Source: Rhizobium leguminosarum
Lineage (GTDB): Bacteria; Pseudomonadota; Alphaproteobacteria; Rhizobiales; Rhizobiaceae
DNA length: 64,000 bases
Assembly (NCBI RefSeq): GCF_001679785.1
Contig: NZ_CP016287.1
Span: forward strand, 434,001-498,000
Direction: 5' to 3'
The number at the start of each line of letters is the position of its first letter. The stretch's first letter is position 1. Under the pieces are notes generated by a model. It was not told the DNA's origin. It was given only the letters and a program-made list of their open reading frames with translations, and did not search any database. Positions 1-64,000 of this stretch are shown here, in pieces. A program made the position numbers and the translations under genes.

Positions 1-19
1 AGTCGTCACCGTCAGCCAT
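1..19 (-). CDS. possible 5' end of a gene running off the window
   Basis: On the minus strand an ATG at 19 opens a frame (MADGDD...) that leaves the window after six codons and overlaps nothing. It lies 17 bases past the stop of the AAA+ ATPase gene, so it could be the next gene of that operon. AAA+ proteins of this type are often followed by a subtilisin-like (S8) peptidase, but nothing visible here proves that. Confidence 0.25.
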
Positions 20-35
20 CAACCCCCCAAAATCA

Positions 36-1034
36 TCAGCGCTGAGCGTGCAATCGCCCTTTAAATGCCTGACGATCTTCGAGCGCCGCACGCAGGGCCA
101 TCGCCGACAGGGCTTTTGCGCCCTCTAAAATCGTGTCTTTGACCACGGTGTCTGCTGCACGAACGAGCTCGGCCTGGCTAAGGCCCTTTGTTGCCTCTTC
201 CACATCCGCCCACGCTTTGGCAGTCAGTTTCAGTCGTCCAAGCCGGCGGGTTAATATCGCCCGAGCGGCGTCTCCGCTGGGGACGTCATATTCGACGATC
301 TCGTCAAAACGGCGCGCAAGAGCACGATCAAGGATTTCAGGATGATTCGTCGCGGCAACAACGACGCTGTCGGTCGCGTTCGGTTCCTCCATGAACGTCA
401 GGATTGAGTTCAGCACACGGCGGATTTCGCCAACGTCGTTGGTGTCACCGCGGTGCGAACCAACAGCGTCGAACTCGTCCAACAGATACACGCCGCGTGT
501 CTTTGCGACCTGGTCGAACAGCAATCTGAGTTTGCTCGCCGTTTCGCCGAAGAACCGGCTGAAGAGCGAGTCTAAACGAACTGTAAAGAGTGGGAGATGA
601 AGATCGCCGGCTAGAGCAGACGCCGTCATCGTCTTGCCGGTACCAGGCGGTCCAACGAGCAGAATATGCGTCGCGGGCACCTGCCCATGGTCACGCAGCG
701 TTGCACGCTCGGACTGCTGCCGCACAACACGTTCCAGCCGCTTGCGGACCACGTCGGCCAACACCATGCTATCGAGGCCTATCTTTGGGTACGAACTCTG
801 AACCAATTCCAGCAGCTCGCCGCGTGGGCGCGCCATTGGAATGACGGATTGAGCTTTTGGCGCGTCGTTGACGCGCTCCCTCAGCCGCTGAACAATACGC
901 TTCAGCTTCTCCGCCTCGGCGGTGTTCCCAGACCGCGCCTCTTGCGCCGCGACCTGGAGCGCGATCGATAGAAATTGGTCTTCATCGCCGGCCACGTGAG
1001 AGTTGAGAAGCGCGATAAACTGCTTTGCCGACAT
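36..1034 (-). CDS. AAA+ family ATPase
   Basis: A 332-residue cytoplasmic ATPase. The N-terminal 70 residues are helical and charged. The AAA+ core has Walker A GPPGTGKT near residues 128-135, Walker B YLLDEFDA near 183-190, a sensor-1-like VVAATNHPE and an arginine-finger region LARRFDE. The start at 1034 (MSAKQF) is chosen because GGGAGG sits just upstream; a longer frame to 1100 has no such site. The family remodels or unfolds proteins using ATP and often pairs with a protease; the partner here would be off the left edge. It neighbours a DUF2971 relic and a helicase-nuclease gene, which suggests a former defence island (inference). Confidence 0.8.
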   Translation of the reverse strand: MSAKQFIALLNSHVAGDEDQFLSIALQVAAQEARSGNTAEAEKLKRIVQRLRERVNDAPKAQSVIPMARPRGELLELVQSSYPKIGLDSMVLADVVRKRLERVVRQQSERATLRDHGQVPATHILLVGPPGTGKTMTASALAGDLHLPLFTVRLDSLFSRFFGETASKLRLLFDQVAKTRGVYLLDEFDAVGSHRGDTNDVGEIRRVLNSILTFMEEPNATDSVVVAATNHPEILDRALARRFDEIVEYDVPSGDAARAILTRRLGRLKLTAKAWADVEEATKGLSQAELVRAADTVVKDTILEGAKALSAMALRAALEDRQAFKGRLHAQR

Positions 1035-1259
1035 TCTGCACCTCCCTCGATTGTTGCTTGACGAACCGCCCCGCAAATCAGTGCACGTTCTCGCTGTCAA
1101 TGACTATACCCGAGATAAGCTTTCCAAGCCATTTTGCTTATAAGATCGAATCAGCATCTTGCGAGATGTCGATGCGCGCTGGATCGGTGAACCACGGCGC
1201 GGCAGTCGTCCTTCGGCTTATGTGACAGAGCACTGGAGCAACATTGCACGTACGAGCGA

Positions 1260-1887
1260 TGAACTGACCGAAAATTACTTAACCGACCGCGAATACGGCG
1301 CCCGCGCCCTACGCCTTTCCTCCTCGGGCAGTACCTCGAGGAGGAACTCGATCGCCAATACGACAAGGGCATTATTTCCTTCGCGGTGAGAGCCACTTGT
1401 CCTCTGATGTGGAGCCACTATGGCGAGCAGCACAACGGCATCTGCTCGGGTACTCGATGCCCGCCAAGGTCGCCAGCGACATCAAGCGGGTCGAATATGA
1501 CGGCAGCAGGCTCGTCGACGCCAGTGATGTCGCCAGGATGCTCGGTGGCGATGAGACCGCGCGCAAGAAGGTGGATAGCGCCTTATTGCTGAGAAAGGCC
1601 GGCGATTGGCGCTATGAGCGCGAATGGCGCCTGACCGGTCCGCGCGGGCTGCAAGATTCGCCGCTCGAGCTTGAAGAAGTCATTTTCGGCATGCGATGCA
1701 ATCGCCGGTGATGTATGCGGTTGCAAGGGCCCTTGAGAACCGCGGTAGGGCAGTGAAGTTGTACGAAATCCGGGAAGTCGCCAACACTTTCAAGCTCAAA
1801 AAGGTCCCTCTCGATCTCGACGAGTTGGCGGAGTCCCTGCCAAGATGGTCGTGCGCGATCCATCATGCGTTTGATCAGGTGCTCTAA
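1260..1887 (+). pseudogene. DUF2971-family gene, frameshifted remnant
   Basis: Three overlapping reading frames give consecutive pieces of one DUF2971-like protein. The first has FLLGQYLEEELDRQYDKG and CPLMWSHYGEQHNGIC (about 1315-1446). The second runs SMPAKVASDIKRVEYDG to LELEEVIFGMRC (about 1456-1705). The third starts near MYAVARALENRGRAVKLYEI (about 1708-1887). The W-S-H-Y motif is typical of the family. At least two frameshifts separate the pieces and no start codon is evident, so the gene is dead. DUF2971 proteins have no firmly established function but recur in phage-defence neighbourhoods (established context); that reading fits the helicase and AAA+ genes here. Confidence 0.65.
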
Positions 1888-1977
1888 GGCCACAACTCGA
1901 TTGGGAGCACGATCGATGGGCGCCACAATTTCCCGGAGGTCGTATGACTTCCGCCCGCATTGCCTCCACAACCGCGC

Positions 1978-2442
1978 TCAAGGTGCACCGTTCAAAATGA
2001 TTGTTGCGAGGCGCTCGATCGCCAGCATATCGAGACCGGAGCCCTGAATCTCGCGCGTTGTGATCAGGATGCGGTCCGCATTTCCCCGATCTTCAATAGT
2101 TCGAACGCCGGCATCGAAATATGCTTGGCGCTTGATCTCCCATCGGCGGGCATAGTCTGGATCAACTAGAAGGCCCAGATGCTCCCAATAATAGGTGATG
2201 CCGGCATCGTCGTCTTCTATCGTGAAATCTGGATAGCGCGTCTTTTCACCAAGCTTGAAGGGCTGCTCATAGACGTAGGGAACACCCATAGCGTTCAGCT
2301 TCTCTGCAATGGCGAGTTCCGCCTTCGACCGCACGAGTTCATTGCGGCTGGTGCGATGGATTAGACCCTGCTCAAGGAACACCGGTCCGCGCTCAGAAAC
2401 CACTTCAATCGGCTCTGGATCTGTAAAGATGCGTAGCGGCAA
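1978..2442 (-). pseudogene. 3' fragment of a helicase-nuclease gene (nuclease-like domain)
   Basis: This 154-codon frame has no credible start of its own; its first codon is a TTG next to the end of an insertion element. It contains NELVRSKAELAIAEKLN, then YPDFTIEDDD and YYWEHLGLL, the pattern of a PD-(D/E)XK nuclease-like domain (E ... D ... E-H with a later K). When the element at 2450-4301 is removed, the frame of the large helicase at 4302-7667 continues into this piece (ending ARRSG, then PCLPLRIFTD). I therefore read it as the C-terminal domain of that protein, now separated from it. Confidence 0.7.
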
Positions 2443-2449
2443 ACAAGGT

Positions 2450-4301
2450 GAGATTCGTATTGCCTCGCCTGAACTGCTCCCTGAGAATGGGTTATTGCCT
2501 CATCTAAATTGCTCCCGACGAATCAACCTCGGGAGCTTTGATGAGGAAGGTAAGCATGGCGACACGTGTGGAATTGGTGGCGGCGATCAGTTGTCGCTAT
2601 GTGTTAGGCGGGCGGGCCGAGAAGGCGAGGATGTTGGACGAGTTCGTGGCGCTCACGGGCTTTCATCGCAAGCATGCGATGCGACTGCTGCGAGGAGAAC
2701 GCGAACCGGCGAAGGGTGGTCCTCGGCCAGGGCGCCGGGTTTACGGCGATGACGTGCGGGCGGCGCTCGTCGTTGTTTGGGAGGCGTCGGATCGAATTTG
2801 CGGCAAGCGACTACACCCCCTGTTGCCAACACTGATCGAAGCGATGGAACGTCATGGACATGGCGATATGAATAGCGAGACGCGCCGGCAACTCTTGACG
2901 ATGAGCCCAGCGACGATTGATCGAGTCCTCAAGGAGATTAAAGCGAGCGCCACGGGTCCGCGGCGCCGGAAAGGATCAACGGCGATTCGGCGTAGTGTTC
3001 CCGTTCGAACGTTCTCGGATTGGGATGACCCCGCACCCGGCTTTGTCGAGGCTGATCTCGTTTCTCATTCCGGCCCGTACGCGAGAGGTGCCTTCTCGCA
3101 AACGCTGGTGTTGACCGATATAGCCACGGGCTGGACGGAATGCGCGCCGCTGCTGGTTCGCGAGCAAACGGTACTGATCACTGCGTTGACCGAACTGCGC
3201 AAGTTGCTGCCGTTCCCGCTGCTGGGCTTCGACACCGACAACGACAGTGTGTTCATGAACGAGAGCGTTCATGAGTATTGCTTGCGAGATAATATCGAAC
3301 TCACCCGTTGCCGCCCCTACCGAAAGAACGACCAGGCATTTGTCGAGCAGAAGAATGGCGCGATCGTGCGCAAGATCGTTGGATACCGACGCTTCGAGGG
3401 GCTGCGAGCCACCCGGGAGCTGGCCAAGCTTTATTCCTCAATGCGGTTGTTCGTGAATTTCTTTCAGCCATCATTCAAGCTGAAAGAAAAGCACCGTGAC
3501 GGAGCCAAGGTGATCAAGCGCTATCATCGTCCCGCCACGCCTTATCAGCGGCTGCTTGACGACGCACGCACGCCGGAGGATACATGCCTTCGGCTCAAGG
3601 CGATGTACCTGACGCTCGATCCGGTTCGGCTGCTCCGCGACATACGGCTGGCACAAGAGAGATTGGTCGAAATTGCTGACAAGCCTGATGGTCCGCCTGC
3701 CACCGACGGCGAGGCATTACCGCTCGAAGACTTTCTGTCTGGCTTACGGATTGCTTGGCGTGGTGGTGAAGTGAAACCGACTGCCCGCTCCAAGCCAGCG
3801 GCCAAGCGAGAGCGGCGGAGGCCCGATCCTCTACTCGCCGTCACTGCCGAACTCGAGGATTGGTTCGAGGCGGAGCCTTGGCGAACTTCGCGAGAGTTGC
3901 TTGAACGCTTGCAGGTCAAATACCCCGGCGTGTATCCCGACGGCCTCATTCGGACCGTGCAGCGTCGAATGAAGATCTGGCGCAGTACACAGGCCAATGC
4001 GCTGGTGTTCGGGCCATTCGCCGATGCCGCGCGGCAGACGCAAAACGTAGAGGTCGTGCAGTGAGGCTCTTACCGCCAGGTTGGCCTTCGACAACCCGCG
4101 GAAAACATGATGAACGCCCGCGAAGCCGCCCGCTCGCTACAGCGCTATTGAGGGCGCGCTCGCGAGCGGCTTCGCTACCTCCGTCACCTTGCACCAGGTG
4201 CGGGGACAAGATCGTAACAACCCGTGAGGCATTCGAGAACATCCGAGTGAGGCAACGGCATTATTCTCCGGGAACACTCTTGGGTGAGGCAATACGGCGT
4301 C
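2450..4301 (+). mobile_element. ISNCY-like insertion sequence
   Basis: An element of about 1.85 kb bounded by imperfect inverted repeats of some 50 bases. Each end starts TGAGA and then carries CGTATTGCCTC, and each has a second TTGCCTCA box about 25-30 bases further in. It contains one transposase gene. It interrupts a RecD-like helicase/nuclease gene without shifting its frame overall. I could not identify an unambiguous target duplication (flanks AACAAGG and TCCTGATC), so the exact borders may be off by a few bases. Confidence 0.75.
2541..4064 (+). CDS. ISNCY-like DDE transposase (integrase core)
   Basis: A 507-residue transposase. A helix-turn-helix-like N-terminus (FHRKHAMRLLRGER) is followed by an rve-type integrase core. 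The likely DDE triad is D in VEADLVSHSG, D in LLGFDTDND and E in NDQAFVEQKNG. A basic linker (KPAAKRERRRPD) and a C-terminal domain follow. The ATG at 2541 has GGGAG five bases upstream; a second ATG at 2556 is possible. It lies inside the inverted-repeat-bounded element and reads opposite to the gene it disrupts. The frame is intact, so the element may be active. Confidence 0.85.
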   Translation: MRKVSMATRVELVAAISCRYVLGGRAEKARMLDEFVALTGFHRKHAMRLLRGEREPAKGGPRPGRRVYGDDVRAALVVVWEASDRICGKRLHPLLPTLIEAMERHGHGDMNSETRRQLLTMSPATIDRVLKEIKASATGPRRRKGSTAIRRSVPVRTFSDWDDPAPGFVEADLVSHSGPYARGAFSQTLVLTDIATGWTECAPLLVREQTVLITALTELRKLLPFPLLGFDTDNDSVFMNESVHEYCLRDNIELTRCRPYRKNDQAFVEQKNGAIVRKIVGYRRFEGLRATRELAKLYSSMRLFVNFFQPSFKLKEKHRDGAKVIKRYHRPATPYQRLLDDARTPEDTCLRLKAMYLTLDPVRLLRDIRLAQERLVEIADKPDGPPATDGEALPLEDFLSGLRIAWRGGEVKPTARSKPAAKRERRRPDPLLAVTAELEDWFEAEPWRTSRELLERLQVKYPGVYPDGLIRTVQRRMKIWRSTQANALVFGPFADAARQTQNVEVVQ

Positions 4302-7300
4302 TCATCCTGATCGTCGCGCTATAGTAAAGAGATCAGTCATGCGCCGGGCGATTTCGGACGTCGAGGGATGCGTGTAACGCTGGAGCGCGCCAATCTCGTC
4401 TTCATGCAGGAGCACGATATGATCTTGCTGCCGTGTGAGCGCCGTATAGAGCATTTCGCGTGATAGCGGGCGACAGTTGCGCGGCAAGACGAGCAAGGTT
4501 CGGCCGAACTGGCTGCCCTGCGTCTTGTGAACGGTGAGCGCATAGGCAAGTTCAAGCTCCGGAGATCCATCATCGCCGCGAAATTCCCAGGCTGCGTAGG
4601 TAAATTTTATTCCCGTTTGGCTTTGGAACTCGACATCGAGATCACGCGGCCGTCGCTTCATCGTCTTTGTTTTATAGCCTCCGACGATCACACCTATATC
4701 ACCGTTGGCGACGTAGGCTTTGTCTTGAAGGGGATAGGTGCGTCGCCGGCCGTTGTTCCGGACATTGATGACCTTGTCTCCCCAAAGAAGTGCTTGTGGT
4801 CCGGCGGGTTTGGGAATCTTCGTCCACCAAAGGGTGGATTCAGCCATCGCTCGAACACGAGTCCGGAAGCGGTGTTGTATAGAGAGATTTAAGGCGTCGA
4901 CGCCGGCGAGGCCCGCCCGCACCGGGGATAGAACCTGCCAGTCATGCGATTTCGAGGCGGCTCCATCCTTGCCGCGAACTTCGCGCGCCGACCAAAAATA
5001 CATCTGGGGCGGCGTTCCAAACGGCGCTGCGCCGAGACTCGCTTCGAAGCCGGCTTCATCTGCGGCGTCGGCCAGAGCGAGTTCCGTCACGAGTTCAGCG
5101 TTGAGCGTGTCGCGAACGACGGCTGGACCGGACCAATGCACGGCCCGGACATGGTCAAGATGCCCTTCGCGCAGCCGGTCCCAGACTTCGTCAGCACCCG
5201 CGTCAAGCGGTTCGCCGCTGAACTGGCGAGCAAGGAGAACGTCCCCTCGGCCAGCGCCTCTCTGGCGGCCCATAATAGTGAGTTCGGCGTAGCCGCGCGC
5301 GAGACGGGGAAAGATCGCCGGGAGGGGTGGTGGCGCCAGGTGCCGACAGATATCAACGAATGGCCGGCCAGCTCCGATCGGAGGCAATTGCCGGGGATCG
5401 CCTACGAGGACGATCCGCTCGACCCCCTCGACGGCGTCAAAAAGCGCTGCAAGTTGGTCCTCGGTAAGCATTGAGCACTCATCAACGATGATCGTTCGAT
5501 AGCTCTTCTCTCGCGGAGCTTCAGGATTCCAAAAGTATCGGCCGCTATCGCCGTCATAGCGTTTCAGGCGTTGAAGAAACTGCGCCAAGGTCTGCCCCTG
5601 GCCAAGGCGCTGGGTCGCTTCCTCCAGTCGAACTCTTGCTTTACCGGTCGGGGCGAGGAGCAACACGCTGGAACGGATTTCGGGGAGGTCGCAGAGAATA
5701 TTGAGCAGCGTGGTCTTGCCCGATCCCGCTGGTCCGATGAGAACGGAAAACCGCGCGCACGCAATCTGCTCAAGCGCGGCGGTTTTCTCATGGCGCGCCA
5801 ACACCTCGTCCTCTGTGAGGGTCTTGTCCTTGGGGCCGGATCGGTCAAATTCGGCATCCACCAGTTTGCGCCAGGGATGTGAGAGTTCATGCACTCGCCC
5901 CCCCACGCGCTTGCGAACCGCAGCTGCAATCATGGTTTTCGCGGTTGTATAGCGCTTGAGTTTGAAGGTCGGTTCGCCCGCGATTGTCTGACCTGGAGAG
6001 ACAATGGCATCGATAAAGCCCTGTCCCATCGCCAAGACGTCATCGTCGGCCGCGCACTTGGGCTCCAGTGGCGCATCCAATGCCCGCCGGACGACCCAAG
6101 ATCGTGGTAGCAGCGTATGTCCCTCGTGGGCGATAGCTTCCTCCAGCAACTCCACGACAAGTCCACGAACGCGGCGTCGGTCAATGGCGTCGGTCATCGC
6201 GATCGGCGGCGTCAATGGTGCGTTGGCGCGCACGGCGTCGATGGGAAAGACGCCACGATCGAGGACCGAAAATGGAATCCGATCTGCGGCTGCCTCATCC
6301 TTCTCGAACAACACGTAGGGGTTTGCCAGGATGTCCGCGTCGGCGACATCCAATCCCGCTGCCTTTCGGCTGCTGGGTTGATACGCGCGGTCGGCTTGGT
6401 CAGGTGTCAACTCACAGCGCGCGATCAGATCGAAAAGTGATCGCCGGTCGCTCGGCAGCTTACGCCATTTCTCCCGAAAGCTCGCACCGAAGCCGAAAGC
6501 CTCCGCTCGGGGAAAGCGCTTCGGGTCCACGGCAAAAGTATCGATGAAGGCAAGGGCGTTGAACACCTCGCCGTCCCGCGACCCCGCCCGCTCGATCTCG
6601 TGGGCGAGCAGAGCTCCGTGTTGGAGTCCGAAGGCGGTAAGCGCAGATCCTAGTCCTGGGTGGACACCCCGGGCCTTCCAGAGACGGCCAAGCTCTTGAT
6701 CCAGCCAAGCAAGCTGCGCCTGCACTGGGATGCCCACATTTTCGGCCGTGACCTTGAGAGCTTTGACGCAGGCCAGGAGGGAAGCGATAGCGCCGTCATG
6801 GGTTAGGTGCTCCGAGGCATATGAAAATGATTCGAACTGATCGTCCGGCGCAAACGCGATGCAATCATCGAGTGGAAAGCTTGAGTTAGCCTCTGCTGCG
6901 GCCAAGACAGCGGTGTAAGGCATGAGGAAGCCATCGGACTGATCCGGGCGAATAGAGTGGCGGATGTTGCGTTCCCAGAGAACGCCTTTTAGGTCTCCAT
7001 CGCGGTCGTAGAGATAGTCGGTCGGTTGGCCGATCCCTTTCAGCCGACCGACCCCAACGATTACGCGTCGAGAATTTTCCGATAGTGGTGTCCGCTTGGC
7101 GTAGAAGAAGCACAAGGATGATTCAGGTTTGAGAGCGCCGAAGAATGTGTCCAGCATGATGAGCTGGTTGTGTCGGTCCTGGATCCAGCTTGTGTCGAAG
7201 GAGAGCTCCGGTTCACGCGCAGGCTCGTAGCCCAGCTTGAGCGCTTGGGCCTTTCCGACTTCGCCCATGCGTTGATCGCCCTCGACCTGGCGGCGCAGCA

Positions 7301-7667
7301 TCCAGCCGAATGGAATGCAAGCCGCGGCATAAGCCTCTAGCCGGAGAGGAGTTTGTCCGAAGTGTCCGTGTGTGTCGGGGCTCGAAAGCTTGTAAGGATG
7401 GCTCTTAAGGAGCGTCAGGTCATGGTCGTACATGAAGCCACCGCGCTCTTCGACGCAGGGCGGAAGGTCGGTGCGATCTAGGCTCTCGAAAGAGCGACCG
7501 GCAAATTCGTCGCGGTTCTCTCGAATGCCGCTGGCGATGCGCGCAAGTACGAGACATGACGTGTTCGACGATGGCGATTTACAGACATGCCCATTCCAAG
7601 CGGAGTCGTGCCAGGGTACCCTGATTGTGATGTGTCGTTGCGATAGCCGCCGTGAACCCTCGATCAT
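4302..7667 (-). pseudogene. RecD-like SF1 helicase, 5' part of an IS-split gene
   Basis: About 1120 codons. The N-terminal 560 residues are unlike anything I recognise. The C-terminal half is a RecD/UvrD-type superfamily 1B helicase: Walker A GPAGSGKTT near residues 645-653, Walker B TIIVDECSML near 725-734, motif III VLVGDPRQLPPIG, and a C-terminal VHKTQGSQF near 1045 before YTALTR. The start at 7667 follows GGGGGAACG; an upstream extension in frame has poor composition. Three bases before its stop it meets the insertion element whose TGA supplies the stop codon; the nuclease-like tail lies beyond at 1978-2442. The intact protein would have been about 1270 residues. Helicase plus PD-(D/E)XK nuclease suggests DNA processing or phage defence (inference). 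Confidence 0.75.
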
Positions 7668-7977
7668 CGTTCCCCCAATGCTGTGAAGTTCGTTTTTTTG
7701 CTGTCGCGAATCTAAAAAAAGCGGATCGATGTAAACTATAGCGCGTGTTGTTTGGTGCCATAAATCCCCCTCGATGGATTTATGATTAGGCCTCAGCGAA
7801 CTGCTTTTTGTTATCAGTGACGATAACGCGCTCATTGCTCTCCGCGTTCGCGGTGATTGCCGCTCAGCTGTCATTCGCACTCTCAATGGGCGAAAATGCG
7901 GAGCCTGGCGTTGGCCCGCCCGCAAGCTGTGGTAAGGCTGTCGATATACATCAAAAGCTGACGCGTGCGATTGCTGA
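7668..7977. other. intergenic region left of the IS5 element
   Basis: About 310 bases between the helicase start and the IS5 element. A short plus-strand frame from 7808 has a hydrophobic start (MLSVTITRSLLSAFAVIAAQ) but its end lies inside the IS. No domain or good ribosome binding site is visible. I do not support a gene here. Confidence 0.4.
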
Positions 7978-8909
7978 GAGCCTGACCGAAAAAGAGTTGA
8001 GTGAAATCAGCCAGTTGTGATTCTGTTTGTTTGCTTAGGACGAACGGAGACCACAATGGGCTGGACAGATTTCACCCGTCGGCAATATGCCCGACGCACA
8101 GTGCGGTATGCAAGCGATCTGACGGACCGGGAGTGGGGATTGATCTCGTCTTGCCTGCCTGGACCGAGGCGGTTGGGCAGGCCGCGCAGTACCGATCTTC
8201 GCGAGGTCGTGAATGCGTTGCTTTACATCGCCACGACGGGGTGCCAGTGGCGGATGATGCCCAGAGATTTTCCACCTTTTACAACTGTGCAGTCCTATTT
8301 CTATGAATGGCGAGCGACAGGGTTATGGGGTCGGATCAACCATCATCTTGTGATGGAGGCGCGTGACTTGGAAGGTCGGGAAGCCTCGCCGTCTGCGGGC
8401 GTGATCGACAGTCAAAGCGTGAAAACCACGGAAAGCGGCGGAATTTCGGGCTATGACGCGGGCAAGAAGATAAAGGGACGCAAGCGTCATATCGTCGTCG
8501 ACACGCTCGGACTGATGGTCGGCCTCATGGTTCACAGCGCCGATATTCAGGATCGCGATGGTGCATCTGCCGTTCTCAAAACCATTCTCAAGCGCTGGCC
8601 GTGGCTGAGACATATCTTCGCCGATGGTGGTTATGCCGGACCGAAGCTGAAGGGCGCACTGCAAAAGATCGCTGCGTTCACTCTCCAGATCGTCAAGCGG
8701 ACCGACAAGGCCAAGGGCTTCGAGGTTCTGCCGCGTCGCTGGGTAGTGGAGCGCACCTTCGCATGGCTTGGCAGATGCCGACGATTGGCGAAGGATTGGG
8801 AAAAGTCCGTCGCCTCAGCCGAGGCCTGGATCACTATCGCCCACATCCGGGTCCTGACACGACGCTTGGCAAGGTACGGATATCGTTGAAACCTTTTCGA
8901 GTCAGACTC
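7978..8909 (+). mobile_element. IS5-family insertion sequence with TGA target duplication
   Basis: A 932-bp element with imperfect terminal inverted repeats of about 17 bases (GAGCCTGACCG at the left; GAGTCTGACTCG reading in from the right). It is flanked by a 3-bp direct repeat TGA (7975-7977 and 8910-8912), as in the three-base-duplication groups of IS5. It holds one intact transposase gene. The right end supplies the stop codon of the truncated minus-strand frame at 8902-9135. Confidence 0.85.
8056..8889 (+). CDS. IS5-family DDE transposase
   Basis: A 277-residue transposase. The N-terminal DUF4096-like part has LTDREWGLISSCLP and GCQWRMMPRDFPP. The DDE_Tnp_1-type core has the first Asp in VIDSQSVKT, the second in IFADGGYAG and the Glu in WVVERTFAWLGRCRR. 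The ATG at 8056 follows CGGAGACC; an upstream frame to 8017 lacks support. It is intact and sits within inverted repeats with a target duplication, so the insertion is probably recent. Confidence 0.92.
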   Translation: MGWTDFTRRQYARRTVRYASDLTDREWGLISSCLPGPRRLGRPRSTDLREVVNALLYIATTGCQWRMMPRDFPPFTTVQSYFYEWRATGLWGRINHHLVMEARDLEGREASPSAGVIDSQSVKTTESGGISGYDAGKKIKGRKRHIVVDTLGLMVGLMVHSADIQDRDGASAVLKTILKRWPWLRHIFADGGYAGPKLKGALQKIAAFTLQIVKRTDKAKGFEVLPRRWVVERTFAWLGRCRRLAKDWEKSVASAEAWITIAHIRVLTRRLARYGYR

Positions 8910-9135
8910 TGAGATCTCCCTTCAGAGCTCGATCGCGCGCAACGTCGATATCGATCAAGCGACCAGCGACCAACCAGACCTCCTTGTTGATACGACGATC
9001 GCGAAGAGCGGCACGAACGTTGGCTGCGATACCATCGGCCGGAATGTTTTGTTGATTGCGAAAGATACGCAGGGGAGCAGTAACGGTGTCTGTCCGCATG
9101 GTGGGCATCAGCAGAGTCCCGCTCAAGAAATTCAT
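8902..9135 (-). pseudogene. hypothetical gene truncated by the IS5 element
   Basis: A minus-strand frame of 77 codons beginning at the ATG at 9135 (MNFLSGTLLMPTMRTD) whose stop codon lies in the end of the adjacent IS5 element. Its own sequence therefore ends at about 8910. The readable part includes LRIFRNQQNIPADGIAANVR and EVWLVAGRLIDIDVA. I do not recognise the family. The insertion must have removed the 3' end; no continuation was found on the other side of the IS. Confidence 0.35.
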
Positions 9136-9254
9136 TTGCAATCTACATTAAATTGCATTATCACCAGACACACCAGATAGTTATAACTCAGCATTGCATC
9201 TCGGCTTCTTCTTTCCTCTTCCGTTGCTTCGGCACGTCATCCGGATAGGCCTAC

Positions 9255-10640
9255 ATGCATCCGAACAGTCAATATATCCACGCCGATAATACGGCGCTCA
9301 TTTTCGAAGAGTTGAAGTTTCGATCGCTGACGGTGAAGAACCGTCTTTTTCGATCCAATATATCCGGTCAGTTCGATGATTATAATGGTCACGGCGGCAA
9401 CGCCCGGCTGAACTGGGAGGAAAAATTCGCACGCGGCGGCATTGGCTGCATCATTTCCTCCTTCACGCCGGTCTCAGTGCGCGGCCGGATCCTCGTGCGT
9501 TACGCGATGATCGACGATGACGACAAAATCCCCTTTTGGCGGGAAGTAGGCCGCCGCGTCCATGCCCACGACTGTCGGTTCATCATGCAGCTCAGCCATT
9601 CCGGCCGCCAGCAGGACATGGGTGGCGTCGAGAACCTGTTCAGCAAGGGCCTGAGTTCGACCAGCAAAAGCGATTACTTCCACGGGCTGCTCGCCCAGGC
9701 GATGACGAAACCCGAAATCACCGAAGTGGTGGAACAGTTCGCACAAGGGGCGCGGCGCGCGCGGGAGGCGGGGCTCGACGGTGTCGAGCTTCACGGCGCC
9801 AACGGCTATCTGCTGACACAGTTCCTGAGCTCCGGCATCAACGACCGGACCGACGAATATGGCGGCGGCTGGGAGGGCAGGGCGCGTTTCGTGCTCGAGA
9901 TCGTCAGGGCGATCCGCCGCGAGGTCGGGCACGACTTTCACCTGCAGATGAAGATCAACGGCCTCGACCACAATGATTGGCTCTATCCCTGGCTCAGGAA
10001 AGGCAACACGCTCGACGAAACCGTCAAGATCTGCACGATGCTGCTCGATGGCGGCAAGGGTGTCGATTCCTTTCATGTTTCAAGCGGATCGACCTTTCCG
10101 CATCCACGCAATCCGGCCGGCGACCTTCCGCTGAACGACCTTCACCGCTGGTATGACGGCATGCTCTCGCAGGGTACGCGGGCGCCGATGAACTATGCGA
10201 TCTTTTCCAATCCTTTGCTGGCGCGCGCCTTCCAGGCGCTCTGGCGCTGGCGCAGGGGCAAGGTCATCGAGGGCATCAATCTCGATTATGCACGCGCCGT
10301 TTCCGAAGCGATCGGCAAGATCGACCCCGATATCAAGGTGCTCTGTACCGGCGGCTTCCAGCATGCCGACAGGATCGCCGAGGCCATCCGTTCGAAAGCC
10401 TGCGATGGCGTCACCATGGCCCGCCCGCTGATCGCCAACAACGATCTGCCGGAGATCCTCGCCAAGGCAAACGGCCCGGAAAAGGAATGCACCTACTGCA
10501 ACAAGTGTCTGCTCAACGATCTCGAAAACCCGCTCGGCTGTTATGACCTCAGCCGATTTGACGGAACGAGCTTCGAGGATCGCTACGACAAGATGATCAA
10601 GCAGGTCATGTCGGTTTTCGAGCCGCCGACCTTCCATTGA
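9255..10640 (+). CDS. old-yellow-enzyme-type NADH:flavin oxidoreductase
   Basis: A 461-residue cytoplasmic FMN oxidoreductase with a TIM-barrel fold. Family features are LKFRSLTVKNRLFRSN near residue 20, the active-site-region FIMQLSHSGRQ, GLDGVELHGANGYLLTQFLS near 175-195, and VTMARPLIANNDLPEILAK near the end. The C-terminal CTYCNKC, with a further Cys after ten residues, is the arrangement that binds a 4Fe-4S cluster in 2,4-dienoyl-CoA reductase-like members. These enzymes reduce alpha,beta-unsaturated carbonyls or related substrates with NAD(P)H. It is the first gene of a seven-gene operon (34-bp gap to the next) of cytochromes, a GMC oxidoreductase and a lipase. The substrate is unknown. 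Confidence 0.88.
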   Translation: MHPNSQYIHADNTALIFEELKFRSLTVKNRLFRSNISGQFDDYNGHGGNARLNWEEKFARGGIGCIISSFTPVSVRGRILVRYAMIDDDDKIPFWREVGRRVHAHDCRFIMQLSHSGRQQDMGGVENLFSKGLSSTSKSDYFHGLLAQAMTKPEITEVVEQFAQGARRAREAGLDGVELHGANGYLLTQFLSSGINDRTDEYGGGWEGRARFVLEIVRAIRREVGHDFHLQMKINGLDHNDWLYPWLRKGNTLDETVKICTMLLDGGKGVDSFHVSSGSTFPHPRNPAGDLPLNDLHRWYDGMLSQGTRAPMNYAIFSNPLLARAFQALWRWRRGKVIEGINLDYARAVSEAIGKIDPDIKVLCTGGFQHADRIAEAIRSKACDGVTMARPLIANNDLPEILAKANGPEKECTYCNKCLLNDLENPLGCYDLSRFDGTSFEDRYDKMIKQVMSVFEPPTFH

Positions 10641-10674
10641 GACGCGCCATCGCCCGCGCATTCGGAGTGGACTC

Positions 10675-12195
10675 ATGAGCAGCGACAACGACCGCAAAAC
10701 GCCCGTCGAGATCGCAGTCGCCCGCCACCGCCGCTGGTGGCTGGCGATCGTCGTGCTGCTGTTGCTCGCAGTCGTCTACTATCTGGTTTTCGTCAACCAG
10801 TATGTCGTCGCTTTCAAAAGCCAGAACGAGCATTTCATGCACGGCTCTATCGGCAGCGAGACGGCGACGGGACCGCCCTACTGGGTCTTCAAGGCCTTGC
10901 CGGTCATGTATGCCGACAAGCTCGGGCCGGAAGGCTGGAGCCGTTTCGGCTTCCTCTACGAAAAGCCCGGCGACGACCTTCCGATCGGGGTGTCGCGCCG
11001 CGTGGTCTCAGGCGTCGAGCGGGTCTGGCTCAACTGTTCCGTCTGCCATGTCGGCACATATCATCTTCCCGGCGATCCGGTTCGCCATCTCATCCCCGGC
11101 GCACCTTCCAATAATCTGCGCCTGCAGGAATTCATTCGCTTCTTCATCGATGTCGGCCGCGATCCCGGCTTTACCGCGGATGCGCTGATTGCGACGATCG
11201 ACAGCCCCAAGGTCGGCGGCGATCTCAATGTCTTCGAGCGGCTGGTCTACCGCTACGCGGTCTTTCCCAGGGTCAAGAACGCCTTCCTCGATCTCGGCAC
11301 CCAACTCGATTTCGTCAAGCGGCAGGAGGAATGGGGGCCGGGCCGCGTGGACACGTTCAATCCCTATAAGGCGCTGCAATTCAACTTTCCGATGGACGAG
11401 GCGCATATCAGCGGCGCGGCGCTGAACGGCTCTTCCGACTATCCCGCCATCTGGCGCCAGCGCCCGCGCGAGGGCATGAACCTCCATTGGGACGGCAACA
11501 ATGATTCCGTGGCCGAACGAAACCTGAGCGCCGCACTCGGCGCCGGCGTCACGCCCGTAACGGTCGACCGGGCATCGATCGCGCGTATCGAGGACTGGAT
11601 GTGGGATCTGCCTTCGCCGCCGTTCCCCGTCGCCGCCAAGATCGATCAGGCGAAGGCGGCAGAGGGCAAGACGCTGTTCCTGCACTATTGCGCCGATTGC
11701 CACGGCTTCAAGGATGCGAACGGCTACAGCTACGACAGGCAGCGGTTCACGCGGCTCGGCAAGACGGTTCCACTCGCCGATATCGGCACTGATGCGGGAC
11801 GCTGGACCTCTTATACGGAAAATTTCGCCGCCGAGCAGAACCTGCTCTATGCCGGCTATCCCTGGCGCTTCAGCCGCTTCCACAAGACCGACGGCTATGC
11901 CAATCACCCGCTCGACGGCATCTGGGCGCGCTCGCCCTATCTGCACAACGGCTCGGTGCCGACCCTGCGCGATCTGCTCGAGCCGAGCGCCAAGCGGCCG
12001 CCTGTCTGGTTCCGCGGCAGCGACGAGTTCGATCTCGCCAAGGTGGGCTATCGGCAGTCTGCCGGCGCCGATGCCTTTCGCTACGACACGGCGCGGCCCG
12101 GCAACGGCAATGCCGGCCACGAAGGATATCGCTACGGCACGGAGCTGCCGGACGCGGCAAAAGACGCCCTCGTCGAATATATGAAGACGCTATGA
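10675..12195 (+). CDS. membrane-anchored c-type cytochrome
   Basis: A 506-residue protein. One N-terminal membrane helix (WWLAIVVLLLLAVVYYLVFV, about residues 19-38) anchors a periplasmic domain. Two haem c sites are present: C121-SV-C124-H125 and C339-AD-C342-H343. The motif YLHNGSVPTLRDLLEP near the C-terminus recurs in the paralogue at 12620-14094. RBS GGAGTGG precedes the ATG. The stop overlaps the next start (ATGA), implying translational coupling. It presumably carries electrons in the periplasm for the GMC or other oxidoreductase of the same operon; the partner is inferred from context only. Confidence 0.85.
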   Translation: MSSDNDRKTPVEIAVARHRRWWLAIVVLLLLAVVYYLVFVNQYVVAFKSQNEHFMHGSIGSETATGPPYWVFKALPVMYADKLGPEGWSRFGFLYEKPGDDLPIGVSRRVVSGVERVWLNCSVCHVGTYHLPGDPVRHLIPGAPSNNLRLQEFIRFFIDVGRDPGFTADALIATIDSPKVGGDLNVFERLVYRYAVFPRVKNAFLDLGTQLDFVKRQEEWGPGRVDTFNPYKALQFNFPMDEAHISGAALNGSSDYPAIWRQRPREGMNLHWDGNNDSVAERNLSAALGAGVTPVTVDRASIARIEDWMWDLPSPPFPVAAKIDQAKAAEGKTLFLHYCADCHGFKDANGYSYDRQRFTRLGKTVPLADIGTDAGRWTSYTENFAAEQNLLYAGYPWRFSRFHKTDGYANHPLDGIWARSPYLHNGSVPTLRDLLEPSAKRPPVWFRGSDEFDLAKVGYRQSAGADAFRYDTARPGNGNAGHEGYRYGTELPDAAKDALVEYMKTL

Positions 12196-12623
12196 CCCAG
12201 TCGCGATCGCTCAGCAAATGGAAGGCACGGCATGCAGTCCTCGTCTGGATCGGCATCCTTCTGAACTTCGCCTTCGTCCTGCCGCTCATCTTCTGTCCGG
12301 AATGGATCCTCGGCCTCTTCGGCATTAGCGTGAACCAGCTGATCTGGCCGAGATTTGCAGGCCTGCTGCTCGGGATCCTGTCGATCTTCTACATTCCGGC
12401 GACGCTCGATATCGACCGTTACCGCGTTTTCGCCTGGCTTGCGGTCTTCCCCTCCCGCACGCTCGGCACGGTTTTCTTCTTTCTCGCCGTCTTCGTCTTC
12501 GACCAGCCGCTCGGCTACCTCGCCGGTGTCTTCCTCGACGGGTCGGTCGGCATTGCGACGCTTTTCTGTCTCCTGCGCATCCTGCGGCTCGAACAGAATA
12601 TCGCCGAAGGGAGACAGGCATGA
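12192..12623 (+). CDS. small four-helix membrane protein
   Basis: A 143-residue hydrophobic protein with about four transmembrane segments (VLVWIGILLNFAFVLPLIF, FAGLLLGILSIFYIP, FAWLAVFPSRTLGTVFFFLAV, LAGVFLDGSVGIATLFCLL). No catalytic motif is visible. It overlaps both neighbours by ATGA, so it is translationally coupled between two c-type cytochromes. It may be their membrane partner or a quinone-side subunit (inference). The family is not recognised. Confidence 0.75.
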   Translation: MTQSRSLSKWKARHAVLVWIGILLNFAFVLPLIFCPEWILGLFGISVNQLIWPRFAGLLLGILSIFYIPATLDIDRYRVFAWLAVFPSRTLGTVFFFLAVFVFDQPLGYLAGVFLDGSVGIATLFCLLRILRLEQNIAEGRQA

Positions 12624-14094
12624 GGCGCGTCTTCTGGAAATGGCTTTTGGCCGTTCTGGTCCTGCTCGTCGCCGGCGCTTTCGCGCTGTTCTTCCTGCTT
12701 TTCCGGCCGGTCGCCCAGCCGAAGACGAACGATCTGGCTGAAGTGTTCAACCACCGTTCGATCGGCAATGAAGAGGCGCAGGGAATTCCCTACTGGATCT
12801 GGCGGGTCCTGCCGCAGCTCTTTCCCGAACATCTGCCGGCAAACGCGGACGGCTACGGCGCCTTCGGCCTCTACTGGCGCGCCGGCGACGAGGTTCCTGT
12901 CGGCCTCTCGGTCAAGACGCTCGGCGTCATAGGGCGCGTCGCGCCGAACTGCGCCTTCTGCCACCAGGGCAGCTACCGGCTGCGTGCCGACGAGCCGGCG
13001 CGGCTGGTCGAAGCAGGCCCGGGAACGAGGGGCAATCCGCAGGCCTATATCCGTTTCCTCATCGATGTCGGCGCCGATCCGCGGTTTACCGCCGACCGGG
13101 TGATGGCGGAGATCGGCAAGGTCTACGACATGCCGGTCTGGGAATGGGCGCTCTATCGCTTCGTGCTGGTGCCGGCGACCCGGGCGGCCCTCCAGGAGCA
13201 GGGGGGCGCTTCGCCTGGATGAAGGACCGGCCGGATTGGGGCCCGGGCCGGATCGATCCCTTCAACCCGGTCAAGTTCCAGAACCTCCGTCTTGCCGACG
13301 ACCACACGATCGGCAATTCCGACATGATGCCCCTGTGGTCGCTTGCCGGTCTCGCCACCACCAATACGCGCCGCTTCTCGCTCCACTGGGACGGATTGCA
13401 AACCGATCTCTACGAGACGGTGGTCTCGGGTGCGATCGGCGACGGGATGACCTACAAATCTTATGGGGGAAGCGAAGAGGGCCTTCGCCGCGTTATGGAT
13501 TTCATCCGCCTGCAGGGGCCGCCGCCCTCGCCGTTTTCTCCTCTCAGGCCGGCAGGCGATCCCTATCATGTCGATGCGGCGGCGGTCGACGCCGGCCGTG
13601 GGATCTATATCGCGCAATGCGCCGTCTGCCATGACGCCAAAGGGCCCCGTTACCGGACGCCGATCTCGATCGTCGAGCTCGGCACCGACCGCCATCGCCT
13701 CGACATGTGGACGCCCGCGGCCCGCGACCGCTACGCCGCCTACGAGCCGAGTTACGCTTGGAGTTTTACCAACTTCCAGAAGACCGACGGCTATGTCGCG
13801 ACAGGCCTCGGGGGCCTGTGGCTGCGCGGTCCTTACCTGCATAACGGCAGCGTCCCGACATTGCGGGCCTTGCTTCTTCCGCCAGCCGAGCGGCCGGGGC
13901 AGTTCTACCGCGGCTACGATCTCGTGGATGCCGAGAATGCAGGCTTCGTAAGCATGCCGGATACGCCGGGGGAACGGTACGGCACGCTTTACGACACAAG
14001 CCGGCCGGGCAACGGCAATGGCGGTCATCTCTGGGGCACGGATTTGCCGCCGGAGGCGAAGGAGCAGCTGCTTTCGTATCTCAAGACACTTTGA
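12620..14094 (+). pseudogene. membrane-anchored c-type cytochrome, frameshifted in a G tract
   Basis: Two frames together encode a paralogue of the cytochrome at 10675. The first (12620-13222) has a membrane helix (LLAVLVLLVAGAFALFFLLF), GIPYWIWRVLPQ and haem site CAFCH. The second continues with RFAWMKDRPDWGPGRIDPFN, haem site CAVCH and YLHNGSVPTLRALLLP. They join at a run of six G at about 13201-13206, where one base is missing. The full product would be about 491 residues. Because the rest of the gene is well preserved, this is a very recent mutation, a phase-variable tract or a sequencing error. Upstream it overlaps the membrane protein gene by ATGA; downstream there are 16 bases to the next gene. 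Confidence 0.8.
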
Positions 14095-14110
14095 CCATCA
14101 GGAGGGATCG

Positions 14111-16900
14111 ATGGCAAACATCAGACAGCGCATCATGCGGTTTATCGCCTGGATCGTGGCGACCGTCGTCACCCTCGCCGTTATCGCCGTTGCTGCGGTT
14201 GCGCTCATCGTCTGGTGGCTGATCGAGCCGGATGCGGGCCAGTTCGGCCATGTCGAGGATGAGGCGAAGCAAGCCCATCGCAAGGTCGAGGAATTTCCCG
14301 GGGCGGGAGAGCCTTACTTCGCGGCAATGGACAAGGGCCTGCTGCTGCCGCCGACAGCCGGCGCCGATTATCCCGACGAGATCAAGGAGGTCGCAACCGC
14401 CACCGGGCTCGATCCGGAGGCCGTCCGCAAGGCGGCGATCCGCGGACAGAACACCTGGACCGTCTGGACTGGCGGCAACGACCGTTTCTGGGACTTCGCC
14501 GCCCGCGCGACAATCGGCTCCTTCGACCTCCTGAAGACCATCTCGTCCCATCCGACGATGGCCTATGGCCGCGACAACCGCTTCCGCTATCTCGGCCTCG
14601 TCAACGAACCCTGCTTCACAACCCCGAAGAGCGCCGATCCCGATCATTGGGGGTTGTGGATCGATCAGCGCAAGACGGAGTGCCCGGCCGACAGCTTCGG
14701 CGGCAATACCGAGGCGGACGCACGCTATCCCGGCGTGCGGATCGGCTCGCGCGGCACCACGGTCAAGGTAAGGGGCGAGGAGAAGAAAGTCCCGGTCGGC
14801 TCCTACTACGGCGAGCCAACGGGCGTAATGGGCCTGCGTCTCTTCCCCAATCCCGCCTTCGACAGCAAGGCCGCCGAACATTGGGATGCGGTGCGCTATT
14901 ATACCGATCCTTCCTACTACAACGACAAGGATCTCGTGCGTCCCTATCGCGTCGGCATGTCCTGCGCCTTCTGCCATGTCGGCCCCAGTCCGATCAATCC
15001 GCCGAAGAACGTCGAGAGCCCGGAATTCCCTGAAATCTCCTCCAATCCCGGCGCCCAGTATTTCTGGGTCGACCGCATTTTCTTCTGGAACACCAAACCG
15101 CGCGCGACGCCCGTGGAACCGGCCCCTAACGAAGGGAACTTCCTTTTCCAGCTGTTCCATACGAACCCGCCCGGTTCGCTCGATACCTCGCTGGTTTCGA
15201 GCGATTACATGAATAACCCCCGTACGATGAACGCCGTCTACAACGTCCTGGAGCGGTTGCGCATCGGGGCAAAGACGGGCAAGGAAACCATCAAGGGAGA
15301 CGAGAAAGACAACAAGCAGGCGCAGGACTATCCGCAGACCGCAGCCTTCGGTTCCCTCTACGACAAGGCGACCGGCACGGTCGCCTCGATGCGCGTCCTG
15401 AAGGACGGAGCCGATTCCGTCGGCACGCTCGGCGCGCTCAATCGCGTCTATCTCAATATCGGCCTGTTCAGCGAAGAATGGCTGCTTCATTTCCGCCCCT
15501 TCCTCGGCGGGCAGAAGATCTCGCCGATCCGCATCGCCGACGCCCAGAAGAACTCGATCTACTGGCAGGCCACCGAGACGATGACGCCCGACATGGCGAT
15601 ATTCTTCCTGGTCGCGGCCCGCGCCGATCATCTGAAGGATACGCCAGTCGGAGAGCAGGTGCTCCAAGCGCGCGATCCGGCCGAGGTCGAGCGCGGAAAG
15701 ATCGTTTTTGCCGAAAACTGCGCCGCCTGTCATTCGAGCAAGCAGCCGGTGCCGGCGCCGGACCTCGGTGTCGATCAGGGCATCTGCGCAGGCGGCGGAG
15801 CCGGCCCGCATTATCGCGAATGCTGGGATCGCTATTGGGCCTGGGCCCAGTCGGATGCCTTCAAGCGCGGCATGGTCAAACTCGTCACCGAAAAGGATGA
15901 GGACGGAAAGGATTTCCTCGACAGCAATTACCTCTCCACGGAACGGCGCGTGCCGATGGATATCGTGCGCACCAATGCCTGCAGCGCGATCGCCACCAAC
16001 GGGCTTTCGGGCGACGTCTGGGACAATTTCACCTCTTCCACCTACAAAGCGCTGCCGCCTCCGCATGAGGTGACGGTCAATCATCCGGTTTCGGGGGCGG
16101 CAACGCCACTGCAGGCGGCCGGCAACGGGCGCGGCTATCTGAGGCCGCCTTCACTCGTCAGCCTCTGGTCGACTGCGCCTTTCCTGCTCAACAATTCGGT
16201 CGGCCACGAGGAGAGCTATCACGGAACCGACTACTACAATCAGGACAATGCCGGCGGCTACGGCGCTGGGCGCGGCACCGCCTGCCCCGCGGCGGATGCC
16301 GGCGATCCCTATCTGCCCTGCGTCGAAAACAGGCTTACAGTCTTCGATCGGTCGATCCGCCAGATGCTCTCACCGCAGACGCGCCGCATGGATAAGATGA
16401 CCGAGGCGCCGGTGCCGGGCTATATCTACCGGACGAGCGCGCCCTCCTGCCTCATCGTACCGCCGGGCTTCGTGCCCGACAAGGTGAAGCCCTTCACCGG
16501 CATGCTGAACAAGGTCGCCGGCTGGGCCTTCAAAAAGGACGGCTCGATCACCGTCGGCCCGTTCCCGGCCGGTTTCCCGATCAACGCGCTGACCAACACC
16601 GAGCTGCTGCCCGACAATGACGAGGAGAACAAGTTCGCCAATTACAAGCGCCTGATTGCCGCCGGCCCGGCGCTGATCGGAGCCTTTTCCGAGCTCGGCG
16701 GGCAATGTACGCCGGGGGAACTCGCAGATCCCGCCGTGCTCGCCAAAGCCGAGAAGGTAGTGCGCGACGCGAAACTCGTCGACCGCCTGGTGGGCTTGAG
16801 CAAATGCCCGGATTACGTGGTCAATGGCGGGCACACATTCGGCGCCGATCTCTCGCAATCGGACAAGAATGCCCTGATTTCCTATCTGAAGCAGTTCTGA
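14111..16900 (+). CDS. large membrane-anchored di-haem c-type cytochrome
   Basis: A 929-residue protein. An N-terminal helix (ATVVTLAVIAVAAVALIVWW) is followed by a long periplasmic domain with CAFCH near residue 285 and CAACH near 540. The C-terminal part (RGYLRPPSLVSLWSTAPFLLNNSVG) resembles di-haem peroxidase/RoxA-like proteins in general layout, but I cannot assign an enzyme activity. The start at 14111 has GGAGGG just upstream; the frame is open further 5' but overlaps the previous gene. Two bases separate it from the GMC gene, so the two are co-translated. A role as terminal electron acceptor, or as an oxygenase acting on the same substrate as the GMC enzyme, is inference. Confidence 0.82.
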   Translation: MANIRQRIMRFIAWIVATVVTLAVIAVAAVALIVWWLIEPDAGQFGHVEDEAKQAHRKVEEFPGAGEPYFAAMDKGLLLPPTAGADYPDEIKEVATATGLDPEAVRKAAIRGQNTWTVWTGGNDRFWDFAARATIGSFDLLKTISSHPTMAYGRDNRFRYLGLVNEPCFTTPKSADPDHWGLWIDQRKTECPADSFGGNTEADARYPGVRIGSRGTTVKVRGEEKKVPVGSYYGEPTGVMGLRLFPNPAFDSKAAEHWDAVRYYTDPSYYNDKDLVRPYRVGMSCAFCHVGPSPINPPKNVESPEFPEISSNPGAQYFWVDRIFFWNTKPRATPVEPAPNEGNFLFQLFHTNPPGSLDTSLVSSDYMNNPRTMNAVYNVLERLRIGAKTGKETIKGDEKDNKQAQDYPQTAAFGSLYDKATGTVASMRVLKDGADSVGTLGALNRVYLNIGLFSEEWLLHFRPFLGGQKISPIRIADAQKNSIYWQATETMTPDMAIFFLVAARADHLKDTPVGEQVLQARDPAEVERGKIVFAENCAACHSSKQPVPAPDLGVDQGICAGGGAGPHYRECWDRYWAWAQSDAFKRGMVKLVTEKDEDGKDFLDSNYLSTERRVPMDIVRTNACSAIATNGLSGDVWDNFTSSTYKALPPPHEVTVNHPVSGAATPLQAAGNGRGYLRPPSLVSLWSTAPFLLNNSVGHEESYHGTDYYNQDNAGGYGAGRGTACPAADAGDPYLPCVENRLTVFDRSIRQMLSPQTRRMDKMTEAPVPGYIYRTSAPSCLIVPPGFVPDKVKPFTGMLNKVAGWAFKKDGSITVGPFPAGFPINALTNTELLPDNDEENKFANYKRLIAAGPALIGAFSELGGQCTPGELADPAVLAKAEKVVRDAKLVDRLVGLSKCPDYVVNGGHTFGADLSQSDKNALISYLKQF

Positions 16901-16902
16901 CG

Positions 16903-18696
16903 ATGTCCGACGGGCCGACCCACGATTATATCGTCATCGGCAGCGGCGCCGGTGGCGCCGTCGTCGCCGCGCGGCTCGCCGAAGAGGGCCGGACGGTGCT
17001 CGTCATCGAAGCCGGCGGCGATCCGCTGGCCAAAGCCGACGACGGCACCGACATTCCGCTTGCCGATGCCTCTCGCGTACCGGCCTTTCACGCCTTTGCC
17101 TCGGAACATCCCGGCATGGCCGAGAACCATTGGGTGCGCCACTATGAAAATCAGGAGATGCAGGAGCGCGACTGGCGCTACAGCAAGGAAAAGGACGGCG
17201 TGCTGTATCCGCGCGTGCGCGGGCTCGGCGGCTGCACCGCTCATCATGCGATGATCGTCGTGAGGCCCAATCATTGCGACTGGAACCACATCTTTGCGGT
17301 CACCGGCGACGAAAGCTGGAAGGCCCCGCACATGCAGGGCTATTTCGAGCGCATCGAGCGCTGCCGCTACCGCTTCTTCTTGTGGCGCTGGCTTGCCGCC
17401 GCAACGGGCCTCAATCCGACGGGCCATGGATGGTGGGGGTGGATGACCACGGAGCGCGCCGTGCCGCTGCGGGCCTTGCGCGACTGGCCGCTGTGGCGGG
17501 CGCTGCTGCGCTGCGTCGGCGCGGCGGCCGACGCCTTCGGCAAGCGGGGCTCCGACTGGGAGACGACCGAGATCGACCCGAACGACCACCGCAACTGGAA
17601 CGTCGGCGCCTGCGGCGTGCGCGTCACACCGCTTTCGACGCGCCGCCACACCAGGCACGGGCCGCGCGAGCGGCTGCTCGACGTGATCAAGCGGCACCCC
17701 GACCGCCTGACGCTTCGCCTCAACACCACCGTCACGCGGATCGAATTCGACGGCAAGCGGGCGGTGGCGGTTCGCTGCATCGACGGGGAGGGGCGCGAGG
17801 AGATCATTCGGGCCGGCCGCGAGATCATCCTTGCCGGCGGCGCCTTCGCCTCGCCGCAGCTTCTGATGCTCTCCGGCATCGGCGATCCCGGCCATCTCGA
17901 CGAGCACGGGATTCCCGTCGTCGAGGCTCTTCCTGGTATCGGACGGAACCTGCAGGACCGCTACGAGGTCGGCGTCGTCAGCCGGATGAAAGAACCCTGG
18001 TCGGCCCTCAAGGGCGTGACCTATACGACCCGCGATGTCCATTACCGGCGGTGGCGCAGATTCCGCATCGGCAACTATACGAGCAACGGCGTCATGTTTT
18101 CCCTGACGCTCAAATCCCGCAACACGCTGCCGGAACCGGACCTGCATTGCTTTTCGCTGCTGGCCGATTTCCGCGGCTATTTTCCTCGTTATTCCGCGCG
18201 CATCCGCAAGCCGGATTACATGACATGGGCGATCCTCAAGGCCTATACCGAAAACCAGGGTGGAACGGTGCGGCTGAGAAGTGCCGATCCCGCGGCCCTG
18301 CCTGCCGTCGTGTTTCATTCCTTCTTCGAAGGAACCGGCGATTACGACCTCGATCTCGATGCCGTCGTCCATGCCATCCGCTTCGTCAGGAAGGTCAACG
18401 ATGCGATGGACGATCTCATCGCAAGCGAAGAGGAGCCCGGCCGGCAGAACGAGAGCGACGAGGCGCTTCGCCGCTATGTCGCGGAAAACGCCTGGGGCCA
18501 TCATGCCTGCGGCACCTGCGCCATCGGCCCCCGCGAGGATGGCGGCGTGCTCGACAGCCGCTTCAGGGTGCACGGCATCGAAGGCCTGCGCGTCGTCGAT
18601 GCTTCCGTTTTCCCCCGCATTCCCGGCTACTTCCTTGCCACCGCCGTCTACATGATCGCGGAGAAGGCGGCAGACGTCATTCTCGCCGACAGCTGA
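16903..18696 (+). CDS. GMC-family FAD oxidoreductase
   Basis: A 597-residue glucose-methanol-choline family flavoprotein. The FAD-binding Rossmann motif is YIVIGSGAGGAVVAARL near residues 8-24, with LVIEAGG after it. The GMC signature 2 region is GGAFASPQLLMLSGIGDP with GIGRNLQDRY. The C-terminal active-site part has WGHHACGTCAIG and VVDASVFPRIPG. The start follows the cytochrome stop by two bases. These enzymes oxidise alcohols or sterols and may pass electrons to cytochrome c, which fits the three cytochromes in this operon. No signal peptide is evident, so its compartment is uncertain. The substrate is unknown. Confidence 0.9.
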   Translation: MSDGPTHDYIVIGSGAGGAVVAARLAEEGRTVLVIEAGGDPLAKADDGTDIPLADASRVPAFHAFASEHPGMAENHWVRHYENQEMQERDWRYSKEKDGVLYPRVRGLGGCTAHHAMIVVRPNHCDWNHIFAVTGDESWKAPHMQGYFERIERCRYRFFLWRWLAAATGLNPTGHGWWGWMTTERAVPLRALRDWPLWRALLRCVGAAADAFGKRGSDWETTEIDPNDHRNWNVGACGVRVTPLSTRRHTRHGPRERLLDVIKRHPDRLTLRLNTTVTRIEFDGKRAVAVRCIDGEGREEIIRAGREIILAGGAFASPQLLMLSGIGDPGHLDEHGIPVVEALPGIGRNLQDRYEVGVVSRMKEPWSALKGVTYTTRDVHYRRWRRFRIGNYTSNGVMFSLTLKSRNTLPEPDLHCFSLLADFRGYFPRYSARIRKPDYMTWAILKAYTENQGGTVRLRSADPAALPAVVFHSFFEGTGDYDLDLDAVVHAIRFVRKVNDAMDDLIASEEEPGRQNESDEALRRYVAENAWGHHACGTCAIGPREDGGVLDSRFRVHGIEGLRVVDASVFPRIPGYFLATAVYMIAEKAADVILADS

Positions 18697-18710
18697 CTGG
18701 AAACACGCTG

Positions 18711-21581
18711 ATGAACGAACACCCTACCCATCGGGAAGCCAGCATCTACAATTGGCTCGGCGAACACGTCCGGAGTTTCGTTCGATGGTGGCGGGAATTC
18801 GATGCCTGGCTGAACCAGCCGCTGCCGAAGGGGCGGCACATCGCCTGGCGATGGCTCGCCCCCGACGGTTACGCCTGGTTCGTGCCGGTGCTCGCGGCTA
18901 TTCTGACCCTTGCCATGGCGCTCGGCCCGACCGTCGAGATGCGCTGGGGCAATCTCGGCTTGCTCGCGATCGGTTTTGCGCTTCTCTTCCTGCTGCATGC
19001 GGCCGCTGGCCGCCAGGCGCTCTTTAACCAGTATCTGCTGGGAGTACAGCTCGTCATCCTTGCGGCCCTTGCCCTGCTTCTCCTCGTCAATTCGCGCCCG
19101 GAAGCCTACGGCATGATGACGGCGCGGCCCCGCCTGCATGTCGGCGTCGCGATCGTCTGCGCACTTGTCCTTGCGCTCCCGGCGGCCTGGCTGCTCGCAT
19201 CGAGCCTGTTCCGCTCCAATGCAGGCGGCGGACTTGCCGACAGCCTGCCGAAAGTAGAGCTCTTCCTGCCCAAGAACCGATACGATTTCATGGGTCGCGG
19301 ACCGATCGCCGCGCTGGTGTCGGCCCTTGTCATCGCCCCGATCCGCTATCCGGTCGAGTTGCTTCTGCCCGGATCGCTGCTTACCCTGTTCGTGCCGGAC
19401 CATTATCTCTGGTACGCATTCGGCGTGACCGCCCTTGTCGCATGGATTGTCCTTTTCCTCGGCATCCTGTTCGACCGGTTGATGGAAATCCTGAAGACGG
19501 TCGGGCGCCTCTTCTTCATCGGCCCGCAGCGGGTCATCAGCATTCTCGTCATCGTCGTTGCGGTGCTGCGCCTCGCCGACGTCCATTACATCACCTATCT
19601 CTTCAACGCCGGCTCTAGAGGCTACGGCAACACGACGATCATGCGCTATATCGTATTCGCCTATGCCGTCGCCTGGTACTACGGCTTCTGGTGCGATCAC
19701 TTCGTCGCGCGCCGGCTGATGCGCCTCATCGACAAGCAGCACCTATCGATCACGCCGGTCGAAATCGCTTACGACTATGAAGGCAGCGAGACCTTGAGCA
19801 CCGTCCGCAACCGGGGCCGGACGATCGCGCTGCATGGCGCGGGGCGTTTGAAGATCGAGGGCCGCTACGAGGATCAGTATCAGCGGCAGACCAAAGCCGC
19901 ATCGAACAGGGCGATCCAGTTCATGACGCCGGCGGAAGTGCTCGCGCAGTTTCGTACGCAGCTGGAGCGCCTGCCCGCCGGACAGGCTCCAACGGGAGAC
20001 CTGCTTGCAAGCCTGCGCAACTTCCAGCGTTCGACGCTCGTCTATCCCGCCCTCGTCGGCGCCCTGGCCTATGGCCTGATCGGCGGTCCCGCCGTCTTCA
20101 GCTTCCTGCGGGCGATCCAGCCGCCGGAACTTGCTATCCGCTCCGAGCGGCACGTGAACAAGCAGCCTTCAACGCTATTGTTCGAAAGCAACCAACCCAA
20201 CGGCGGCTGCGGGCCGCTGCAGCCCACCACGCCGAGAATTGCCGTCGTCGCCTCCGGCGGCGGCACGCGTGCGGCGATCTATACCGCCTCGCTGCTGCGG
20301 GGGCTGGCCGAACACGACCAGATCTGCAACGTCGTCCTCGTCAGCGGTGTGTCAGGTGGCAGCGCCGCGCTCGGCTATTTTGCGCTTCACGAGAAAGAGC
20401 TTCGCCGGCCGCGCGACACTATGGACGTCAAGGCATGGGACGATTTCTCGCAAGCCATGGCGCTGCCCTTCATCGAACAGGTGATTGATGGAGCAAGCGA
20501 CATGCGCTTCGCTTTCGGGCGCTGGCGCTGGGCGTCCTCAGCCTGCCATGAAGCTCAAAGGCCGGATGAAAACGTAACGGGCTGGATCCCCGCACGGTCG
20601 AGACTGGGCGCGATTCTCGCCGAATCCTTCGTCTGCCACATGGGCACCGGGACAATGGAAGCGCCGTCCTTCGGCCTCATGCTCAACACCGCGATCGTTG
20701 GGTCTTTTTCCAATAACGGTCAGCCCTGCCAAGCCATTCACAACCTTTCGCTACCCGAGAGGGCTACGCGCTGCCGCCAGTTCCTGGATGCCGGCCAGGC
20801 GGGCGGGCGGTTGGTGTTGACCAATCTTGCCGCGCCGGCGTCTCCACCGGACGACGGATCGCTGCATATGCAGCTCGTAACGCTCGACAACGCGGATATA
20901 TCGATCGCGCGTGCTGCAGCATTGAGCGCAAATTTTCCGCCCGTCTTTCCCGATGCCGCAATCGACATCGAAGCATCAGGAGAAGCAAGGATGCGATACT
21001 GGGTGACTGATGGCGGAGCGGTCGAAAACCGTGGCGCCATGACGCTCTACTATTCCATCCGCGACGCGTTCCGATCGGCTCCGCAAGCACCGCAGGCCCT
21101 GCCGCCGCTGCACGTCGTCATCGCCGATGTTTCGGCTTCGGCCGGCCGCTATAGCGAGAGCTTCGGTTTCGGCTCAGTGCTCGGCGCCGGAGGCCAGCTA
21201 GGCCTGGGACTGGAGACGGAACTTCGCGCGGCAATTGAGAAGCTTTACTGCGATCATAGTTCCGAGTTCAGCATACACGAGATCGCCATGCCGCGCGTTT
21301 TCAGGGACGGCGGGATTGGCACACATTGGCTGCTTCCCAACTCGTTGTCGTTCGCAAATCCGGCAAAACCATCGGAGACCGAAATCCTCTCCGTCCATGA
21401 CGTCGAAACGCTCGTTCTGGCATTGCATAACGATATATCGGAAACATACCACGATGAGGCCGCAGCCAAGAAAGTCAAGCTGTGGGCGCAAGATGACGCC
21501 GCCGCGAAGCATGACGCGAACTGGAATGAATTTTTGGCGAGCCTAACCGCAACTCAAAGCGAGCACGAGTGTCAGGGCTAG
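18711..21581 (+). CDS. membrane patatin-like phospholipase
   Basis: A 956-residue protein. The first 400 residues contain about eight to nine membrane segments (for example FVPVLAAILTLAMALG, LGLLAIGFALLFLLHAAA, ALVAWIVLFLGILF). The C-terminal half is a patatin hydrolase: oxyanion motif SGGGTRAA, nucleophile Ser548 in GVSGGS, and Asp767 in TDGGAVENRG. Ser-Asp dyads of this kind hydrolyse acyl esters. It begins 14 bases after the GMC gene and ends the operon. A membrane lipase next to redox enzymes suggests breakdown or remodelling of a lipid or ester substrate (inference). A long open frame upstream of 18711 in this phase is only the shadow of the GMC gene. Confidence 0.85.
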   Translation: MNEHPTHREASIYNWLGEHVRSFVRWWREFDAWLNQPLPKGRHIAWRWLAPDGYAWFVPVLAAILTLAMALGPTVEMRWGNLGLLAIGFALLFLLHAAAGRQALFNQYLLGVQLVILAALALLLLVNSRPEAYGMMTARPRLHVGVAIVCALVLALPAAWLLASSLFRSNAGGGLADSLPKVELFLPKNRYDFMGRGPIAALVSALVIAPIRYPVELLLPGSLLTLFVPDHYLWYAFGVTALVAWIVLFLGILFDRLMEILKTVGRLFFIGPQRVISILVIVVAVLRLADVHYITYLFNAGSRGYGNTTIMRYIVFAYAVAWYYGFWCDHFVARRLMRLIDKQHLSITPVEIAYDYEGSETLSTVRNRGRTIALHGAGRLKIEGRYEDQYQRQTKAASNRAIQFMTPAEVLAQFRTQLERLPAGQAPTGDLLASLRNFQRSTLVYPALVGALAYGLIGGPAVFSFLRAIQPPELAIRSERHVNKQPSTLLFESNQPNGGCGPLQPTTPRIAVVASGGGTRAAIYTASLLRGLAEHDQICNVVLVSGVSGGSAALGYFALHEKELRRPRDTMDVKAWDDFSQAMALPFIEQVIDGASDMRFAFGRWRWASSACHEAQRPDENVTGWIPARSRLGAILAESFVCHMGTGTMEAPSFGLMLNTAIVGSFSNNGQPCQAIHNLSLPERATRCRQFLDAGQAGGRLVLTNLAAPASPPDDGSLHMQLVTLDNADISIARAAALSANFPPVFPDAAIDIEASGEARMRYWVTDGGAVENRGAMTLYYSIRDAFRSAPQAPQALPPLHVVIADVSASAGRYSESFGFGSVLGAGGQLGLGLETELRAAIEKLYCDHSSEFSIHEIAMPRVFRDGGIGTHWLLPNSLSFANPAKPSETEILSVHDVETLVLALHNDISETYHDEAAAKKVKLWAQDDAAAKHDANWNEFLASLTATQSEHECQG

Positions 21582-21695
21582 AGAGGAATTAAGGACCAAT
21601 TGAAGGGGTAAGCCGGCTTCGAACAACTTGAACCCTGGCTGGGTCTCCCCGATTCCTGAGAACTGAAGGGTTCGCTGTGTCCTCGTAGCGGCCTG

Positions 21696-21902
21696 TCAAC
21701 ATTGACACGCGTTCCGCTGCACAAGTATGCATGACGCAACGGTAATGAATTTCTCGACCGTCCGTACAGCTCGGCAAATATATTGCGGGCGATAGCCAGC
21801 GCGTTGCATCCCGGCAATGTACCGATCAATGTGGTCTCGAAAAATCCACCCATTAAACCGCTGCCATAGCTGGCTGCTAAACAGATCAAAGGCGACTGTC
21901 AT
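21696..21902 (-). pseudogene. 5' fragment of a tyrosine recombinase-like gene
   Basis: An ATG at 21902 preceded by AGAGGAG opens a frame reading MTVAFDLFSSQLWQRFNGWI and YIAGMQRAGYRPQYICR. This resembles the N-terminal SAM-like core-binding region of XerC/D-type integrases used by some IS. After about 60 codons the sequence stops making sense and the catalytic domain is absent, so it is a relic. Family assignment is by pattern only. Confidence 0.45.
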
Positions 21903-22144
21903 CTTGCGCTCCTCTGATTTGTTGCAAGAGTGCACAATACTATGCCGAGCGCGGACGGCCGTTTTTACCTGAAATTCCGTGGCTTAGGCAGCTTCATCGG
22001 CATAGTCTCCGGCTCGGGATAAACCCCCGACCTGCATATCGATACGCTCAAGGTGAAGAGCCGGAATTTTCACTGAGCTCGCAAATCTCGGACGCGACTA
22101 GCCTGCCCGAATTTCTTGGTCAGGCTGTCACGCGGCACCCGCGG

Positions 22145-22357
22145 TCAGAGCACGCTGACGTTCTCGGCCTTCGACTTCCCGGTCTTGCGGTCCTGGCCTA
22201 CCTCGAAGCTGACCTTGTCACCTTCTCTGAGCGAGCCGCCTCGCTGCAAAGCAGACACGTGAACGAATACGTCCGCTCCTCCATTTTCTGGCGTGATGAA
22301 GCCAAACCCCTTATCATCGTTGAAAAATTTAATAGTACCGGTCGGGGCTTGTCGCAA
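22145..22357 (-). CDS. cold-shock protein with IS-replaced start
   Basis: A CspA-type nucleic-acid-binding OB-fold protein of about 70 residues. RNP1 is KGFGFITP and RNP2-like is DVFVHVSAL, followed by [11 protein letters not shown]. The normal start (usually M-x-TGTIKFF) is missing. Sequence up to the codon before TGTIKFFN is the end of the adjacent IS6 element, and the only start now is a TTG at 22357 inside the IS end. Expression would depend on the IS. The coding body is intact, so it could still be made as an N-terminally altered protein. Confidence 0.75.
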
Positions 22358-23235
22358 ACTTCCACAGAGGCCGCGGCTATCCCCTGAACGATGCTATTTT
22401 CATGTTTTGTTAACCTTTGTAAGTCCGAAGAGGCGCGCAACCAAATCGTTTTGATCGTTGATCGTCCAGGCGCCGGAAAAGCCGAAGCCTTTTCTCAACC
22501 ACAGCATCGCCTCGAAACCGGCAATCGTTCGCCGCGCCGTGTTGAAGGATTGGAAGCCGCCGATCTTCGGCATGTTCTTTTTCACACGGAAATGATTGCT
22601 CTCAATGCCTTGTTGCAGGTGCTTGGTCACATAGTGCACGGGGTCGGGCTGTAGAAGCCCGTCTTCAACCGAAGCTTTGATCGCCGACGGGAAGGTATTG
22701 GCACCATCTGTGCAGATCTTGTTCGGCGACAGTAAGGGTTGATCTTTCAGCGTCTTGCGGAAGAACCGCTTGGCGGCTTCGAGATCTCGCTTTGCAGAAA
22801 GCAGGAAATCCACCGGGTTGCCATGCTTATCGATGGCTCGGTACAGATAGCGCCATTTGCCGCGGATCTTAACGTAGGTCTCGTCAATCCGAACCGATCC
22901 GCAATGAGGCCGGCGAAACTGGCGAAGACGCTTCTCGATCATCGGCGCATAGCTCAATACCCAGCGGTTGATCGTGCTATGATCGACCTCGAAACCGCGC
23001 TCTTCGAACATTTCTTCCAGATCTCGATAGCTCAGGGGATATCTCAAATACCAGGTGACCGCCTGTACGATCAGCCATGCCTCGAAATGCCTGCCTTTGA
23101 AATCATCCTTCGACTGCCGCTTCAGCTTTTCGGCAATAGCATTCAGAATCATCCGTACGCTCCACAACATTTGGAGCGAAATTTCTCCTCCGACGGTCAA
23201 CATACCGTTAAGCGCAAAAATTTGCGACAGGCCCC
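22344..23235 (-). mobile_element. IS6-family insertion sequence, copy 1
   Basis: An 892-bp element bounded by inverted repeats GGGGCTTGTCGCAAA (left) and GGGGCCTGTCGCAAA (read inward from the right). Flanking eight-base sequences (TACCGGTC and GGCGGACA) do not match, as expected after IS6-mediated rearrangement. A second, decayed copy in inverse orientation lies at 33499-34389. Confidence 0.85.
22400..23152 (-). CDS. IS6-family transposase
   Basis: A DDE transposase of about 250 residues. It has FKGRHFEAWLIVQAVTWYLR, an HTH-like YRDLEEMFEERGFEVDHSTI, then the core: VRIDETYVKIRGKWRYLYRA (first D), CTDGANTF (second D) and an E in GIESNHFRVK. The start at 23152 (MILNAI) has TGGAGCG upstream; the frame is open to the IS end. 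It is intact, unlike the copy at 33581. Confidence 0.88.
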   Translation of the reverse strand: MILNAIAEKLKRQSKDDFKGRHFEAWLIVQAVTWYLRYPLSYRDLEEMFEERGFEVDHSTINRWVLSYAPMIEKRLRQFRRPHCGSVRIDETYVKIRGKWRYLYRAIDKHGNPVDFLLSAKRDLEAAKRFFRKTLKDQPLLSPNKICTDGANTFPSAIKASVEDGLLQPDPVHYVTKHLQQGIESNHFRVKKNMPKIGGFQSFNTARRTIAGFEAMLWLRKGFGFSGAWTINDQNDLVARLFGLTKVNKT

Positions 23236-24034
23236 GGCGGACAATCTCCATGCCTAATTTGCTCCACGGAAAAGCAATATTGAGAGCGACCGGTTTAGAT
23301 CGGCCTTTCTCAGCTTCGGCGGCGCGCGGAAAGCTCGCGCTCTCGCGGCGCTGCTAGGCACTGAAAGTGCTGCGATGCAACATCAGGAATGTTGACATTG
23401 GTGCAATGCAACATTACCCTCCTGATATCGACGCGGTTCACCTCCTCCCGAGCCGCGACGATCAGACGGGCAGCGCTCCTCCTCCCAGCTGTCGGTCACA
23501 ATCAAGAGCCCGGTGCACCTCCTCCCGCACCGGGTTTTTTCGTTTGAGTACGTCCGTCTCCCGTGCTCCAGGCGATGTAATCGACCTCCCGGCCTTCGCG
23601 GCGGCGCCTATTCGGATCTTCCAAAGGAGACACGAATTGTTAACTCCAATCGGCTGATAAGATCTGCGCGCGACTTGTAATGCGTTCGTGCGCCTTGATT
23701 CTCACTGTTCGGCCGGGAGAAGAACCCCGCGTTCGGCGTCGGGCCTAGCTTCACGACAGCCCACTGTGCGGATATCAGCTTCAGAATTACTATCTCCGAT
23801 CGATGATGAGGCGACGCACCTCATAAAGATTGGAAGCGGCGCCAACACAAAGCTTAAGAATCTCTTCCGTGCGCACCGTAAAGTTAACCGACGGCTGATG
23901 AAGATGTGGGTACATGGGCCATGTCAGAAGTTGCTCGTGATCCGCTTTGTCCGCTGAGATCATTGCGCACGCGGTATGGCCAACCCCAAAATTGAGTGGT
24001 TGATCTTTACGGTGAGCGGCATTCACTATATATA
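23236..24034. other. non-coding stretch between IS6 and the toxin-antitoxin pair
   Basis: About 800 bases with no supported gene. It contains a repeated box ATGCAACAT (near 23373 and 23406), three CCTCCTCCC boxes between 23445 and 23527, and the terminator listed separately. It probably represents relics cut by the IS6 insertion. Confidence 0.4.
23509..23540 (+). terminator. rho-independent terminator
   Basis: A perfect GC-rich hairpin, stem CCCGGTGC / GCACCGGG with a loop of about nine bases, followed directly by six T. No intact plus-strand gene lies upstream, so it probably belonged to a gene lost when the IS6 element came in. Confidence 0.8.
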
Positions 24035-24050
24035 TTCTCCACAAGGAGAA
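24035..24050 (+). promoter_or_regulatory. palindrome covering the antitoxin ribosome binding site
   Basis: TTCTCC-ACAA-GGAGAA is a perfect 6+6 inverted repeat. Its right arm is the Shine-Dalgarno sequence of the gene starting at 24056. It follows a TATATAT stretch that could hold the -10 box. It could be an operator for antitoxin autoregulation or an RNA hairpin that hides the binding site. Confidence 0.55.
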
Positions 24051-24055
24051 TGATT

Positions 24056-24685
24056 ATGGCCACCGCAGCACGCGCCTACACGCCCGCCGAAGCCGCAGCT
24101 CTGAGTGAGATCGCTCTGAAGTCGGTACACAATGCAATCGACAAGCGGATCATCGAGGCACATTTCGGGCGTGAGGGTCGAGAACTTTTCGATGAAGATC
24201 TACTGCGTCTGAAGCTCTGGTACGGCGTAGGATCAATACTATCTGCCGAGCGTCGCAAACGTTTGTTCGACACAATCGACCAGAATCCCGACGCGGATAC
24301 GGTGAGAGCAGATGACTATCTGATTGTGGACGTAGCGAGGGCTAGGGAGCAACTGGCAGCCCGCGCAGAGGCGCTTCGAGAAGCCGAGCAAAAGATCCAG
24401 GCGGTGAAGGGCGTCGCAGGCGGCGAGCCGGTCTTCAACGGAACTCGAGTTCCCGTGCGAATGATCGCTGCGATGAAACAGCAAGGCGCCAGCATCGAGG
24501 AAATCGTCGGGGGCTATCCTTCCGTCACAGCGCGCATGGTTGAACTCGCCGACATCTGGACGGCAGCTCATCCCGCCCGAGGACGGCCGAAAAGGCTGTC
24601 GGAACAGGGACTGAAGGTGAAGTCGGTGAAGCGGCTGCAGCTCACCACCGCCAGCTCCGGGAAACCCTCGGGCACGGCTTCGTGA
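24056..24685 (+). CDS. DUF433-family antitoxin
   Basis: A 209-residue cytoplasmic protein. The N-terminus is MerR/HTH-like (YTPAEAAALSEIALKSVHNAID). A basic, helical middle leads to a DUF433 domain (residues about 125-175) with GGEPVFNGTRVPVRMIAAM and GGYPSVTARMVELADIW. DUF433 proteins are typical antitoxins of VapBC-like pairs with DUF5615/PIN-like toxins. The ATG at 24056 has AAGGAGA upstream. Its stop overlaps the GTG start of the toxin by four bases (GTGA). A palindrome over its ribosome binding site suggests autoregulation. Confidence 0.8.
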   Translation: MATAARAYTPAEAAALSEIALKSVHNAIDKRIIEAHFGREGRELFDEDLLRLKLWYGVGSILSAERRKRLFDTIDQNPDADTVRADDYLIVDVARAREQLAARAEALREAEQKIQAVKGVAGGEPVFNGTRVPVRMIAAMKQQGASIEEIVGGYPSVTARMVELADIWTAAHPARGRPKRLSEQGLKVKSVKRLQLTTASSGKPSGTAS

Positions 24686-25056
24686 AACTCCTCATCGATG
24701 AATGCCTGCACACATCGCTCGTGGCCGTGGCGCAAGATCACGGCTACGATTGTTTTCACGTCAATCGGCTGGGCCTCAGCGGCGAGACCGATTGGGATTT
24801 GATGCCCAGGATCGTCGCGGAGGATTTCACCTTCGTGACGAACAATGCCCGTGACTTCAGGAAGCTCTATGCAAAAGAGGAGCTGCACGCCGGTCTTGTT
24901 ATCATCGTTTCCCAGGTTTCACCGGCACTGCAGCGCGAACTGTTCTCGGCTGTTCTGCTAGAACTCGCCGCCTCCCAAGGCATCGTGAATGAAGTGGTCG
25001 AGATTGCCATCGAAGACGGTGAAGCCATCCTGACCCGCTATGCCCTGCCGGAATGA
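24682..25056 (+). CDS. DUF5615 PIN-like toxin
   Basis: A 124-residue PIN-like nuclease of the DUF5615 (Mut7-C-like) family. The early acidic motif LLIDECLH and the later FVTNNARDFRKLY (with D of the acidic cluster) are typical. GTG start at 24682 within the antitoxin stop. The predicted role is RNA cleavage when not held by the DUF433 partner. It probably stabilises the plasmid region. The frame is intact. Confidence 0.78.
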   Translation: MKLLIDECLHTSLVAVAQDHGYDCFHVNRLGLSGETDWDLMPRIVAEDFTFVTNNARDFRKLYAKEELHAGLVIIVSQVSPALQRELFSAVLLELAASQGIVNEVVEIAIEDGEAILTRYALPE

Positions 25057-25059
25057 ATA

Positions 25060-25540
25060 TCAATTTCCGCCGATGCGGGACAGATCAATGCGAATTCCCG
25101 CACGCTCAACATCGTCGTTCGCCTCCGTCTGTTTCTCGGTTGTCGTCACCGCGGCTTCATCTTCTTTGACCGAGTGCACTTCATATGGGTGCGGCAGTTC
25201 GATGGGGTCTCCTGGCTCCTCCGCCTGAAACACGCTCACGCCCTCGAACTCACCGGTCTTCCATGCCTAAACCCGATCCTCGAAAATCTGCGGGAAGACG
25301 TCTTTGCTCTTGGGGTTGCCATACCATTTTCGCAACAATCCTGAGGACCTTGGCGAACATCGCCGTGCCTCTGCGAAGGTTTTGGCAGGCATCGACAAGG
25401 TCGGGTTTCAGATCGGTCGGTTCCTTCACTCCCACGCCAGCGGGAAATTGGGTCAGGCCGACGCGAACGACCGCCTGACCAGCATATTGCCGCACGATCG
25501 CCATCGCCTCGTCCGCCGTTCTGGCGGCCTTTTAAAAAGT
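25060..25540 (-). pseudogene. traH: traH remnant, frameshifted and 5'-truncated
   Basis: The minus strand reads AGQAVVRVGLTQFPAGVGV and LKPDLVDACQNLRRGTAMF (about 25340-25490). After a frameshift it continues with a WKTGEFEGV-like stretch and ends with ERAGIRIDLSRIGGN before the TGA at 25060. The intact paralogue at 29337-29954 has the same pieces in order. The 5' third is missing; homology stops at a 29-bp repeat near 25525. Confidence 0.7.
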
Positions 25541-25553
25541 TTGCGACAAAACC
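25525..25553 (+). repeat. 29-bp direct repeat, copy 1
   Basis: Identical to 27431-27459 and in the same orientation. It contains TTTTAAAAAGTTTGCGACAA, which resembles IS6 terminal repeats (TTTGCGACAA core). The pair brackets a traB fragment, an IS6 relic and an IS5 element. Confidence 0.75.
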
Positions 25554-25572
25554 CATGATCGCAACGGTGCGT

Positions 25573-25838
25573 GGCGCTGCCAGTGATGGCGCCGCGCTGC
25601 ATATCCTCTATCGCGAACGCATGCCAGTTCCCGTTCGATGTGGCGACCGTGGCGATGGTTCGCGGAGAGCGGTGGCGCCCCCGGGGGACTTCTTTGCAAA
25701 TCCGGTCGTTTCCAGCAGTACCAGCCGGGCAGCACCGCTGATCTGCTACGAGCAACTGATCGTTTGGCCTGTCCTGCAATCTATGCTGCACGACCCGGAT
25801 TTCATCATTGCCATCGGAAACGGCTGGCGGACCGAAGG
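25573..25838 (+). pseudogene. traB: traB fragment (conjugal transfer, nitrilase-like domain)
   Basis: Plus-strand pieces LHILYRERMPVP, FFANPVV, PLICYEQLIVWPVLQSMLHD and PDFIIAIGNGW match the second traB relic at 29977-30439 (LICYEQLIVWPVLQSML, IVAVGNGWW). Frameshifts separate the pieces and both ends are lost. It lies opposite in direction to the traH relic beside it, so the region has been rearranged. Confidence 0.65.
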
Positions 25839-25886
25839 GGGTATTGCCAAATTGTTTGACCGCCGCTTTTCGGGTATCGAGAGGGG

Positions 25887-26232
25887 ATGAAATTACCGAG
25901 CACTTTTCCCCGTCTGAAGGGGTTTCGTTTTCCGCGTGAGGTTATCGCCCATGCGGTTTTGGTCTATCACCGATTTGCGTTAAGCACGGCCGATGTTGAA
26001 GACCTCCTTGCTGAACGCGGTGTTTTCGTCAGCCGGGATACTGTTCGTCTCTGGATCAAGCGCTTTGGCCGCCATTTTGCCGACTGCATTCGAACGGACC
26101 GACCGAATCCAAACGACAAGTGGCACATCGATGAGGCTGTCATCACGATCGGCGGAAAGAAATTCTGGCTCTGGCGGGCAATTGACGCCGACGGCGATGT
26201 TCTCGACATTCCGGTTCAGACTCGCCGTAACA
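25887..26232 (+). pseudogene. IS6-family transposase, 3'-truncated
   Basis: The frame reads FPREVIAHAVLVYHRFALST, VEDLLAERGVFVSRDTVRLW and KWHIDEAVITIGGKKFWLWR and ends at PVQTRRNT, where a different element (IS5) begins. The N-terminal half, including the first catalytic Asp (HIDEAV), is present; the rest is gone. It is a different IS6 subgroup from the 22344/33499 pair. Confidence 0.75.
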
Positions 26233-27345
26233 CGGCGTTGTTGCGTGGATCACCCGGCGACTGATATTGAGCGGTGGTTTTCAGTCTCCTGATGCGGATT
26301 TCGACGATGCCGCACAAGTTCAATGCCGATCGGCGGGACAAGATTGCCAAGCAGAAATATCAGGTGACGAATTGGCCGGCATATAATGAAAGCCTGCGTC
26401 AACGTGGTGATTTGACCATCTGGGTGAAGGATGAGGCCCTGTCTTTATGGACGGCGCGGAGGCGGACATCGCGGGGTGGTCAGCCGAAATACTCGGATCT
26501 GGCGATTACGTTGTGCTTGACCCTGCGCGTCGTCTACGGGCTGGCGCTACGCCAGACCCAAGGCTTGATGCGCAGTGTCGCGGCGCTGATGGGGTTCGAT
26601 ATTGCCGTGCCTGACTTCTCCACCCTGTCTCGCCGGAGCAAAGGGCTGGCGTTGCCGTCGACAAAGTCCGAGCCACAACATCAGGTCCGGTCCATCTGGT
26701 TGTCGACAGCACCGGCTTGAAGGTCTTCGGCGAGGGCGAGTGGCTGGAAAACAAGCACAAAACCAAGACCAAACGCAAAGATGGCGCAAACTGCACCTTG
26801 GTCTCAATCTTGTCAGTGGTGAGATTGTTTGTCCGATCTGACGTGGATGATGTCGGCGATCCGACAGCGTTACCAGGACTTCTGGACCAGATCGGTGGCC
26901 CCGTCGAGAAGTTCATTGCCGACGGCGCCTATGATGGAACGCCAACCCGAGATCTTCTGGCGACACGCTTTGGTGAGATCGTGGAGGTCATTATCCCACC
27001 TCCCAAGACTGCCGTTGCCAGCCCTCAATCGGTGCTGGTTCCATCTGTCCGCGATCGCCATATTGCAGAAATCCAGACCAAAGGGCGGATGGCATGGCAG
27101 AAATCCGCCGGCTACAACAAGCGCAGTCGCGCTGAGACCCAGATGGGTCGATGGAAGGCTGTGATCGGGCCCAAACTCAAGGCCCGACATTTTGACAATC
27201 AGAAGACTGAAGCGAAGATTGGCGTCCGTGTTCTTAACCGGATGACAGAACTTGGCCGGCCCAAGTTCGAGCGCGTTGCATGAAAAATGCAGTGGATAAA
27301 GTTGCCTCGTCCAAAGTCTGATCCATGCAACAGTGCTATCCGCAA
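26233..27345 (+). mobile_element. IS5-family element (frameshifted)
   Basis: A 1.1-kb element with short inverted repeats: GTTGCGTGGATCA at the left and GTTGCATGGATCA read inward from the right. It interrupts the IS6 relic. A truncated inverse copy lies at 30910-31621. Confidence 0.65.
26307..27283 (+). pseudogene. IS5-family transposase, frameshifted
   Basis: The first frame (from ATG 26307) has ADRRDKIAKQKYQVTNWPAY, WTARRRTSRGGQPKYSDLAI and GFDIAVPDFSTLSRRSKGL. After a shift near 26690-26715 the second frame gives GLKVFGEGEWLENKHK, DVGDPTALPGLLDQIGGPVE, IADGAYDGTPTRDLLA and RMAWQKSAGYNKRSRAETQM. The DDE core is thus split between two frames. Confidence 0.75.
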
Positions 27346-27430
27346 GCGCCAATTTTCAACCAGTGGCCAATCGGCATTCAGCAATTCGCCGCACTCGCTG
27401 CATAACTGTGTCCAGCGATGGCCGCTTCTG

Positions 27431-27459
27431 CGGCCTTTTAAAAAGTTTGCGACAAAACC
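27431..27459 (+). repeat. 29-bp direct repeat, copy 2
   Basis: Identical to 25525-25553. It lies between the IS5 element and the 3' end of the fic gene. Confidence 0.75.
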
Positions 27460-27470
27460 GTGCAATCGTC

Positions 27471-29036
27471 CTACGACGCTTTTCGTGCAATCTTCGCCTC
27501 TCTCTCCGGAGGGGGCGCATTGACGAGCTCGGATACGAACGTCGTCAGCGGTACGATGTTTTCGAGTTGGCTCGCCTGTTCCAGGGCGTCCATGTACTCG
27601 TCCCGGCGCGCGACCGGTATGACGGTCCAGGGGACTCTGCACTCTGCCAGCAGAGCATTCATGATGAAGCGTGCCGTTCGGCCGTTTCCGTCGGGGAAAG
27701 GATGGATGTAGGTGAACAGGAACGGAGCGACGACGGCTTTCGCGCGCGGATCGGGTTCCTCTTCGATGGATTCGAACAACGCGTCCATTGCATCGGCAAT
27801 GGCATGCGGTGGCAGGGGGACATGCGAAGAGCCGCGCAGGTAGACGTTGTGCGAACGATAGCCGGCGAGTTGATGCGCCTTGATGATACCCGCGGTGACC
27901 GAAGGACTGAACATCGCGCGAAACCAGTCTTGATGCCTTTCTTCAAGCAGTTTGCCGGTCGGCGCGCCATCAAGGATTTTCTTGATATCGTCGCGCACTT
28001 CCTCGAAAGCCAGTCGATAACCCTTGGCGGCCAATGCGTTTTTGGTCTCGTAGTCCTGTGCGTCCTCGTCCGGCTTCCACGCTCCGTCCTGGACCCTCTG
28101 AATGAGATCTTCGGACACTTCATATCCCTCGATCGAAAGCGAGTTCAGCGCGTCCGCCACATAGCGCTCGTCGATCTGGGCGATGTATCCGTCGCGGTCA
28201 TTGATGCGCAGTTGCTCGAATCCAATGTTGTCGAGCGCATCTTTCCTCATCCTCGCCCAGAGGTTCTTGATGCGCGTGGCGGAGGGAGCCTGAGCACGCC
28301 GCACATCGAGTTTGACCAGCTCGGTCGCAGGATCGAAGGGGTTCTCTTCGTGGGGATTGTAACCGGCCGCGTCCAGGGCTTTCATGATCGTGTCGGCGTC
28401 GCGCTCCCTGCCTAGATGGCGCAGAGCTCCCGCGACACGGCCACCCACATGGCTGCGTCCGCCATCAAGAAGATATTGCAGCAGCGAGCTGGTTCCACGG
28501 ATCGAGCCGATAACGGCAATGACGTCGGTTGCTGATGTTTTCCAGGACTCCGGCGACAGGTTGCAGACCGCCTCTTCCATCGGCATCAATCGCAACCGCT
28601 CTTTCGTCTCCGCCGGTTCATTGTCTTTCGAACGCAGCAAATAGAGCGATGTGTCGCTTGGCAGTTTCACGAGCTGGTTGTTCGCCTTTGGGCTTCTGAC
28701 GATGGCCTGCGACGGAATGGAGTGATTTTCTGACCAGAGAGCAACCGATGCTTCCGCGGAGAGGCGCCATTCATTGGGGAAGCGGTCATCCAGATATCGG
28801 GTTACAAATTCCCAGTACACGGTACTCCACGCGGCATCGATTCTATTCTTGGCGGAAGGCCTCGAATTGACTGCCAGCCAGCCTTTCATGATCTCTTCGA
28901 GAAAGCCGTTGTCCTGCAAGCGCTCTCTATGGACGCGGCTGAGCTCGTCCGACTTCACGACCGACCTGGTGCCATTCTGGGTGACACCCCTCAGCTCCGA
29001 GAGCGATGTTGCGAGCAGTTCGTTGGGTTTCGCCAT
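27471..29036 (-). CDS. Fic-domain protein (probable AMP-transferase)
   Basis: A 521-residue protein with the complete Fic active-site motif HPFPDGNGRTAR near residues 445-456. The first 300 residues carry no domain I can name. Fic enzymes transfer AMP or similar groups to protein hydroxyls and often act as toxins. I see no clear inhibitory (S/T)xxxE(G/N) helix, so a separate antitoxin or another control would be needed. The ATG at 29036 has AGGAGG at good spacing. Upstream, 63-230 bases from the start, lie seven 24-bp repeats that could be an operator array. It is flanked by traH relics, so it may have arrived with a conjugative plasmid. Confidence 0.85.
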   Translation of the reverse strand: MAKPNELLATSLSELRGVTQNGTRSVVKSDELSRVHRERLQDNGFLEEIMKGWLAVNSRPSAKNRIDAAWSTVYWEFVTRYLDDRFPNEWRLSAEASVALWSENHSIPSQAIVRSPKANNQLVKLPSDTSLYLLRSKDNEPAETKERLRLMPMEEAVCNLSPESWKTSATDVIAVIGSIRGTSSLLQYLLDGGRSHVGGRVAGALRHLGRERDADTIMKALDAAGYNPHEENPFDPATELVKLDVRRAQAPSATRIKNLWARMRKDALDNIGFEQLRINDRDGYIAQIDERYVADALNSLSIEGYEVSEDLIQRVQDGAWKPDEDAQDYETKNALAAKGYRLAFEEVRDDIKKILDGAPTGKLLEERHQDWFRAMFSPSVTAGIIKAHQLAGYRSHNVYLRGSSHVPLPPHAIADAMDALFESIEEEPDPRAKAVVAPFLFTYIHPFPDGNGRTARFIMNALLAECRVPWTVIPVARRDEYMDALEQASQLENIVPLTTFVSELVNAPPPEREAKIARKAS

Positions 29037-29098
29037 GCCATCCTCCTGTGATCGCTCCACCTTTATGCACATCGGTAGCACAAAACCTGTCGATGGCT

Positions 29099-29266
29099 GC
29101 TGGATGGCGATGCACTAATTTACCGCATAAGGATTACACTACTTTTCTGCGTATTACTCACACTAATTTTGTGTATTTGAATCGCACTAGTTTTCGGTAT
29201 GTCATTCACACTAATTTCCCACATCCGAATCACACTAAAATTGCGTATCTGGTTCGCACTAGTTTT
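29099..29266. repeat. seven tandem 24-bp repeats upstream of fic
   Basis: Seven contiguous degenerate units of exactly 24 bases, each ending in a variant of CACTA(A/G)TTTT, often preceded by GTAT about 10 bases earlier. Units start at 29099, 29123, 29147, 29171, 29195, 29219 and 29243. They lie just upstream of the fic start and probably cover its promoter. The period resembles iterons or a cooperative operator array. Confidence 0.8.
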
Positions 29267-29336
29267 TGTATATTGGTGGGTCGGGGCCGATACCGTGCGG
29301 CGCTCACAAGCCAGTTCACCGCGGGGGAAACCGCTC

Positions 29337-29954
29337 TCACTTTTGCCCACCAATGCGTGAGAGGTCGAACCTGATACCAGTTGACTGGGCATCACGGCTT
29401 TCCTCGGCATCTGGCGATACGGCAGGCTCGTCTCGAGCCTCATTGGCCACGGGTGTTCTCTCAACGGGCGCAACTCTATCCATTTTCATCGCGCCGTCCG
29501 GATCAGGCGCCAGAAAAACCTGTACGCCCTCAAATTCGCCGGTCTTCCACGAATAGACAGCATCCTCGAATATTTGCGGCAGAACATCCTTTGCTGTCGG
29601 ATTGCCGTACCACTTCGCGACGATACGCATGACCTTGGCGAACAGCTTCGTTCCCATGCGCAGGTTCTCGCAAGCGTCAACGAGATCAGGCTTCAGTTCC
29701 GAAGCGTCCTTCACGCCGATGCCGACCGGGATCTGTGTCAGCCCGGCGCGAACGACCGCCTGGCCGACATTCTGGCGGATGATCTCCATCGCCTCGTCCG
29801 CGGTCGTCGGCTTCGGCACCAGGATCAGCCGGCCGCCCGACTTGACAGAAATTGCTAGCGGATCCGGGGAACCGGCCGCTTCCACAAACTGCTCGGCGAT
29901 AGCCGAGGTGAGGGAAGGATCAGTACATTTCGAAATGAGGGCGGCGTCGAGCAT
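29337..29954 (-). CDS. traH: conjugal transfer protein TraH
   Basis: A 205-residue protein matching rhizobial/agrobacterial TraH: MLDAALISKCTDP at the start, LDACENLRMGTKLFAKV-type centre (LKPDLVDACENLRMGTKLF), WYGNPTAKDVLPQIFEDAVY and the C-terminal IRFDLSRIGG. The ATG has a GGAGCC element upstream. In Ti/Sym plasmids traH follows traB in the traAFBH operon; here a decayed traB lies directly upstream. The gene itself looks intact, but with its operon broken it is unlikely to function in transfer. Confidence 0.85.
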   Translation of the reverse strand: MLDAALISKCTDPSLTSAIAEQFVEAAGSPDPLAISVKSGGRLILVPKPTTADEAMEIIRQNVGQAVVRAGLTQIPVGIGVKDASELKPDLVDACENLRMGTKLFAKVMRIVAKWYGNPTAKDVLPQIFEDAVYSWKTGEFEGVQVFLAPDPDGAMKMDRVAPVERTPVANEARDEPAVSPDAEESRDAQSTGIRFDLSRIGGQK

Positions 29955-29976
29955 CTTGAGGCTCCGAACTTACGTA

Positions 29977-30439
29977 TTAAAGGAAAGGATAAACGGTTTG
30001 GAAAACAGCCGAGCCCAGGCGCTGGCGCTGGATCGCGACGATCTTGGTGTCGGCCGTCCACCAGCCGTTGCCAACGGCAACGATCATCTCGGGGTACGGA
30101 GAGCATGGATTGCAGGACCGGCCAGACGATGAGCTGCTCGTAGCAGATCAACGGGGTAAGTCTGACCGGTCCGATCCCGACAACGGGATTGGCGAAGAAA
30201 TAGGCACTGGCGCCGCCGCTCTGCCCGAGCCAGGACCGCCACGGCTGCCACATCGAGCCAGGCATACGCTCACGGTAGAGGATATGGCCGCCGTCCCGGT
30301 CGATCGCGATGAGGACATTGTCATATCCGTCACCGCCGATAACTGTCGCGCCGGCGACAACCGCCACTTCACTTTCAAAGAGGTTTTGCCTCCAAAGTTG
30401 CTCGACGGTCGGCGTTCGATGTCTCTCAAGTTGCGCCAC
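29977..30439 (-). pseudogene. traB: traB remnant upstream of traH
   Basis: Minus-strand frames give TPTVEQLWRQNLFESEVAVV, YDNVLIAIDRDGGHILYRER, AYFFANPVVGIG, LICYEQLIVWPVLQSML, then after a frameshift near 30095 PEMIVAVGNGWWTADTKIV down to a TAA at 29977. This is the nitrilase-like C-terminal domain of TraB. The 5' part is replaced by an IS5 relic near 30430. Confidence 0.7.
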
Positions 30440-30767
30440 TCCTCGACCAGATTGGCGGTCCGATCGGACAGTTCACAGCCGACGGTGCCTATGATGGAAA
30501 ACCTACATACGACGCAGTCATCGATCATAGCGCGGCGGCGGCTATCGTCATTCCGCCTCGCGCCAACGCGGTCGAGCCAAGCGACGATAGGCCTCCCGGC
30601 CAACGGAACCGGCATATCGCCGCAATCAACAGTGACGGCCCGATGAAATGCGGGCCAGGTCGCTGCCTGGTCAGCAGACCGAAGTCGCCATCGGCTGCGC
30701 CGTCCTCAACCGCATGCTTGCTTGCGCACGCCCGAAAGCTGTCCGCCGCAAGGCAGCCACGCCATAG
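30430..30767 (+). pseudogene. IS5-family transposase 3' relic
   Basis: Plus-strand pieces LLDQIGGPIGQFTADGAYDG, IVIPPRANAVEPS and, in another frame, TEVAIGCAVLNRMLACARPK with a TAG at 30765-30767. It is a different IS5 (IS903/IS1381-like) sequence from the element at 26233. The 5' half is missing. Confidence 0.6.
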
Positions 30768-30909
30768 TCAGCCGTTTCAAAGATCCACATCCGTTCAGTT
30801 CCACATCCGTGCACCAACGCCCAACAGTGCGCGCTTGGCATCGAACATATCCCATGCACCTGACGTTAACCCGACCTGGGTCAACCTGAAGTCGCATCGC
30901 CTCAGCACC

Positions 30910-31621
30910 GTTGGGTCTCACCGCGACTGCGCTTGTTGTAGCCGGTGGATTTCTGCCATGCCATCCGCCCTTTGGTCTGGATTTCTGCAATATGGCGATC
31001 GCGGACAGATGGAACCAGCACCGATTGAGGGCTGGCAACGGCAGTCTTGGGAGGTGGGATAATGACCTCCACGATCTCACCAAAGCGTGTCGCCAGAAGA
31101 TCTCGGGTTGGCGTTCCATCATAGGCGCCGTCGGCAATGAACTTCTCGACGGGGCCACCAATCTGGTCCAGAAGTCCTGGTAACGCTGTCGGATCGCCGA
31201 CATCATCCACGGTCAGATCGGACAAACAATCTCACCACTGACAAGATTGAGACCAAGGTGCAGTTTGCGCCATCTTTGCGTTTGGCCTTGGTTTTGTGCT
31301 TGTTTTCCAGCCACTCGCCCTCGCCGAAGACCTTCAAGCCGGTGCTGTCGACAACCAGATGGACCGGACCTGATGTTGTGGCTCGGACTTTGTCGACGGC
31401 AACGCCAGCCCTTTGCTCCGGCGAGACAGGGTGGAGAAGTCAGGCACGGCAATATCGAACCCCATCAGCGCCGCGACACTGCGCATCAAGCCTTGGGTCT
31501 GGCGTAGCGCCAGCCCGTAGACGACGCGCAGGGTCAAGCACAACGTAATCGCCAGATCCGAGTATTTCGGCTGACCACCCCGCGATGTCCGCCTCCGCGC
31601 CGTCCATAAAGACAGGGCCTC
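30910..31621 (-). pseudogene. IS5-family relic, inverse partial copy of 26233-27345
   Basis: Near-identical on the minus strand to about 26434-27150 (WTARRRTSRGGQPKYSDLAI ... IADGAYDGTPTRDLLA ... RMAWQKSTGYNKRS), including the same frameshift. Both termini are missing. At its right edge it abuts the last codons of trxA, sharing the TGA with TGAGGCCCTG of the IS. Confidence 0.75.
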
Positions 31622-31937
31622 AGGCAGCGTTCGAAATCCAGTTCGAAAGAACCGTCTTCGGCTTTGCGCCGAAGGAGATATCGGCGACTTCGCCGCCCTT
31701 GAAGATCGCAAGCGTCGGAATGGAGAGCACACCGAACTGTGCGGCGAGTTCCGGATTCTCATCGATATTCAGCTTGACCTTGACCTTGCCTTCCATCTCG
31801 ACGGCGATTTCTTCGAGGCTCGGCGCAATCATCTTGCACGGGCCGCACCATTCAGCCCAGAAATCGACGACGACGGGTTGTGCGGATTCCAGAACTTCCG
31901 ACTGGAAATTATTAATATCGACTTTCACGGTAGCCAT
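31620..31937 (-). CDS. trxA: thioredoxin
   Basis: A 105-residue cytoplasmic thioredoxin: [20 protein letters not shown] with the redox CGPC site near residues 31-34, the cis-Pro loop [11 protein letters not shown], and the normal C-terminal end. It reduces protein disulfides using thioredoxin reductase. The ATG follows AAGGAGCAG at good spacing. The stop codon coincides with the start of an IS5 relic, so the downstream flank was lost but the coding sequence is whole. A copy on an accessory region is probably additional to a chromosomal trxA. Confidence 0.95.
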
Positions 31938-32215
31938 GGGCTGCTCCTTTAACGGAATTGGGTGTTGAACCAGATGTGATGGTGCGGTGCGGGATTTTCA
32001 GTTACCGACCCGACGCTATTTTGGACATAGGGGGCGTTGCCCCTGTGATGCCGGAGTTTGCCGAGACAAGGCGGTCGGACCCCTTGACCATGCGCGGATT
32101 CTCAAAATGTGCTATAATTGCCTCCTGACGGTTTTGTACATGCCAGACGTATTGCGTCCGTCACGTCGTATATAATCGTTATTCACGACAGTCAACAGTC
32201 AATAAGCTGCCGCGC
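31938..32215. other. trxA upstream region
   Basis: About 280 bases between trxA and an IS6 element. It holds a GC-rich short palindrome (AGGGGGCGTTGCCCCT near 32028) and no supported gene. The trxA promoter should be here, reading left. Confidence 0.3.
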
Positions 32216-33070
32216 TGGTACTGTCACATTGATTGCGGTAAGGAAATTGAGGTAGCAGCGCGCCCATGACCGTGAGTGCACCGACCTACAAGAACCACCG
32301 CTATCCGATCGAAATCGTAGCCCGTGCTGTCTGGCTCTACTTTCGCTTTAATCTGAGCCTGCGCGATGTCGAGGAAATGCTGCTCGATTTCGGGATCGTC
32401 GTTTCCTGCGAGACCATCCGCCGATGGTGCCGAAAACATGGCCTTGATTATGCGCGCCGCATACGCCGCAAGGCGCCGACGAAAGGCGATGTCTGGCACC
32501 TCGATGAAGTCGTGGTGCGCATCAACGGTCAGAAATGCTGGTTGTGGAGAGCGGATGATCAGGACGAATATGTGCTCGACGAGATCGTCCAGACGCGCCG
32601 TAACACCAAGGCGGCCAAGCGCCTGCTGACGCGACTTCTGAAGAAGCAGGGCATGCCGCCAAAGCGTAATGATCACCGACAAATTGCGCTCCTACGGGGC
32701 GGCCAAACGCCAGGTCATGCCGAACGTGGAACACCGCTCGCATAAAGGCTTGAACAACCGGGCCGAGAATTCTCACCTGCCGTTGAGAAAACGGAGCGAA
32801 CGCGACAGGGTTTCCGGTCGGTTGGCTCATTGCAACATTTCGTGTCGATCTTCTCCGCCGTGCGAAACCTCTTCGTCCCATCCCAGACCAACCGCTCCGC
32901 AGCACAAATTCGAACCCATCGACGCCAGGCAATGGCCGCGTGGGAAGCCGTGAGTGCACGGCCTGCCTGAAAAGCGCAGGCTCGGCCTCACCTGGCCACA
33001 TTCAAACAACGTGACAACGCCGTCCGCACGGGCCTTGACTCGCCTGCCATTCAAACAACGTGACAGCGCC
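32216..33070 (+). mobile_element. IS6-family element (second subgroup), decayed
   Basis: Bounded by GGTACTGTCACATTG at the left and GGCGCTGTCACGTTG read inward from the right. The right end is partly duplicated: CATTCAAACAACGTGACA occurs near 33000 and again near 33050. It contains a frameshifted transposase. Confidence 0.65.
32266..32954 (+). pseudogene. IS6-family transposase, frameshifted
   Basis: The first frame has YPIEIVARAVWLYFRFNLSL, VEEMLLDFGIVVSCETIRRW and DVWHLDEVVVRINGQKCWLW (first Asp). A shift near 32670 leads to MITDKLRSYGAAKRQVMPN and NNRAENSHLPLRKRSER (Asp and Glu). A further shift near 32810 leads to the usual tail (LQHFVSIFSAVRNLF ... AMAAWEAV). At least two frameshifts, so inactive. 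Confidence 0.8.
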
Positions 33071-33218
33071 GGCACCGCACCTCGCCCGCCGCTCAATCAC
33101 CTTCGACCGTGGGACCGTCGCGGAGATTGGCTTGCGGCGTGGCCGCCAGTTGATCTGCATCAACGCCGCAAAGGCAAATCAGACATAGGATCTCGCCGTC
33201 GCAACGGAGGAAGAGTCT

Positions 33219-33536
33219 ATGCCCGCAAACACCGTCATTCCTATCGGCGACGACGCCCTTTCCACTGCAATTAGAATGCGCTTGGAACTGGAACTCGGAC
33301 TGACGTACGATGTCGTGAAGGTGACGGTTCTCAATGGTGAGGTGACCTTGCGCGGAAGGATGGCGTGTCCGTCGAAAAGGGAAGCAGCGAAGGTCACCGC
33401 GGAGAGCGTGCGCAGAGTGCGCAGAGTGATCAGCGACATTTCGACGGCATATTACATGGCCGGGAGCCCAGCCGATCGTTGGCATGAAGGCTGCGCATGG
33501 GCCTGTCGCAAATTTTGGCGCTTAACGGTATGTTGA
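33219..33536 (+). pseudogene. BON-domain protein truncated by IS6
   Basis: The ATG at 33219 follows GGAGGAAGAG. The first 93 codons form a BON domain: DALSTAIRMRLELELGLTYD, VKVTVLNGEVTLRGRM and VRRVRRVISDIS. At 33499 the frame enters the IS6 copy and ends at 33536, so the last residues are IS-derived. BON domains bind phospholipid membranes and occur in osmotic-stress proteins. Whether the truncated product works is unknown. Confidence 0.65.
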
Positions 33537-34389
33537 CCATGGGAAGAGAGATGCCGCTCCGAAAGTTGTGGAGCGAGCCTATGATTCTAAATGCTATTGC
33601 CGAAAAGCTGAAGCGGCAATCGAAAGATGATTTCAATGGCCGGCATTTCGAAGCATGGCCGATCGTGCAGGCGGTTGCCTGGTATTTGGGTTATCCACTC
33701 AGCTATCGGGATCTTGAGGAGATGTTCCGGGAATGTGGCTTCGAGGTCGATCATAGCACCGTCAACCGTTGGGTTCTGGCCTACGCGCCGATGGTCGAAA
33801 CGCGGCTTCGCCAGTTCCGGCGGCCGCATTTCGGCTCTGTCCGGATTGACGAGACCTACGTCAAGATCCGCGGCAACTGGCGATATTTGTATCGGGCCGT
33901 CGACAAACACGGAAATCCGGTAGATTGCCTGCTGACAGTGAAGCGGGATCTCGATGCCGCCAAGCGGTTCTTCCGCAAGATGCTGAAAGATGAGCCCTTG
34001 CTGGCACCGACAAAGATCGGCACTGACGGTGCCGATGCCTTCCCATCGACGATCAAAACGTCGGTTGACGATGGGCTTCTCCATCCGGACCCGGGTGCAT
34101 TATGTCACCAAGCATCTTCCAGCAGGGCATCGAGAGCGACCATTTCCGGGGAAAAAGAACATGCCCAAAATCGGTGGCTTCCAATCCTTCGAAACCGCGC
34201 GGCGAACCATCGCTGGTTTCGAGGCGATGCTGTGGTTGAGGAAAGGCTTCGGTTTTACCGGTGGCTGGACTGTCAACCACCAGAACGATCTACTTGCGCG
34301 CCTCTTCGAACTCCAAAAGGTTAACAAAGCGTGAAATCCACGTCGTTCGGGGATAATTGCGACTTGCAAATATCTTTGCGACAAGCCCC
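33499..34389 (+). mobile_element. IS6-family insertion sequence, copy 2 (inverse of copy 1)
   Basis: Bounded by GGGCCTGTCGCAAAT (left) and GGGGCTTGTCGCAAAG (read inward from right), like the element at 22344-23235 but in the opposite orientation. The sequence is diverged and the transposase frameshifted. The two copies bracket about 10 kb of mosaic DNA. Confidence 0.8.
33581..34334 (+). pseudogene. IS6-family transposase, frameshifted
   Basis: Same family as 22400-23152: FNGRHFEAWPIVQAVAWYLG, VRIDETYVKIRGNWRYLYRA, GTDGADAFPSTI. A shift near 34095 then moves to another frame with VHYVTKHLPAGH, NMPKIGGFQSFETARRTIAG and LLARLFELQKVNKA. The catalytic Glu region (HRERPFPG instead of IESNHFRVK) is also altered. 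Confidence 0.82.
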
Positions 34390-34689
34390 CGGTCAGGTTC
34401 TAAACTCGCCCGGCAGTTTCCAGACCAAATGGCAGATCGTTAGGCTTATCCGCGCCGCGCTCCGGGCCAGTCGGCAAATTGACTCTTCAGCAAAGGACAA
34501 CGAATGTTCTGCGATTACTTCCATTCCCTGAAGGGGTCGACGCAGCCAGCCTCGCAACGGCACGGCGACACCGGTCCATCAACACCAGTGGCTTGCGCAG
34601 CGGACAACTCTGACGCAACAAAAAGGCGATATGAGGCGAAAAAGGTCAGGCCCAAGACGGAGGCGCTAGACGAAACACGCGGTCAGTTG
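34390..34689. other. upstream region of the omptin gene
   Basis: About 300 bases between the IS6 end and the omptin start. The omptin frame is open back to 34504 but that part is hydrophilic and precedes a clear signal peptide, so I treat it as leader. No other gene is seen. Confidence 0.3.
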
Positions 34690-35637
34690 ATGAAGCGCGT
34701 CATTACCGGATCCGCAGTCACTTCCTGTTTACTGGTGGCCACCCCATCACTGGCCGCCGCAAACAACGCTCTGTTTTCCTCCGACGACGGCAATATCGTC
34801 GTTTTCGGCGGACTCGGCCTCGCCAACATCAAGGCCCAGGAATTTGGCTATGAAGGCGACCGCAAGCTCAGCCAGCTGAACTGGGAAAGCAAGGGGATGA
34901 CCCTTTTCACTGTTGGTGTGGACGCGCACATTGACAACGACTGGAGCTTGAAGGGCAACGTCGAAATCGGCACCGGCGGCAACGGTCACATGGTTGACTA
35001 CGACTGGGACAGTGGCGAGCATGATGACTGGAGCGACCGCTCAATCCATCCCCTTACCGAACTCGATCACTATGTCGCCGGAGCGATCCAGTTGAACCGG
35101 ATCATCTACGGAAACGAGACCAGCAGTATCGCGGTCGGCGCCGGTGTCCAATATACCGACGTCAAGTGGACCGCCTATGGCGGGTCCGGCATCTATTCGT
35201 CCAAGGGTGGCTTCCGAAACGACCCCTGGAAGGATCCAGACTGGGAAAGAGGCATCAGCTATCAGCAACGGATTCCGATTGGCTTCCTCAGCCTGAGCGG
35301 CGAATACAACTTTGGCGATCTTACCATCAGCGGCGGCCTTCAGACCGGCTTGAGCTTCGGCATCAAGGACATCGACGACCATTGGCTGAGGGATCTCCGG
35401 TTTCATGATGACATTGACCCTGCGCCGACAATCGGCGCAACTGTTGCCCTTGACTACGCGATGACGCCAGCTGCTTCGCTCTATCTGTCCGGTTCGTTCG
35501 AGCAGGTGTTTAACAGCCGCGGGGAAACGCAAGAAGAGGACACCGAGGAGGGCACACGCTCCGCCTGGCAAAAGGCCGCGGCCGGGGCAAACTTTCAGTC
35601 GATGTCAATCTCGTTCGGGCTAAAAGCCACGTTTTAA
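34690..35637 (+). CDS. omptin-family outer-membrane protease
   Basis: A 315-residue protein with a signal peptide (about residues 1-22, ending PSLA) and beta-barrel-type alternation. The catalytic residues of OmpT are all recognisable: the Asp pair in MVDYDW (D103, D105; OmpT D83/D85) and the Asp-His pair in IDDHW (D229 or D230 and H231; OmpT D210/H212). SDRSIHPLTELDHY matches the conserved omptin strand after the first pair. Omptins cleave host peptides and proteins at the cell surface, between basic residues in enterobacteria. The start at 34690 is set by the signal peptide; its ribosome binding site is weak. The gene stands alone between IS relics, suggesting horizontal acquisition. Confidence 0.85.
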   Translation: MKRVITGSAVTSCLLVATPSLAAANNALFSSDDGNIVVFGGLGLANIKAQEFGYEGDRKLSQLNWESKGMTLFTVGVDAHIDNDWSLKGNVEIGTGGNGHMVDYDWDSGEHDDWSDRSIHPLTELDHYVAGAIQLNRIIYGNETSSIAVGAGVQYTDVKWTAYGGSGIYSSKGGFRNDPWKDPDWERGISYQQRIPIGFLSLSGEYNFGDLTISGGLQTGLSFGIKDIDDHWLRDLRFHDDIDPAPTIGATVALDYAMTPAASLYLSGSFEQVFNSRGETQEEDTEEGTRSAWQKAAAGANFQSMSISFGLKATF

Positions 35638-35654
35638 GTGGTAGCATCAGAAGA

Positions 35655-35793
35655 CCTTCGCCGCGCGCCAGTCTGACTGTCCCGGGACAAATAGCCGCTT
35701 GGCGGCTTTGGCGTTGCGGCGACTCTGATTCAGAATATCGAGCACGATCCCGTGCTGGTCCACCGCCCGCCACAGCCAGTGCTTCTGGCCGGC
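35655..35793 (-). pseudogene. IS6-family transposase fragment
   Basis: The minus strand reads GQKHWLWRAVDQHGIVLDIL and NQSRRNAKAAKRLF, the central region of an IS6 transposase. Both ends are missing. It is a third IS6 subgroup relic in the window. Confidence 0.6.
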
Positions 35794-36094
35794 TATGCAC
35801 GTAAAGCTTTAGCCAATTCGGCTTTTGTAAGATGGCTGCGCGGTTCAGCCGCGAAAACGATTGTTTGCTTCAGTTTCAGCAGCCCAGATCGGCCTATGCG
35901 CTGGAGGAATTGGATGGTTACGGAGTCTGGAGATGACCCCGCTGCGGGACAGGAATGGCCGGCGCACCTGGAGCGGCGGCGCTGGTGCCCTTGCGATTTT
36001 CGACGCATGACCTGATGTGGTGGACGGCCTCTGCTCCCGGCATCGCAATGTGCCAAAGTGTGGCTGTCGAAAGTCACATAAGGGAGAGCCGTCC

Positions 36095-37256
36095 ATGGAG
36101 AAGATTCCCACAATTGGTCTGGATATCGCCAAGCATGTATTTCAAGTTCACGGAGTCAATGATGCTGGCGCGATCGTGTGCCGCCGCAGGCTTCGCCGCG
36201 ACGATGTCGTTGGATTCTCTAGGGCATTGCCGCCGTGCCTGATCGGAATCGAGGTTTGCGCTACCGGACACCACTGGGCTCGGGTTCTCATGGCACTGGG
36301 TCACAAGGCTCGGTTGATACCGGCGTCTTACGTCAAGCCTTACGTGAAGCGGCAGAAGAACGATGCGACCGACGCCGAGGCCATCTGCGAGGCGGTGACG
36401 CGGCCGACGATGCGCTTCGTTCCGGTGAAGAGCGAAGAGCAACAGAGTGTGCTGATGCTGCATCGGGTCCGCGAGCTTTTGATCCGGCAGCGGACAATGC
36501 TGGTGAACGCCTTGCGCGGCCACTTGGCGGAGTTCGGCATCGTGACGCAACAGGGGATTGCCGGCGTCGGAATGCTGATCGCGTTGATCGAAGACGGGGA
36601 TCATGATCTCATCCCGTCGCTTGCGCGGTCCGCGCTTCTGTTGCTGATCGGGCAGTTACGGGAGGTGCACGAGAAAGTCAGCGAGATGGATCGCCAGATC
36701 CATGCCTGGCATCGCTCGAACGAACTGAGCCGTCGGCTTGAGACGATCCCTGGATTTGGCCCGATCACTGCCAGCGCAATTGCCGCGACAGTGACAGACG
36801 CCTCGCTCTTCAAATCCGGGCCGACAATTGGCCGCGTGGATAGGCCTCGTACCGCGGCAGAACTCATCGGGTGGCAAAGACCGTCTCGGAAGGATCAGCA
36901 AACAAGGCGATCCCTATCTCCGCCGGCTTCTCGTCGTTGGGGCGCATGCGGTACTTCGTTTCAGCCGCAAGGCTAAAACTGCACCGACGCGTTGGGCCGC
37001 CGAGCTTCTGGTGAAGAAGTCGTACAATGTCGTCGCTGTTGCTTTGGCGAACAAGATGGCGCGGATCGTCTGGGCATCGGCAATATTGATCCCGCTGCAC
37101 GAGGCAAGACGCAAAGGCCTCGACCGGCCTGTCCGCTTCAACCGGCGCGATATGCTATCGGCCATCTTGCCGATCGCGCGCTGCCTTTTCCTTCTTCCGC
37201 CGCGCCAGCGAAGTGCCGCTGTTCCATATCGTCAAGAATCCGAAGCTGGTGCATAG
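36095..37256 (+). pseudogene. IS110-family transposase, frameshifted
   Basis: The first frame starts at ATG 36095 after GGAGAG and has the DEDD-type N-terminus TIGLDIAKHVFQVHGVN, IGIEVCATGHHWARVL and KNDATDAEAICEAV, then a transposase_20 region ETIPGFGPITASAIAATV. Near 36830 it shifts into a frame with AAWIGLVPRQNSSGGKDRLG, SKQGDPYLRRLLVVGA and LVKKSYNVVAVALANKMARI. One frameshift breaks it; its C-terminus merges with unrelated sequence before 37344. Confidence 0.82.
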
Positions 37257-37343
37257 GCAAGGCGCCTTCGCTGTCATCGCCGCTGGCCGTCGCATCCCAA
37301 GGCGCGGCCAGGAACTCGGCCACATCCAGTTCAGTTGGTGTGG

Positions 37344-38918
37344 TTATCGACCAGACGCCGGCGTGGACTTTCTCATCCAGCTTGGCTTGCCAATGATAAC
37401 CTTCGGTGCGTCGATTATGGATGCCGGGTTGTAGTGGGCATCGATCGGAAAAGAGTAGTCCGCATGATTGCCTTCGGTGATAAAGCCAGCGGCATAGAGC
37501 GTCTCCAGATAAGGATTGTCGGCCACCAGCACGTCGGCGTAGGGCTCAAGCGCGCCGAAAGTGGCACGGAAATCCATGTCGGGACGTCCGGGCAGGGTGA
37601 TCGGCACGCCCTGATGGCTGTAGTAAAACTTCTGACCGTTCACGGAGAAGGCTTCGGAGATATAGGACATCGTGAGAGGCGTGTTGGCGAATGTTTCACC
37701 CGTTGCCTGGAATGTCTTGGTCACCTGGTTCATCTCGTCGAAGGTAGCGGTTCCCTTGAGGCGGGAGATTTGCACCATGGTCAGGTCGCCCAGCTTGTCG
37801 AAGGAGGTCAGCCAATCGGCAGCCTGGGTCACTGAATCGTCTTCGATGTGAGAAGACTGGACCTCTTCGGCCGTGACGAGGACCGGGATCAGGTTGAGCT
37901 TGTTGTCCGGCTGGACGGCGACATTGGCCTGCTTCAGCGCATCAAGTACATTGGTGGTCTTCTTGTCCCATTTGGCAATGACGCGATCGGTAGTGGGCAC
38001 ATAGGTCGAATAGATCTTGATGCCGAGGCGGCTCCGTACGTCAGCATTCTCAGGCGCCGAGAGCATCTTGATTACTGCGATCGTCGATCCCTCGTCCTTG
38101 GGGTCAATGAGGACGTTGAACTCGTCGCCGTTTCTTTTTTTCTCACGAATGTAATCGATGATGCTCTGCAGGTCCTCCGTTTTTTGCGGATTGCCGTTGC
38201 GGTCAAGTGCCAGCGTGCGGTTACTAGTGATGGGATTCCATATCGAGAGGTTCATGTTCTTGATTTCCTCGGTAGAGATATCCGAAATCAGGCAATTGTT
38301 CGGATCGCCGGTAACCCGCCCGAGTGTCGTGTCGTGGATCATCCAGGCATGGCCGTTCTTATCAGCGCGAAGATCGAGTTCGACACCATGGAAACCGTAC
38401 TTGAGCGCGTTGGCGGCGGCTGAAATGGTGTTTTCGAGAATGCCCTCGGAATTATCGAACATGCCGCGGTGGGGTAGTATTTGCTTTCGATGTGGATCGA
38501 TGCCGCGGGTCTTGGTCTCGATTCCGGTCAGGAAGAGATCCTTCCCGTAGCCGGCGCTTTCAATTTCGTCTTCTGCGTCGCCGAGAGCGGGGCCGTCCAG
38601 ACCGAAGTCGGATTTCCAATCGGCCTTGTTGCCGGCCGCCAACCACTCGGTGATGGTCTGGTTGACGGTGCCGTCGACTGGATCATCCGGATCATTGGAG
38701 CTAAATTTTGCCGTCGTCTCGCAGCGGGTGGAAATCGATAATGCGACGGGTTCGTCACCCGGCTGCACCGGGCCGTTTTGGGTTTGCAGGCCAGCCTTCG
38801 CCCCGTCCCATGCGATGGCATTGGTGGCACTGTCGACAATGATTGAACTCTCGCTATGCGCGCCAACCAACGTTGAGGCGAGAACTATGCTCATAATGGA
38901 CGCTATTAGATCTGTCAT
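37344..38918 (-). CDS. glycerophosphodiester phosphodiesterase-like secreted protein
   Basis: A 524-residue protein. The N-terminus is hydrophobic (LIASIMSIVLASTLVGAHS), likely a signal peptide. A GDPD TIM barrel follows: LPHRGMFDNSEG with the HRG motif, LENTISAAANALKYGFHGVE then ELDLR, and MIHDTTLGRVTG with the HD motif. These residues bind metal and substrate in the family, which hydrolyses glycerophosphodiesters to glycerol 3-phosphate. The C-terminal 20 residues (after KVIIGKPSW) abut IS110-associated sequence and may not be original. AAGGAAAG precedes the ATG. It stands alone; phosphate or lipid scavenging is the likely role. Confidence 0.78.
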   Translation of the reverse strand: MTDLIASIMSIVLASTLVGAHSESSIIVDSATNAIAWDGAKAGLQTQNGPVQPGDEPVALSISTRCETTAKFSSNDPDDPVDGTVNQTITEWLAAGNKADWKSDFGLDGPALGDAEDEIESAGYGKDLFLTGIETKTRGIDPHRKQILPHRGMFDNSEGILENTISAAANALKYGFHGVELDLRADKNGHAWMIHDTTLGRVTGDPNNCLISDISTEEIKNMNLSIWNPITSNRTLALDRNGNPQKTEDLQSIIDYIREKKRNGDEFNVLIDPKDEGSTIAVIKMLSAPENADVRSRLGIKIYSTYVPTTDRVIAKWDKKTTNVLDALKQANVAVQPDNKLNLIPVLVTAEEVQSSHIEDDSVTQAADWLTSFDKLGDLTMVQISRLKGTATFDEMNQVTKTFQATGETFANTPLTMSYISEAFSVNGQKFYYSHQGVPITLPGRPDMDFRATFGALEPYADVLVADNPYLETLYAAGFITEGNHADYSFPIDAHYNPASIIDAPKVIIGKPSWMRKSTPASGR

Positions 38919-39065
38919 GTTGTCTGCTTTCCTTCATTTCATCCGTTGCGTTTCGTGCCACAGGAAGCCGGAGGTGCTGTCGGGGAAATCCCTGCACCTT
39001 ATCGTGATCAGTGACATCAGCCGCGCGCGCCGGCCCCGATAGTGCGCAAAGGGAGATTAACGCGG

Positions 39066-39359
39066 TTAGAAGCGTTCGCCGATTGTGTGGAAGGGTGAGT
39101 GCCATCTTGTGTCCTTCGCTGTTTGAACGATTCGGTCCGCAACATGAATGCCGGGCGCTAAATCGTGCGAGGTTATTGCTAGGTCGCAGGGGTGAGCTCC
39201 TGTCTGATGGACGCCGTTCTTTTTATGCTTAGGCTTTTTGGGCTTCCGCTTGCCGATATCCTCGATGGCGACCTCCCTCTTGCCGTAATCCGCCTTGGCG
39301 AACCCCTTCTTGCCATCCCTGACCCGCTTGACAAAGAACGCCCTCTCCCGCTTTGTCAT
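39066..39359 (-). CDS. short basic hypothetical protein
   Basis: A 97-codon frame whose ATG overlaps the stop of the TPP-alpha remnant upstream (ATGA), the same coupling seen between the intact alpha and beta genes at 56549. Its N-terminal half is very basic (KRVRDGKKGFAKADYGKREV, KRKPKKPKHKK) and does not resemble the beta subunit. It may be a chance frame produced by the deletion that destroyed this module copy. Confidence 0.3.
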   Translation of the reverse strand: MTKRERAFFVKRVRDGKKGFAKADYGKREVAIEDIGKRKPKKPKHKKNGVHQTGAHPCDLAITSHDLAPGIHVADRIVQTAKDTRWHSPFHTIGERF

Positions 39360-39541
39360 CTTGATTCCTCATCGATTGAACCGTTTCGACCTCGTGGGCA
39401 TTCTTCGGAAGCGATATCTTCCGGAAGCTCCAGAAGCACTGGCCCCGGTCTTTCCTCCTGGGCGATGCGGAATGCCTCCCTGACCGCCGTCGGGGTCATC
39501 TGCATTGCTGCTGTGAATTCCTTGGTCGTCGCGCATGCCAT
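39356..39541 (-). pseudogene. TPP-enzyme alpha-subunit remnant (third copy)
   Basis: The ATG at 39541 lies at the end of the conserved leader (same GTGAAGGA-type ribosome site as at 44257). After 18 unrelated or altered codons the frame reads AVREAFRIAQEERPGPVLLE and LPEDIASEE, the last segment of the alpha subunit (compare FRIAQEEKQGPVSVVIPEDI at about 56460 and the 44700 region). About 110 internal codons, including the catalytic Glu region, are deleted. Confidence 0.7.
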
Positions 39542-39773
39542 AGCTTGTATTCCTTCACGTGTTCGGTGCGGTTATGCCGCACAGTGGATGGCGCCGGTCG
39601 CTCCCGCTGCCTCGCAATAGCTCTCAAGATTCGTGCCAAGCCGGCCGATTGAGCTGACGACAATTATTTGCTGCTATTTCAGCGACGTGGGCGGAAAATA
39701 CGGGATTGGGGGAGGAAGAATTCGTGTCGCGAAGCCGAAAAAGGTGACGACGATGTCGTAAGTTGATTGTCAT
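39542..39773 (-). promoter_or_regulatory. NifA/sigma-54 type leader, copy A (degenerate)
   Basis: Homologous over about 230 bases to the leaders at 44030 and 58998. The -24/-12 element TGGCACGAATCTTGA is present (39624-39638, minus strand). The upstream activator site is mutated: TTTCGGCTTCGCGACA instead of TGT-N10-ACA (39725-39740). It precedes the alpha-subunit remnant. Confidence 0.75.
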
Positions 39774-40323
39774 CAACAACTGACCCCACCCGAAACACTG
39801 GTAGGCCAGTGCTATCCCGCTAAACCATTCCTTGGGATAGGATCCCACTTGTCCACACGCTGTCTCCGGTGAGATCATCGACGGCGATCAAGCGCCGCGG
39901 CGAGCGATCCTATTCAGCAGGACGAGGTAACCTCGTGCCGCATCTGGTGCGCTGCATAACGCTGCCGTCCTGCTCCGCCGTCGGCTAAAAAATGTTTGGG
40001 CGGCCTCACCCATGCAAAGGACCGCGGCGTCGCAAATGCGCTTGCCGTTTCATAAATGTATCCGGCCCTGCGCGCGTGGAGTGCTGTTGCAGCAGGTCAT
40101 GATGACAGATCCGCACACGCCGTTCCCAATAGATAGTTCGGGCACGAAGCCGTTTTTTCACAGGACTTACGGCATGTTGAGCCATTTTACGCCGCGCCGC
40201 TACGTGGGGTCGCCTGCGCGCTTACCTTCGAACGGGAGAAGGATGCCGTGGTTCTCTTCCTCGAACTGCTTCGTCAAAAGCGGTGTCGCGGATACGGCAC
40301 CGTCTTGCAAAACAAACGGCTGA
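39774..40323. other. 550-bp stretch without a supported gene
   Basis: No frame here has a domain, a good ribosome site and a credible start together. It probably consists of rearranged relics between the broken module copy and the nuclease remnant. Confidence 0.35.
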
Positions 40324-40680
40324 ATGGGTAAGCCCACAACCACGATTCGAGATCGAGGACGCATATTGATCGAGACCTACGACAAGGCCCATGGCGAAAA
40401 GCTGCGCCTCTGGTTCCCATTCGCCGTCTCAGCTACCATCACCATCACGACGATTATCGCCAGGCCATACACGGCTGCCGCTGCCGAGCGCATAAAGCTT
40501 CCGACCGCCATCGAAAAATGTGAAGATGCCAACCGAACCACCTGTGTCGTCGATGGCGATACGCAGCACATTTTGCTGCCGAGAACCAGCCCGCCGTTCC
40601 AATGCCCCCGAGAGCTGAGGAAGGGCTTGCAGCGGAAGAGGTTATCGACGGAAACAGTTATGTCGTTGCCAAGACATTAG
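40324..40680 (+). pseudogene. thermonuclease-like (SNase) N-terminal remnant
   Basis: The frame has a hydrophobic segment (FAVSATITITTIIARPY) followed by EKCEDANRTTCVVDGDT. The last stretch resembles the start of plasmid-borne staphylococcal-nuclease-like proteins (TCVVDGDT, normally followed by metal- and DNA-binding residues). After GDT the similarity ends, so only the signal/anchor and first motif remain. Confidence 0.35.
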
Positions 40681-40925
40681 GTTTGCCGGGTGCCACGAGG
40701 GGCACCAACAATCTGACCTCCGTTATATCGGAATGGCAAGGTGAAGCGACTGAACGTGAAGCCATAAGGATAGCGGCGCGATTAAAGCCTACTGCAGAAC
40801 ACTTGCGCGACACGATTGATGCAAAGCTATCGCCCGCCGAAAGCGCGTCTGCGCGAAGCAGGATGAGTATCGCAGAGATCTTGAAGCAGACAGTCCAGGA
40901 TCCGACCAAGGTGGGCTTAGTATAA
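40602..40925 (+). CDS. hypothetical protein, unrecognised
   Basis: A 107-codon frame (LAAEEVIDGNSYVVAKTLGL ... RSRMSIAEILKQTVQDPTKV). The composition is hydrophilic and helical and free of the rare residues that mark shadow frames. The start is uncertain because the first 15 codons overlap the preceding remnant. No family recognised; it may be the 3' part of a broken gene. Confidence 0.35.
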   Translation: MPPRAEEGLAAEEVIDGNSYVVAKTLGLPGATRGTNNLTSVISEWQGEATEREAIRIAARLKPTAEHLRDTIDAKLSPAESASARSRMSIAEILKQTVQDPTKVGLV

Positions 40926-41033
40926 GGGTTGCACAAGCAGTGTCGAGTTCCGCATAACTCGGAAATGGCACCTTGAACCAGAGTTTACTGCACTTTTTCA
41001 GCCCACAAACACACACGATCAGTTGATGAGCAG

Positions 41034-41579
41034 TCAGAACAAATATCCCAACATATCGATTTGACCGATGTTCCAATTTTCGCCTCGCATCGGTTTGACA
41101 AGGAAGCACTGCGAAAGGTCGCGCTCGATGACAGCCACACTCTCGACGTCCTCGACGGCGAGCCATTTCGTCATCGCCGGATCAACGTGCCGAAAACCGT
41201 TCGCGATGTAGAGCGAGTCAACGTCTCCCATCAAGACTAGGAAATCGACATTGGATGCAGCCGCCAGACGTTCGACATGCTTTAATAGGTTTCCCGCGAC
41301 ACCGGCGCCGCGATGTGCCGGCGTAACGCAAAGATCAATGACTCCGAAGATCCTGACGATCTTTCCACCCGCCCTAATGACACGGTGATCGACACCTACT
41401 TGGCCAATGACGGTCTCGCCTTCAAACACCAGATAGCGAAAGTGCGGCAGTTGCTTGAAATAAGTCCTGCCCTCGAAGGTGTCGGGAAAACTCTCGTCCA
41501 GGAGAGCCGTAACCTGCGCCGTCGTTTGCGCGTCCATCTCGTATTCCGGCACAAATTTCACACCATAATCGTTTGCCAT
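41034..41579 (-). CDS. GNAT-family N-acetyltransferase
   Basis: A 181-residue acetyltransferase. The central region VIGQVGVDHRVIRAGGKIVR, then IFGVIDLCVTPAHRGAGVAG followed by NLLKHVERLA, carries the acetyl-CoA binding signature (R-G-A-G-V-A-G). It begins five bases after the ureohydrolase stop, so the two form an operon and are probably co-translated. The substrate may be an amine or amino acid derived from the ureohydrolase reaction (inference). The C-terminus is complete. Confidence 0.82.
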   Translation of the reverse strand: MANDYGVKFVPEYEMDAQTTAQVTALLDESFPDTFEGRTYFKQLPHFRYLVFEGETVIGQVGVDHRVIRAGGKIVRIFGVIDLCVTPAHRGAGVAGNLLKHVERLAAASNVDFLVLMGDVDSLYIANGFRHVDPAMTKWLAVEDVESVAVIERDLSQCFLVKPMRGENWNIGQIDMLGYLF

Positions 41580-41583
41580 TAGC

Positions 41584-42648
41584 CTACCCGCTCAAAGCTC
41601 CAAGAATGTCATTCGCTATCGCAGCCGAGGATGCACTCGTCCCTGGTTCAACAAGCGAGACACTGTCGATAGTCTCGCTTATCAGGATTTCCCTGATTGT
41701 TGTCATTAAGGTATCAACCGACCATCCCCCCGCAAGAGGACTGGATACGTCGGGAACTGCAGAAGGATCTAGAATGTCGAGGTCTACCGACAGATGGGTG
41801 TAACCTTTCGCTCTTGCGCCTTTTTCAACCGACGAATAGTCGCCAACCGAAGCCACGCGGAACCCTCGTCCCACTGCCTGCTTGACGGGCGCCGGGTTAT
41901 CTCGGCATCCTATCAAAATCGCCTCATCAATAGTGCCGCCGGCGAGAAGCCTCAGCAGAAAGTTTGAATGAGCGACATCGTCGGATAAAGCGTGGTCAAT
42001 CGAACCATACAGGTCATGGTGTGCGTCGATATGAATATACCTTACTTGCAGGCCGGTCGGTGTCGAGCGCCGCACAGCTTTCAAAAGTGCCCACGCGACC
42101 CGGTGATCGCCCCCCAGTATTCCCAAGCGCTTGCCCGCATCGAACGAAAGTGTGTGAACTCGATGTAGATATTGAAGGCACTTTTCGGTGGGATTCATAA
42201 ACGGGAGAACCCCAAGAACTGGAACGCCGGTTCCGGTCAATCCATCCAGCACGCGCGCAAGCCCGATCGCTGTCGAATGACGCATATTCGTCAAATGGCA
42301 GAGGGGAAGTCCGATCCAAACGGTGTCGATCGGCAATGGCCGGTCCAGCCAATCTAGCAAGGGGAACGCTGCAGCGTGGACCGGAAACTGCGCCTCATAA
42401 AACGTCCTGGCTACTAGCGGGAAAGATTCTCGCCCAAGTCCGAACGAAAGCACTCCCGCTCTGATCAACGCTTCGATTTTGTCCGGGGTTATGCCTGCCT
42501 CCCGCAGATCTCCGGTCGAGCACCATTCGCGCGAGAGACAGGCGAGCGGTTTCAATGCGTCCGGAAGTGGCTTTGACGGGACTCCCACGAGTTTAATTCT
42601 CTCAGTGGTCAGCCGTTCGACACGATCGTCCAATCGCAACTTGAACAT
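41584..42648 (-). CDS. ureohydrolase (arginase/agmatinase superfamily)
   Basis: A 354-residue enzyme with all three manganese-binding motifs: GGDHRVAW, IHIDAHHDLYG and LSVDLDILDPSAVPDVSSP. The superfamily hydrolyses guanidino groups (arginine, agmatine, formiminoglutamate, guanidinobutyrate). The first 120 residues (LSREWCSTGDLREAGITPDK) are not part of the usual catalytic core and make it longer than a standard arginase. The ATG at 42648 follows AAGGAGCG; the open frame upstream belongs to the IS3 region. It is the first gene of an operon with a GNAT acetyltransferase. The exact substrate cannot be told from sequence. Confidence 0.85.
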   Translation of the reverse strand: MFKLRLDDRVERLTTERIKLVGVPSKPLPDALKPLACLSREWCSTGDLREAGITPDKIEALIRAGVLSFGLGRESFPLVARTFYEAQFPVHAAAFPLLDWLDRPLPIDTVWIGLPLCHLTNMRHSTAIGLARVLDGLTGTGVPVLGVLPFMNPTEKCLQYLHRVHTLSFDAGKRLGILGGDHRVAWALLKAVRRSTPTGLQVRYIHIDAHHDLYGSIDHALSDDVAHSNFLLRLLAGGTIDEAILIGCRDNPAPVKQAVGRGFRVASVGDYSSVEKGARAKGYTHLSVDLDILDPSAVPDVSSPLAGGWSVDTLMTTIREILISETIDSVSLVEPGTSASSAAIANDILGALSG

Positions 42649-42775
42649 GCGGTTACGCTCCTTGCGAGGAGATGATTGAACGATACAGGCTGGACTCCGC
42701 TTCCAGAACCGAATGGCTTCCGCGCTCAGCGATGACGCCATCTGACAGGAGAAACACTGACCTTGCCCCCAAGTT

Positions 42776-43705
42776 TTATCCAGTTTTGAGTTCGCTCCAG
42801 CGGTTTTTGGTTGCTGTTGTTGGTTCGGTAGCGGCGGGTTGCGGTGCGGAGCCATTTCGGCTGCGCAGCACCGCATCACGTCGCGGGTTGAGTGTCTGAG
42901 CGAATTCGGCCGGTGTCAGCCAGCCAAGGCCTGAATGCGGGCGTTTATCGTTGTAATCGCTACGCCAGTTTGAAAGCGCAGACCGGGCGTGAGCAAGCGA
43001 CGAGAACAGAGTTTCATTCAAGAACTCGTCTCGCAGCCGCCCGTTGAAGCTTTCGATAAAAGCGTTCTGGATCGGCTTGCCAGGTGCAATGTAATGCCAG
43101 TCAACCTTGGTCCGGTCCGCCCATTGCAGGATCGCGTTGCTGGTGAACTCGCTGCCGTTGTCGCTGACGATCATCCTCGGCTTGCCGCGCTCCTCGATAA
43201 TCCGGTCAAGCTCCCGTGCGACGCGAAGACCGGAAAGCGATGTATCGGCGACGAGCGCCAGGCACTCCCTCGTGCAATCATCGACGACGGTCAGAATCCG
43301 CAACCTGCGCCCATCGGTGAACTGATCCGACACGAAGTCTAGCGACCAGCGATCATTGGCCACCATCGGCACCAGCATCGGCGCTCGCGTGCCTATCGCT
43401 CGCTTGCGACCGCCGCGCTTGCGCACCGTCAGTTTCTCCTCCCGATAGAGCCGGAAGAGCCTCTTGTGGTTCACGAGGTGACCCTCCCGCCGGAGCAGCA
43501 CATGAATGCGTCGATATCCGAAGCGGCGACGTTCATGCGCCAACGCCTTCATTCGCTCGCGAAGCTCATGATCATCGTCGCGCCTGGTCTCGTAACGGAC
43601 CGTCATTCGGCAAAAACCAATGGCTTTACACGCCCGCCGTTCGCTCATCTCATGATGGCTCATCAGATGCGCAACAGCTTTCCGCTTGGCCGCGGGCGTC
43701 ACCAC
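42776..43705 (-). CDS. IS3-family transposase OrfB
   Basis: A 309-residue rve-type transposase: [30 protein letters not shown], then the catalytic core [10 protein letters not shown] (D), [14 protein letters not shown] (D) and [19 protein letters not shown] (E). It overlaps orfA by seven bases, the usual arrangement for -1 frameshifting to an OrfAB product. The frame appears intact. Confidence 0.93.
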
Positions 43706-43965
43706 TTCTTTCCCAAAAGGTCTTTCAAGGCAGCATTGTCGAGCATCGCATCCGCCAGAAGCCGCTTCAGCTTCGTGTTCTCGTCCTCAAGCGTCTTCAG
43801 CCGCTTGGCCTCGGACACCTCCATGCCGCCGTACTTGGCCTTCCATTTATAGATGCTGGCATCGCTGACGCCATGCTTGCGGCAAAGCTCCGAGACCGGC
43901 GTGCCTGCCTCGTGCTCCTTCAATATGCCGATGATCTGTTCGTCTGTGAAACGATTGCGCTTCAT
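43699..43965 (-). CDS. IS3-family transposase OrfA
   Basis: An 88-residue DNA-binding protein: [39 protein letters not shown] (HTH) and a leucine-zipper-like tail [20 protein letters not shown]. It is upstream of and overlaps orfB. Typical of the IS407-like group of IS3. Confidence 0.93.
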
Positions 43966-44062
43966 CCTCTGGTCCTCTCAATGGGCCAGAGCTTACTTCA
44001 AAATGGATTATTTCAACGGGGCAAGGTCAATGACAATCAACTTACGACATCGTCGTCACCTT

Positions 44063-44078
44063 TGTCGGCTTCACGACA
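44063..44078 (+). promoter_or_regulatory. NifA-type upstream activator site (TGT-N10-ACA)
   Basis: TGTCGGCTTCACGACA matches the NifA consensus TGT-N10-ACA exactly. It lies about 80 bases upstream of the -24 element, within the usual range for NifA enhancers. The same site occurs in the leader at 59024. Confidence 0.7.
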
Positions 44079-44156
44079 CGCATTCGTCTTCGCCTCTTCC
44101 GCCCGCGTCGCTGAAATCGCAACAAATAAATTGTTCCTCAGCGCAATCGGCCGGAT

Positions 44157-44171
44157 TGGCACGAATCTTGA
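44157..44171 (+). promoter_or_regulatory. -24/-12 sigma-54 promoter
   Basis: TGGCACG-AATC-TTGA matches the RpoN consensus TGGCACG-N4-TTGC except for A at the last position. Spacing between GG and the -12 pair is correct. The sequence is identical in all three leaders. Confidence 0.75.
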
Positions 44172-44256
44172 GAGCTATTGCGAGGCAGCGGAACGGCCGC
44201 GGCATCCGCGTTGCGGGATAACCGCATTGGACCGAACGCGTGAAGGAGTACAGGCT

Positions 44257-44790
44257 ATGGCAGCACTACGTCGGAAGCGCAAGGGGTCCGACCTCCTTGT
44301 CCGGGGGCTTGAGGAGCACGGGGTCAAAGATATCTTCAGCATCCCCGGCGAGGAAACCCTCGACCTCCTCGAGTCGCTGCGCAACTCGAGGATCAAGTTC
44401 GTGACGACCCGCACCGAGTGGGGCGGGTCCCTCATGGCTGCGAACTATGGCCGCCTGACTGGCAGGCCCGGCGTCTCCTTGGCGACGGTGGGTCCAGGCG
44501 TACTCAACTTCAGCAACGGCGCTGGCTATGCCCTTGTCTGCGGGATGCCGCTGCTGATGATCGCCGGCCAGAAGGCGATCAAGAGCCGCGGCCAGGCGGG
44601 TTTTCAAAGGGTCGATGCCGTCGCGATGATGAAGCCCCTGACCAAGCTCGCAATACAAATCACAGCGACGGAGATGATCGTGCCGACGCTCAGGGAGGCA
44701 ATCCGCGTCACCCAGGAGGGAAAGCCTGGGCCAGTCTTTCTTGAGCTTCCGGAAGATATCGCGGCCGAAAAATGCGAGGAGGAGGTCTGA
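44257..44790 (+). CDS. split TPP-dependent enzyme, alpha (PYR-domain) subunit, copy 1
   Basis: A 177-residue protein equal to the N-terminal PYR domain of acetolactate-synthase-like enzymes: LLVRGLEEHGVKDIFSIPGE, then TRTEWGGSLMAANYGRLTG with the conserved glutamate that activates thiamine pyrophosphate, GPGVLNFSNGAGYAL, MIAGQ, and LREAIRVTQEGKPGPVFLEL ending PEDIAAEK. In ordinary family members this is fused to the middle and PP domains; here they are on a second gene. The ATG at 44257 follows GAAGGAG in the NifA/sigma-54 leader. Fold and cofactor are clear, but the substrate (pyruvate, another 2-oxo acid) is not. Confidence 0.85.
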   Translation: MAALRRKRKGSDLLVRGLEEHGVKDIFSIPGEETLDLLESLRNSRIKFVTTRTEWGGSLMAANYGRLTGRPGVSLATVGPGVLNFSNGAGYALVCGMPLLMIAGQKAIKSRGQAGFQRVDAVAMMKPLTKLAIQITATEMIVPTLREAIRVTQEGKPGPVFLELPEDIAAEKCEEEV

Positions 44791-44963
44791 TGATTGCGCC
44801 GCACCGGTTCGCACTACCGACAGCAAGCGATGCGGCCCTTGATCACGCCGCCGCCCTCATCACCGCAGCCAAACGTCCGCTTCTGACATTCGGGGCAGCC
44901 GCCTCGCGTCCCCGCCCTACAACGAATATCGCGCGGTTTGCAGTTCGCAGCAGCAGCAATTGA
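44790..44963 (+). pseudogene. truncated duplicate of the beta-subunit start
   Basis: An ATG overlapping the alpha stop begins a 57-codon frame (ASDAALDHAAALITAAKRPL, LTFGAAASR) that repeats the first segment of the following beta gene (AIDAALDRAAGLIIAAKRPL, VMFGAAASR) and then stops. It marks an internal tandem duplication at the alpha-beta junction, so beta1 now has a new start downstream. Confidence 0.65.
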
Positions 44964-44975
44964 AAGGTGACTGAC

Positions 44976-46142
44976 ATGGCAAAAATGCCGCGAAAGAACA
45001 CACACAACCCTGAGGGAGAAAAGCGAATGGTCAAGTGGTCCGACCTCCCGCACCAGTTGGAACTGCCGATAGCAATCGATGCGGCCCTCGATCGCGCCGC
45101 CGGCCTCATCATCGCAGCCAAACGTCCGCTTGTGATGTTCGGGGCCGCCGCCTCGCGGGCAGCCGCCTCGCATCCCGGCTTGACAACGGATATGGAGCAG
45201 TTTGTGAACCGCACCGGCATTCCGTTCTTTACCACTCAAATGGGCAAGGGCACCGTACCCGAGAGCTCCCACCTCTATATGGGCACGGCGGCGGTTTCCG
45301 AAGGCGACAATGTGCACGATGCCGTCGACAAGGCCGACCTGATCATCGCGATCGGTCACGACACGTGCGAAAAGCCACCGTTCATCATGTCTGAGGACGG
45401 CCCGAAGGTCATTCACATCGGAGATCAGTCGCCACCAGTCGAGGAGGTCTACTTCCCGCAATTCGAGCTCATCGGCGAGATCGGCCATTCGCTGAAGGCG
45501 CTGGCCGATCGCCTCGAGGGCAAGCTGCCAAATGCAGGCGCATTGCTGCCGCTCCGCAAGAATACCCTCACCCGGATTTCCGACGGCGCCGATGAAAAAT
45601 GCTCGTCGTTCACGCTGGAACAGGTAGTCCAAGTCGTGCGCATGGTCATGCCGAAAGACGGCATCGTTGCGCTCGACAACGGCTTCTACAAGCTCTCGTT
45701 CGCCCGCTACTACCGGACCTATGCCCCCAATACGCTGCTGCTCGACAACATGCTGGCGACCATGGGCGCGGGCCTGCCGTCGGCGATTGTTGCCTCGATG
45801 CTCTATCCCGGGCGCCGCGTCATGGCGGTCTGCGGCGACGGCGGCTTTCAGATGACCGGCCAGGAACTGATGACGGCCGTCGAACAAAAGCTCAACCTCG
45901 TCGTCCTCATCTTGGACAACGGCGGCTGGGGCATGATCGAAGCGAAGCAAACCGCCAGAGGTTTCCCGAAATTCGGCGTCGACTTCCGCAATCCGGATTT
46001 CGTGAAATGGGCCGAAGCCTGTGGCGCCAACGGCACGCGGGTCGAAACGCTGGACGATCTGGCGCGGGCGCTGGAAGCCGCTTTCGAAGGCGGCGGCGTC
46101 CATGTTGTCGAAGTGCGGATCGATTATGCGGAGAACAAGTGA
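44976..46142 (+). CDS. split TPP-dependent enzyme, beta (middle + PP domain) subunit, copy 1
   Basis: About 388 residues: a TPP-enzyme middle domain (AKRPLVMFGAAASR ... FFTTQMGKGTVPESSHLYMG, LIIAIGHDTCEKPPFIM) and a PP domain with the TPP/magnesium motif VCGDGGFQMTGQELMTAVEQ followed after the usual spacing by LDNGGWGMIEAKQ. Together with alpha it makes one complete acetolactate-synthase-like enzyme of about 560 residues. Starts at 44976 (after AAAGGTG) or 45027 (after GAGGGAG) are both possible. It lies downstream of a truncated duplicate of its own 5' end. From about 45800 to the end it is nearly identical to beta2 although the first halves have diverged. Confidence 0.85.
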   Translation: MAKMPRKNTHNPEGEKRMVKWSDLPHQLELPIAIDAALDRAAGLIIAAKRPLVMFGAAASRAAASHPGLTTDMEQFVNRTGIPFFTTQMGKGTVPESSHLYMGTAAVSEGDNVHDAVDKADLIIAIGHDTCEKPPFIMSEDGPKVIHIGDQSPPVEEVYFPQFELIGEIGHSLKALADRLEGKLPNAGALLPLRKNTLTRISDGADEKCSSFTLEQVVQVVRMVMPKDGIVALDNGFYKLSFARYYRTYAPNTLLLDNMLATMGAGLPSAIVASMLYPGRRVMAVCGDGGFQMTGQELMTAVEQKLNLVVLILDNGGWGMIEAKQTARGFPKFGVDFRNPDFVKWAEACGANGTRVETLDDLARALEAAFEGGGVHVVEVRIDYAENK

Positions 46143-46275
46143 GTGTTCATCGACGAGCTGCGCTCGCGCAAGGCGTAACCGGGATAAACCGCCCAGGAGG
46201 TCGACAGCAATGAGTCAACTTTTCGGAGCGTGCGGCAAACCCTGCCGTCCGAAAACGCCAACAGAGGATCAGAAC

Positions 46276-47451
46276 ATGAAGTCCTTTACTTTCCAGACTC
46301 CGTCCAACATCATTATCGAGGCAGGCGCGTCCAGCAAGATCGGCGGGCTCCTCAAGGGCTACAAGGCCACCCATGTGCTGCTCGTCACCGACGAGGGCGT
46401 ACGGGCGGCCGGGCTGACGCGCAATGCGGAAGCGGCGATTGCCGAAGCCGGCATCGCGCTCACCGTGTTCGACGGCGTGGTCGTCGACGCGCCGTCGGAT
46501 GTCATCGAAGCGGCAGCAGAAATCTGCCGCGAGTGCGGCGTCGACGCTGTCGTGGCGATCGGCGGCGGCAGCGCGCTGGATACGGCAAAGCTCGTCGCCT
46601 ATCTCGCCAAAACCCCGGACAAGCTTGATGCTATCTATGGTGTCGACCTTGCCACCGGCGACCGACTGCCGCTGCTGCTGGTGCCGACCACGGCGGGCAC
46701 CGGATCGGAAGTGACGCCGATCTCCATCGTTAAGACGCCGAACAACGAGAAGAAGGCGGTTATCTCGCCGCGCCTCCTCCCGGACTGGGCGATCCTCGAT
46801 CCCGAACTGACGCTCGGTCTGCCGCCGCACCTCACCGCTCAGACGGGCATCGACGCCATGGCGCACGCGATCGAGGCCTATACCGGCAAGATCAAGAAGA
46901 ACCCGATCTCCGACCAGTTCGCGCTGAAGGCGCTGGCGCTGCTGTCGGCTAATCTCAGGAAAGTGTGCGCGGACGGCTCTGACCTCGAAGCGCGCTCGGA
47001 AATGCTGCTCGGCTCCATGCTGGCCGGCATGGCGTTTGCCAACTCGCCGGTTGCCGCGGTGCATGCGCTCGCCTATCCGATCGGCGAGATCTTCGATGTC
47101 GGGCACGGCCACTCCGTTGCGCTGGTCCTGCCCTACGTGTTGGAATTCAACCGCCCGGCAGCCGAAGCGCTCTATGCCGAGCTCTCCAACGTTATCCAGC
47201 CCGGCTATCGCCACCAGTCCGATGCGGTGGACGCTGCGGCCTTCATCGCCGAGATCGAGGCGATCTGCCGAGACTGCGGGGTGCCCGGCTCGCTTTCGGC
47301 GGTTGGAATCGGCGAAGGCGATCTTTCCAAGCTGGCGGAGGGTGCGATGAAGCACGAGGAGCGCCTACTGGTCAACAATCCGCGCGAGCTCGACTACGAC
47401 CAGGTTCGGGAGATCTATGCCAAAGCGCTTGCGGGAGTGAGCAGGCTATGA
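46276..47451 (+). CDS. iron-containing alcohol dehydrogenase, copy 1
   Basis: A 391-residue group III dehydrogenase. The NAD(P) site region is VVAIGGGSALDTAKLVA with PTTAGTGSEVTP. Iron ligands fall in TGIDAMAHAIEAYTG (Asp, His), AAVHALAYPIG (His) and VGHGHSVALVLP (His). Such enzymes interconvert aldehydes or semialdehydes and alcohols. An in-frame ATG at 46210 with AGGAGG upstream would add 22 residues, but copy 2 lacks it, so 46276 is preferred. Its stop overlaps the phaE start (ATGA), which ties it to polymer synthesis. Context suggests it reduces the aldehyde released by the TPP enzyme, perhaps a semialdehyde giving a hydroxy acid. Confidence 0.9.
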   Translation: MKSFTFQTPSNIIIEAGASSKIGGLLKGYKATHVLLVTDEGVRAAGLTRNAEAAIAEAGIALTVFDGVVVDAPSDVIEAAAEICRECGVDAVVAIGGGSALDTAKLVAYLAKTPDKLDAIYGVDLATGDRLPLLLVPTTAGTGSEVTPISIVKTPNNEKKAVISPRLLPDWAILDPELTLGLPPHLTAQTGIDAMAHAIEAYTGKIKKNPISDQFALKALALLSANLRKVCADGSDLEARSEMLLGSMLAGMAFANSPVAAVHALAYPIGEIFDVGHGHSVALVLPYVLEFNRPAAEALYAELSNVIQPGYRHQSDAVDAAAFIAEIEAICRDCGVPGSLSAVGIGEGDLSKLAEGAMKHEERLLVNNPRELDYDQVREIYAKALAGVSRL

Positions 47452-48149
47452 CCCCGAGCTCGGACGACCAACCGGTATTCTCGCAGATGCTGCTGCGCAT
47501 GTCGGAAATGTGGCGGAGCAACATGGAGCAGTCAGGGGAGGTTGGAAAATTGTGGTTCAACTCGATGATGCCCTTTTTCACCATGCGCGCGGCTGACAGC
47601 AGCCTGTTTGCCGCCGCACAGGGCGGCGAGATCTTGAAAACTATCAAGCGCATGGTGGAAGGCCCGCACCTTGCCGACATGTGCAACCTCGACCGGCAGG
47701 TCTACGCGCTGATGGCTGCCTGGATGGACGTGGGCCAGCGCATGGCGGCCTATCACGCCATAGCCTCCGTGCCGTGGAGCAAGGCCTATGAACGCTACAG
47801 CGCAACGCTCGCCGGCACGAAGGAAGGAGACGCCAAGGATTTCGGCTGGCGCAAGGCTTTCGACAAGTGGAGGGACATTGCGAACAAGGAACTGATCAGC
47901 AACCTGCGCTCTAAGGATTTCCTCGCCGCGCAGCGCGAATTGCTGCTCGCCGCGCTGGACCTGCGCACCTGCCAGCAGCAAATGACCGACAGCGTCGCGA
48001 AGCTGTTAGGCGTTCCGAGCCAACACGACTTCGACGAGCTGACGCGGCAGTTCACGGAACTCAGGCGGGAGGTGCGCGCCAGCATAAGGGCACAGCGCGA
48101 TGAAGTCGAAGGTGCACGCGGTGTCGCCACACAACCAGGAAAGGGATAA
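47448..48149 (+). CDS. phaE: class III PHA synthase subunit PhaE
   Basis: A 233-residue protein with PhaE-like features: VFSQMLLRMSEMWRSNMEQS near the start, WFNSMMPFF, LAAQRELLLAALDLRTCQQQ in the centre, and FDELTRQFTELRREVRASIR with a coiled-coil tendency near the end. PhaE has no catalytic residues and forms the active complex with PhaC. The start overlaps the dehydrogenase stop and phaC begins three bases after its stop, so synthesis of the three is coupled. It acts at the polymer granule surface. Confidence 0.8.
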   Translation: MTPSSDDQPVFSQMLLRMSEMWRSNMEQSGEVGKLWFNSMMPFFTMRAADSSLFAAAQGGEILKTIKRMVEGPHLADMCNLDRQVYALMAAWMDVGQRMAAYHAIASVPWSKAYERYSATLAGTKEGDAKDFGWRKAFDKWRDIANKELISNLRSKDFLAAQRELLLAALDLRTCQQQMTDSVAKLLGVPSQHDFDELTRQFTELRREVRASIRAQRDEVEGARGVATQPGKG

Positions 48150-48152
48150 GCG

Positions 48153-49262
48153 ATGACCGAACCCCGCAAAACCGCCTTCAACAGCATCCTGAAGGATTTC
48201 GCCGAGAATGTCGGCAAGTTTTACAAGGGCGCGGACGTGCTCGCCGGCATCCGCGACGAGGATGTCGATGTCGGAACAACCCCGAAGACGCTCGTCATGC
48301 GCCGCGACAAGGTGAAGCTGTTTCGCTACGAGCCGACGGTCAAGCGCACCGTTGAGACGCCGGTCCTCATCGTCTATAGCCTGGTCGGCCGCTACACTAT
48401 CGCGGACCTCCAGCCCGACCGCTCGCTGGTGCGTAGCCTGCTCGCCGAGGGCGTCAACCTTTGGCTGATCGAATGGGGCAAGCTCGGCCGCGCCGAGCGC
48501 TGGCTGACTATGGACGACTATGTCGACGACTATATCCACGAGGCGGTGCACCGGATCTGCCGCGAGACGGGCCATGACAAGGTGACGCTGCTCGGCATCT
48601 GCGAGGGTGGTGTCTTCACCACCTGCTATGCGGCGCTCCACCCGGAGAAGGTCAAGAACCTGGTCCTGACCATGACGCCGATCGACTTCCACGCCGATAT
48701 CGACGACCCGGAGCCCAGTCACGGCCTCCTCAACATCTGGACGCGCGCGCTTGCGCCCGAGGATATCGACCGCATGGTCGATGCGCTGGGCGTCATCCCC
48801 GGCGAACTTATGAGCTTGATCTTCTCGCTCATGACGCCAATGCAAGCGCTGACTAAGTACAATGTCGAACTCTTCGACATCGCCGGTGACAAGGACCGGC
48901 TGATGAACTTCCTGCGCATGGAGAAATGGCTGGCCGATCGACAGGAACACCCAGGCGCAGCCGGCCGGCAATGGCTGAAGGAGCTCTATCACGAGAACCG
49001 CCTGGTCGAGGGCAGGTTCGAGCTGTTGGGCCGCATCGTCGACCTCCGCGCGATCGACGTGCCCGTGCTCAACATCTTCGGCCTGGACGACCATATCATT
49101 CCGGCGACCTGTTCCAAGGCGCTCGGCGGTCAGATCGGCGGCACAGACTATACGGAGGTTCCGTTCCAGGGCATGGGGCATGTCGGCGTGCTCGTTTCGA
49201 GCAAGTCGCAGGGCAAGCTCGCCAAAAGCATAGTTGAATGGCTCCAGCCACGGGACGGGTAG
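48153..49262 (+). CDS. phaC: class III PHA synthase catalytic subunit PhaC
   Basis: A 369-residue alpha/beta hydrolase-fold polymerase of the class III size. The lipase-like box is GICEG with catalytic Cys150. The other triad members are Asp in FGLDDHIIP (about 312/313) and His343 in GMGHVGVL. LIVYSLVGRYTIADLQPDRS and VNLWLIEWGKLGRAERWLTM are typical of the class. With PhaE it polymerises hydroxyacyl-CoA into polyhydroxyalkanoate on granules. It ends the NifA-type-leader operon 44257-49262. A piece of CoA-transferase sequence follows directly, which suggests that gene once came next. Confidence 0.93.
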   Translation: MTEPRKTAFNSILKDFAENVGKFYKGADVLAGIRDEDVDVGTTPKTLVMRRDKVKLFRYEPTVKRTVETPVLIVYSLVGRYTIADLQPDRSLVRSLLAEGVNLWLIEWGKLGRAERWLTMDDYVDDYIHEAVHRICRETGHDKVTLLGICEGGVFTTCYAALHPEKVKNLVLTMTPIDFHADIDDPEPSHGLLNIWTRALAPEDIDRMVDALGVIPGELMSLIFSLMTPMQALTKYNVELFDIAGDKDRLMNFLRMEKWLADRQEHPGAAGRQWLKELYHENRLVEGRFELLGRIVDLRAIDVPVLNIFGLDDHIIPATCSKALGGQIGGTDYTEVPFQGMGHVGVLVSSKSQGKLAKSIVEWLQPRDG

Positions 49263-49282
49263 GGGATAGCGATAGCAAACAA

Positions 49283-49355
49283 GATTTGCTCCCCGCCGAA
49301 GCCGTCACGATCATCCGTTCGGGCGATACAGTCGCCTTTTCCGCTTCGAGGCGGG
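49283..49355 (+). pseudogene. CoA-transferase gene fragment
   Basis: About 73 bases closely match the 5' part of the CoA-transferase gene (59287-59360): both contain GCCGAAGCCGTC, GTTCGGGCGATACAGT-like sequence and TTTTCCG. No start or frame continues. It marks where a full CoA-transferase used to follow phaC. Confidence 0.7.
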
Positions 49356-49425
49356 ATGTCTCCAATAGAACACAAAATCTCCTCCGAATAAGCTCGGAGA
49401 CTGATGAAACTGCTTGGAGGACAAG

Positions 49426-50587
49426 ATGCACTGGATTTCCAGATTATTTGCAACGGGTGCCGCTTTTACGTTGGCGTCCATAGCCCTCGACGGCTTCGCC
49501 CAGTCGGTCGATGCCAACCTGGCAAATCAACAGGCCGGACGAGGCGTCTTGGCGTTTCCTCGCTTATGTCGCTGGTCCGGTTGCGGCGACGCCTGGCAAG
49601 GTTTTGTTCGAAACATGGGCTTCGAACGAAGATACATTCACCCCGCACCCGGTTTTTCCGGGCGCCAAAGGTGACCCGTCCTGTGGACAGTCGGGTGCAG
49701 CGGCGGAAATCGCCACTCCCCTGGCCAGCCCAAAAATGCTGAGTCTTCCAGCCCTCCAGCAGTTGGCTCCGATGGGCCTCCCGCATGGGTCGCCCGACGG
49801 GAGCGAAGAAGTTCGCCGCAACCAGGCGACTTTCGATTACATCGTTTGCAACCAGCTCTTTACCAAGGCCGGTCTGCGATCCTTCTATAATGCCGGCCGG
49901 CCGATCTCAGCTCCTGTCGGCGCCATGGAAGTCAAGGCAAATTGGGTACCCGCCGATGAGGTCGATAGCGCCGATTATTATGTCAGCGAGGCACCTGACG
50001 GGAAGAAATACGCGCTAGTCGCCATGCATATCATCAGTAAGGTGCTGCCCAACTGGACCTGGGCAACGTTCGAGCACCAGAACAATCCAGGCCGTTGCGA
50101 TTATACCGGATGCCATGATGCCTATGGTGCGGTTGTCGCCGACGTGGACGCGAATGAGGTCCTTGATCGGCCCTACAGCGCCTGTGCAAAGAACGACGCA
50201 CTGAAAGCGGTGCTGGGCTCTGCAGGCCTTTCACCCGTGTGGGAACATTACTGCCTGAAGGGCAGCCAGACCGACTTCGTCTCGGCGACCGGCGTGCCTA
50301 CGCAACTTGGCAATTCGGTAACGGAGGCCGGATTCGCGGACACTTCGTCCTGCATCACCTGCCATGCGCGTGCCGCCGTCAACGCGAAGGGAATAAAGAC
50401 GACGCCAGCAGGATTCGTCGACCCGCCGATCCCGGCGCTCTGCCCCAATCCATCCGGTTCCTGCAGCCCGAATGGCGCGCCGGATCCGAATTGGTTCTGG
50501 ACCAACCCCGGCAAGCTCGACCAGGCAGCCGTTGCTATGCCGACGGATTTCATCTGGTCAATTGCCCGCCATGCAATTGGGCACTAA
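49426..50587 (+). pseudogene. secreted mono-haem cytochrome-like gene, frameshifted
   Basis: The ATG at 49426 (after GGAGG) encodes a signal peptide (FATGAAFTLASIALDGFAQ). Between about 49490 and 49515 the frame shifts and continues as WQINRPDEASWRFLAYVAGP, KVLFETWASNEDTF, HIISKVLPNWTWATFEHQNN, CDYTGCHDAYG and the haem c motif CITCHARA to 50587. The mature domain of about 340 residues is intact in its own frame. It would be a periplasmic electron carrier or enzyme. It is unrelated in sequence to the three cytochromes at 10-17 kb. Confidence 0.7.
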
Positions 50588-51206
50588 CACCGGCCCTGCC
50601 ATGACGCTGCCCAAGAAAGCGACCGACGAAAGCTGGCCGGCGATGAAGATCTGGGCATGACCGCTATGTTCGCCATCGGCGCCCGGTCCGGCATCGTCCC
50701 GGCAGCGGCACGGACCTAGCCGCGCCGGTTTCGCGGAGGACGAGACCTGGATCTTGCGCGCGAGCGGCGCAATGTGCTGTCCCAGCCCTTTTCCGGATTC
50801 AGGCGGCTGGCGCGGATGTCGAAGGCACGGGTTGTGCGCTTCGAGATCGTCCGCCGCACTGCAACGATCGTCATGTTGTGACAAGAATCTGGATCGTTTC
50901 AATTCGCGAGTCCACGTCTTAGGCTAATTAGGGACAAGCGGGGCCGCACGATCCGTGGCCAGAAGGGCCATACGGGGTACATCGAAGGTCGTGGCACGCT
51001 GGGTCGAGTGGTCCCTGTGCGGAGGCCCCGCCGGCATGGAGGATTGTTCGTCCCGCCGAACACGAGCCCAAGCCGGACCCCGGAGCAGATCGCCCAAAAA
51101 AATCTTGTTCCGCCCTAAGAGGAATTGAGAACAAGAATTCCCTGACGAAAGTATGCAGCCGTAAGTTTCCTGGCGCGGCAAAGTGCTTGTTGACGGCACA
51201 GGACAT
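50588..51206. other. 620-bp stretch without a recognised gene
   Basis: No frame combines a start, ribosome site and recognisable domain. It lies upstream of repA, where repABC plasmids carry promoter and regulatory sequences. One spaced palindrome, GAATT-GAGAACAA-GAATTC, is seen near 51122. Confidence 0.35.
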
Positions 51207-52520
51207 ATGCTAAATCGTGACAGCCTAAACACATCGTATACGAGAGAAACCTCCACCGGGAAACTTATGCCGCATTCTGAGAATCCAACCTTTCAGACGG
51301 AGAAAGCGTCGGAGCGCATTTCGCGCCATGCCAATGAAATTGCGGCTCGCCTAACCAAGCGGGGGGCAGTTCCTAATTTCGGAGAACCCGACGACAGGAC
51401 CCTTCGCTCGTTCTCCTTGGGCGAGGTTGCCGAGATTCTCGGCGTGTCGGGCAGTTATTTGCGCCAGTTGTCAATTGATGGGCTGGGGCCAACACCGGAA
51501 CTAGGGACCGCAGGACGGCGCTCCTATACGCTTCGACAGATCAACGAACTCCGTGCCTATCTCGCTTCGGCCCGTCAGAAAGAGGCTTTGAAGTTTTGCC
51601 CGCGCAGGCGCGAGGGTGAGAAACTCCAGATCATCTCAGTAGCCGGCTCCGCAAGCACCACCACATCGCTCTATCTGGCTCAGGGCCTTGCACTTCAAGG
51701 ATACCGCGTTCTCGCCATAGACCTCGATCCGAATGGCTCATTGTCGAAAATGTTCGGTTATTATTTTCCGGATATCGGTTTTCCCGACCACTACGTGAGC
51801 ATGTATGGCGCTTTAAGCTATGATGACGATCGGTCCAGTATGAGCTCTGTAATCCGACCCACCCATTTTGATGGTCTTGATCTTGTGCCGGGTACTTGCG
51901 AGCTCGAAATATTCGAACGGGAAAGTACGAAGCGCTTCCATAGTGAGGACTTGAGAATCGCAGACGTTAGCACCAAAATGGTGTCTGCGCTCAAAGAAGT
52001 CGAGGCGAATTACGACGTCGTCGTTATCCGCTGTGGAGGTGGAAGCTTTCTGACCGCAGGTGCGTATGAAGCAGCGACCGGCGTGCTGTTGACGGTCCGC
52101 CCTGAATGGCCTGAGATCACGTCAATGACCATGTCCCTCAGCGTTTTATCGCATTTCGTCTCCTTGATCGAAGAGGCTGGAAGGTCGGTAAATCATGATT
52201 TCACCAAATTCTTGGTGACAAGGCACAGCCCGCGTGACGTCTCGCAGCAGGAGGCAGTCGCACTACTGCGGGACTCCCTGGGGCATGATCTGTTGACTGC
52301 GACCGTCTGGGAATCGGACGCGATCCGAGACGCGGGGGTCAAAAAGCGATCGTTGTATGAGTTGGTAGCCGGGGCGGTAGGCCGATCGGCGTACGAGCAA
52401 GCGATGGAAACACTGAATTCCACGAATGCGGAGGTAATGGACATCATATCCGAGGTTTGGGGCCGTCCCCCGATGTATGTGATGAGGGCTTCGCGCACTG
52501 CAGGTAAGGCGAGTTCCTAA
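51207..52520 (+). CDS. repA: RepA-like partition ATPase (ParA family), Walker A degenerate
   Basis: A 437-residue RepA of the repABC type. The N-terminal HTH region is FSLGEVAEILGVSGSYLRQL; then SLYLAQGLALQGYRVLAIDL with DPNGSLSKMFGY gives the ParA fold; later RHSPRDVSQQEAVALLRDSL and YELVAGAVGRSAYEQAME are also typical. The deviant Walker A, normally KGGSGKTTT, reads VAGSASTTT, so both signature lysines are absent and ATP hydrolysis is unlikely. No repB or repC follows. Starts at 51207 and 51267 (MPHSEN) are both possible; the second fits family length better. It may be a relic or may act as a DNA-binding regulator of the family. Confidence 0.82.
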   Translation: MLNRDSLNTSYTRETSTGKLMPHSENPTFQTEKASERISRHANEIAARLTKRGAVPNFGEPDDRTLRSFSLGEVAEILGVSGSYLRQLSIDGLGPTPELGTAGRRSYTLRQINELRAYLASARQKEALKFCPRRREGEKLQIISVAGSASTTTSLYLAQGLALQGYRVLAIDLDPNGSLSKMFGYYFPDIGFPDHYVSMYGALSYDDDRSSMSSVIRPTHFDGLDLVPGTCELEIFERESTKRFHSEDLRIADVSTKMVSALKEVEANYDVVVIRCGGGSFLTAGAYEAATGVLLTVRPEWPEITSMTMSLSVLSHFVSLIEEAGRSVNHDFTKFLVTRHSPRDVSQQEAVALLRDSLGHDLLTATVWESDAIRDAGVKKRSLYELVAGAVGRSAYEQAMETLNSTNAEVMDIISEVWGRPPMYVMRASRTAGKASS

Positions 52521-53278
52521 TCGAGAGGACTTAATGGTTGTATCATCAATGCCGGCCACGCCGCGTGCGTCTGGTGATTGCCGCCTGTCTCGAAGGAAAT
52601 CGAGATCCCTGGTCGCAGAATCCACCGACCAGAATGGCGCCAGGCGTCCCATCGTCGAAAACAGCCTTCGTGAGCCGCTCGGCCCGGCTATGATCGATAT
52701 GATTGGGATTAGGATAATCAGGGGCGTGCAACGAGCTCAAAGCTCGTAAATTCGATCTAGACCTAATCCGCGTAACGTCATACAGGCCCGCAGTGCATAT
52801 GATGCCGCAACGATGGGGCCTGACACATGACCGCGCCCGTTCACATGCTCAAGAAAGCTCGACGCCTACTTGCATGGCCCTGAGCATTTATAGGAAGGCC
52901 GCCCCAAACACCCCTACCGCCGAACCAATGTTGTTTCCGACATACCCGATCGCGTGGATCGGGTCGACTGTGCCTAACCCGACCGCTCCCGTGACAATCT
53001 CAACTCCGCCGGCCTGATATTTGTTCTGCAGCTGTAAGGTCGGGCACCGCCGATGGTCCGCCACAGGTGGCTCAAAATTCGGCGGTGCACACTTCGTCCG
53101 GCTGGAAATTCGCGGGGCACGCCACGCTACTGGTTCTGCACTTCAATTACAGGAAGCCTCTCCAAAATAATCTATCATGCAGATACCGTCCAAAAACGCA
53201 TCGAGCAGTCGCCGCCGCCCAAGCACGTATTGTGGGCAGCTAGCGAGCGCGATGGAATAAAGCCAGGCCGCCTAACTC
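52521..53278. other. 760-bp stretch where repB/repC would be expected
   Basis: No repB, repC or other gene is recognisable. A minus-strand frame at 52546-52740 (HIDHSRAERLTKAVFDDGTP) and a glycine-rich minus-strand stretch near 52830-53020 (TVDPIHAIGYVGNNIGSAVG) may be gene relics, but I cannot name them. Confidence 0.35.
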
Positions 53279-54118
53279 TTAGCACTTAGGGATTTGCTGT
53301 TCCGCTAATTTAACAACATTGCGAATGAGATCTATATTTGCCTGATATTTTTGTATTTTGTAATACCCTTCATTTAAGCAATTGAAATAAAGAGCCTTAA
53401 GGTACCGGTGGCTTCTGAACCTTAGAAAATGGTTATAGAGGTCATCTGGATCTGCCGAGAGGATGTATTTTATTGTCCGAGCGGTCATGTGATGACTAGG
53501 CTCCACCACGATCCGGTTTAGATCCTTGATTGACTTAACGGCGGCAAAATTTAGCTCGGATTCTATGTTAGGACGATCGCCCGTGTATCGAGCAAAATAC
53601 AGGAAAAATGTTTATTCTCTAACTGCTGCTCGTGCATGAGGCTCGACCAACTTGTTTTGGTGAGTGCCAGTGATCTTCACGTCGTCGATAAACAGAAGAC
53701 AACGACCTTCGAAATGTTGCGAGTTGAAGTAGAACCTATCACCAGCAATCAATGATTTGCGATCCTCTCCTGAAAGAAATCCATAATCGTCCATGTAACT
53801 GATCTTTCGCGGGACAGTCGCATATTCCACATGGTTGCCTTTCGCATCAACGATGTGGTTGTTGAGGCGATCTAGCAAATGCATAGTCATTACATTTGCT
53901 GCATTCGGAACGCAATTGAATGGCGACGGAATCATCAGGCAGCGACCGTTCAGTATTGTGGATGCGTTTTTTTCGAAGAACGCGTCTGCCATCTGGTGGC
54001 CCATCTCGCGAGCGGCCTCGTCGCAACCGAACTTCAGACGCGAATATTGTTCCGGTCGAAAGGGTGCATCTTCGATTGACTGAAATTCATAAAGCGCAAA
54101 CTCCTCAAACTGCGTCAT
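53279..54118 (-). pseudogene. phosphoribosyltransferase-like gene with internal stop
   Basis: Start ATG at 54118 (after AAGAGG) overlapping the HAD gene by 14 bases. The first 168 codons include YEFQSIEDAPFRPEQYSRLK, PSPFNCVPNAANVMTMHLLD and the PRPP-binding motif CLLFIDDVKITGTHQNK. A TAA at 53612-53614 interrupts the frame, which continues in the same phase as TFFLYFARYTGDRP and ADPDDLYNHFLRFRSHRYLK to a TAG-type end at 53279. One base change (TAA to CAA) would restore a protein of about 279 residues. The gene is clearly AT-richer than its surroundings, which suggests foreign origin. It forms an operon with a HAD phosphatase. Confidence 0.65.
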
Positions 54119-54746
54119 AAACAGCCTCTTGAATGTCCTCAGATCTTCCCACCAGGGCACCGCGCATTCCAGCGCTGCGCGCACCTTGCAGATCGCAGAT
54201 GGCGTCATCGCCCACATGCAGGATGTTGTCGGCCGCAACGCCGCACGACTTGATGATTTTGTTGAAAAATGCCTCGTTTGGCTTTGCATATCCAAGCAGG
54301 TCGGAATAGATTCCGAACCGAAATACGCATCCAAAGGTGCTCTCAAGAAAGTTGTGCATCGTAGTGCCGCTAATAAAACTCGAGTTGCTACCAATTGATA
54401 GCGTAAACCCGTCGTCTGCCAACGAATGGATTAACCTCACCGTGGTGTCCAAAACAACTGGTTTGCAATTCTCAAAAACGTGCTCAAACGCCTTTGCGAT
54501 CAAACCTGGATCTTTTTGAACATTACAACGCATCATAAGCAGACGAATATTTTCGGACAGGGATGGGGCGTACCCCGTTTCGATCGCGTGTTGGTTAACC
54601 CACTTCTTGACCTCCGCGTATGCATTCCTCACAGCTGCTTCTTCCTTATCAAAACAGGTGGCGAGAAACTTGGTCCTCCTCGTCGCATGACTTGGGTTCG
54701 CTGTTACGAGAGTATTCCAGACGTCAAAAGAAATGTGACTGATCAA
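54105..54746 (-). CDS. HAD-superfamily hydrolase
   Basis: About 213 residues with the four HAD motifs: SFDVWNTLV (nucleophile Asp), LSIGSNSSF (motif II), YAKPNEAFF (motif III Lys) and LHVGDDAICDLQGARSAGM (motif IV). I place the start at the TTG at 54746 (after GTGGAG), just before ISHISFDVW. An ATG at 54986 with GGAG upstream is in frame, but the intervening 80 codons are arginine- and proline-rich and look non-coding. It precedes and overlaps the phosphoribosyltransferase-like gene, is AT-rich like it, and the pair resembles HAD/PRTase couples seen in stress or biosynthetic islands. The phosphate substrate is unknown. Confidence 0.75.
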   Translation of the reverse strand: MISHISFDVWNTLVTANPSHATRRTKFLATCFDKEEAAVRNAYAEVKKWVNQHAIETGYAPSLSENIRLLMMRCNVQKDPGLIAKAFEHVFENCKPVVLDTTVRLIHSLADDGFTLSIGSNSSFISGTTMHNFLESTFGCVFRFGIYSDLLGYAKPNEAFFNKIIKSCGVAADNILHVGDDAICDLQGARSAGMRGALVGRSEDIQEAVYDAV

Positions 54747-55034
54747 CGTGGCTCCACGGGATCTGCGATCCCTCAAGCGATGTGTAACTGTGATTGGTCG
54801 TCCCGCAGCCGTTTCGGCTGCGGCGTGTGGGCGGGTCCGAAACGGATCGTCGGGATGCGCCACTTCCAACTGGGCGGGCAGCCCAATCCGATCCGCCGTA
54901 CAAGCCGTTCCCTGGATCGGCAACATTGCGACGAATGCACTCCGACGCCGACTTCCTTTCAGGGCGCGCTTTTTCATTTTCGGCATAAAATCTCCATGAC
55001 GTAGTTTGGGCCAAATGACGCTTTAAATCCGTCG

Positions 55035-55690
55035 CGGAAACTCAAACCGGTCGCCTGGGTCAGTCAACAGTCTGCGTATAATGCCGCGGCAACAATTCAA
55101 CTCGCTACTAGCGGCCGGGGTGAACCGAGCATCGGCGTACAGAGCTTCGAACCGGATGTTCAAGAAGAAACCAATCGAATCCAAGGCGAGGAGTTGACGG
55201 CGAGTGTGGCCAATCCACTGCGCCGCCACGAGGTAAACCGCATCAATTTTGACTTGATCAACGGCCTTCCAAATCAGACGGTGCAGTCCTGCGTCAACGC
55301 CGCGGGAGCTGCCGCCGCCATGCACCCCAGTCGATTTGCCGTGTTCGGCTACGCACATGTTCCAGCCTTAGAATAAACCAACGTCTGATCGAGGAGGAGG
55401 CGCTTCGCTGCCGGACCTGTCAGCTCGCGGCCGTGGCCAACGCGCTGATTGCGGAAAGGCTAACTCCCGATCGGCCTCGATCATTTCGCTTTACGGGACG
55501 ATGAGCTTGCGTTGGCGCAGGAGGCCGGCCGGCTGCGGCGTAACTCTTTGCGGGTATTCGGCACACTCCTGCGCAACGGTGATCGGCTGCGGCGCGTCAG
55601 CTATTCATGGTGTAGGCGACGGCTATGTCGTCGATCTCTCCGGTCAAGGCCGGGAGCAGGTTAACTTGCGGCAGGCAAGTTGATGGGGCT
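55035..55690 (+). pseudogene. hemN: hemN remnant (oxygen-independent coproporphyrinogen oxidase)
   Basis: Plus-strand pieces in shifting frames match the middle and end of HemN: PSIGVQSFEPDVQ, NRINFDLINGLPNQTVQSC, PSRFAVFGYAHVPAL, then LIEEEALP-like and LDHFAL-like sequence, and VIGCGASAIHGVGDGYV. The N-terminal radical-SAM cysteines are missing and several shifts and a stop occur. HemN genes commonly sit near fix/nif genes on symbiosis plasmids. Confidence 0.7.
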
Positions 55691-55988
55691 GTCACAGATT
55701 CCGTCAGCCGCAGTTTGAGTCGTTTCATTGCTAACCTTTTGCAGTCCGAAAGGCGTCCCGGTCGGAGGCTAGTCCACGCCTGCCCGCAGAGCCGAGGAAG
55801 TTTGCTTCGATGCGCCCCACTGAGATGAGCAACAAAAAACTCGATGCGGCTGGCGAAAGGCCTGCTCGATGGACCGGTGGGTCTGTCGGCGCGAAAAACG
55901 GCGTTTGGCCATTGACCAACAAAGCCGCCTTGGCTATAGACGCTTTTATAACGTCAGGTGGTATTAATTCCGTCAGAGAGGCTCCATC
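55691..55988. other. upstream region of the second TPP-enzyme operon
   Basis: About 300 bases. Near 55730 the sequence TGCTAACCTTTTGCAGTCCG resembles the 3' end of IS6 copy 1, hinting at a relic. I looked for the NifA site and -24/-12 element of the three leaders and did not find them, so this operon copy appears to have a different promoter. Confidence 0.4.
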
Positions 55989-56552
55989 TTGTCCATTAGT
56001 AATTCATCTTACGCGAAGAGCGAACAGCGCAAGGTCAAGGGTTCCGACCGAGTTGTCGCGGTCCTTGAGAAAGTGGGCGTCGAGCGCATTTACGGCGTCC
56101 CCGGCGAGGAAATCCTCGACATCATGGAGTCGCTGCGCAAGTCGAAGAAGATCAAGTTCGTGCCGACCCGTACCGAGTGGGGTGCGGCCCTCATGGCCGC
56201 CACCGAGGGCCGGCTCACCGGCCGCGCAGGCGTCAGCCTCGCCACCTGCGGCCCGGGCGCACTTAACTTCCCCAACGGCGCTGAGTATGCGCATCTCGGC
56301 GGATTTCCGCTGGTGATGATCGCCGGCCAGAAGCCGATCAACAGCAGCCTCCATGGGCACTTTCAGGTCAGCCCCCTCGTCTCCGTGATGGAGGGGCTCA
56401 CCAAGTCCGCAGTGCAGCTCGGGTCGGTGCAAATGATCCGGCCAGTCCTCACTGAGGCGTTCCGCATCGCTCAAGAGGAAAAGCAAGGCCCAGTGTCTGT
56501 TGTAATACCGGAAGACATTGCGGCCGAAGATGGTGAGGAGGATGCACTATGA
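55989..56552 (+). CDS. split TPP-dependent enzyme, alpha (PYR-domain) subunit, copy 2
   Basis: A 187-residue PYR-domain protein: RVVAVLEKVGVERIYGVPGE, TRTEWGAALMAATEGRLTG with the conserved catalytic Glu, GPGALNFPNGAEYAHLGGFP, MIAGQKPINS, TEAFRIAQEEKQGPVSVVIP and EDIAAED. It is homologous to copy 1 but clearly diverged. The best start is a TTG at 55989 with AGAGAGG upstream. Its stop overlaps the beta2 start (ATGA), so the two subunits are translationally coupled, which supports a working two-subunit enzyme. Confidence 0.85.
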   Translation: MSISNSSYAKSEQRKVKGSDRVVAVLEKVGVERIYGVPGEEILDIMESLRKSKKIKFVPTRTEWGAALMAATEGRLTGRAGVSLATCGPGALNFPNGAEYAHLGGFPLVMIAGQKPINSSLHGHFQVSPLVSVMEGLTKSAVQLGSVQMIRPVLTEAFRIAQEEKQGPVSVVIPEDIAAEDGEEDAL

Positions 56553-57658
56553 CTACGAAGACCCTCGATCGCGCGGTTGAAATGATCCTTGCGGCCCAGT
56601 GTCCGCTGATCATGGTGGGCGGGGCGGCAAGCCGCCTCGACCAGCACTCGATCGCCCAAATCCGCGACTTCGTGCAACGCACCCGCATTCCCTTCTTCGA
56701 CACGCAAATGGGCAAGGGCGTCGTGGCGGAGGACTCCGACCTCTATATGGGCACGGCGGCGCTTTCTAAAGGCGACCATGTCCACGCGGTCATCGAGGAG
56801 GCCGACCTGATCATTCCGATCGGCCACGACACGTGCGAAAAGCCTCCGTTCATCATGTCTGAGGGCGGCCCGAAGGTCATTCACATCGCACATCAGACTG
56901 CGACCTTCACGCAGGCCTATTGGCCGCAGCTCGAGGTCATCGGCGAGATCGGCGCTTCAGTCGCGGCGCTGGCGGATCGCCTCGACGGCAAGCTGCCCAA
57001 TGCCGGCGGATTGCTGCCGCTGCGCGAGAGGAGCCTCGCCCTGATTGGCGAGGGTGCCGATGATAAAAGTTGGCCGGTCACGCTGGATCGCATAGTGCAC
57101 GTTGTTCGCAAGGTCATGCCTGAAGGCAGCATTGTTACGCTCGACAATGGCCTTTACAAGATCCCGTTCGCCCGGAATTATCGGACCAATCACCCCAATA
57201 CGCTACTGCTCGACAACACGCTCGCGACCATGGGCGCCGGCGTGCCCTCAGCGATCGTGGCGGCGATGCTGAATCCCGGGCTCTGTGTGATGGCGGTCTG
57301 CGGCGACGGCGGCTTTCAGATGACCGGCCAGGAACTGATGACGGCCGTCGAACAAAAGCTCAACCTCGTCGTCCTGATCTTGGACAACGGCGGCTGGGGC
57401 ATGATCGAAGCGAAGCAAACCGCCAAAGGTTTCCCGAAATTCGGCGTCGACTTCCGCAATCCGGATTTCGTGAAACTGGCCGAAGCCTGTGGCGCCAAGG
57501 GCACACGGGTTGAAACGCTGGACGATCTGATGCCTGCGCTTGAAGCCGCTCTCAAAGGCGGCGGGGTGCGTGTGGTCGCAGTGCCGGTCGATGATTCAAA
57601 GTACAAGCGACTGCTCGGCGGACTTCGCTCGCCCAAGGCGAAACCGCCGAGCGCCTGA
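56549..57658 (+). CDS. split TPP-dependent enzyme, beta (middle + PP domain) subunit, copy 2
   Basis: A 369-residue protein: AAQCPLIMVGGAASRLDQHS, FFDTQMGKGVVAEDSDLYMG, LIIPIGHDTCEKPPFIMSEG and the TPP-binding VCGDGGFQMTGQELMTAVEQ with LDNGGWGMIEAKQ. It starts inside the alpha2 stop (ATGA). Unlike copy 1 it has no duplicated 5' segment. The last third is almost identical to beta1, the rest is not, pointing to gene conversion. The alcohol dehydrogenase copy 2 follows after about 130 bases. Confidence 0.87.
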   Translation: MTTKTLDRAVEMILAAQCPLIMVGGAASRLDQHSIAQIRDFVQRTRIPFFDTQMGKGVVAEDSDLYMGTAALSKGDHVHAVIEEADLIIPIGHDTCEKPPFIMSEGGPKVIHIAHQTATFTQAYWPQLEVIGEIGASVAALADRLDGKLPNAGGLLPLRERSLALIGEGADDKSWPVTLDRIVHVVRKVMPEGSIVTLDNGLYKIPFARNYRTNHPNTLLLDNTLATMGAGVPSAIVAAMLNPGLCVMAVCGDGGFQMTGQELMTAVEQKLNLVVLILDNGGWGMIEAKQTAKGFPKFGVDFRNPDFVKLAEACGAKGTRVETLDDLMPALEAALKGGGVRVVAVPVDDSKYKRLLGGLRSPKAKPPSA

Positions 57659-57786
57659 GCAGGCCCGGAATGAACCGCCTCGGGGAGTGCCGGGGCGGTC
57701 GACAGCAAGGATCGGCTTTTCAGAGGGGGCGGGCAGGCGGCAGGCCGCCCTGCCTCCCGAGAGAGCCAAACAAAGGGACCAACCAC

Positions 57787-58962
57787 ATGAAAGCCTTTAC
57801 TTTCCAGACCCCGTCAAACATCTTTTTCGGGGCAGGCGCGTCCAGCAAGATCGGCGAGCTCCTCAAGGGCTACAAGGCCGCCCATGTGCTGCTCGTCACC
57901 GACGAGAAGGTGCGGGCGGCCGGGCTGACGCGCAATGCGGAAGCGGCGATTGCCGAAGCCGGCATCGCGCTCACCGTGTTCGACGGCGTGGTCGTCGACG
58001 CACCGTCGCATGTCATCGAAGCGGCGGCAGAAATCTGCCGCGAGTGCGGCGTCGACGCTGTCGCGGCGATCGGCGGCGGCAGCGTACTGGATACGGCAAA
58101 GCTCGTCGCCTATCTCGCCAAAACCCCAGACAAGCTTGATGTTATCTATGGCGTCGGCCGTGCCACCGGCGACCGCCTGCCGCTGCTGCTGGTGCCGACC
58201 ACGGCGGGCACCGGATCGGAAGTGACGTTGACCTCCATCGTTAAGACGCCGAACAACGAGAAGAAGGCGGTGATCTCGCCGCGCCTCCTCCCGGACTGGG
58301 CGATCCTCGATCCCCAACTGACGCTCGGCCTGCCGCCGCACCTCACCGCCCAGACGGGCATTGACGCCATGGCGCACGCGATCGAGGCCTATACCGGTAA
58401 GATCAAGAAGAACCCGATCTCCGACCAGTTCGCGCTGAAGGCGCTGGCGCTGCTGTCGGCCAATCTCAGGAAAGTGTACACGGACGGCTCGGACCTCGAA
58501 GCGCGCTCGGACATGCTGTTCGGCTCCATGCTGGCCGGCATGGCGTTTGCCAACTCGCCGGTTGCCGCGGTGCATGCGCTCGCCTATCCGATCGGCGAGA
58601 TCTTCGATGTCGGGCACGGCCACTCCGTTGCGCTGGTCCTGCCCTACGTGTTGGAATTCAACCGCCCGGCAGCCGAAGCGCTCTATGCCGAGCTCTCCAA
58701 CGTTATCCAGCCCGGCTATCGCCACCAGTCCGATGCGGTGGACGCTGCGGCCTTCATCGCCGAGATCGAGGCGATCTGCCGAGACTGCGGGGTGCCCGGC
58801 TCGCTTTCGGCGGTTGGAATCGGCGAAGGCGATCTTTCCAAGCTGGCGGAGGGTGCGATGAAGCACGAGGAGCGCCTACTGGTCAACAATCCGCGCGAGC
58901 TCGACTACGACCAGGTTCGGGAGATCTATGCCAAAGCGCTTGCGGGAGTGAGCCGGCCATGA
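57787..58962 (+). CDS. iron-containing alcohol dehydrogenase, copy 2
   Basis: A 391-residue enzyme nearly identical to copy 1 (46276-47451), with the same nucleotide (AAIGGGSVLDTAKLVA) and iron-ligand regions (TGIDAMAHAIEAYTG, AAVHALAYPIG, VGHGHSVALVLP). The last 400 bases appear identical between copies at the DNA level. ATG at 57787 after AAAGGGACC. The stop overlaps a start codon that belongs to a phaE remnant, showing that a phaE gene once followed here as well. Confidence 0.9.
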   Translation: MKAFTFQTPSNIFFGAGASSKIGELLKGYKAAHVLLVTDEKVRAAGLTRNAEAAIAEAGIALTVFDGVVVDAPSHVIEAAAEICRECGVDAVAAIGGGSVLDTAKLVAYLAKTPDKLDVIYGVGRATGDRLPLLLVPTTAGTGSEVTLTSIVKTPNNEKKAVISPRLLPDWAILDPQLTLGLPPHLTAQTGIDAMAHAIEAYTGKIKKNPISDQFALKALALLSANLRKVYTDGSDLEARSDMLFGSMLAGMAFANSPVAAVHALAYPIGEIFDVGHGHSVALVLPYVLEFNRPAAEALYAELSNVIQPGYRHQSDAVDAAAFIAEIEAICRDCGVPGSLSAVGIGEGDLSKLAEGAMKHEERLLVNNPRELDYDQVREIYAKALAGVSRP

Positions 58963-58989
58963 CCCCAAGCTCGGACGACCAACTGGAAT
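58959..58989 (+). pseudogene. phaE 5' remnant
   Basis: ATGACCCCAAGCTCGGACGA and the following bases encode MTPSSDDQ, the start of the phaE at 47448 (MTPSSDDQPVF). After about ten codons homology ends and the NifA-type leader begins. This is a deletion junction inside a duplicated operon. Confidence 0.75.
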
Positions 58990-59023
58990 CTCCACATTCA
59001 ACTTACGACATCGTCGTGACCTT

Positions 59024-59039
59024 TGTCGGCTTCGCGACA
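59024..59039 (+). promoter_or_regulatory. NifA-type upstream activator site (TGT-N10-ACA)
   Basis: TGTCGGCTTCGCGACA, one base different from the site at 44063 and an exact TGT-N10-ACA. It lies about 88 bases upstream of the -24 element. Confidence 0.7.
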
Positions 59040-59126
59040 CCCATTCCTCTTCGCCTAATCCCGTATTTCCGCCCACGTAGCAGAAATAGCAGCAAATAAT
59101 TGTTCGTCAGCTCAATCCGCCGGCCT

Positions 59127-59141
59127 GGCACGAATCTTGAG
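59127..59141 (+). promoter_or_regulatory. -24/-12 sigma-54 promoter
   Basis: TGGCACG-AATC-TTGA, identical to the elements at 44157 and 39624 (minus strand). It is 84 bases upstream of the CoA-transferase start. Confidence 0.75.
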
Positions 59142-59225
59142 AGCTATTGGGAGGCAGCGGAACGGCCGCCGCATCCACATTGCGGGTTAACCGCATTGCT
59201 TCGAACACATGAAGGAACGCCAAGC

Positions 59226-60890
59226 ATGGTAGCACCGCGTCAGATCGCATCCTATGGAAAGGGTCGAATTGACAAATCCACCAAGATTGTCTCCGCCGCC
59301 GAAGCCGTCGCGACCATCTGTCCGGGCGATACAGTTGCTTTTTCCGGCTTCGTCGGCATCGGCACGCCGGAGGCGGTGATCTGCGCCCTTGAGAAGCGTT
59401 TCCTGGAAACGGGCGAGTCGAGCAATCTCACTCTCGTCTTTGCCGCCGCCCCGGGCAACGGCAAAGACAAGGGCCTCAACCGACTGGCGCATGACGGGCT
59501 CGTGAAACGCCTCATCGGCGGGCATTTCAAGCTGGTGCCGAAGCTGGCGCAACTGGCGGTTAGCGGCAAGTGCGAGGCCTACAATCTGCCGCTCGGGATC
59601 ATTTCCCATCTCTTCCGCGAGATCGCCGGGGGAAAGCCCGGGCTGATCTCGAAAGTCGGACTTCGGACCTTCATCGACCCGCGCATCGACGGCGGCAAGA
59701 TCAATTCCAAAACGATAGAAAACCTCGTCAAGCTCACGGAAATCAACGGCAAGGAGTGGCTCTTCTACAAGACCTTCCCCATCCACGTCGCCATCCTGCG
59801 CGGCACGACGGCCGATCCATCCGGCAATGTCACGATGGAGAAGGAGGCGCTGACGCTCGACAACCTGACGATCGCCACCGCCGCCAAGAACAGCGGGGGT
59901 ATTGTCATCGCGCAGGTCGAGCGGATCGCCGCCGCCGGCTCGCTGAACCCTCGCGACATTAAAATCCCCGGCCACCTGGTCGACTGGGTCGTCGTCGCCG
60001 AGCCGGAACATCACATGCAGACCTATGCGACCCCATACAACGGCGCCTTCTCCGGCGAATTCCGTGCGCCACCGGACAGCGCCGCCTCCATGGAACTGAA
60101 CGAACGCAAGATCATCGCGCGGCGCGGCGCCTTAGAACTGCGGATGGGCGATGTCGTCAATCTCGGCATCGGCGTGCCGGAAGGGGTTGCGGCGGTCGCG
60201 ACGGAAGAGGGGATCATCGACAAGATCACGCTCACTACCGAATCCGGCACCATCGGCGGCACCCCACAGAGCGGGCTGGACTTCGGCGCGGCCAAAAACC
60301 CCGAATCGATCATCGACCAGAACCAGATGTTCGATCTCATCGATGGCGGCGGGCTGGACATCGCCGTTCTCGGCTTCGCGCAGGTCGATGCGCAAGCCAA
60401 TGTCAATGTCAGTCGGTTCGGTGATGTCCTCGCCGGGGCCGGCGGCTTCATCAACATTTCGCAGAACACCCGCCGGCTCGTCTTCTGCGGCACGTTTACC
60501 AAGGACCTGCGCACCGAGATCCGGGACGGCAAGCTCGTCATCCTGCAGGAAGGGCAGGCGAAGTTTATCGAAAAGGTCGAGCAGATCACCTTCTCGGGCG
60601 AATATGCCCGCGAGACCCACCAGACCGTGCTCATCGTCACCGAGCGCTGCGTCTTTTCGCTAACCCCCGACGGGCTGGAACTGATCGAAGTCGCGCCGGG
60701 TATCGATATCGAGCGCGACATCGTCGCCCATATGAACTTCTCGCCGATCATCCGCGAACCGCGCGAGATGGCGGCGGAGATCTTCACCGACGGTCCGATG
60801 AATCTCGACCAGCTGCTGCTCGAACGCCTGCTTTCAGAGCGCTTAGAATTCGATGCAGAGCGCAGCACGAGGCCGCCAGCTATGGGCTAG
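59226..60890 (+). CDS. fused family I CoA-transferase
   Basis: A 554-residue protein containing both halves of a family I CoA-transferase. The N-terminal half has GDTVAFSGFVGIGTPEAVIC and the C-terminal half has VVNLGIGVPEGVAAVA then TTESGTIGGTPQSG with the catalytic Glu339. Fused enzymes of this size include propionate and acetate/acetoacetate CoA-transferases. They move CoA from acetyl-CoA or another donor to a short acid. In this setting the acid may be a hydroxy acid to be polymerised by PhaC (inference). The ATG at 59226 has GAAGGA upstream and lies at the end of leader C. A phasin gene follows after 44 bases. Confidence 0.9.
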   Translation: MVAPRQIASYGKGRIDKSTKIVSAAEAVATICPGDTVAFSGFVGIGTPEAVICALEKRFLETGESSNLTLVFAAAPGNGKDKGLNRLAHDGLVKRLIGGHFKLVPKLAQLAVSGKCEAYNLPLGIISHLFREIAGGKPGLISKVGLRTFIDPRIDGGKINSKTIENLVKLTEINGKEWLFYKTFPIHVAILRGTTADPSGNVTMEKEALTLDNLTIATAAKNSGGIVIAQVERIAAAGSLNPRDIKIPGHLVDWVVVAEPEHHMQTYATPYNGAFSGEFRAPPDSAASMELNERKIIARRGALELRMGDVVNLGIGVPEGVAAVATEEGIIDKITLTTESGTIGGTPQSGLDFGAAKNPESIIDQNQMFDLIDGGGLDIAVLGFAQVDAQANVNVSRFGDVLAGAGGFINISQNTRRLVFCGTFTKDLRTEIRDGKLVILQEGQAKFIEKVEQITFSGEYARETHQTVLIVTERCVFSLTPDGLELIEVAPGIDIERDIVAHMNFSPIIREPREMAAEIFTDGPMNLDQLLLERLLSERLEFDAERSTRPPAMG

Positions 60891-60934
60891 ACGCCCGCAA
60901 CCTTGTAACCCCATCGTTTGAGGAGAAGCCCACC

Positions 60935-61360
60935 ATGCCTACATCGCAGACCCCGGATATCCAAACGTTGACCAACCAGATCAACGAGATGCTCGCCAAG
61001 TTCAACATGCCGGGCGTCGATCCGGCAGCACTTGTTAGGGAGCAGGCCAGGAATATCGAGGCCGTCGCGCAGGCCACGCAGGTTGCCAACAAAGGCGCCT
61101 ACGGCGTCGTCGAAAAGCAGCTGGAATTGTTCCGCACGGCTTCCTCACAGCTCCTGATGATGTTTGAGGATGCGGCCCTTGCCCCCAAGGAGCGCGGCGA
61201 ACTGGCGAAACAGGCTTACGAGGTGGCGCTGAACGGCTCGCGCGAGATCACCAGCATGGCGGTCAAGGCCAGCGAGAACGCTTTCGCCATCACCCGCAAG
61301 CGGATGACCGAGATTTTCGAGCAGTTCCGCAAGGCCGCGACAATCGGAAAGGATACGTGA
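60935..61360 (+). CDS. phasin
   Basis: A 141-residue helical, amphipathic protein of the phasin family: VDPAALVREQARNIEAVAQA, VVEKQLELFRTASSQLLMMF and ITSMAVKASENAFAITRKRM. Phasins coat polyhydroxyalkanoate granules and control their size. ATG after GAGGAG. It lies just downstream of the CoA-transferase, presumably in the same NifA-type operon, and strengthens the polymer-storage interpretation. The downstream gene is separated by an IS630 element. Confidence 0.88.
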   Translation: MPTSQTPDIQTLTNQINEMLAKFNMPGVDPAALVREQARNIEAVAQATQVANKGAYGVVEKQLELFRTASSQLLMMFEDAALAPKERGELAKQAYEVALNGSREITSMAVKASENAFAITRKRMTEIFEQFRKAATIGKDT

Positions 61361-61478
61361 GGCCGGACCTGCCGAACGGAAAGCATAATTCGTGCATGAC
61401 AATCCTCCACCCGTCGACGTGATGGGGAGCTGCGAAGAGCGTCCTAGTACCACGCCACAGAGATTATGACGGTTTGTC

Positions 61479-61763
61479 TTATCGTAGAATTGGCAGGGCT
61501 TCTGGTGGGATGAGAAGTTGGATGCTGCGTGCGGCGCCTGGCACGCGAGATATAAAACCCGCCTTCTCGAGGGTCAGCACCATCTGGTGAACAGACGGAG
61601 CCGTAACGCCGAAGTGGCGACGCATGTCGGCTTCGGCCGGAGGCTGTTTGAAGATGCGGCTGTAGGCGTAGATGAAGGCCAGGTACTGGCCTTGGATCTG
61701 CGTAAGGCCCCGTCTTGCCGTTGCGGCTTGCGGGTCAAGTGAGGGACTCATTTTGGGATTCAT
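61479..61763 (-). CDS. LexA/MarR-like winged-helix protein inside the IS630 element
   Basis: A 94-residue protein: LTQIQGQYLAFIYAYSRIFK, then PAEADMRRHFGVTAPSVHQM and VLTLEKAGFISRVPGAARSI. This is the LexA-type DNA-binding domain without the protease part. It reads divergently from the transposase with starts about 30 bases apart, so it may repress transposase expression. ATG at 61763 (an upstream in-frame ATG at 61775 is possible). Confidence 0.7.
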   Translation of the reverse strand: MNPKMSPSLDPQAATARRGLTQIQGQYLAFIYAYSRIFKQPPAEADMRRHFGVTAPSVHQMVLTLEKAGFISRVPGAARSIQLLIPPEALPILR

Positions 61764-61791
61764 CTGCGTCTCCACGCTGAAGGAGGTGTCG

Positions 61792-62906
61792 ATGAATATA
61801 AAGTTTCACATAGAGCTTAGCCAATCGGAACGTGACCAACTGGCCGCTTTGTTGAGCGGGGGTGCCACAGGTCGCGCAAGATCAAGCGCGCCCAGATCCT
61901 GGTCGCAGCGAACGAAGGCTTCAGCGACGAGGTGATCGCGGCAACCTTGAACGTCAGCGGATCGACGATTTACCGGACCAAACGCCGGTTTGTGGAAGCC
62001 AATCTGGAAGGGGCGCTCAGCGAAGAACCGCGCCCGGGTGTTGAGCGCAAGCTATCGAGCAAGGAGGAGGCGCTGTTGGTAGCGACCGCCTGCTCAAAGC
62101 CGCCGCCCGGGCGAGCCCGCTGGACCCTGGAGCTTCTGGCAGATGAGATGGTCCGGCTCACCGATCATGACCAGTTGTCCTCGGAGACCGTGCGTCGCCG
62201 GCTGGCTGAGAACCATCTCAAGCCTTGGCGCAAAGACATGTGGTGCATCCCAAAGATCGATGGGGAATACGTCGCGCGCATGGAGGATGTTCTCGACCTC
62301 TACGCAGAAACGCCTGATCCACAAAGGCCCGTGGTCTGCTTCGACGAGAGCCCGACCCAACTCATCGGCGAAGTGCGCGAGCCCATTGCGGCCAAGCCTG
62401 GCCAGCTTGAACGCTACGATTGCGAGTATCGCCGAAACGGCACGGTCAATCTGTTTGTCTTCATGGACGCCCACCGGCCCTGGCGCAGGGTGAAGGTCAC
62501 CGATCGGCGAACCAACCAAGACTTCGCCGAGTGCATGCGCGAACTGGTCGACGTCGATTATCCCGACGCGCCGATCATCCGCGTGGTGATGGACAACCTC
62601 TCCACTCATTCCGCCGGGGCGCTTTACGACGCATTTCCCGCCCCGCAAGCTCGAAGGGTGCTGAAGCGACTGGAGTTCCACCACACGCCCAAGCACGCCA
62701 GTTGGCTCAACATGGTCGAGATCGAGATCGGTGTCCTGCGTAGCCAATGCCTCGACCGTCGTATCGACAACAAAGACACCATAATCGCCGAAGTCGCAGC
62801 CTGGGAGCAGCAACGCAACGCCCACGGCGCAAAGATCCAATGGATGTTCACAACCGAAAATGCCCGCAAAAAGCTCCGTAAAGCTTACCCCGTCAAAGAG
62901 TCATAA
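61792..62906 (+). pseudogene. IS630-family transposase, frameshifted near the start
   Basis: ATG 61792 after AAGGAGG encodes FHIELSQSERDQLAALLSGG, then a one-base shift near 61860 (after GCGGGGG) is needed to continue with RKIKRAQILVAANEGFSDEV, the HTH VIAATLNVSGSTIYRTKRRF and the DDE core: VCFDESPTQLIGEV (D), IIRVVMDNLSTHSAG (D) and HTPKHASWLNMVEIEIG (E). The downstream part from 61932 is a long intact frame. It could be inactive, or use frameshifting as some IS630 elements do. Confidence 0.82.
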
Positions 62907-62940
62907 TCTCTGTGGCGTGGTACTAGGAGGGACAACGACA

Positions 62941-64000
62941 ATGAACGAAAACAAGCAGGCGGCGGGCGTCTATTCAGTTCCGAAGGAATGGGCCGAGCGC
63001 GCTTTCATCGACTCGGAGCGCTACGCGGCGATGTATGCGGCTTCGATCGCCGACCCCAAGGGGTTCTGGGGCGAGCATGGCAAGCGCATCCACTGGTTCA
63101 AGCCTTACGGCACCGTCAAGAACACCTCGTTCGAGCCGGGCAAGGTTTCGATTAAATGGTTCGAAGACGGCACCACCAATGTCTCCCATAATTGCGTCGA
63201 CCGGCATCTGCCCGAGCGGGGCGATCAGATCGCCATCATCGGGGTGCGGGACGACCCGAAAGATGACGCCGTCCGGATCACCTATCGCGAACTACACGCC
63301 CATGTTATGAAATGGGCGAACGTCCTGCAGTCGCAAGGCGTCCGCAAGGGCGACAACGTCACCCTCTACCTTCCGACGATCCCTGAGGCGGCCTATGCCA
63401 TGCTCGCCTGCGCGCGCATCGGCGCCGTCCATTCGGCGGTCTCCACCGGCCTCTCGCCGGACAAACTGGGAAGCCGCATCGCCGACGCCGCGAGCACCGT
63501 CGTGGTGACCGCAGACCAAGGCCCACGCGGCGGGCGCAATAATCCGATGAAGGCCAATGTCGACGCGGCGCTGGATAAGCTTCCCGGGGTGGTGACAAGC
63601 GTCATCGTTGTCAAGCGGACCGGCGCACCGGTCGAGATGCTGCAAGGCCGCGACCACTATTACGACGAGCTGGCCATGACCGTTCCCGACGAATGCCCAC
63701 CCGTGGAAATGAACGCTGAGGACCCGTTGTTCCTCCTCTACACGTCGGGTTCCACCGGCAAGCCCAAGGGCGTGGTGCACACCACCGGCGGCTATCTCGT
63801 CTATGCCGCCATGACGCATCAATATGTCTTCGACTATCACGTCGGCGACATCCACTGGTGCACTGCCGAACTCGGCTGGATCACCGGCCACAGCTACATT
63901 GTCTACGGGCCGCTCGCCAACGGTGCGACGACCCTCATCTTCGAGGGCACCCCAACCTATCCGAGCATGTCGCGCTACTGGGACGTCATCGACAAGCACA
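62941..64000 (+). CDS. acetyl-CoA synthetase-like acyl-CoA ligase (3' end beyond window)
   Basis: The first 353 residues of an AMP-forming acyl-CoA synthetase of the Acs/PrpE type: [38 protein letters not shown], and the adenylate signature [20 protein letters not shown], followed by [19 protein letters not shown]. It activates a short-chain acid to its CoA ester with ATP. RBS GGAGGG lies only about a dozen bases inside the IS630 right flank. Gene order (CoA-transferase, phasin, IS630, ligase) suggests it originally belonged to the NifA-type operon and may now depend on readthrough from the IS. Confidence 0.88.

Follow-up and report, generated by a model that had tools for sequence, protein, structure and literature searches.

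Reiterated nif promoters (P1/P2/P3) were reportedly described in S. meliloti by Better et al. in 1983, and repeated nifH promoter sequences in R. trifolii are said to have been described by Schofield and Watson and by Watson and Schofield in 1985.

A plasmid-borne polymer operon, ghbD-phaE-phaC2-ghbT-acs on pSymA of S. meliloti HM006, was proposed in a 2025 preprint to make poly-4-hydroxybutyrate, and its authors compared the operon with R. johnstonii 3841 and reported that the accessory polymer pathway can make symbiosis collapse on one host (PMC12636752). The preprint names no promoter type, and "NifA" occurs in it only as the name of a fellowship. According to two other papers, the pRL10 PHA synthase of strain 3841 is active in bacteroids (PMC5852556) and correlated with gamma-hydroxybutyrate use (PMC4313370). 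The nifH promoter of R. leguminosarum is described as having A, not C, at -12, a variant shared by 9 of the 186 potential RpoN promoters examined (PMC3538637), and nifH fragments in these strains have been regarded as non-functional (PMC6969944).

Here we analysed a 64,000-nucleotide stretch of R. leguminosarum DNA (the window). Its three leaders are copies of the nifH promoter, in part with the first nifH codons. With high probability the intact copies place polymer genes and other genes under NifA-RpoN, and these genes should be turned on along with nitrogen fixation in the root nodule.

Three leaders in the window

The leaders (A, B and C, about 230 bases each) were found where the initial annotation had placed them, and they align with each other over their length (alignment and motif reading).

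39356..39541, minus: dead 61-codon scrap of a TPP (thiamine-pyrophosphate)-enzyme gene, behind leader A
39542..39773, minus: leader A, a decayed nifH leader
39623-39638, minus: -24/-12-type element of A, TGGCACGAATCTTGAG
39740-39725, minus: mutated upstream site of A, TTTCGGCTTCGCGACA (TTT-N10-ACA)
42776-43705: integrase-core ORF of a presumed insertion sequence, upstream of B
43990..44029, plus: 40 bases directly 5' of B, identical to places on contigs C1, C3 and C4
44030..44256, plus: leader B
44063-44078, plus: upstream site (UAS) of B, exact TGT-N10-ACA, 78 bases 5' of the -24 element
44157-44172, plus: -24/-12-type element of B, TGGCACGAATCTTGAG
58998..59225, plus: leader C
59024-59039, plus: UAS of C, exact TGT-N10-ACA, 86 bases 5' of the -24 element
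59126-59141, plus: -24/-12-type element of C, TGGCACGAATCTTGAG

Leader A, as had been noted, carries the mutated site and precedes a dead gene. The initial annotation had also read a -24/-12 promoter in all three leaders. The element is present, with GG at -24, TTG at -12 and a ten-base spacer from GG to the -12 dinucleotide, but this dinucleotide is GA and not the consensus GC; the consensus C at -12 (TGGCACG-N4-TTGCW) is replaced by A in each leader. The 40 bases directly 5' of B are probably the end of the insertion sequence with the integrase-core ORF.

Motif statistics were considered as evidence for the leaders and set aside in favour of homology, being hardly separable from chance in the window. 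A consensus -24/-12 scan of the window with up to three mismatches yielded 99 matches against 111 expected, no better than chance, so the case for the leaders rests on homology and not on the motif. TGT-N10-ACA alone was also weak (12 in the window, 6.8 expected). The initial annotation had proposed a scan of the replicon for the combined motif and for extra leaders. Over the whole genome, TGTC-N9-ACA with TGGCAC at the leader spacing gave 20 matches, compared to 3 with the pattern reversed; leader copies accounted for 13 of these 20. The canonical TGGCAC-N5-TTGC was uninformative in the same genome (23 matches, 17 for the reversed control). The leader at C5:210794 was among these 23.

The leader family in the same genome

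All three leaders were copied from the nifH leader of the strain itself, in part with the first nifH codons. The nifH leader itself lies at C5:465195-465385, directly before an intact nifH gene (465424-466248). Instead of the local three-copy feature first described, a family of at least 17 copies was found on plasmid contigs C2 (5), C5 (9) and C7 (3), a lower bound because 40 of 58 first-look candidates were scored. Two copies precede nifH starts of 27-31 codons, and at C5:432844 and C5:444396 the homology runs through 31 nifH codons; at leader B the match to NifH is limited to five residues at the start (MAALR). Among the genes behind other copies are glutamate dehydrogenases, a decarboxylase, a Nif11/radical-SAM cluster and genes of unknown function.

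Since the leaders are the nifH leader itself, control by NifA and RpoN is the natural reading, and from the sequence we consider it likely. A nifA gene scoring over its family cut-off is present at C5:425711, and the genome has two rpoN genes. The A at -12 was found in 16 of the 17 copies, that of nifH included, a departure from the consensus that speaks against this reading.

Polymer genes behind the leaders

The genes around leaders B and C were as follows.

44257..44790, plus: TPP-enzyme ORF, N-terminal domain (acetolactate-synthase-like), behind B
44799-44908 and 45048-45157: partial duplication at the junction of the two TPP-enzyme ORFs
44967..46142, plus: TPP-enzyme ORF, middle and C-terminal domains
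46021..47451, plus: iron-containing alcohol dehydrogenase ORF (GhbD-like)
47448..48149, plus: PhaE, class III PHA synthase subunit (Pfam over cut-off; TIGR01834 of NCBIfam at 50 bits against a cut-off of 155)
48153..49262, plus: PhaC, class III PHA synthase subunit (TIGR01836 365.4 bits, cut-off 365.3)
49293..49343, plus: remnant of a CoA-transferase 5' end behind phaC, 88% identical to 59296-59346
55989..57658, plus: second TPP enzyme, split into 55989-56552 and 56549-57658 with a four-base overlap
57670..58962, plus: second iron-containing alcohol dehydrogenase, likely start 57787
59226..60890, plus: CoA-transferase (GhbT-like) with NifH-derived head, behind C
59226..59282, plus: nifH-derived head, codons 1-19 of the CoA-transferase gene
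60935..61360, plus: phasin (Pfam 25.6 bits, cut-off 24.9; NCBIfam 24.1, below its cut-off of 30.2)

Judged from the second copy, the true start of the first dehydrogenase is probably near 46276. The CoA-transferase head, MVAPRQIASYGKGRIDKST, shares 14 of 19 residues with the NifH start, MAALRQIAFYGKGGIGKST. The dehydrogenase, PhaE, PhaC and CoA-transferase of the window were 65-80% identical to the HM006 proteins. In the preprint the homologous HM006 operon was expressed in bacteroids by RNA-seq and GUS, and GhbD was active on succinate semialdehyde (PMC12636752). The polymer is more likely to be poly-4-hydroxybutyrate than ordinary PHB (PMC12636752; PMC4313370). PHA synthase, CoA-transferase and phasin had been annotated as switched on in nitrogen-fixing cells; the genes do stand behind leaders, and we infer their transcription from these copies and its dependence on NifA and RpoN.

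NifH heads and copying lineages in relatives

A screen of 120 genomes, with six candidates scored in each, detected leader matches in 10, our own strain included, a count made irrespective of nifH content that gives no frequency of nifH genomes without copies. In a repeat search of the nine relatives with matches, every candidate was scored. A NifH-like head was found in frame on the CoA-transferase of the window, R. sullae, R. lentis and strain 3841, and also in the starts read in genomes G045 and G053. It was absent from two S. meliloti homologues, which start directly with the enzyme, and from the homologue of R. ruizarguesonis TP33, which has no leader element in the 800 bases upstream; the CoA-transferase gene can thus do without either.

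In second-generation leaders the copied piece includes the beginning of the gene that stood behind the template. In 3841 (G039), G045 and G053, the leaders of TPP and Nif11-like genes encode NifH(1-20) followed by the start of the CoA-transferase and so descend from the CoA-transferase copy. Our strain's PHA leader on C2 (leader B) and its Nif11 leader on C7 (C7:227850-228066) were 99% identical over 217 bases by BLAST and grouped together in a leader tree of 27 rows representing 26 places (Sm_177984? and Sm_178916 are one site, 178980 minus) with a support of 0.966; the PHA and Nif11 leaders of 3841 grouped with the PHA leader of G045 (0.968).

We considered whether the base at -12 in the nifH leader goes with a second rpoN gene; the association was suggestive but not clean and is not claimed. 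The base is A in our genome, G045, G026, G063, G061, G011 and G070, and T in G039, G053 and G068, whose leaders form one clade. All seven A genomes have a second rpoN (G011 as fragments only), but so does G068; G039 and G053 have one.

The polymer operon and Nif11-like genes also stand behind nifH leaders in S. meliloti, where these are of the Sinorhizobium type. Between the two genera the nifH leaders are only 50% identical, and in the tree the leaders grouped by genus (Sinorhizobium/Ensifer clade support 1.0). One explanation, set against independent capture in each genus, is that a nifH-type leader stood on the operon before the split of Rhizobium and Sinorhizobium and was then converted by the resident nifH leader. 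The occurrence of such leaders before the same genes in both genera despite their grouping by genus, and the two within-Rhizobium groupings described above, would fit this history. Fresh locus-to-locus copying would yield the same pattern, and the NifH head is missing from the S. meliloti and TP33 proteins, so that at least the CoA-transferase capture belongs to one Rhizobium lineage; we regard gene conversion as possible but rather doubtful. More broadly, though slightly less likely than not, the nifH promoter region may be a self-multiplying cassette with which rhizobial plasmids build and rebuild their bacteroid regulon: placed with its first codons before new genes, re-copied from there and kept alike within a genome, it would have brought the same operons under genus-specific nifH leaders in both Rhizobium and Sinorhizobium.

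Conservation of the upstream site and promoter

The exact TGT-N10-ACA was present in 48 of 59 aligned copies from the 10 genomes; the other 11 included copies before open genes, such as TPP and Nif11-like genes in G045. The six fixed bases of the UAS were 96% conserved compared to 79% for the ten bases between them, and its register ranked second in conservation among 106 registers upstream of -24. Against this, the promoter and the stretch just downstream were conserved as much as the UAS or more. All 59 copies carry TGGC(A/G)C-N5-TTG, an element that also anchored the alignment, with no copy excluded for want of it, and A stands at -12 in 51 of them.

Among the 17 copies of our strain the exact site occurred in 13: in 13 of the 14 that are followed by an open gene or unit and in none of the three dead ones (one-sided P 0.006, with classes set post hoc, copies related to each other, and the open class taking in one damaged gene and both tandem Nif11 leaders). 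The exception was the divergent decarboxylase copy, which has an open gene behind it and lacks the exact UAS.

An intact nifH leader was expected before the operon of S. meliloti HM006. A leader adjoins the operon, but it has GG-N9-GC instead of GG-N10-GC, a spacer one base short, and no exact UAS was found in L172:4500-5450; a second leader upstream has lost its -24/-12 part. The promoter measured in HM006 bacteroids may be a different one, and this strain is a partial counter-example to NifA/RpoN control. Upstream of the same operon, strain ml21 has a leader with a UAS, a canonical -24/-12 element and a NifH-start ORF, and in RCAM1115 the -24/-12 element is intact, with no exact UAS within 170 bases.

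These data bear on whether the leaders are inert nifH remnants from rearrangements, with the genes behind them expressed, if at all, from other promoters. Leader A and the copies at C5:112571 and C5:516664 are clearly decayed, the HM006 operon is expressed although its leader is damaged (PMC12636752), and the TP33 gene has neither head nor leader. We nevertheless consider inertness improbable, since the UAS halves are more conserved than both the bases between them and the stretch to -24, the site was, in our strain, lost in the three dead copies and kept in 13 of the 14 others, and the NifH head is in frame in the CoA-transferase genes and starts listed above. A small MITE-like element with a chance promoter, spread by transposition, is very improbable: many copies lie on several plasmids and a probable insertion-sequence end abuts B, but there are no fixed ends (pairwise homology breaks off at many points, between about -26 and -288 at the 5' end and between about +34 and +208 at the 3' end), the homology extends further 3' where the genes behind are related, and the source gene, nifH, is identified.

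Proposed regulation and its significance

The nifH promoter region, in part with the first codons, was copied many times on R. leguminosarum plasmids. An intact copy would bring a NifA upstream site some 100 bases 5' of a nifH-type sigma-54 promoter (A at -12), as well as the nifH ribosome-binding region, and would thereby place the gene behind it under NifA-RpoN. Copy B would drive the TPP enzyme, alcohol dehydrogenase, phaE and phaC, and copy C the NifH-headed CoA-transferase and phasin, while A is dead. The product of the module in nitrogen-fixing bacteroids would be poly-4-hydroxybutyrate.

The proposed regulation offers a concrete, testable explanation of how bacteroids turn on an accessory polymer pathway, and the self-multiplying cassette, if real, would supply the missing control step for a polymer operon that can ruin symbiosis. 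Fragments of nifH published as inert would be reinterpreted as likely working promoters. The proposed recruits (polymer synthesis, glutamate dehydrogenase, Nif11 peptides and decarboxylase) suggest a route of regulon growth in which a strong master promoter and its first codons are copied and the copies are copied in turn, an order of events that can be read from the NifH-headed CoA-transferase and the second-generation leaders.

Comparison with known systems

Reiterated nif promoters of fast-growing rhizobia are likewise nifH-leader copies before other transcription units on symbiotic plasmids and have been known since the 1980s, so that the duplicated cassette is not the unusual feature it was initially taken for. 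A literature search covering subscription journals thinly, and weak as a negative for that reason, returned no NifH-headed CoA-transferase, second-generation leaders or NifA control of the polymer operon; reiterated promoters are old, but neither the enzyme with its NifH head nor the copying lineages nor the polymer link was found in print. Unlike in the reiterated-promoter reports, the present family has at least 17 members spread over three plasmid contigs, includes a fusion protein with a NifH head as well as second-generation leaders, and is connected with a proposed poly-4-hydroxybutyrate operon. The -24/-12 variant with A at -12 is the same as in the nifH promoter of R. leguminosarum, R. 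etli and M. loti and is here multiplied. Compared to the HM006 operon, the window version is split over two leaders and has extra gene copies. The class III PHA synthase on pRL10 of 3841 (pRL100104/105) has the same genes with the same kind of leader, and 3841, taken to be G039 on the strength of matching coordinates, has 6 leader copies compared to at least 17 in our strain.

Leader copies and their origin

Leaders A (39542-39773, minus strand), B (44030-44256) and C (58998-59225) align with one another over about 230 bases and share the -24/-12-type element TGGCACGAATCTTGAG, as the initial annotation had claimed. The exact upstream activator site (UAS) TGT-N10-ACA described for B and C was also found, 78 and 86 bases 5' of TGGCACGAATCTTGAG, respectively, together with the altered TTT-N10-ACA of A. 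The motif by itself is little proof, because the -12 dinucleotide of the element is GA and motif scans of the 64-kb window gave counts close to chance. A whole-genome scan for the UAS plus the -24 motif at leader spacing yielded 20 hits compared to 3 for the reversed pattern, and 13 of the 20 were leader copies. Two alike UAS-plus-TGGCAC hits in this genome, C5:432275 (minus strand) and C5:491410, are not of the leader family and possibly represent a second repeated nif-type promoter.

The proposed search for further copies was performed on the whole genome using leader B as the query (40 of 58 candidates scored, E up to 1). At least 28 matches were obtained: 17 leader copies, three matches to nothing but the probable insertion-sequence end adjoining B, and eight weak and short matches. 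The copies (at least 17) were distributed over contigs C2 (five), C5 (nine) and C7 (three). Copy C5:465195-465385 lies directly 5' of the intact nifH (C5:465424-466248), indicating that the leader is the nifH leader, and the first 27-31 nifH codons stand behind copies C5:432844 and C5:444396. It is nearly certain that A, B and C are copied nifH promoters, and likely that they act as NifA-RpoN promoters.

Genes behind the 17 leader copies of the genome
One copy: nifH
One copy: Orn/Lys/Arg-decarboxylase-like gene, divergent
Leader copies: two glutamate-dehydrogenase-like genes
Two tandem leaders: weak Nif11-domain gene (Pfam 22.4 bits, cut-off 23.8; no NCBIfam match)
3' of the weak Nif11-domain gene: PoyD-type radical-SAM epimerase and radical-SAM C-methyltransferase
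Leader copies: 161-codon gene with no assigned function, and a damaged relative
Three times behind a leader: gene whose start looks like a signal peptide (by eye), no assigned function
L017:3598-4347, minus strand: NPP1-family (necrosis-inducing-like) gene, behind leader C2:390012 after one gene with the signal-peptide-like start
One copy: CoA-transferase scrap, then an ORF with FAD- and AMP-binding domains
One copy each: window operons of B (TPP enzyme, dehydrogenase, phaE, phaC) and C (CoA-transferase, phasin)
Three dead copies: A, C5:112571 and C5:516664

Conservation of the promoter elements

An alignment was made of 59 copies from ten genomes (17 from this genome and 42 from nine relatives, none left out), and 48 contained the exact UAS. 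Mean conservation across the 59 was 96% for the six fixed UAS bases and 79% for the ten between them, 84% from the UAS to -24, 89% behind the promoter and 74% before the UAS. The UAS register ranked second of the 106 upstream of -24, the first being its neighbor one base off; at least ten registers over the promoter and downstream outscored it. In this genome, 13 of the 14 copies followed by an open gene or unit carried the exact UAS, versus none of the three dead copies (one-sided P 0.006), an association that is only supportive because the classes were set post hoc and the copies are related. Of the 59 copies, 51 had A at -12, six had T and two had C; PMC3538637 had already described A at -12 of the nifH promoter in R. 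etli, R. leguminosarum and M. loti.

The genome carries two rpoN genes (C1:4504986-4506476 and C5:486574-488061), one of which shares its contig with nifH. In two relatives (G045 and G063), a TGGCACG-N4-TTGAA element and an upstream site lie within the second-rpoN locus.

NifH-headed CoA-transferase and mode of copying

The CoA-transferase behind C (59226-60890) begins with MVAPRQIASYGKGRIDKST, identical to NifH at 14 of 19 residues, and its family and structure matches span essentially the remaining protein, from residue 14-24. A like head was found in the CoA-transferases of R. lentis, R. sullae and strain 3841, where the second P-loop G of NifH is replaced by D, and at the CoA-transferase starts of relatives G045 and G053. 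The head was absent from two S. meliloti homologues. The more distant R. ruizarguesonis TP33 homologue (75%, matched from residue 20) had neither the head nor a leader element in the 800 bases 5', so the fusion is not genus-wide.

In 3841 (G039), G045 and G053, the reading frame in leaders 5' of TPP-enzyme and Nif11-like genes runs from NifH(1-20) into KIVSAA, the start of the CoA-transferase; these leaders are therefore descended from the CoA-transferase copy. Two hypothetical proteins in the annotation of R. johnstonii 3841 pRL10 (WP_155251706.1; L037:18664-18813 and 20237-20386) match these leaders' 49-codon NifH-start/CoA-transferase-start ORFs in place and length. Of the two glutamate dehydrogenase loci (L015, C5:432844, and L014, C5:444396), GDHa includes the leader and nifH start of GDHb along with the first 26 codons of the GDHb gene. 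In GDHb, the stop of a 47-codon NifH-start ORF overlaps the dehydrogenase ATG (ATGA), suggesting translational coupling; the same ORF also lies 5' of GDHa. The homology between pairs of copies is without fixed ends, a pattern that favors segmental copying and argues against a transposon.

Leaders in Sinorhizobium

In S. meliloti ml21, the genes for the TPP enzyme, dehydrogenase, phaE, phaC, CoA-transferase and acs form a single run; 5' of this run lie a UAS, TGGCACGACTTTTGC and an ORF starting MAALGHVAFYGKRGTGKSTT, a nifH start. With its own polymer-operon leader as the query, one plasmid of S. meliloti RCAM1115 gave 11 matches, query counted. These contain eight different -24/-12 elements, each with TTGC, including the elements that belong to nifH, to the fixA side, to the polymer operon and to two genes resembling Nif11 (resemblance only). 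A tree built from 26 leader places split the Rhizobium leaders from those of Sinorhizobium/Ensifer with support 1.0, whatever gene stood behind the leader; the same targets therefore carry genus-specific nifH leaders. This fits capture of the nifH leader twice, once per genus, and also homogenization of nifH leaders inside each genus.

In S. meliloti HM006, the operon-adjacent leader has GG-N9-GC, a second, upstream leader is without the -24/-12 part, and no exact UAS was found near the operon leader; the measured promoter may be located elsewhere. In RCAM1115, too, an exact UAS was absent within 170 bases. The HM006 leaders and the missing RCAM1115 site count against a simple NifA-RpoN story.

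Polymer operons and comparison with known systems

In both window copies (44257-46142 and 55989-57658) and in RCAM1115 (L133:2397-4048, by eye), the ORF of the TPP enzyme is broken between the N-terminal and the middle domain, with stop and start codons that touch or overlap in all three; the enzyme is a single ORF in ml21. The split form may be a two-subunit enzyme, not a pseudogene. Between the polymer operons lies a ParA/MinD-like ATPase gene (51183-52520; annotated as RepA in several relatives), and the window of this nodule bacterium also carries an omptin-family outer-membrane protease gene (34504-35637, PF01278).

In earlier work, the ability of 72 isolates to use gamma-hydroxybutyrate correlated with the dehydrogenase and PHA synthase genes of 3841 (PMC4313370), and the 3841 pRL10 synthase is stated to be active in bacteroids (PMC5852556). 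The HM006 dehydrogenase, PhaE, PhaC and CoA-transferase are 65-80% identical to the window proteins. According to a preprint (PMC12636752), the homologous HM006 genes are required for bacteroid polymer granules, with poly-4-hydroxybutyrate as the proposed product; GhbD reduces succinate semialdehyde, yielding gamma-hydroxybutyrate, several cluster genes are among the 50 most expressed pSymA genes in symbiosis, and a GUS fusion is active in bacteroids, as nifH is. Copied nifH promoters as a phenomenon are of an old, known kind; beyond the literature found are their extent, the NifH-headed enzyme, the copy lineages and the link to the proposed poly-4-hydroxybutyrate operon.
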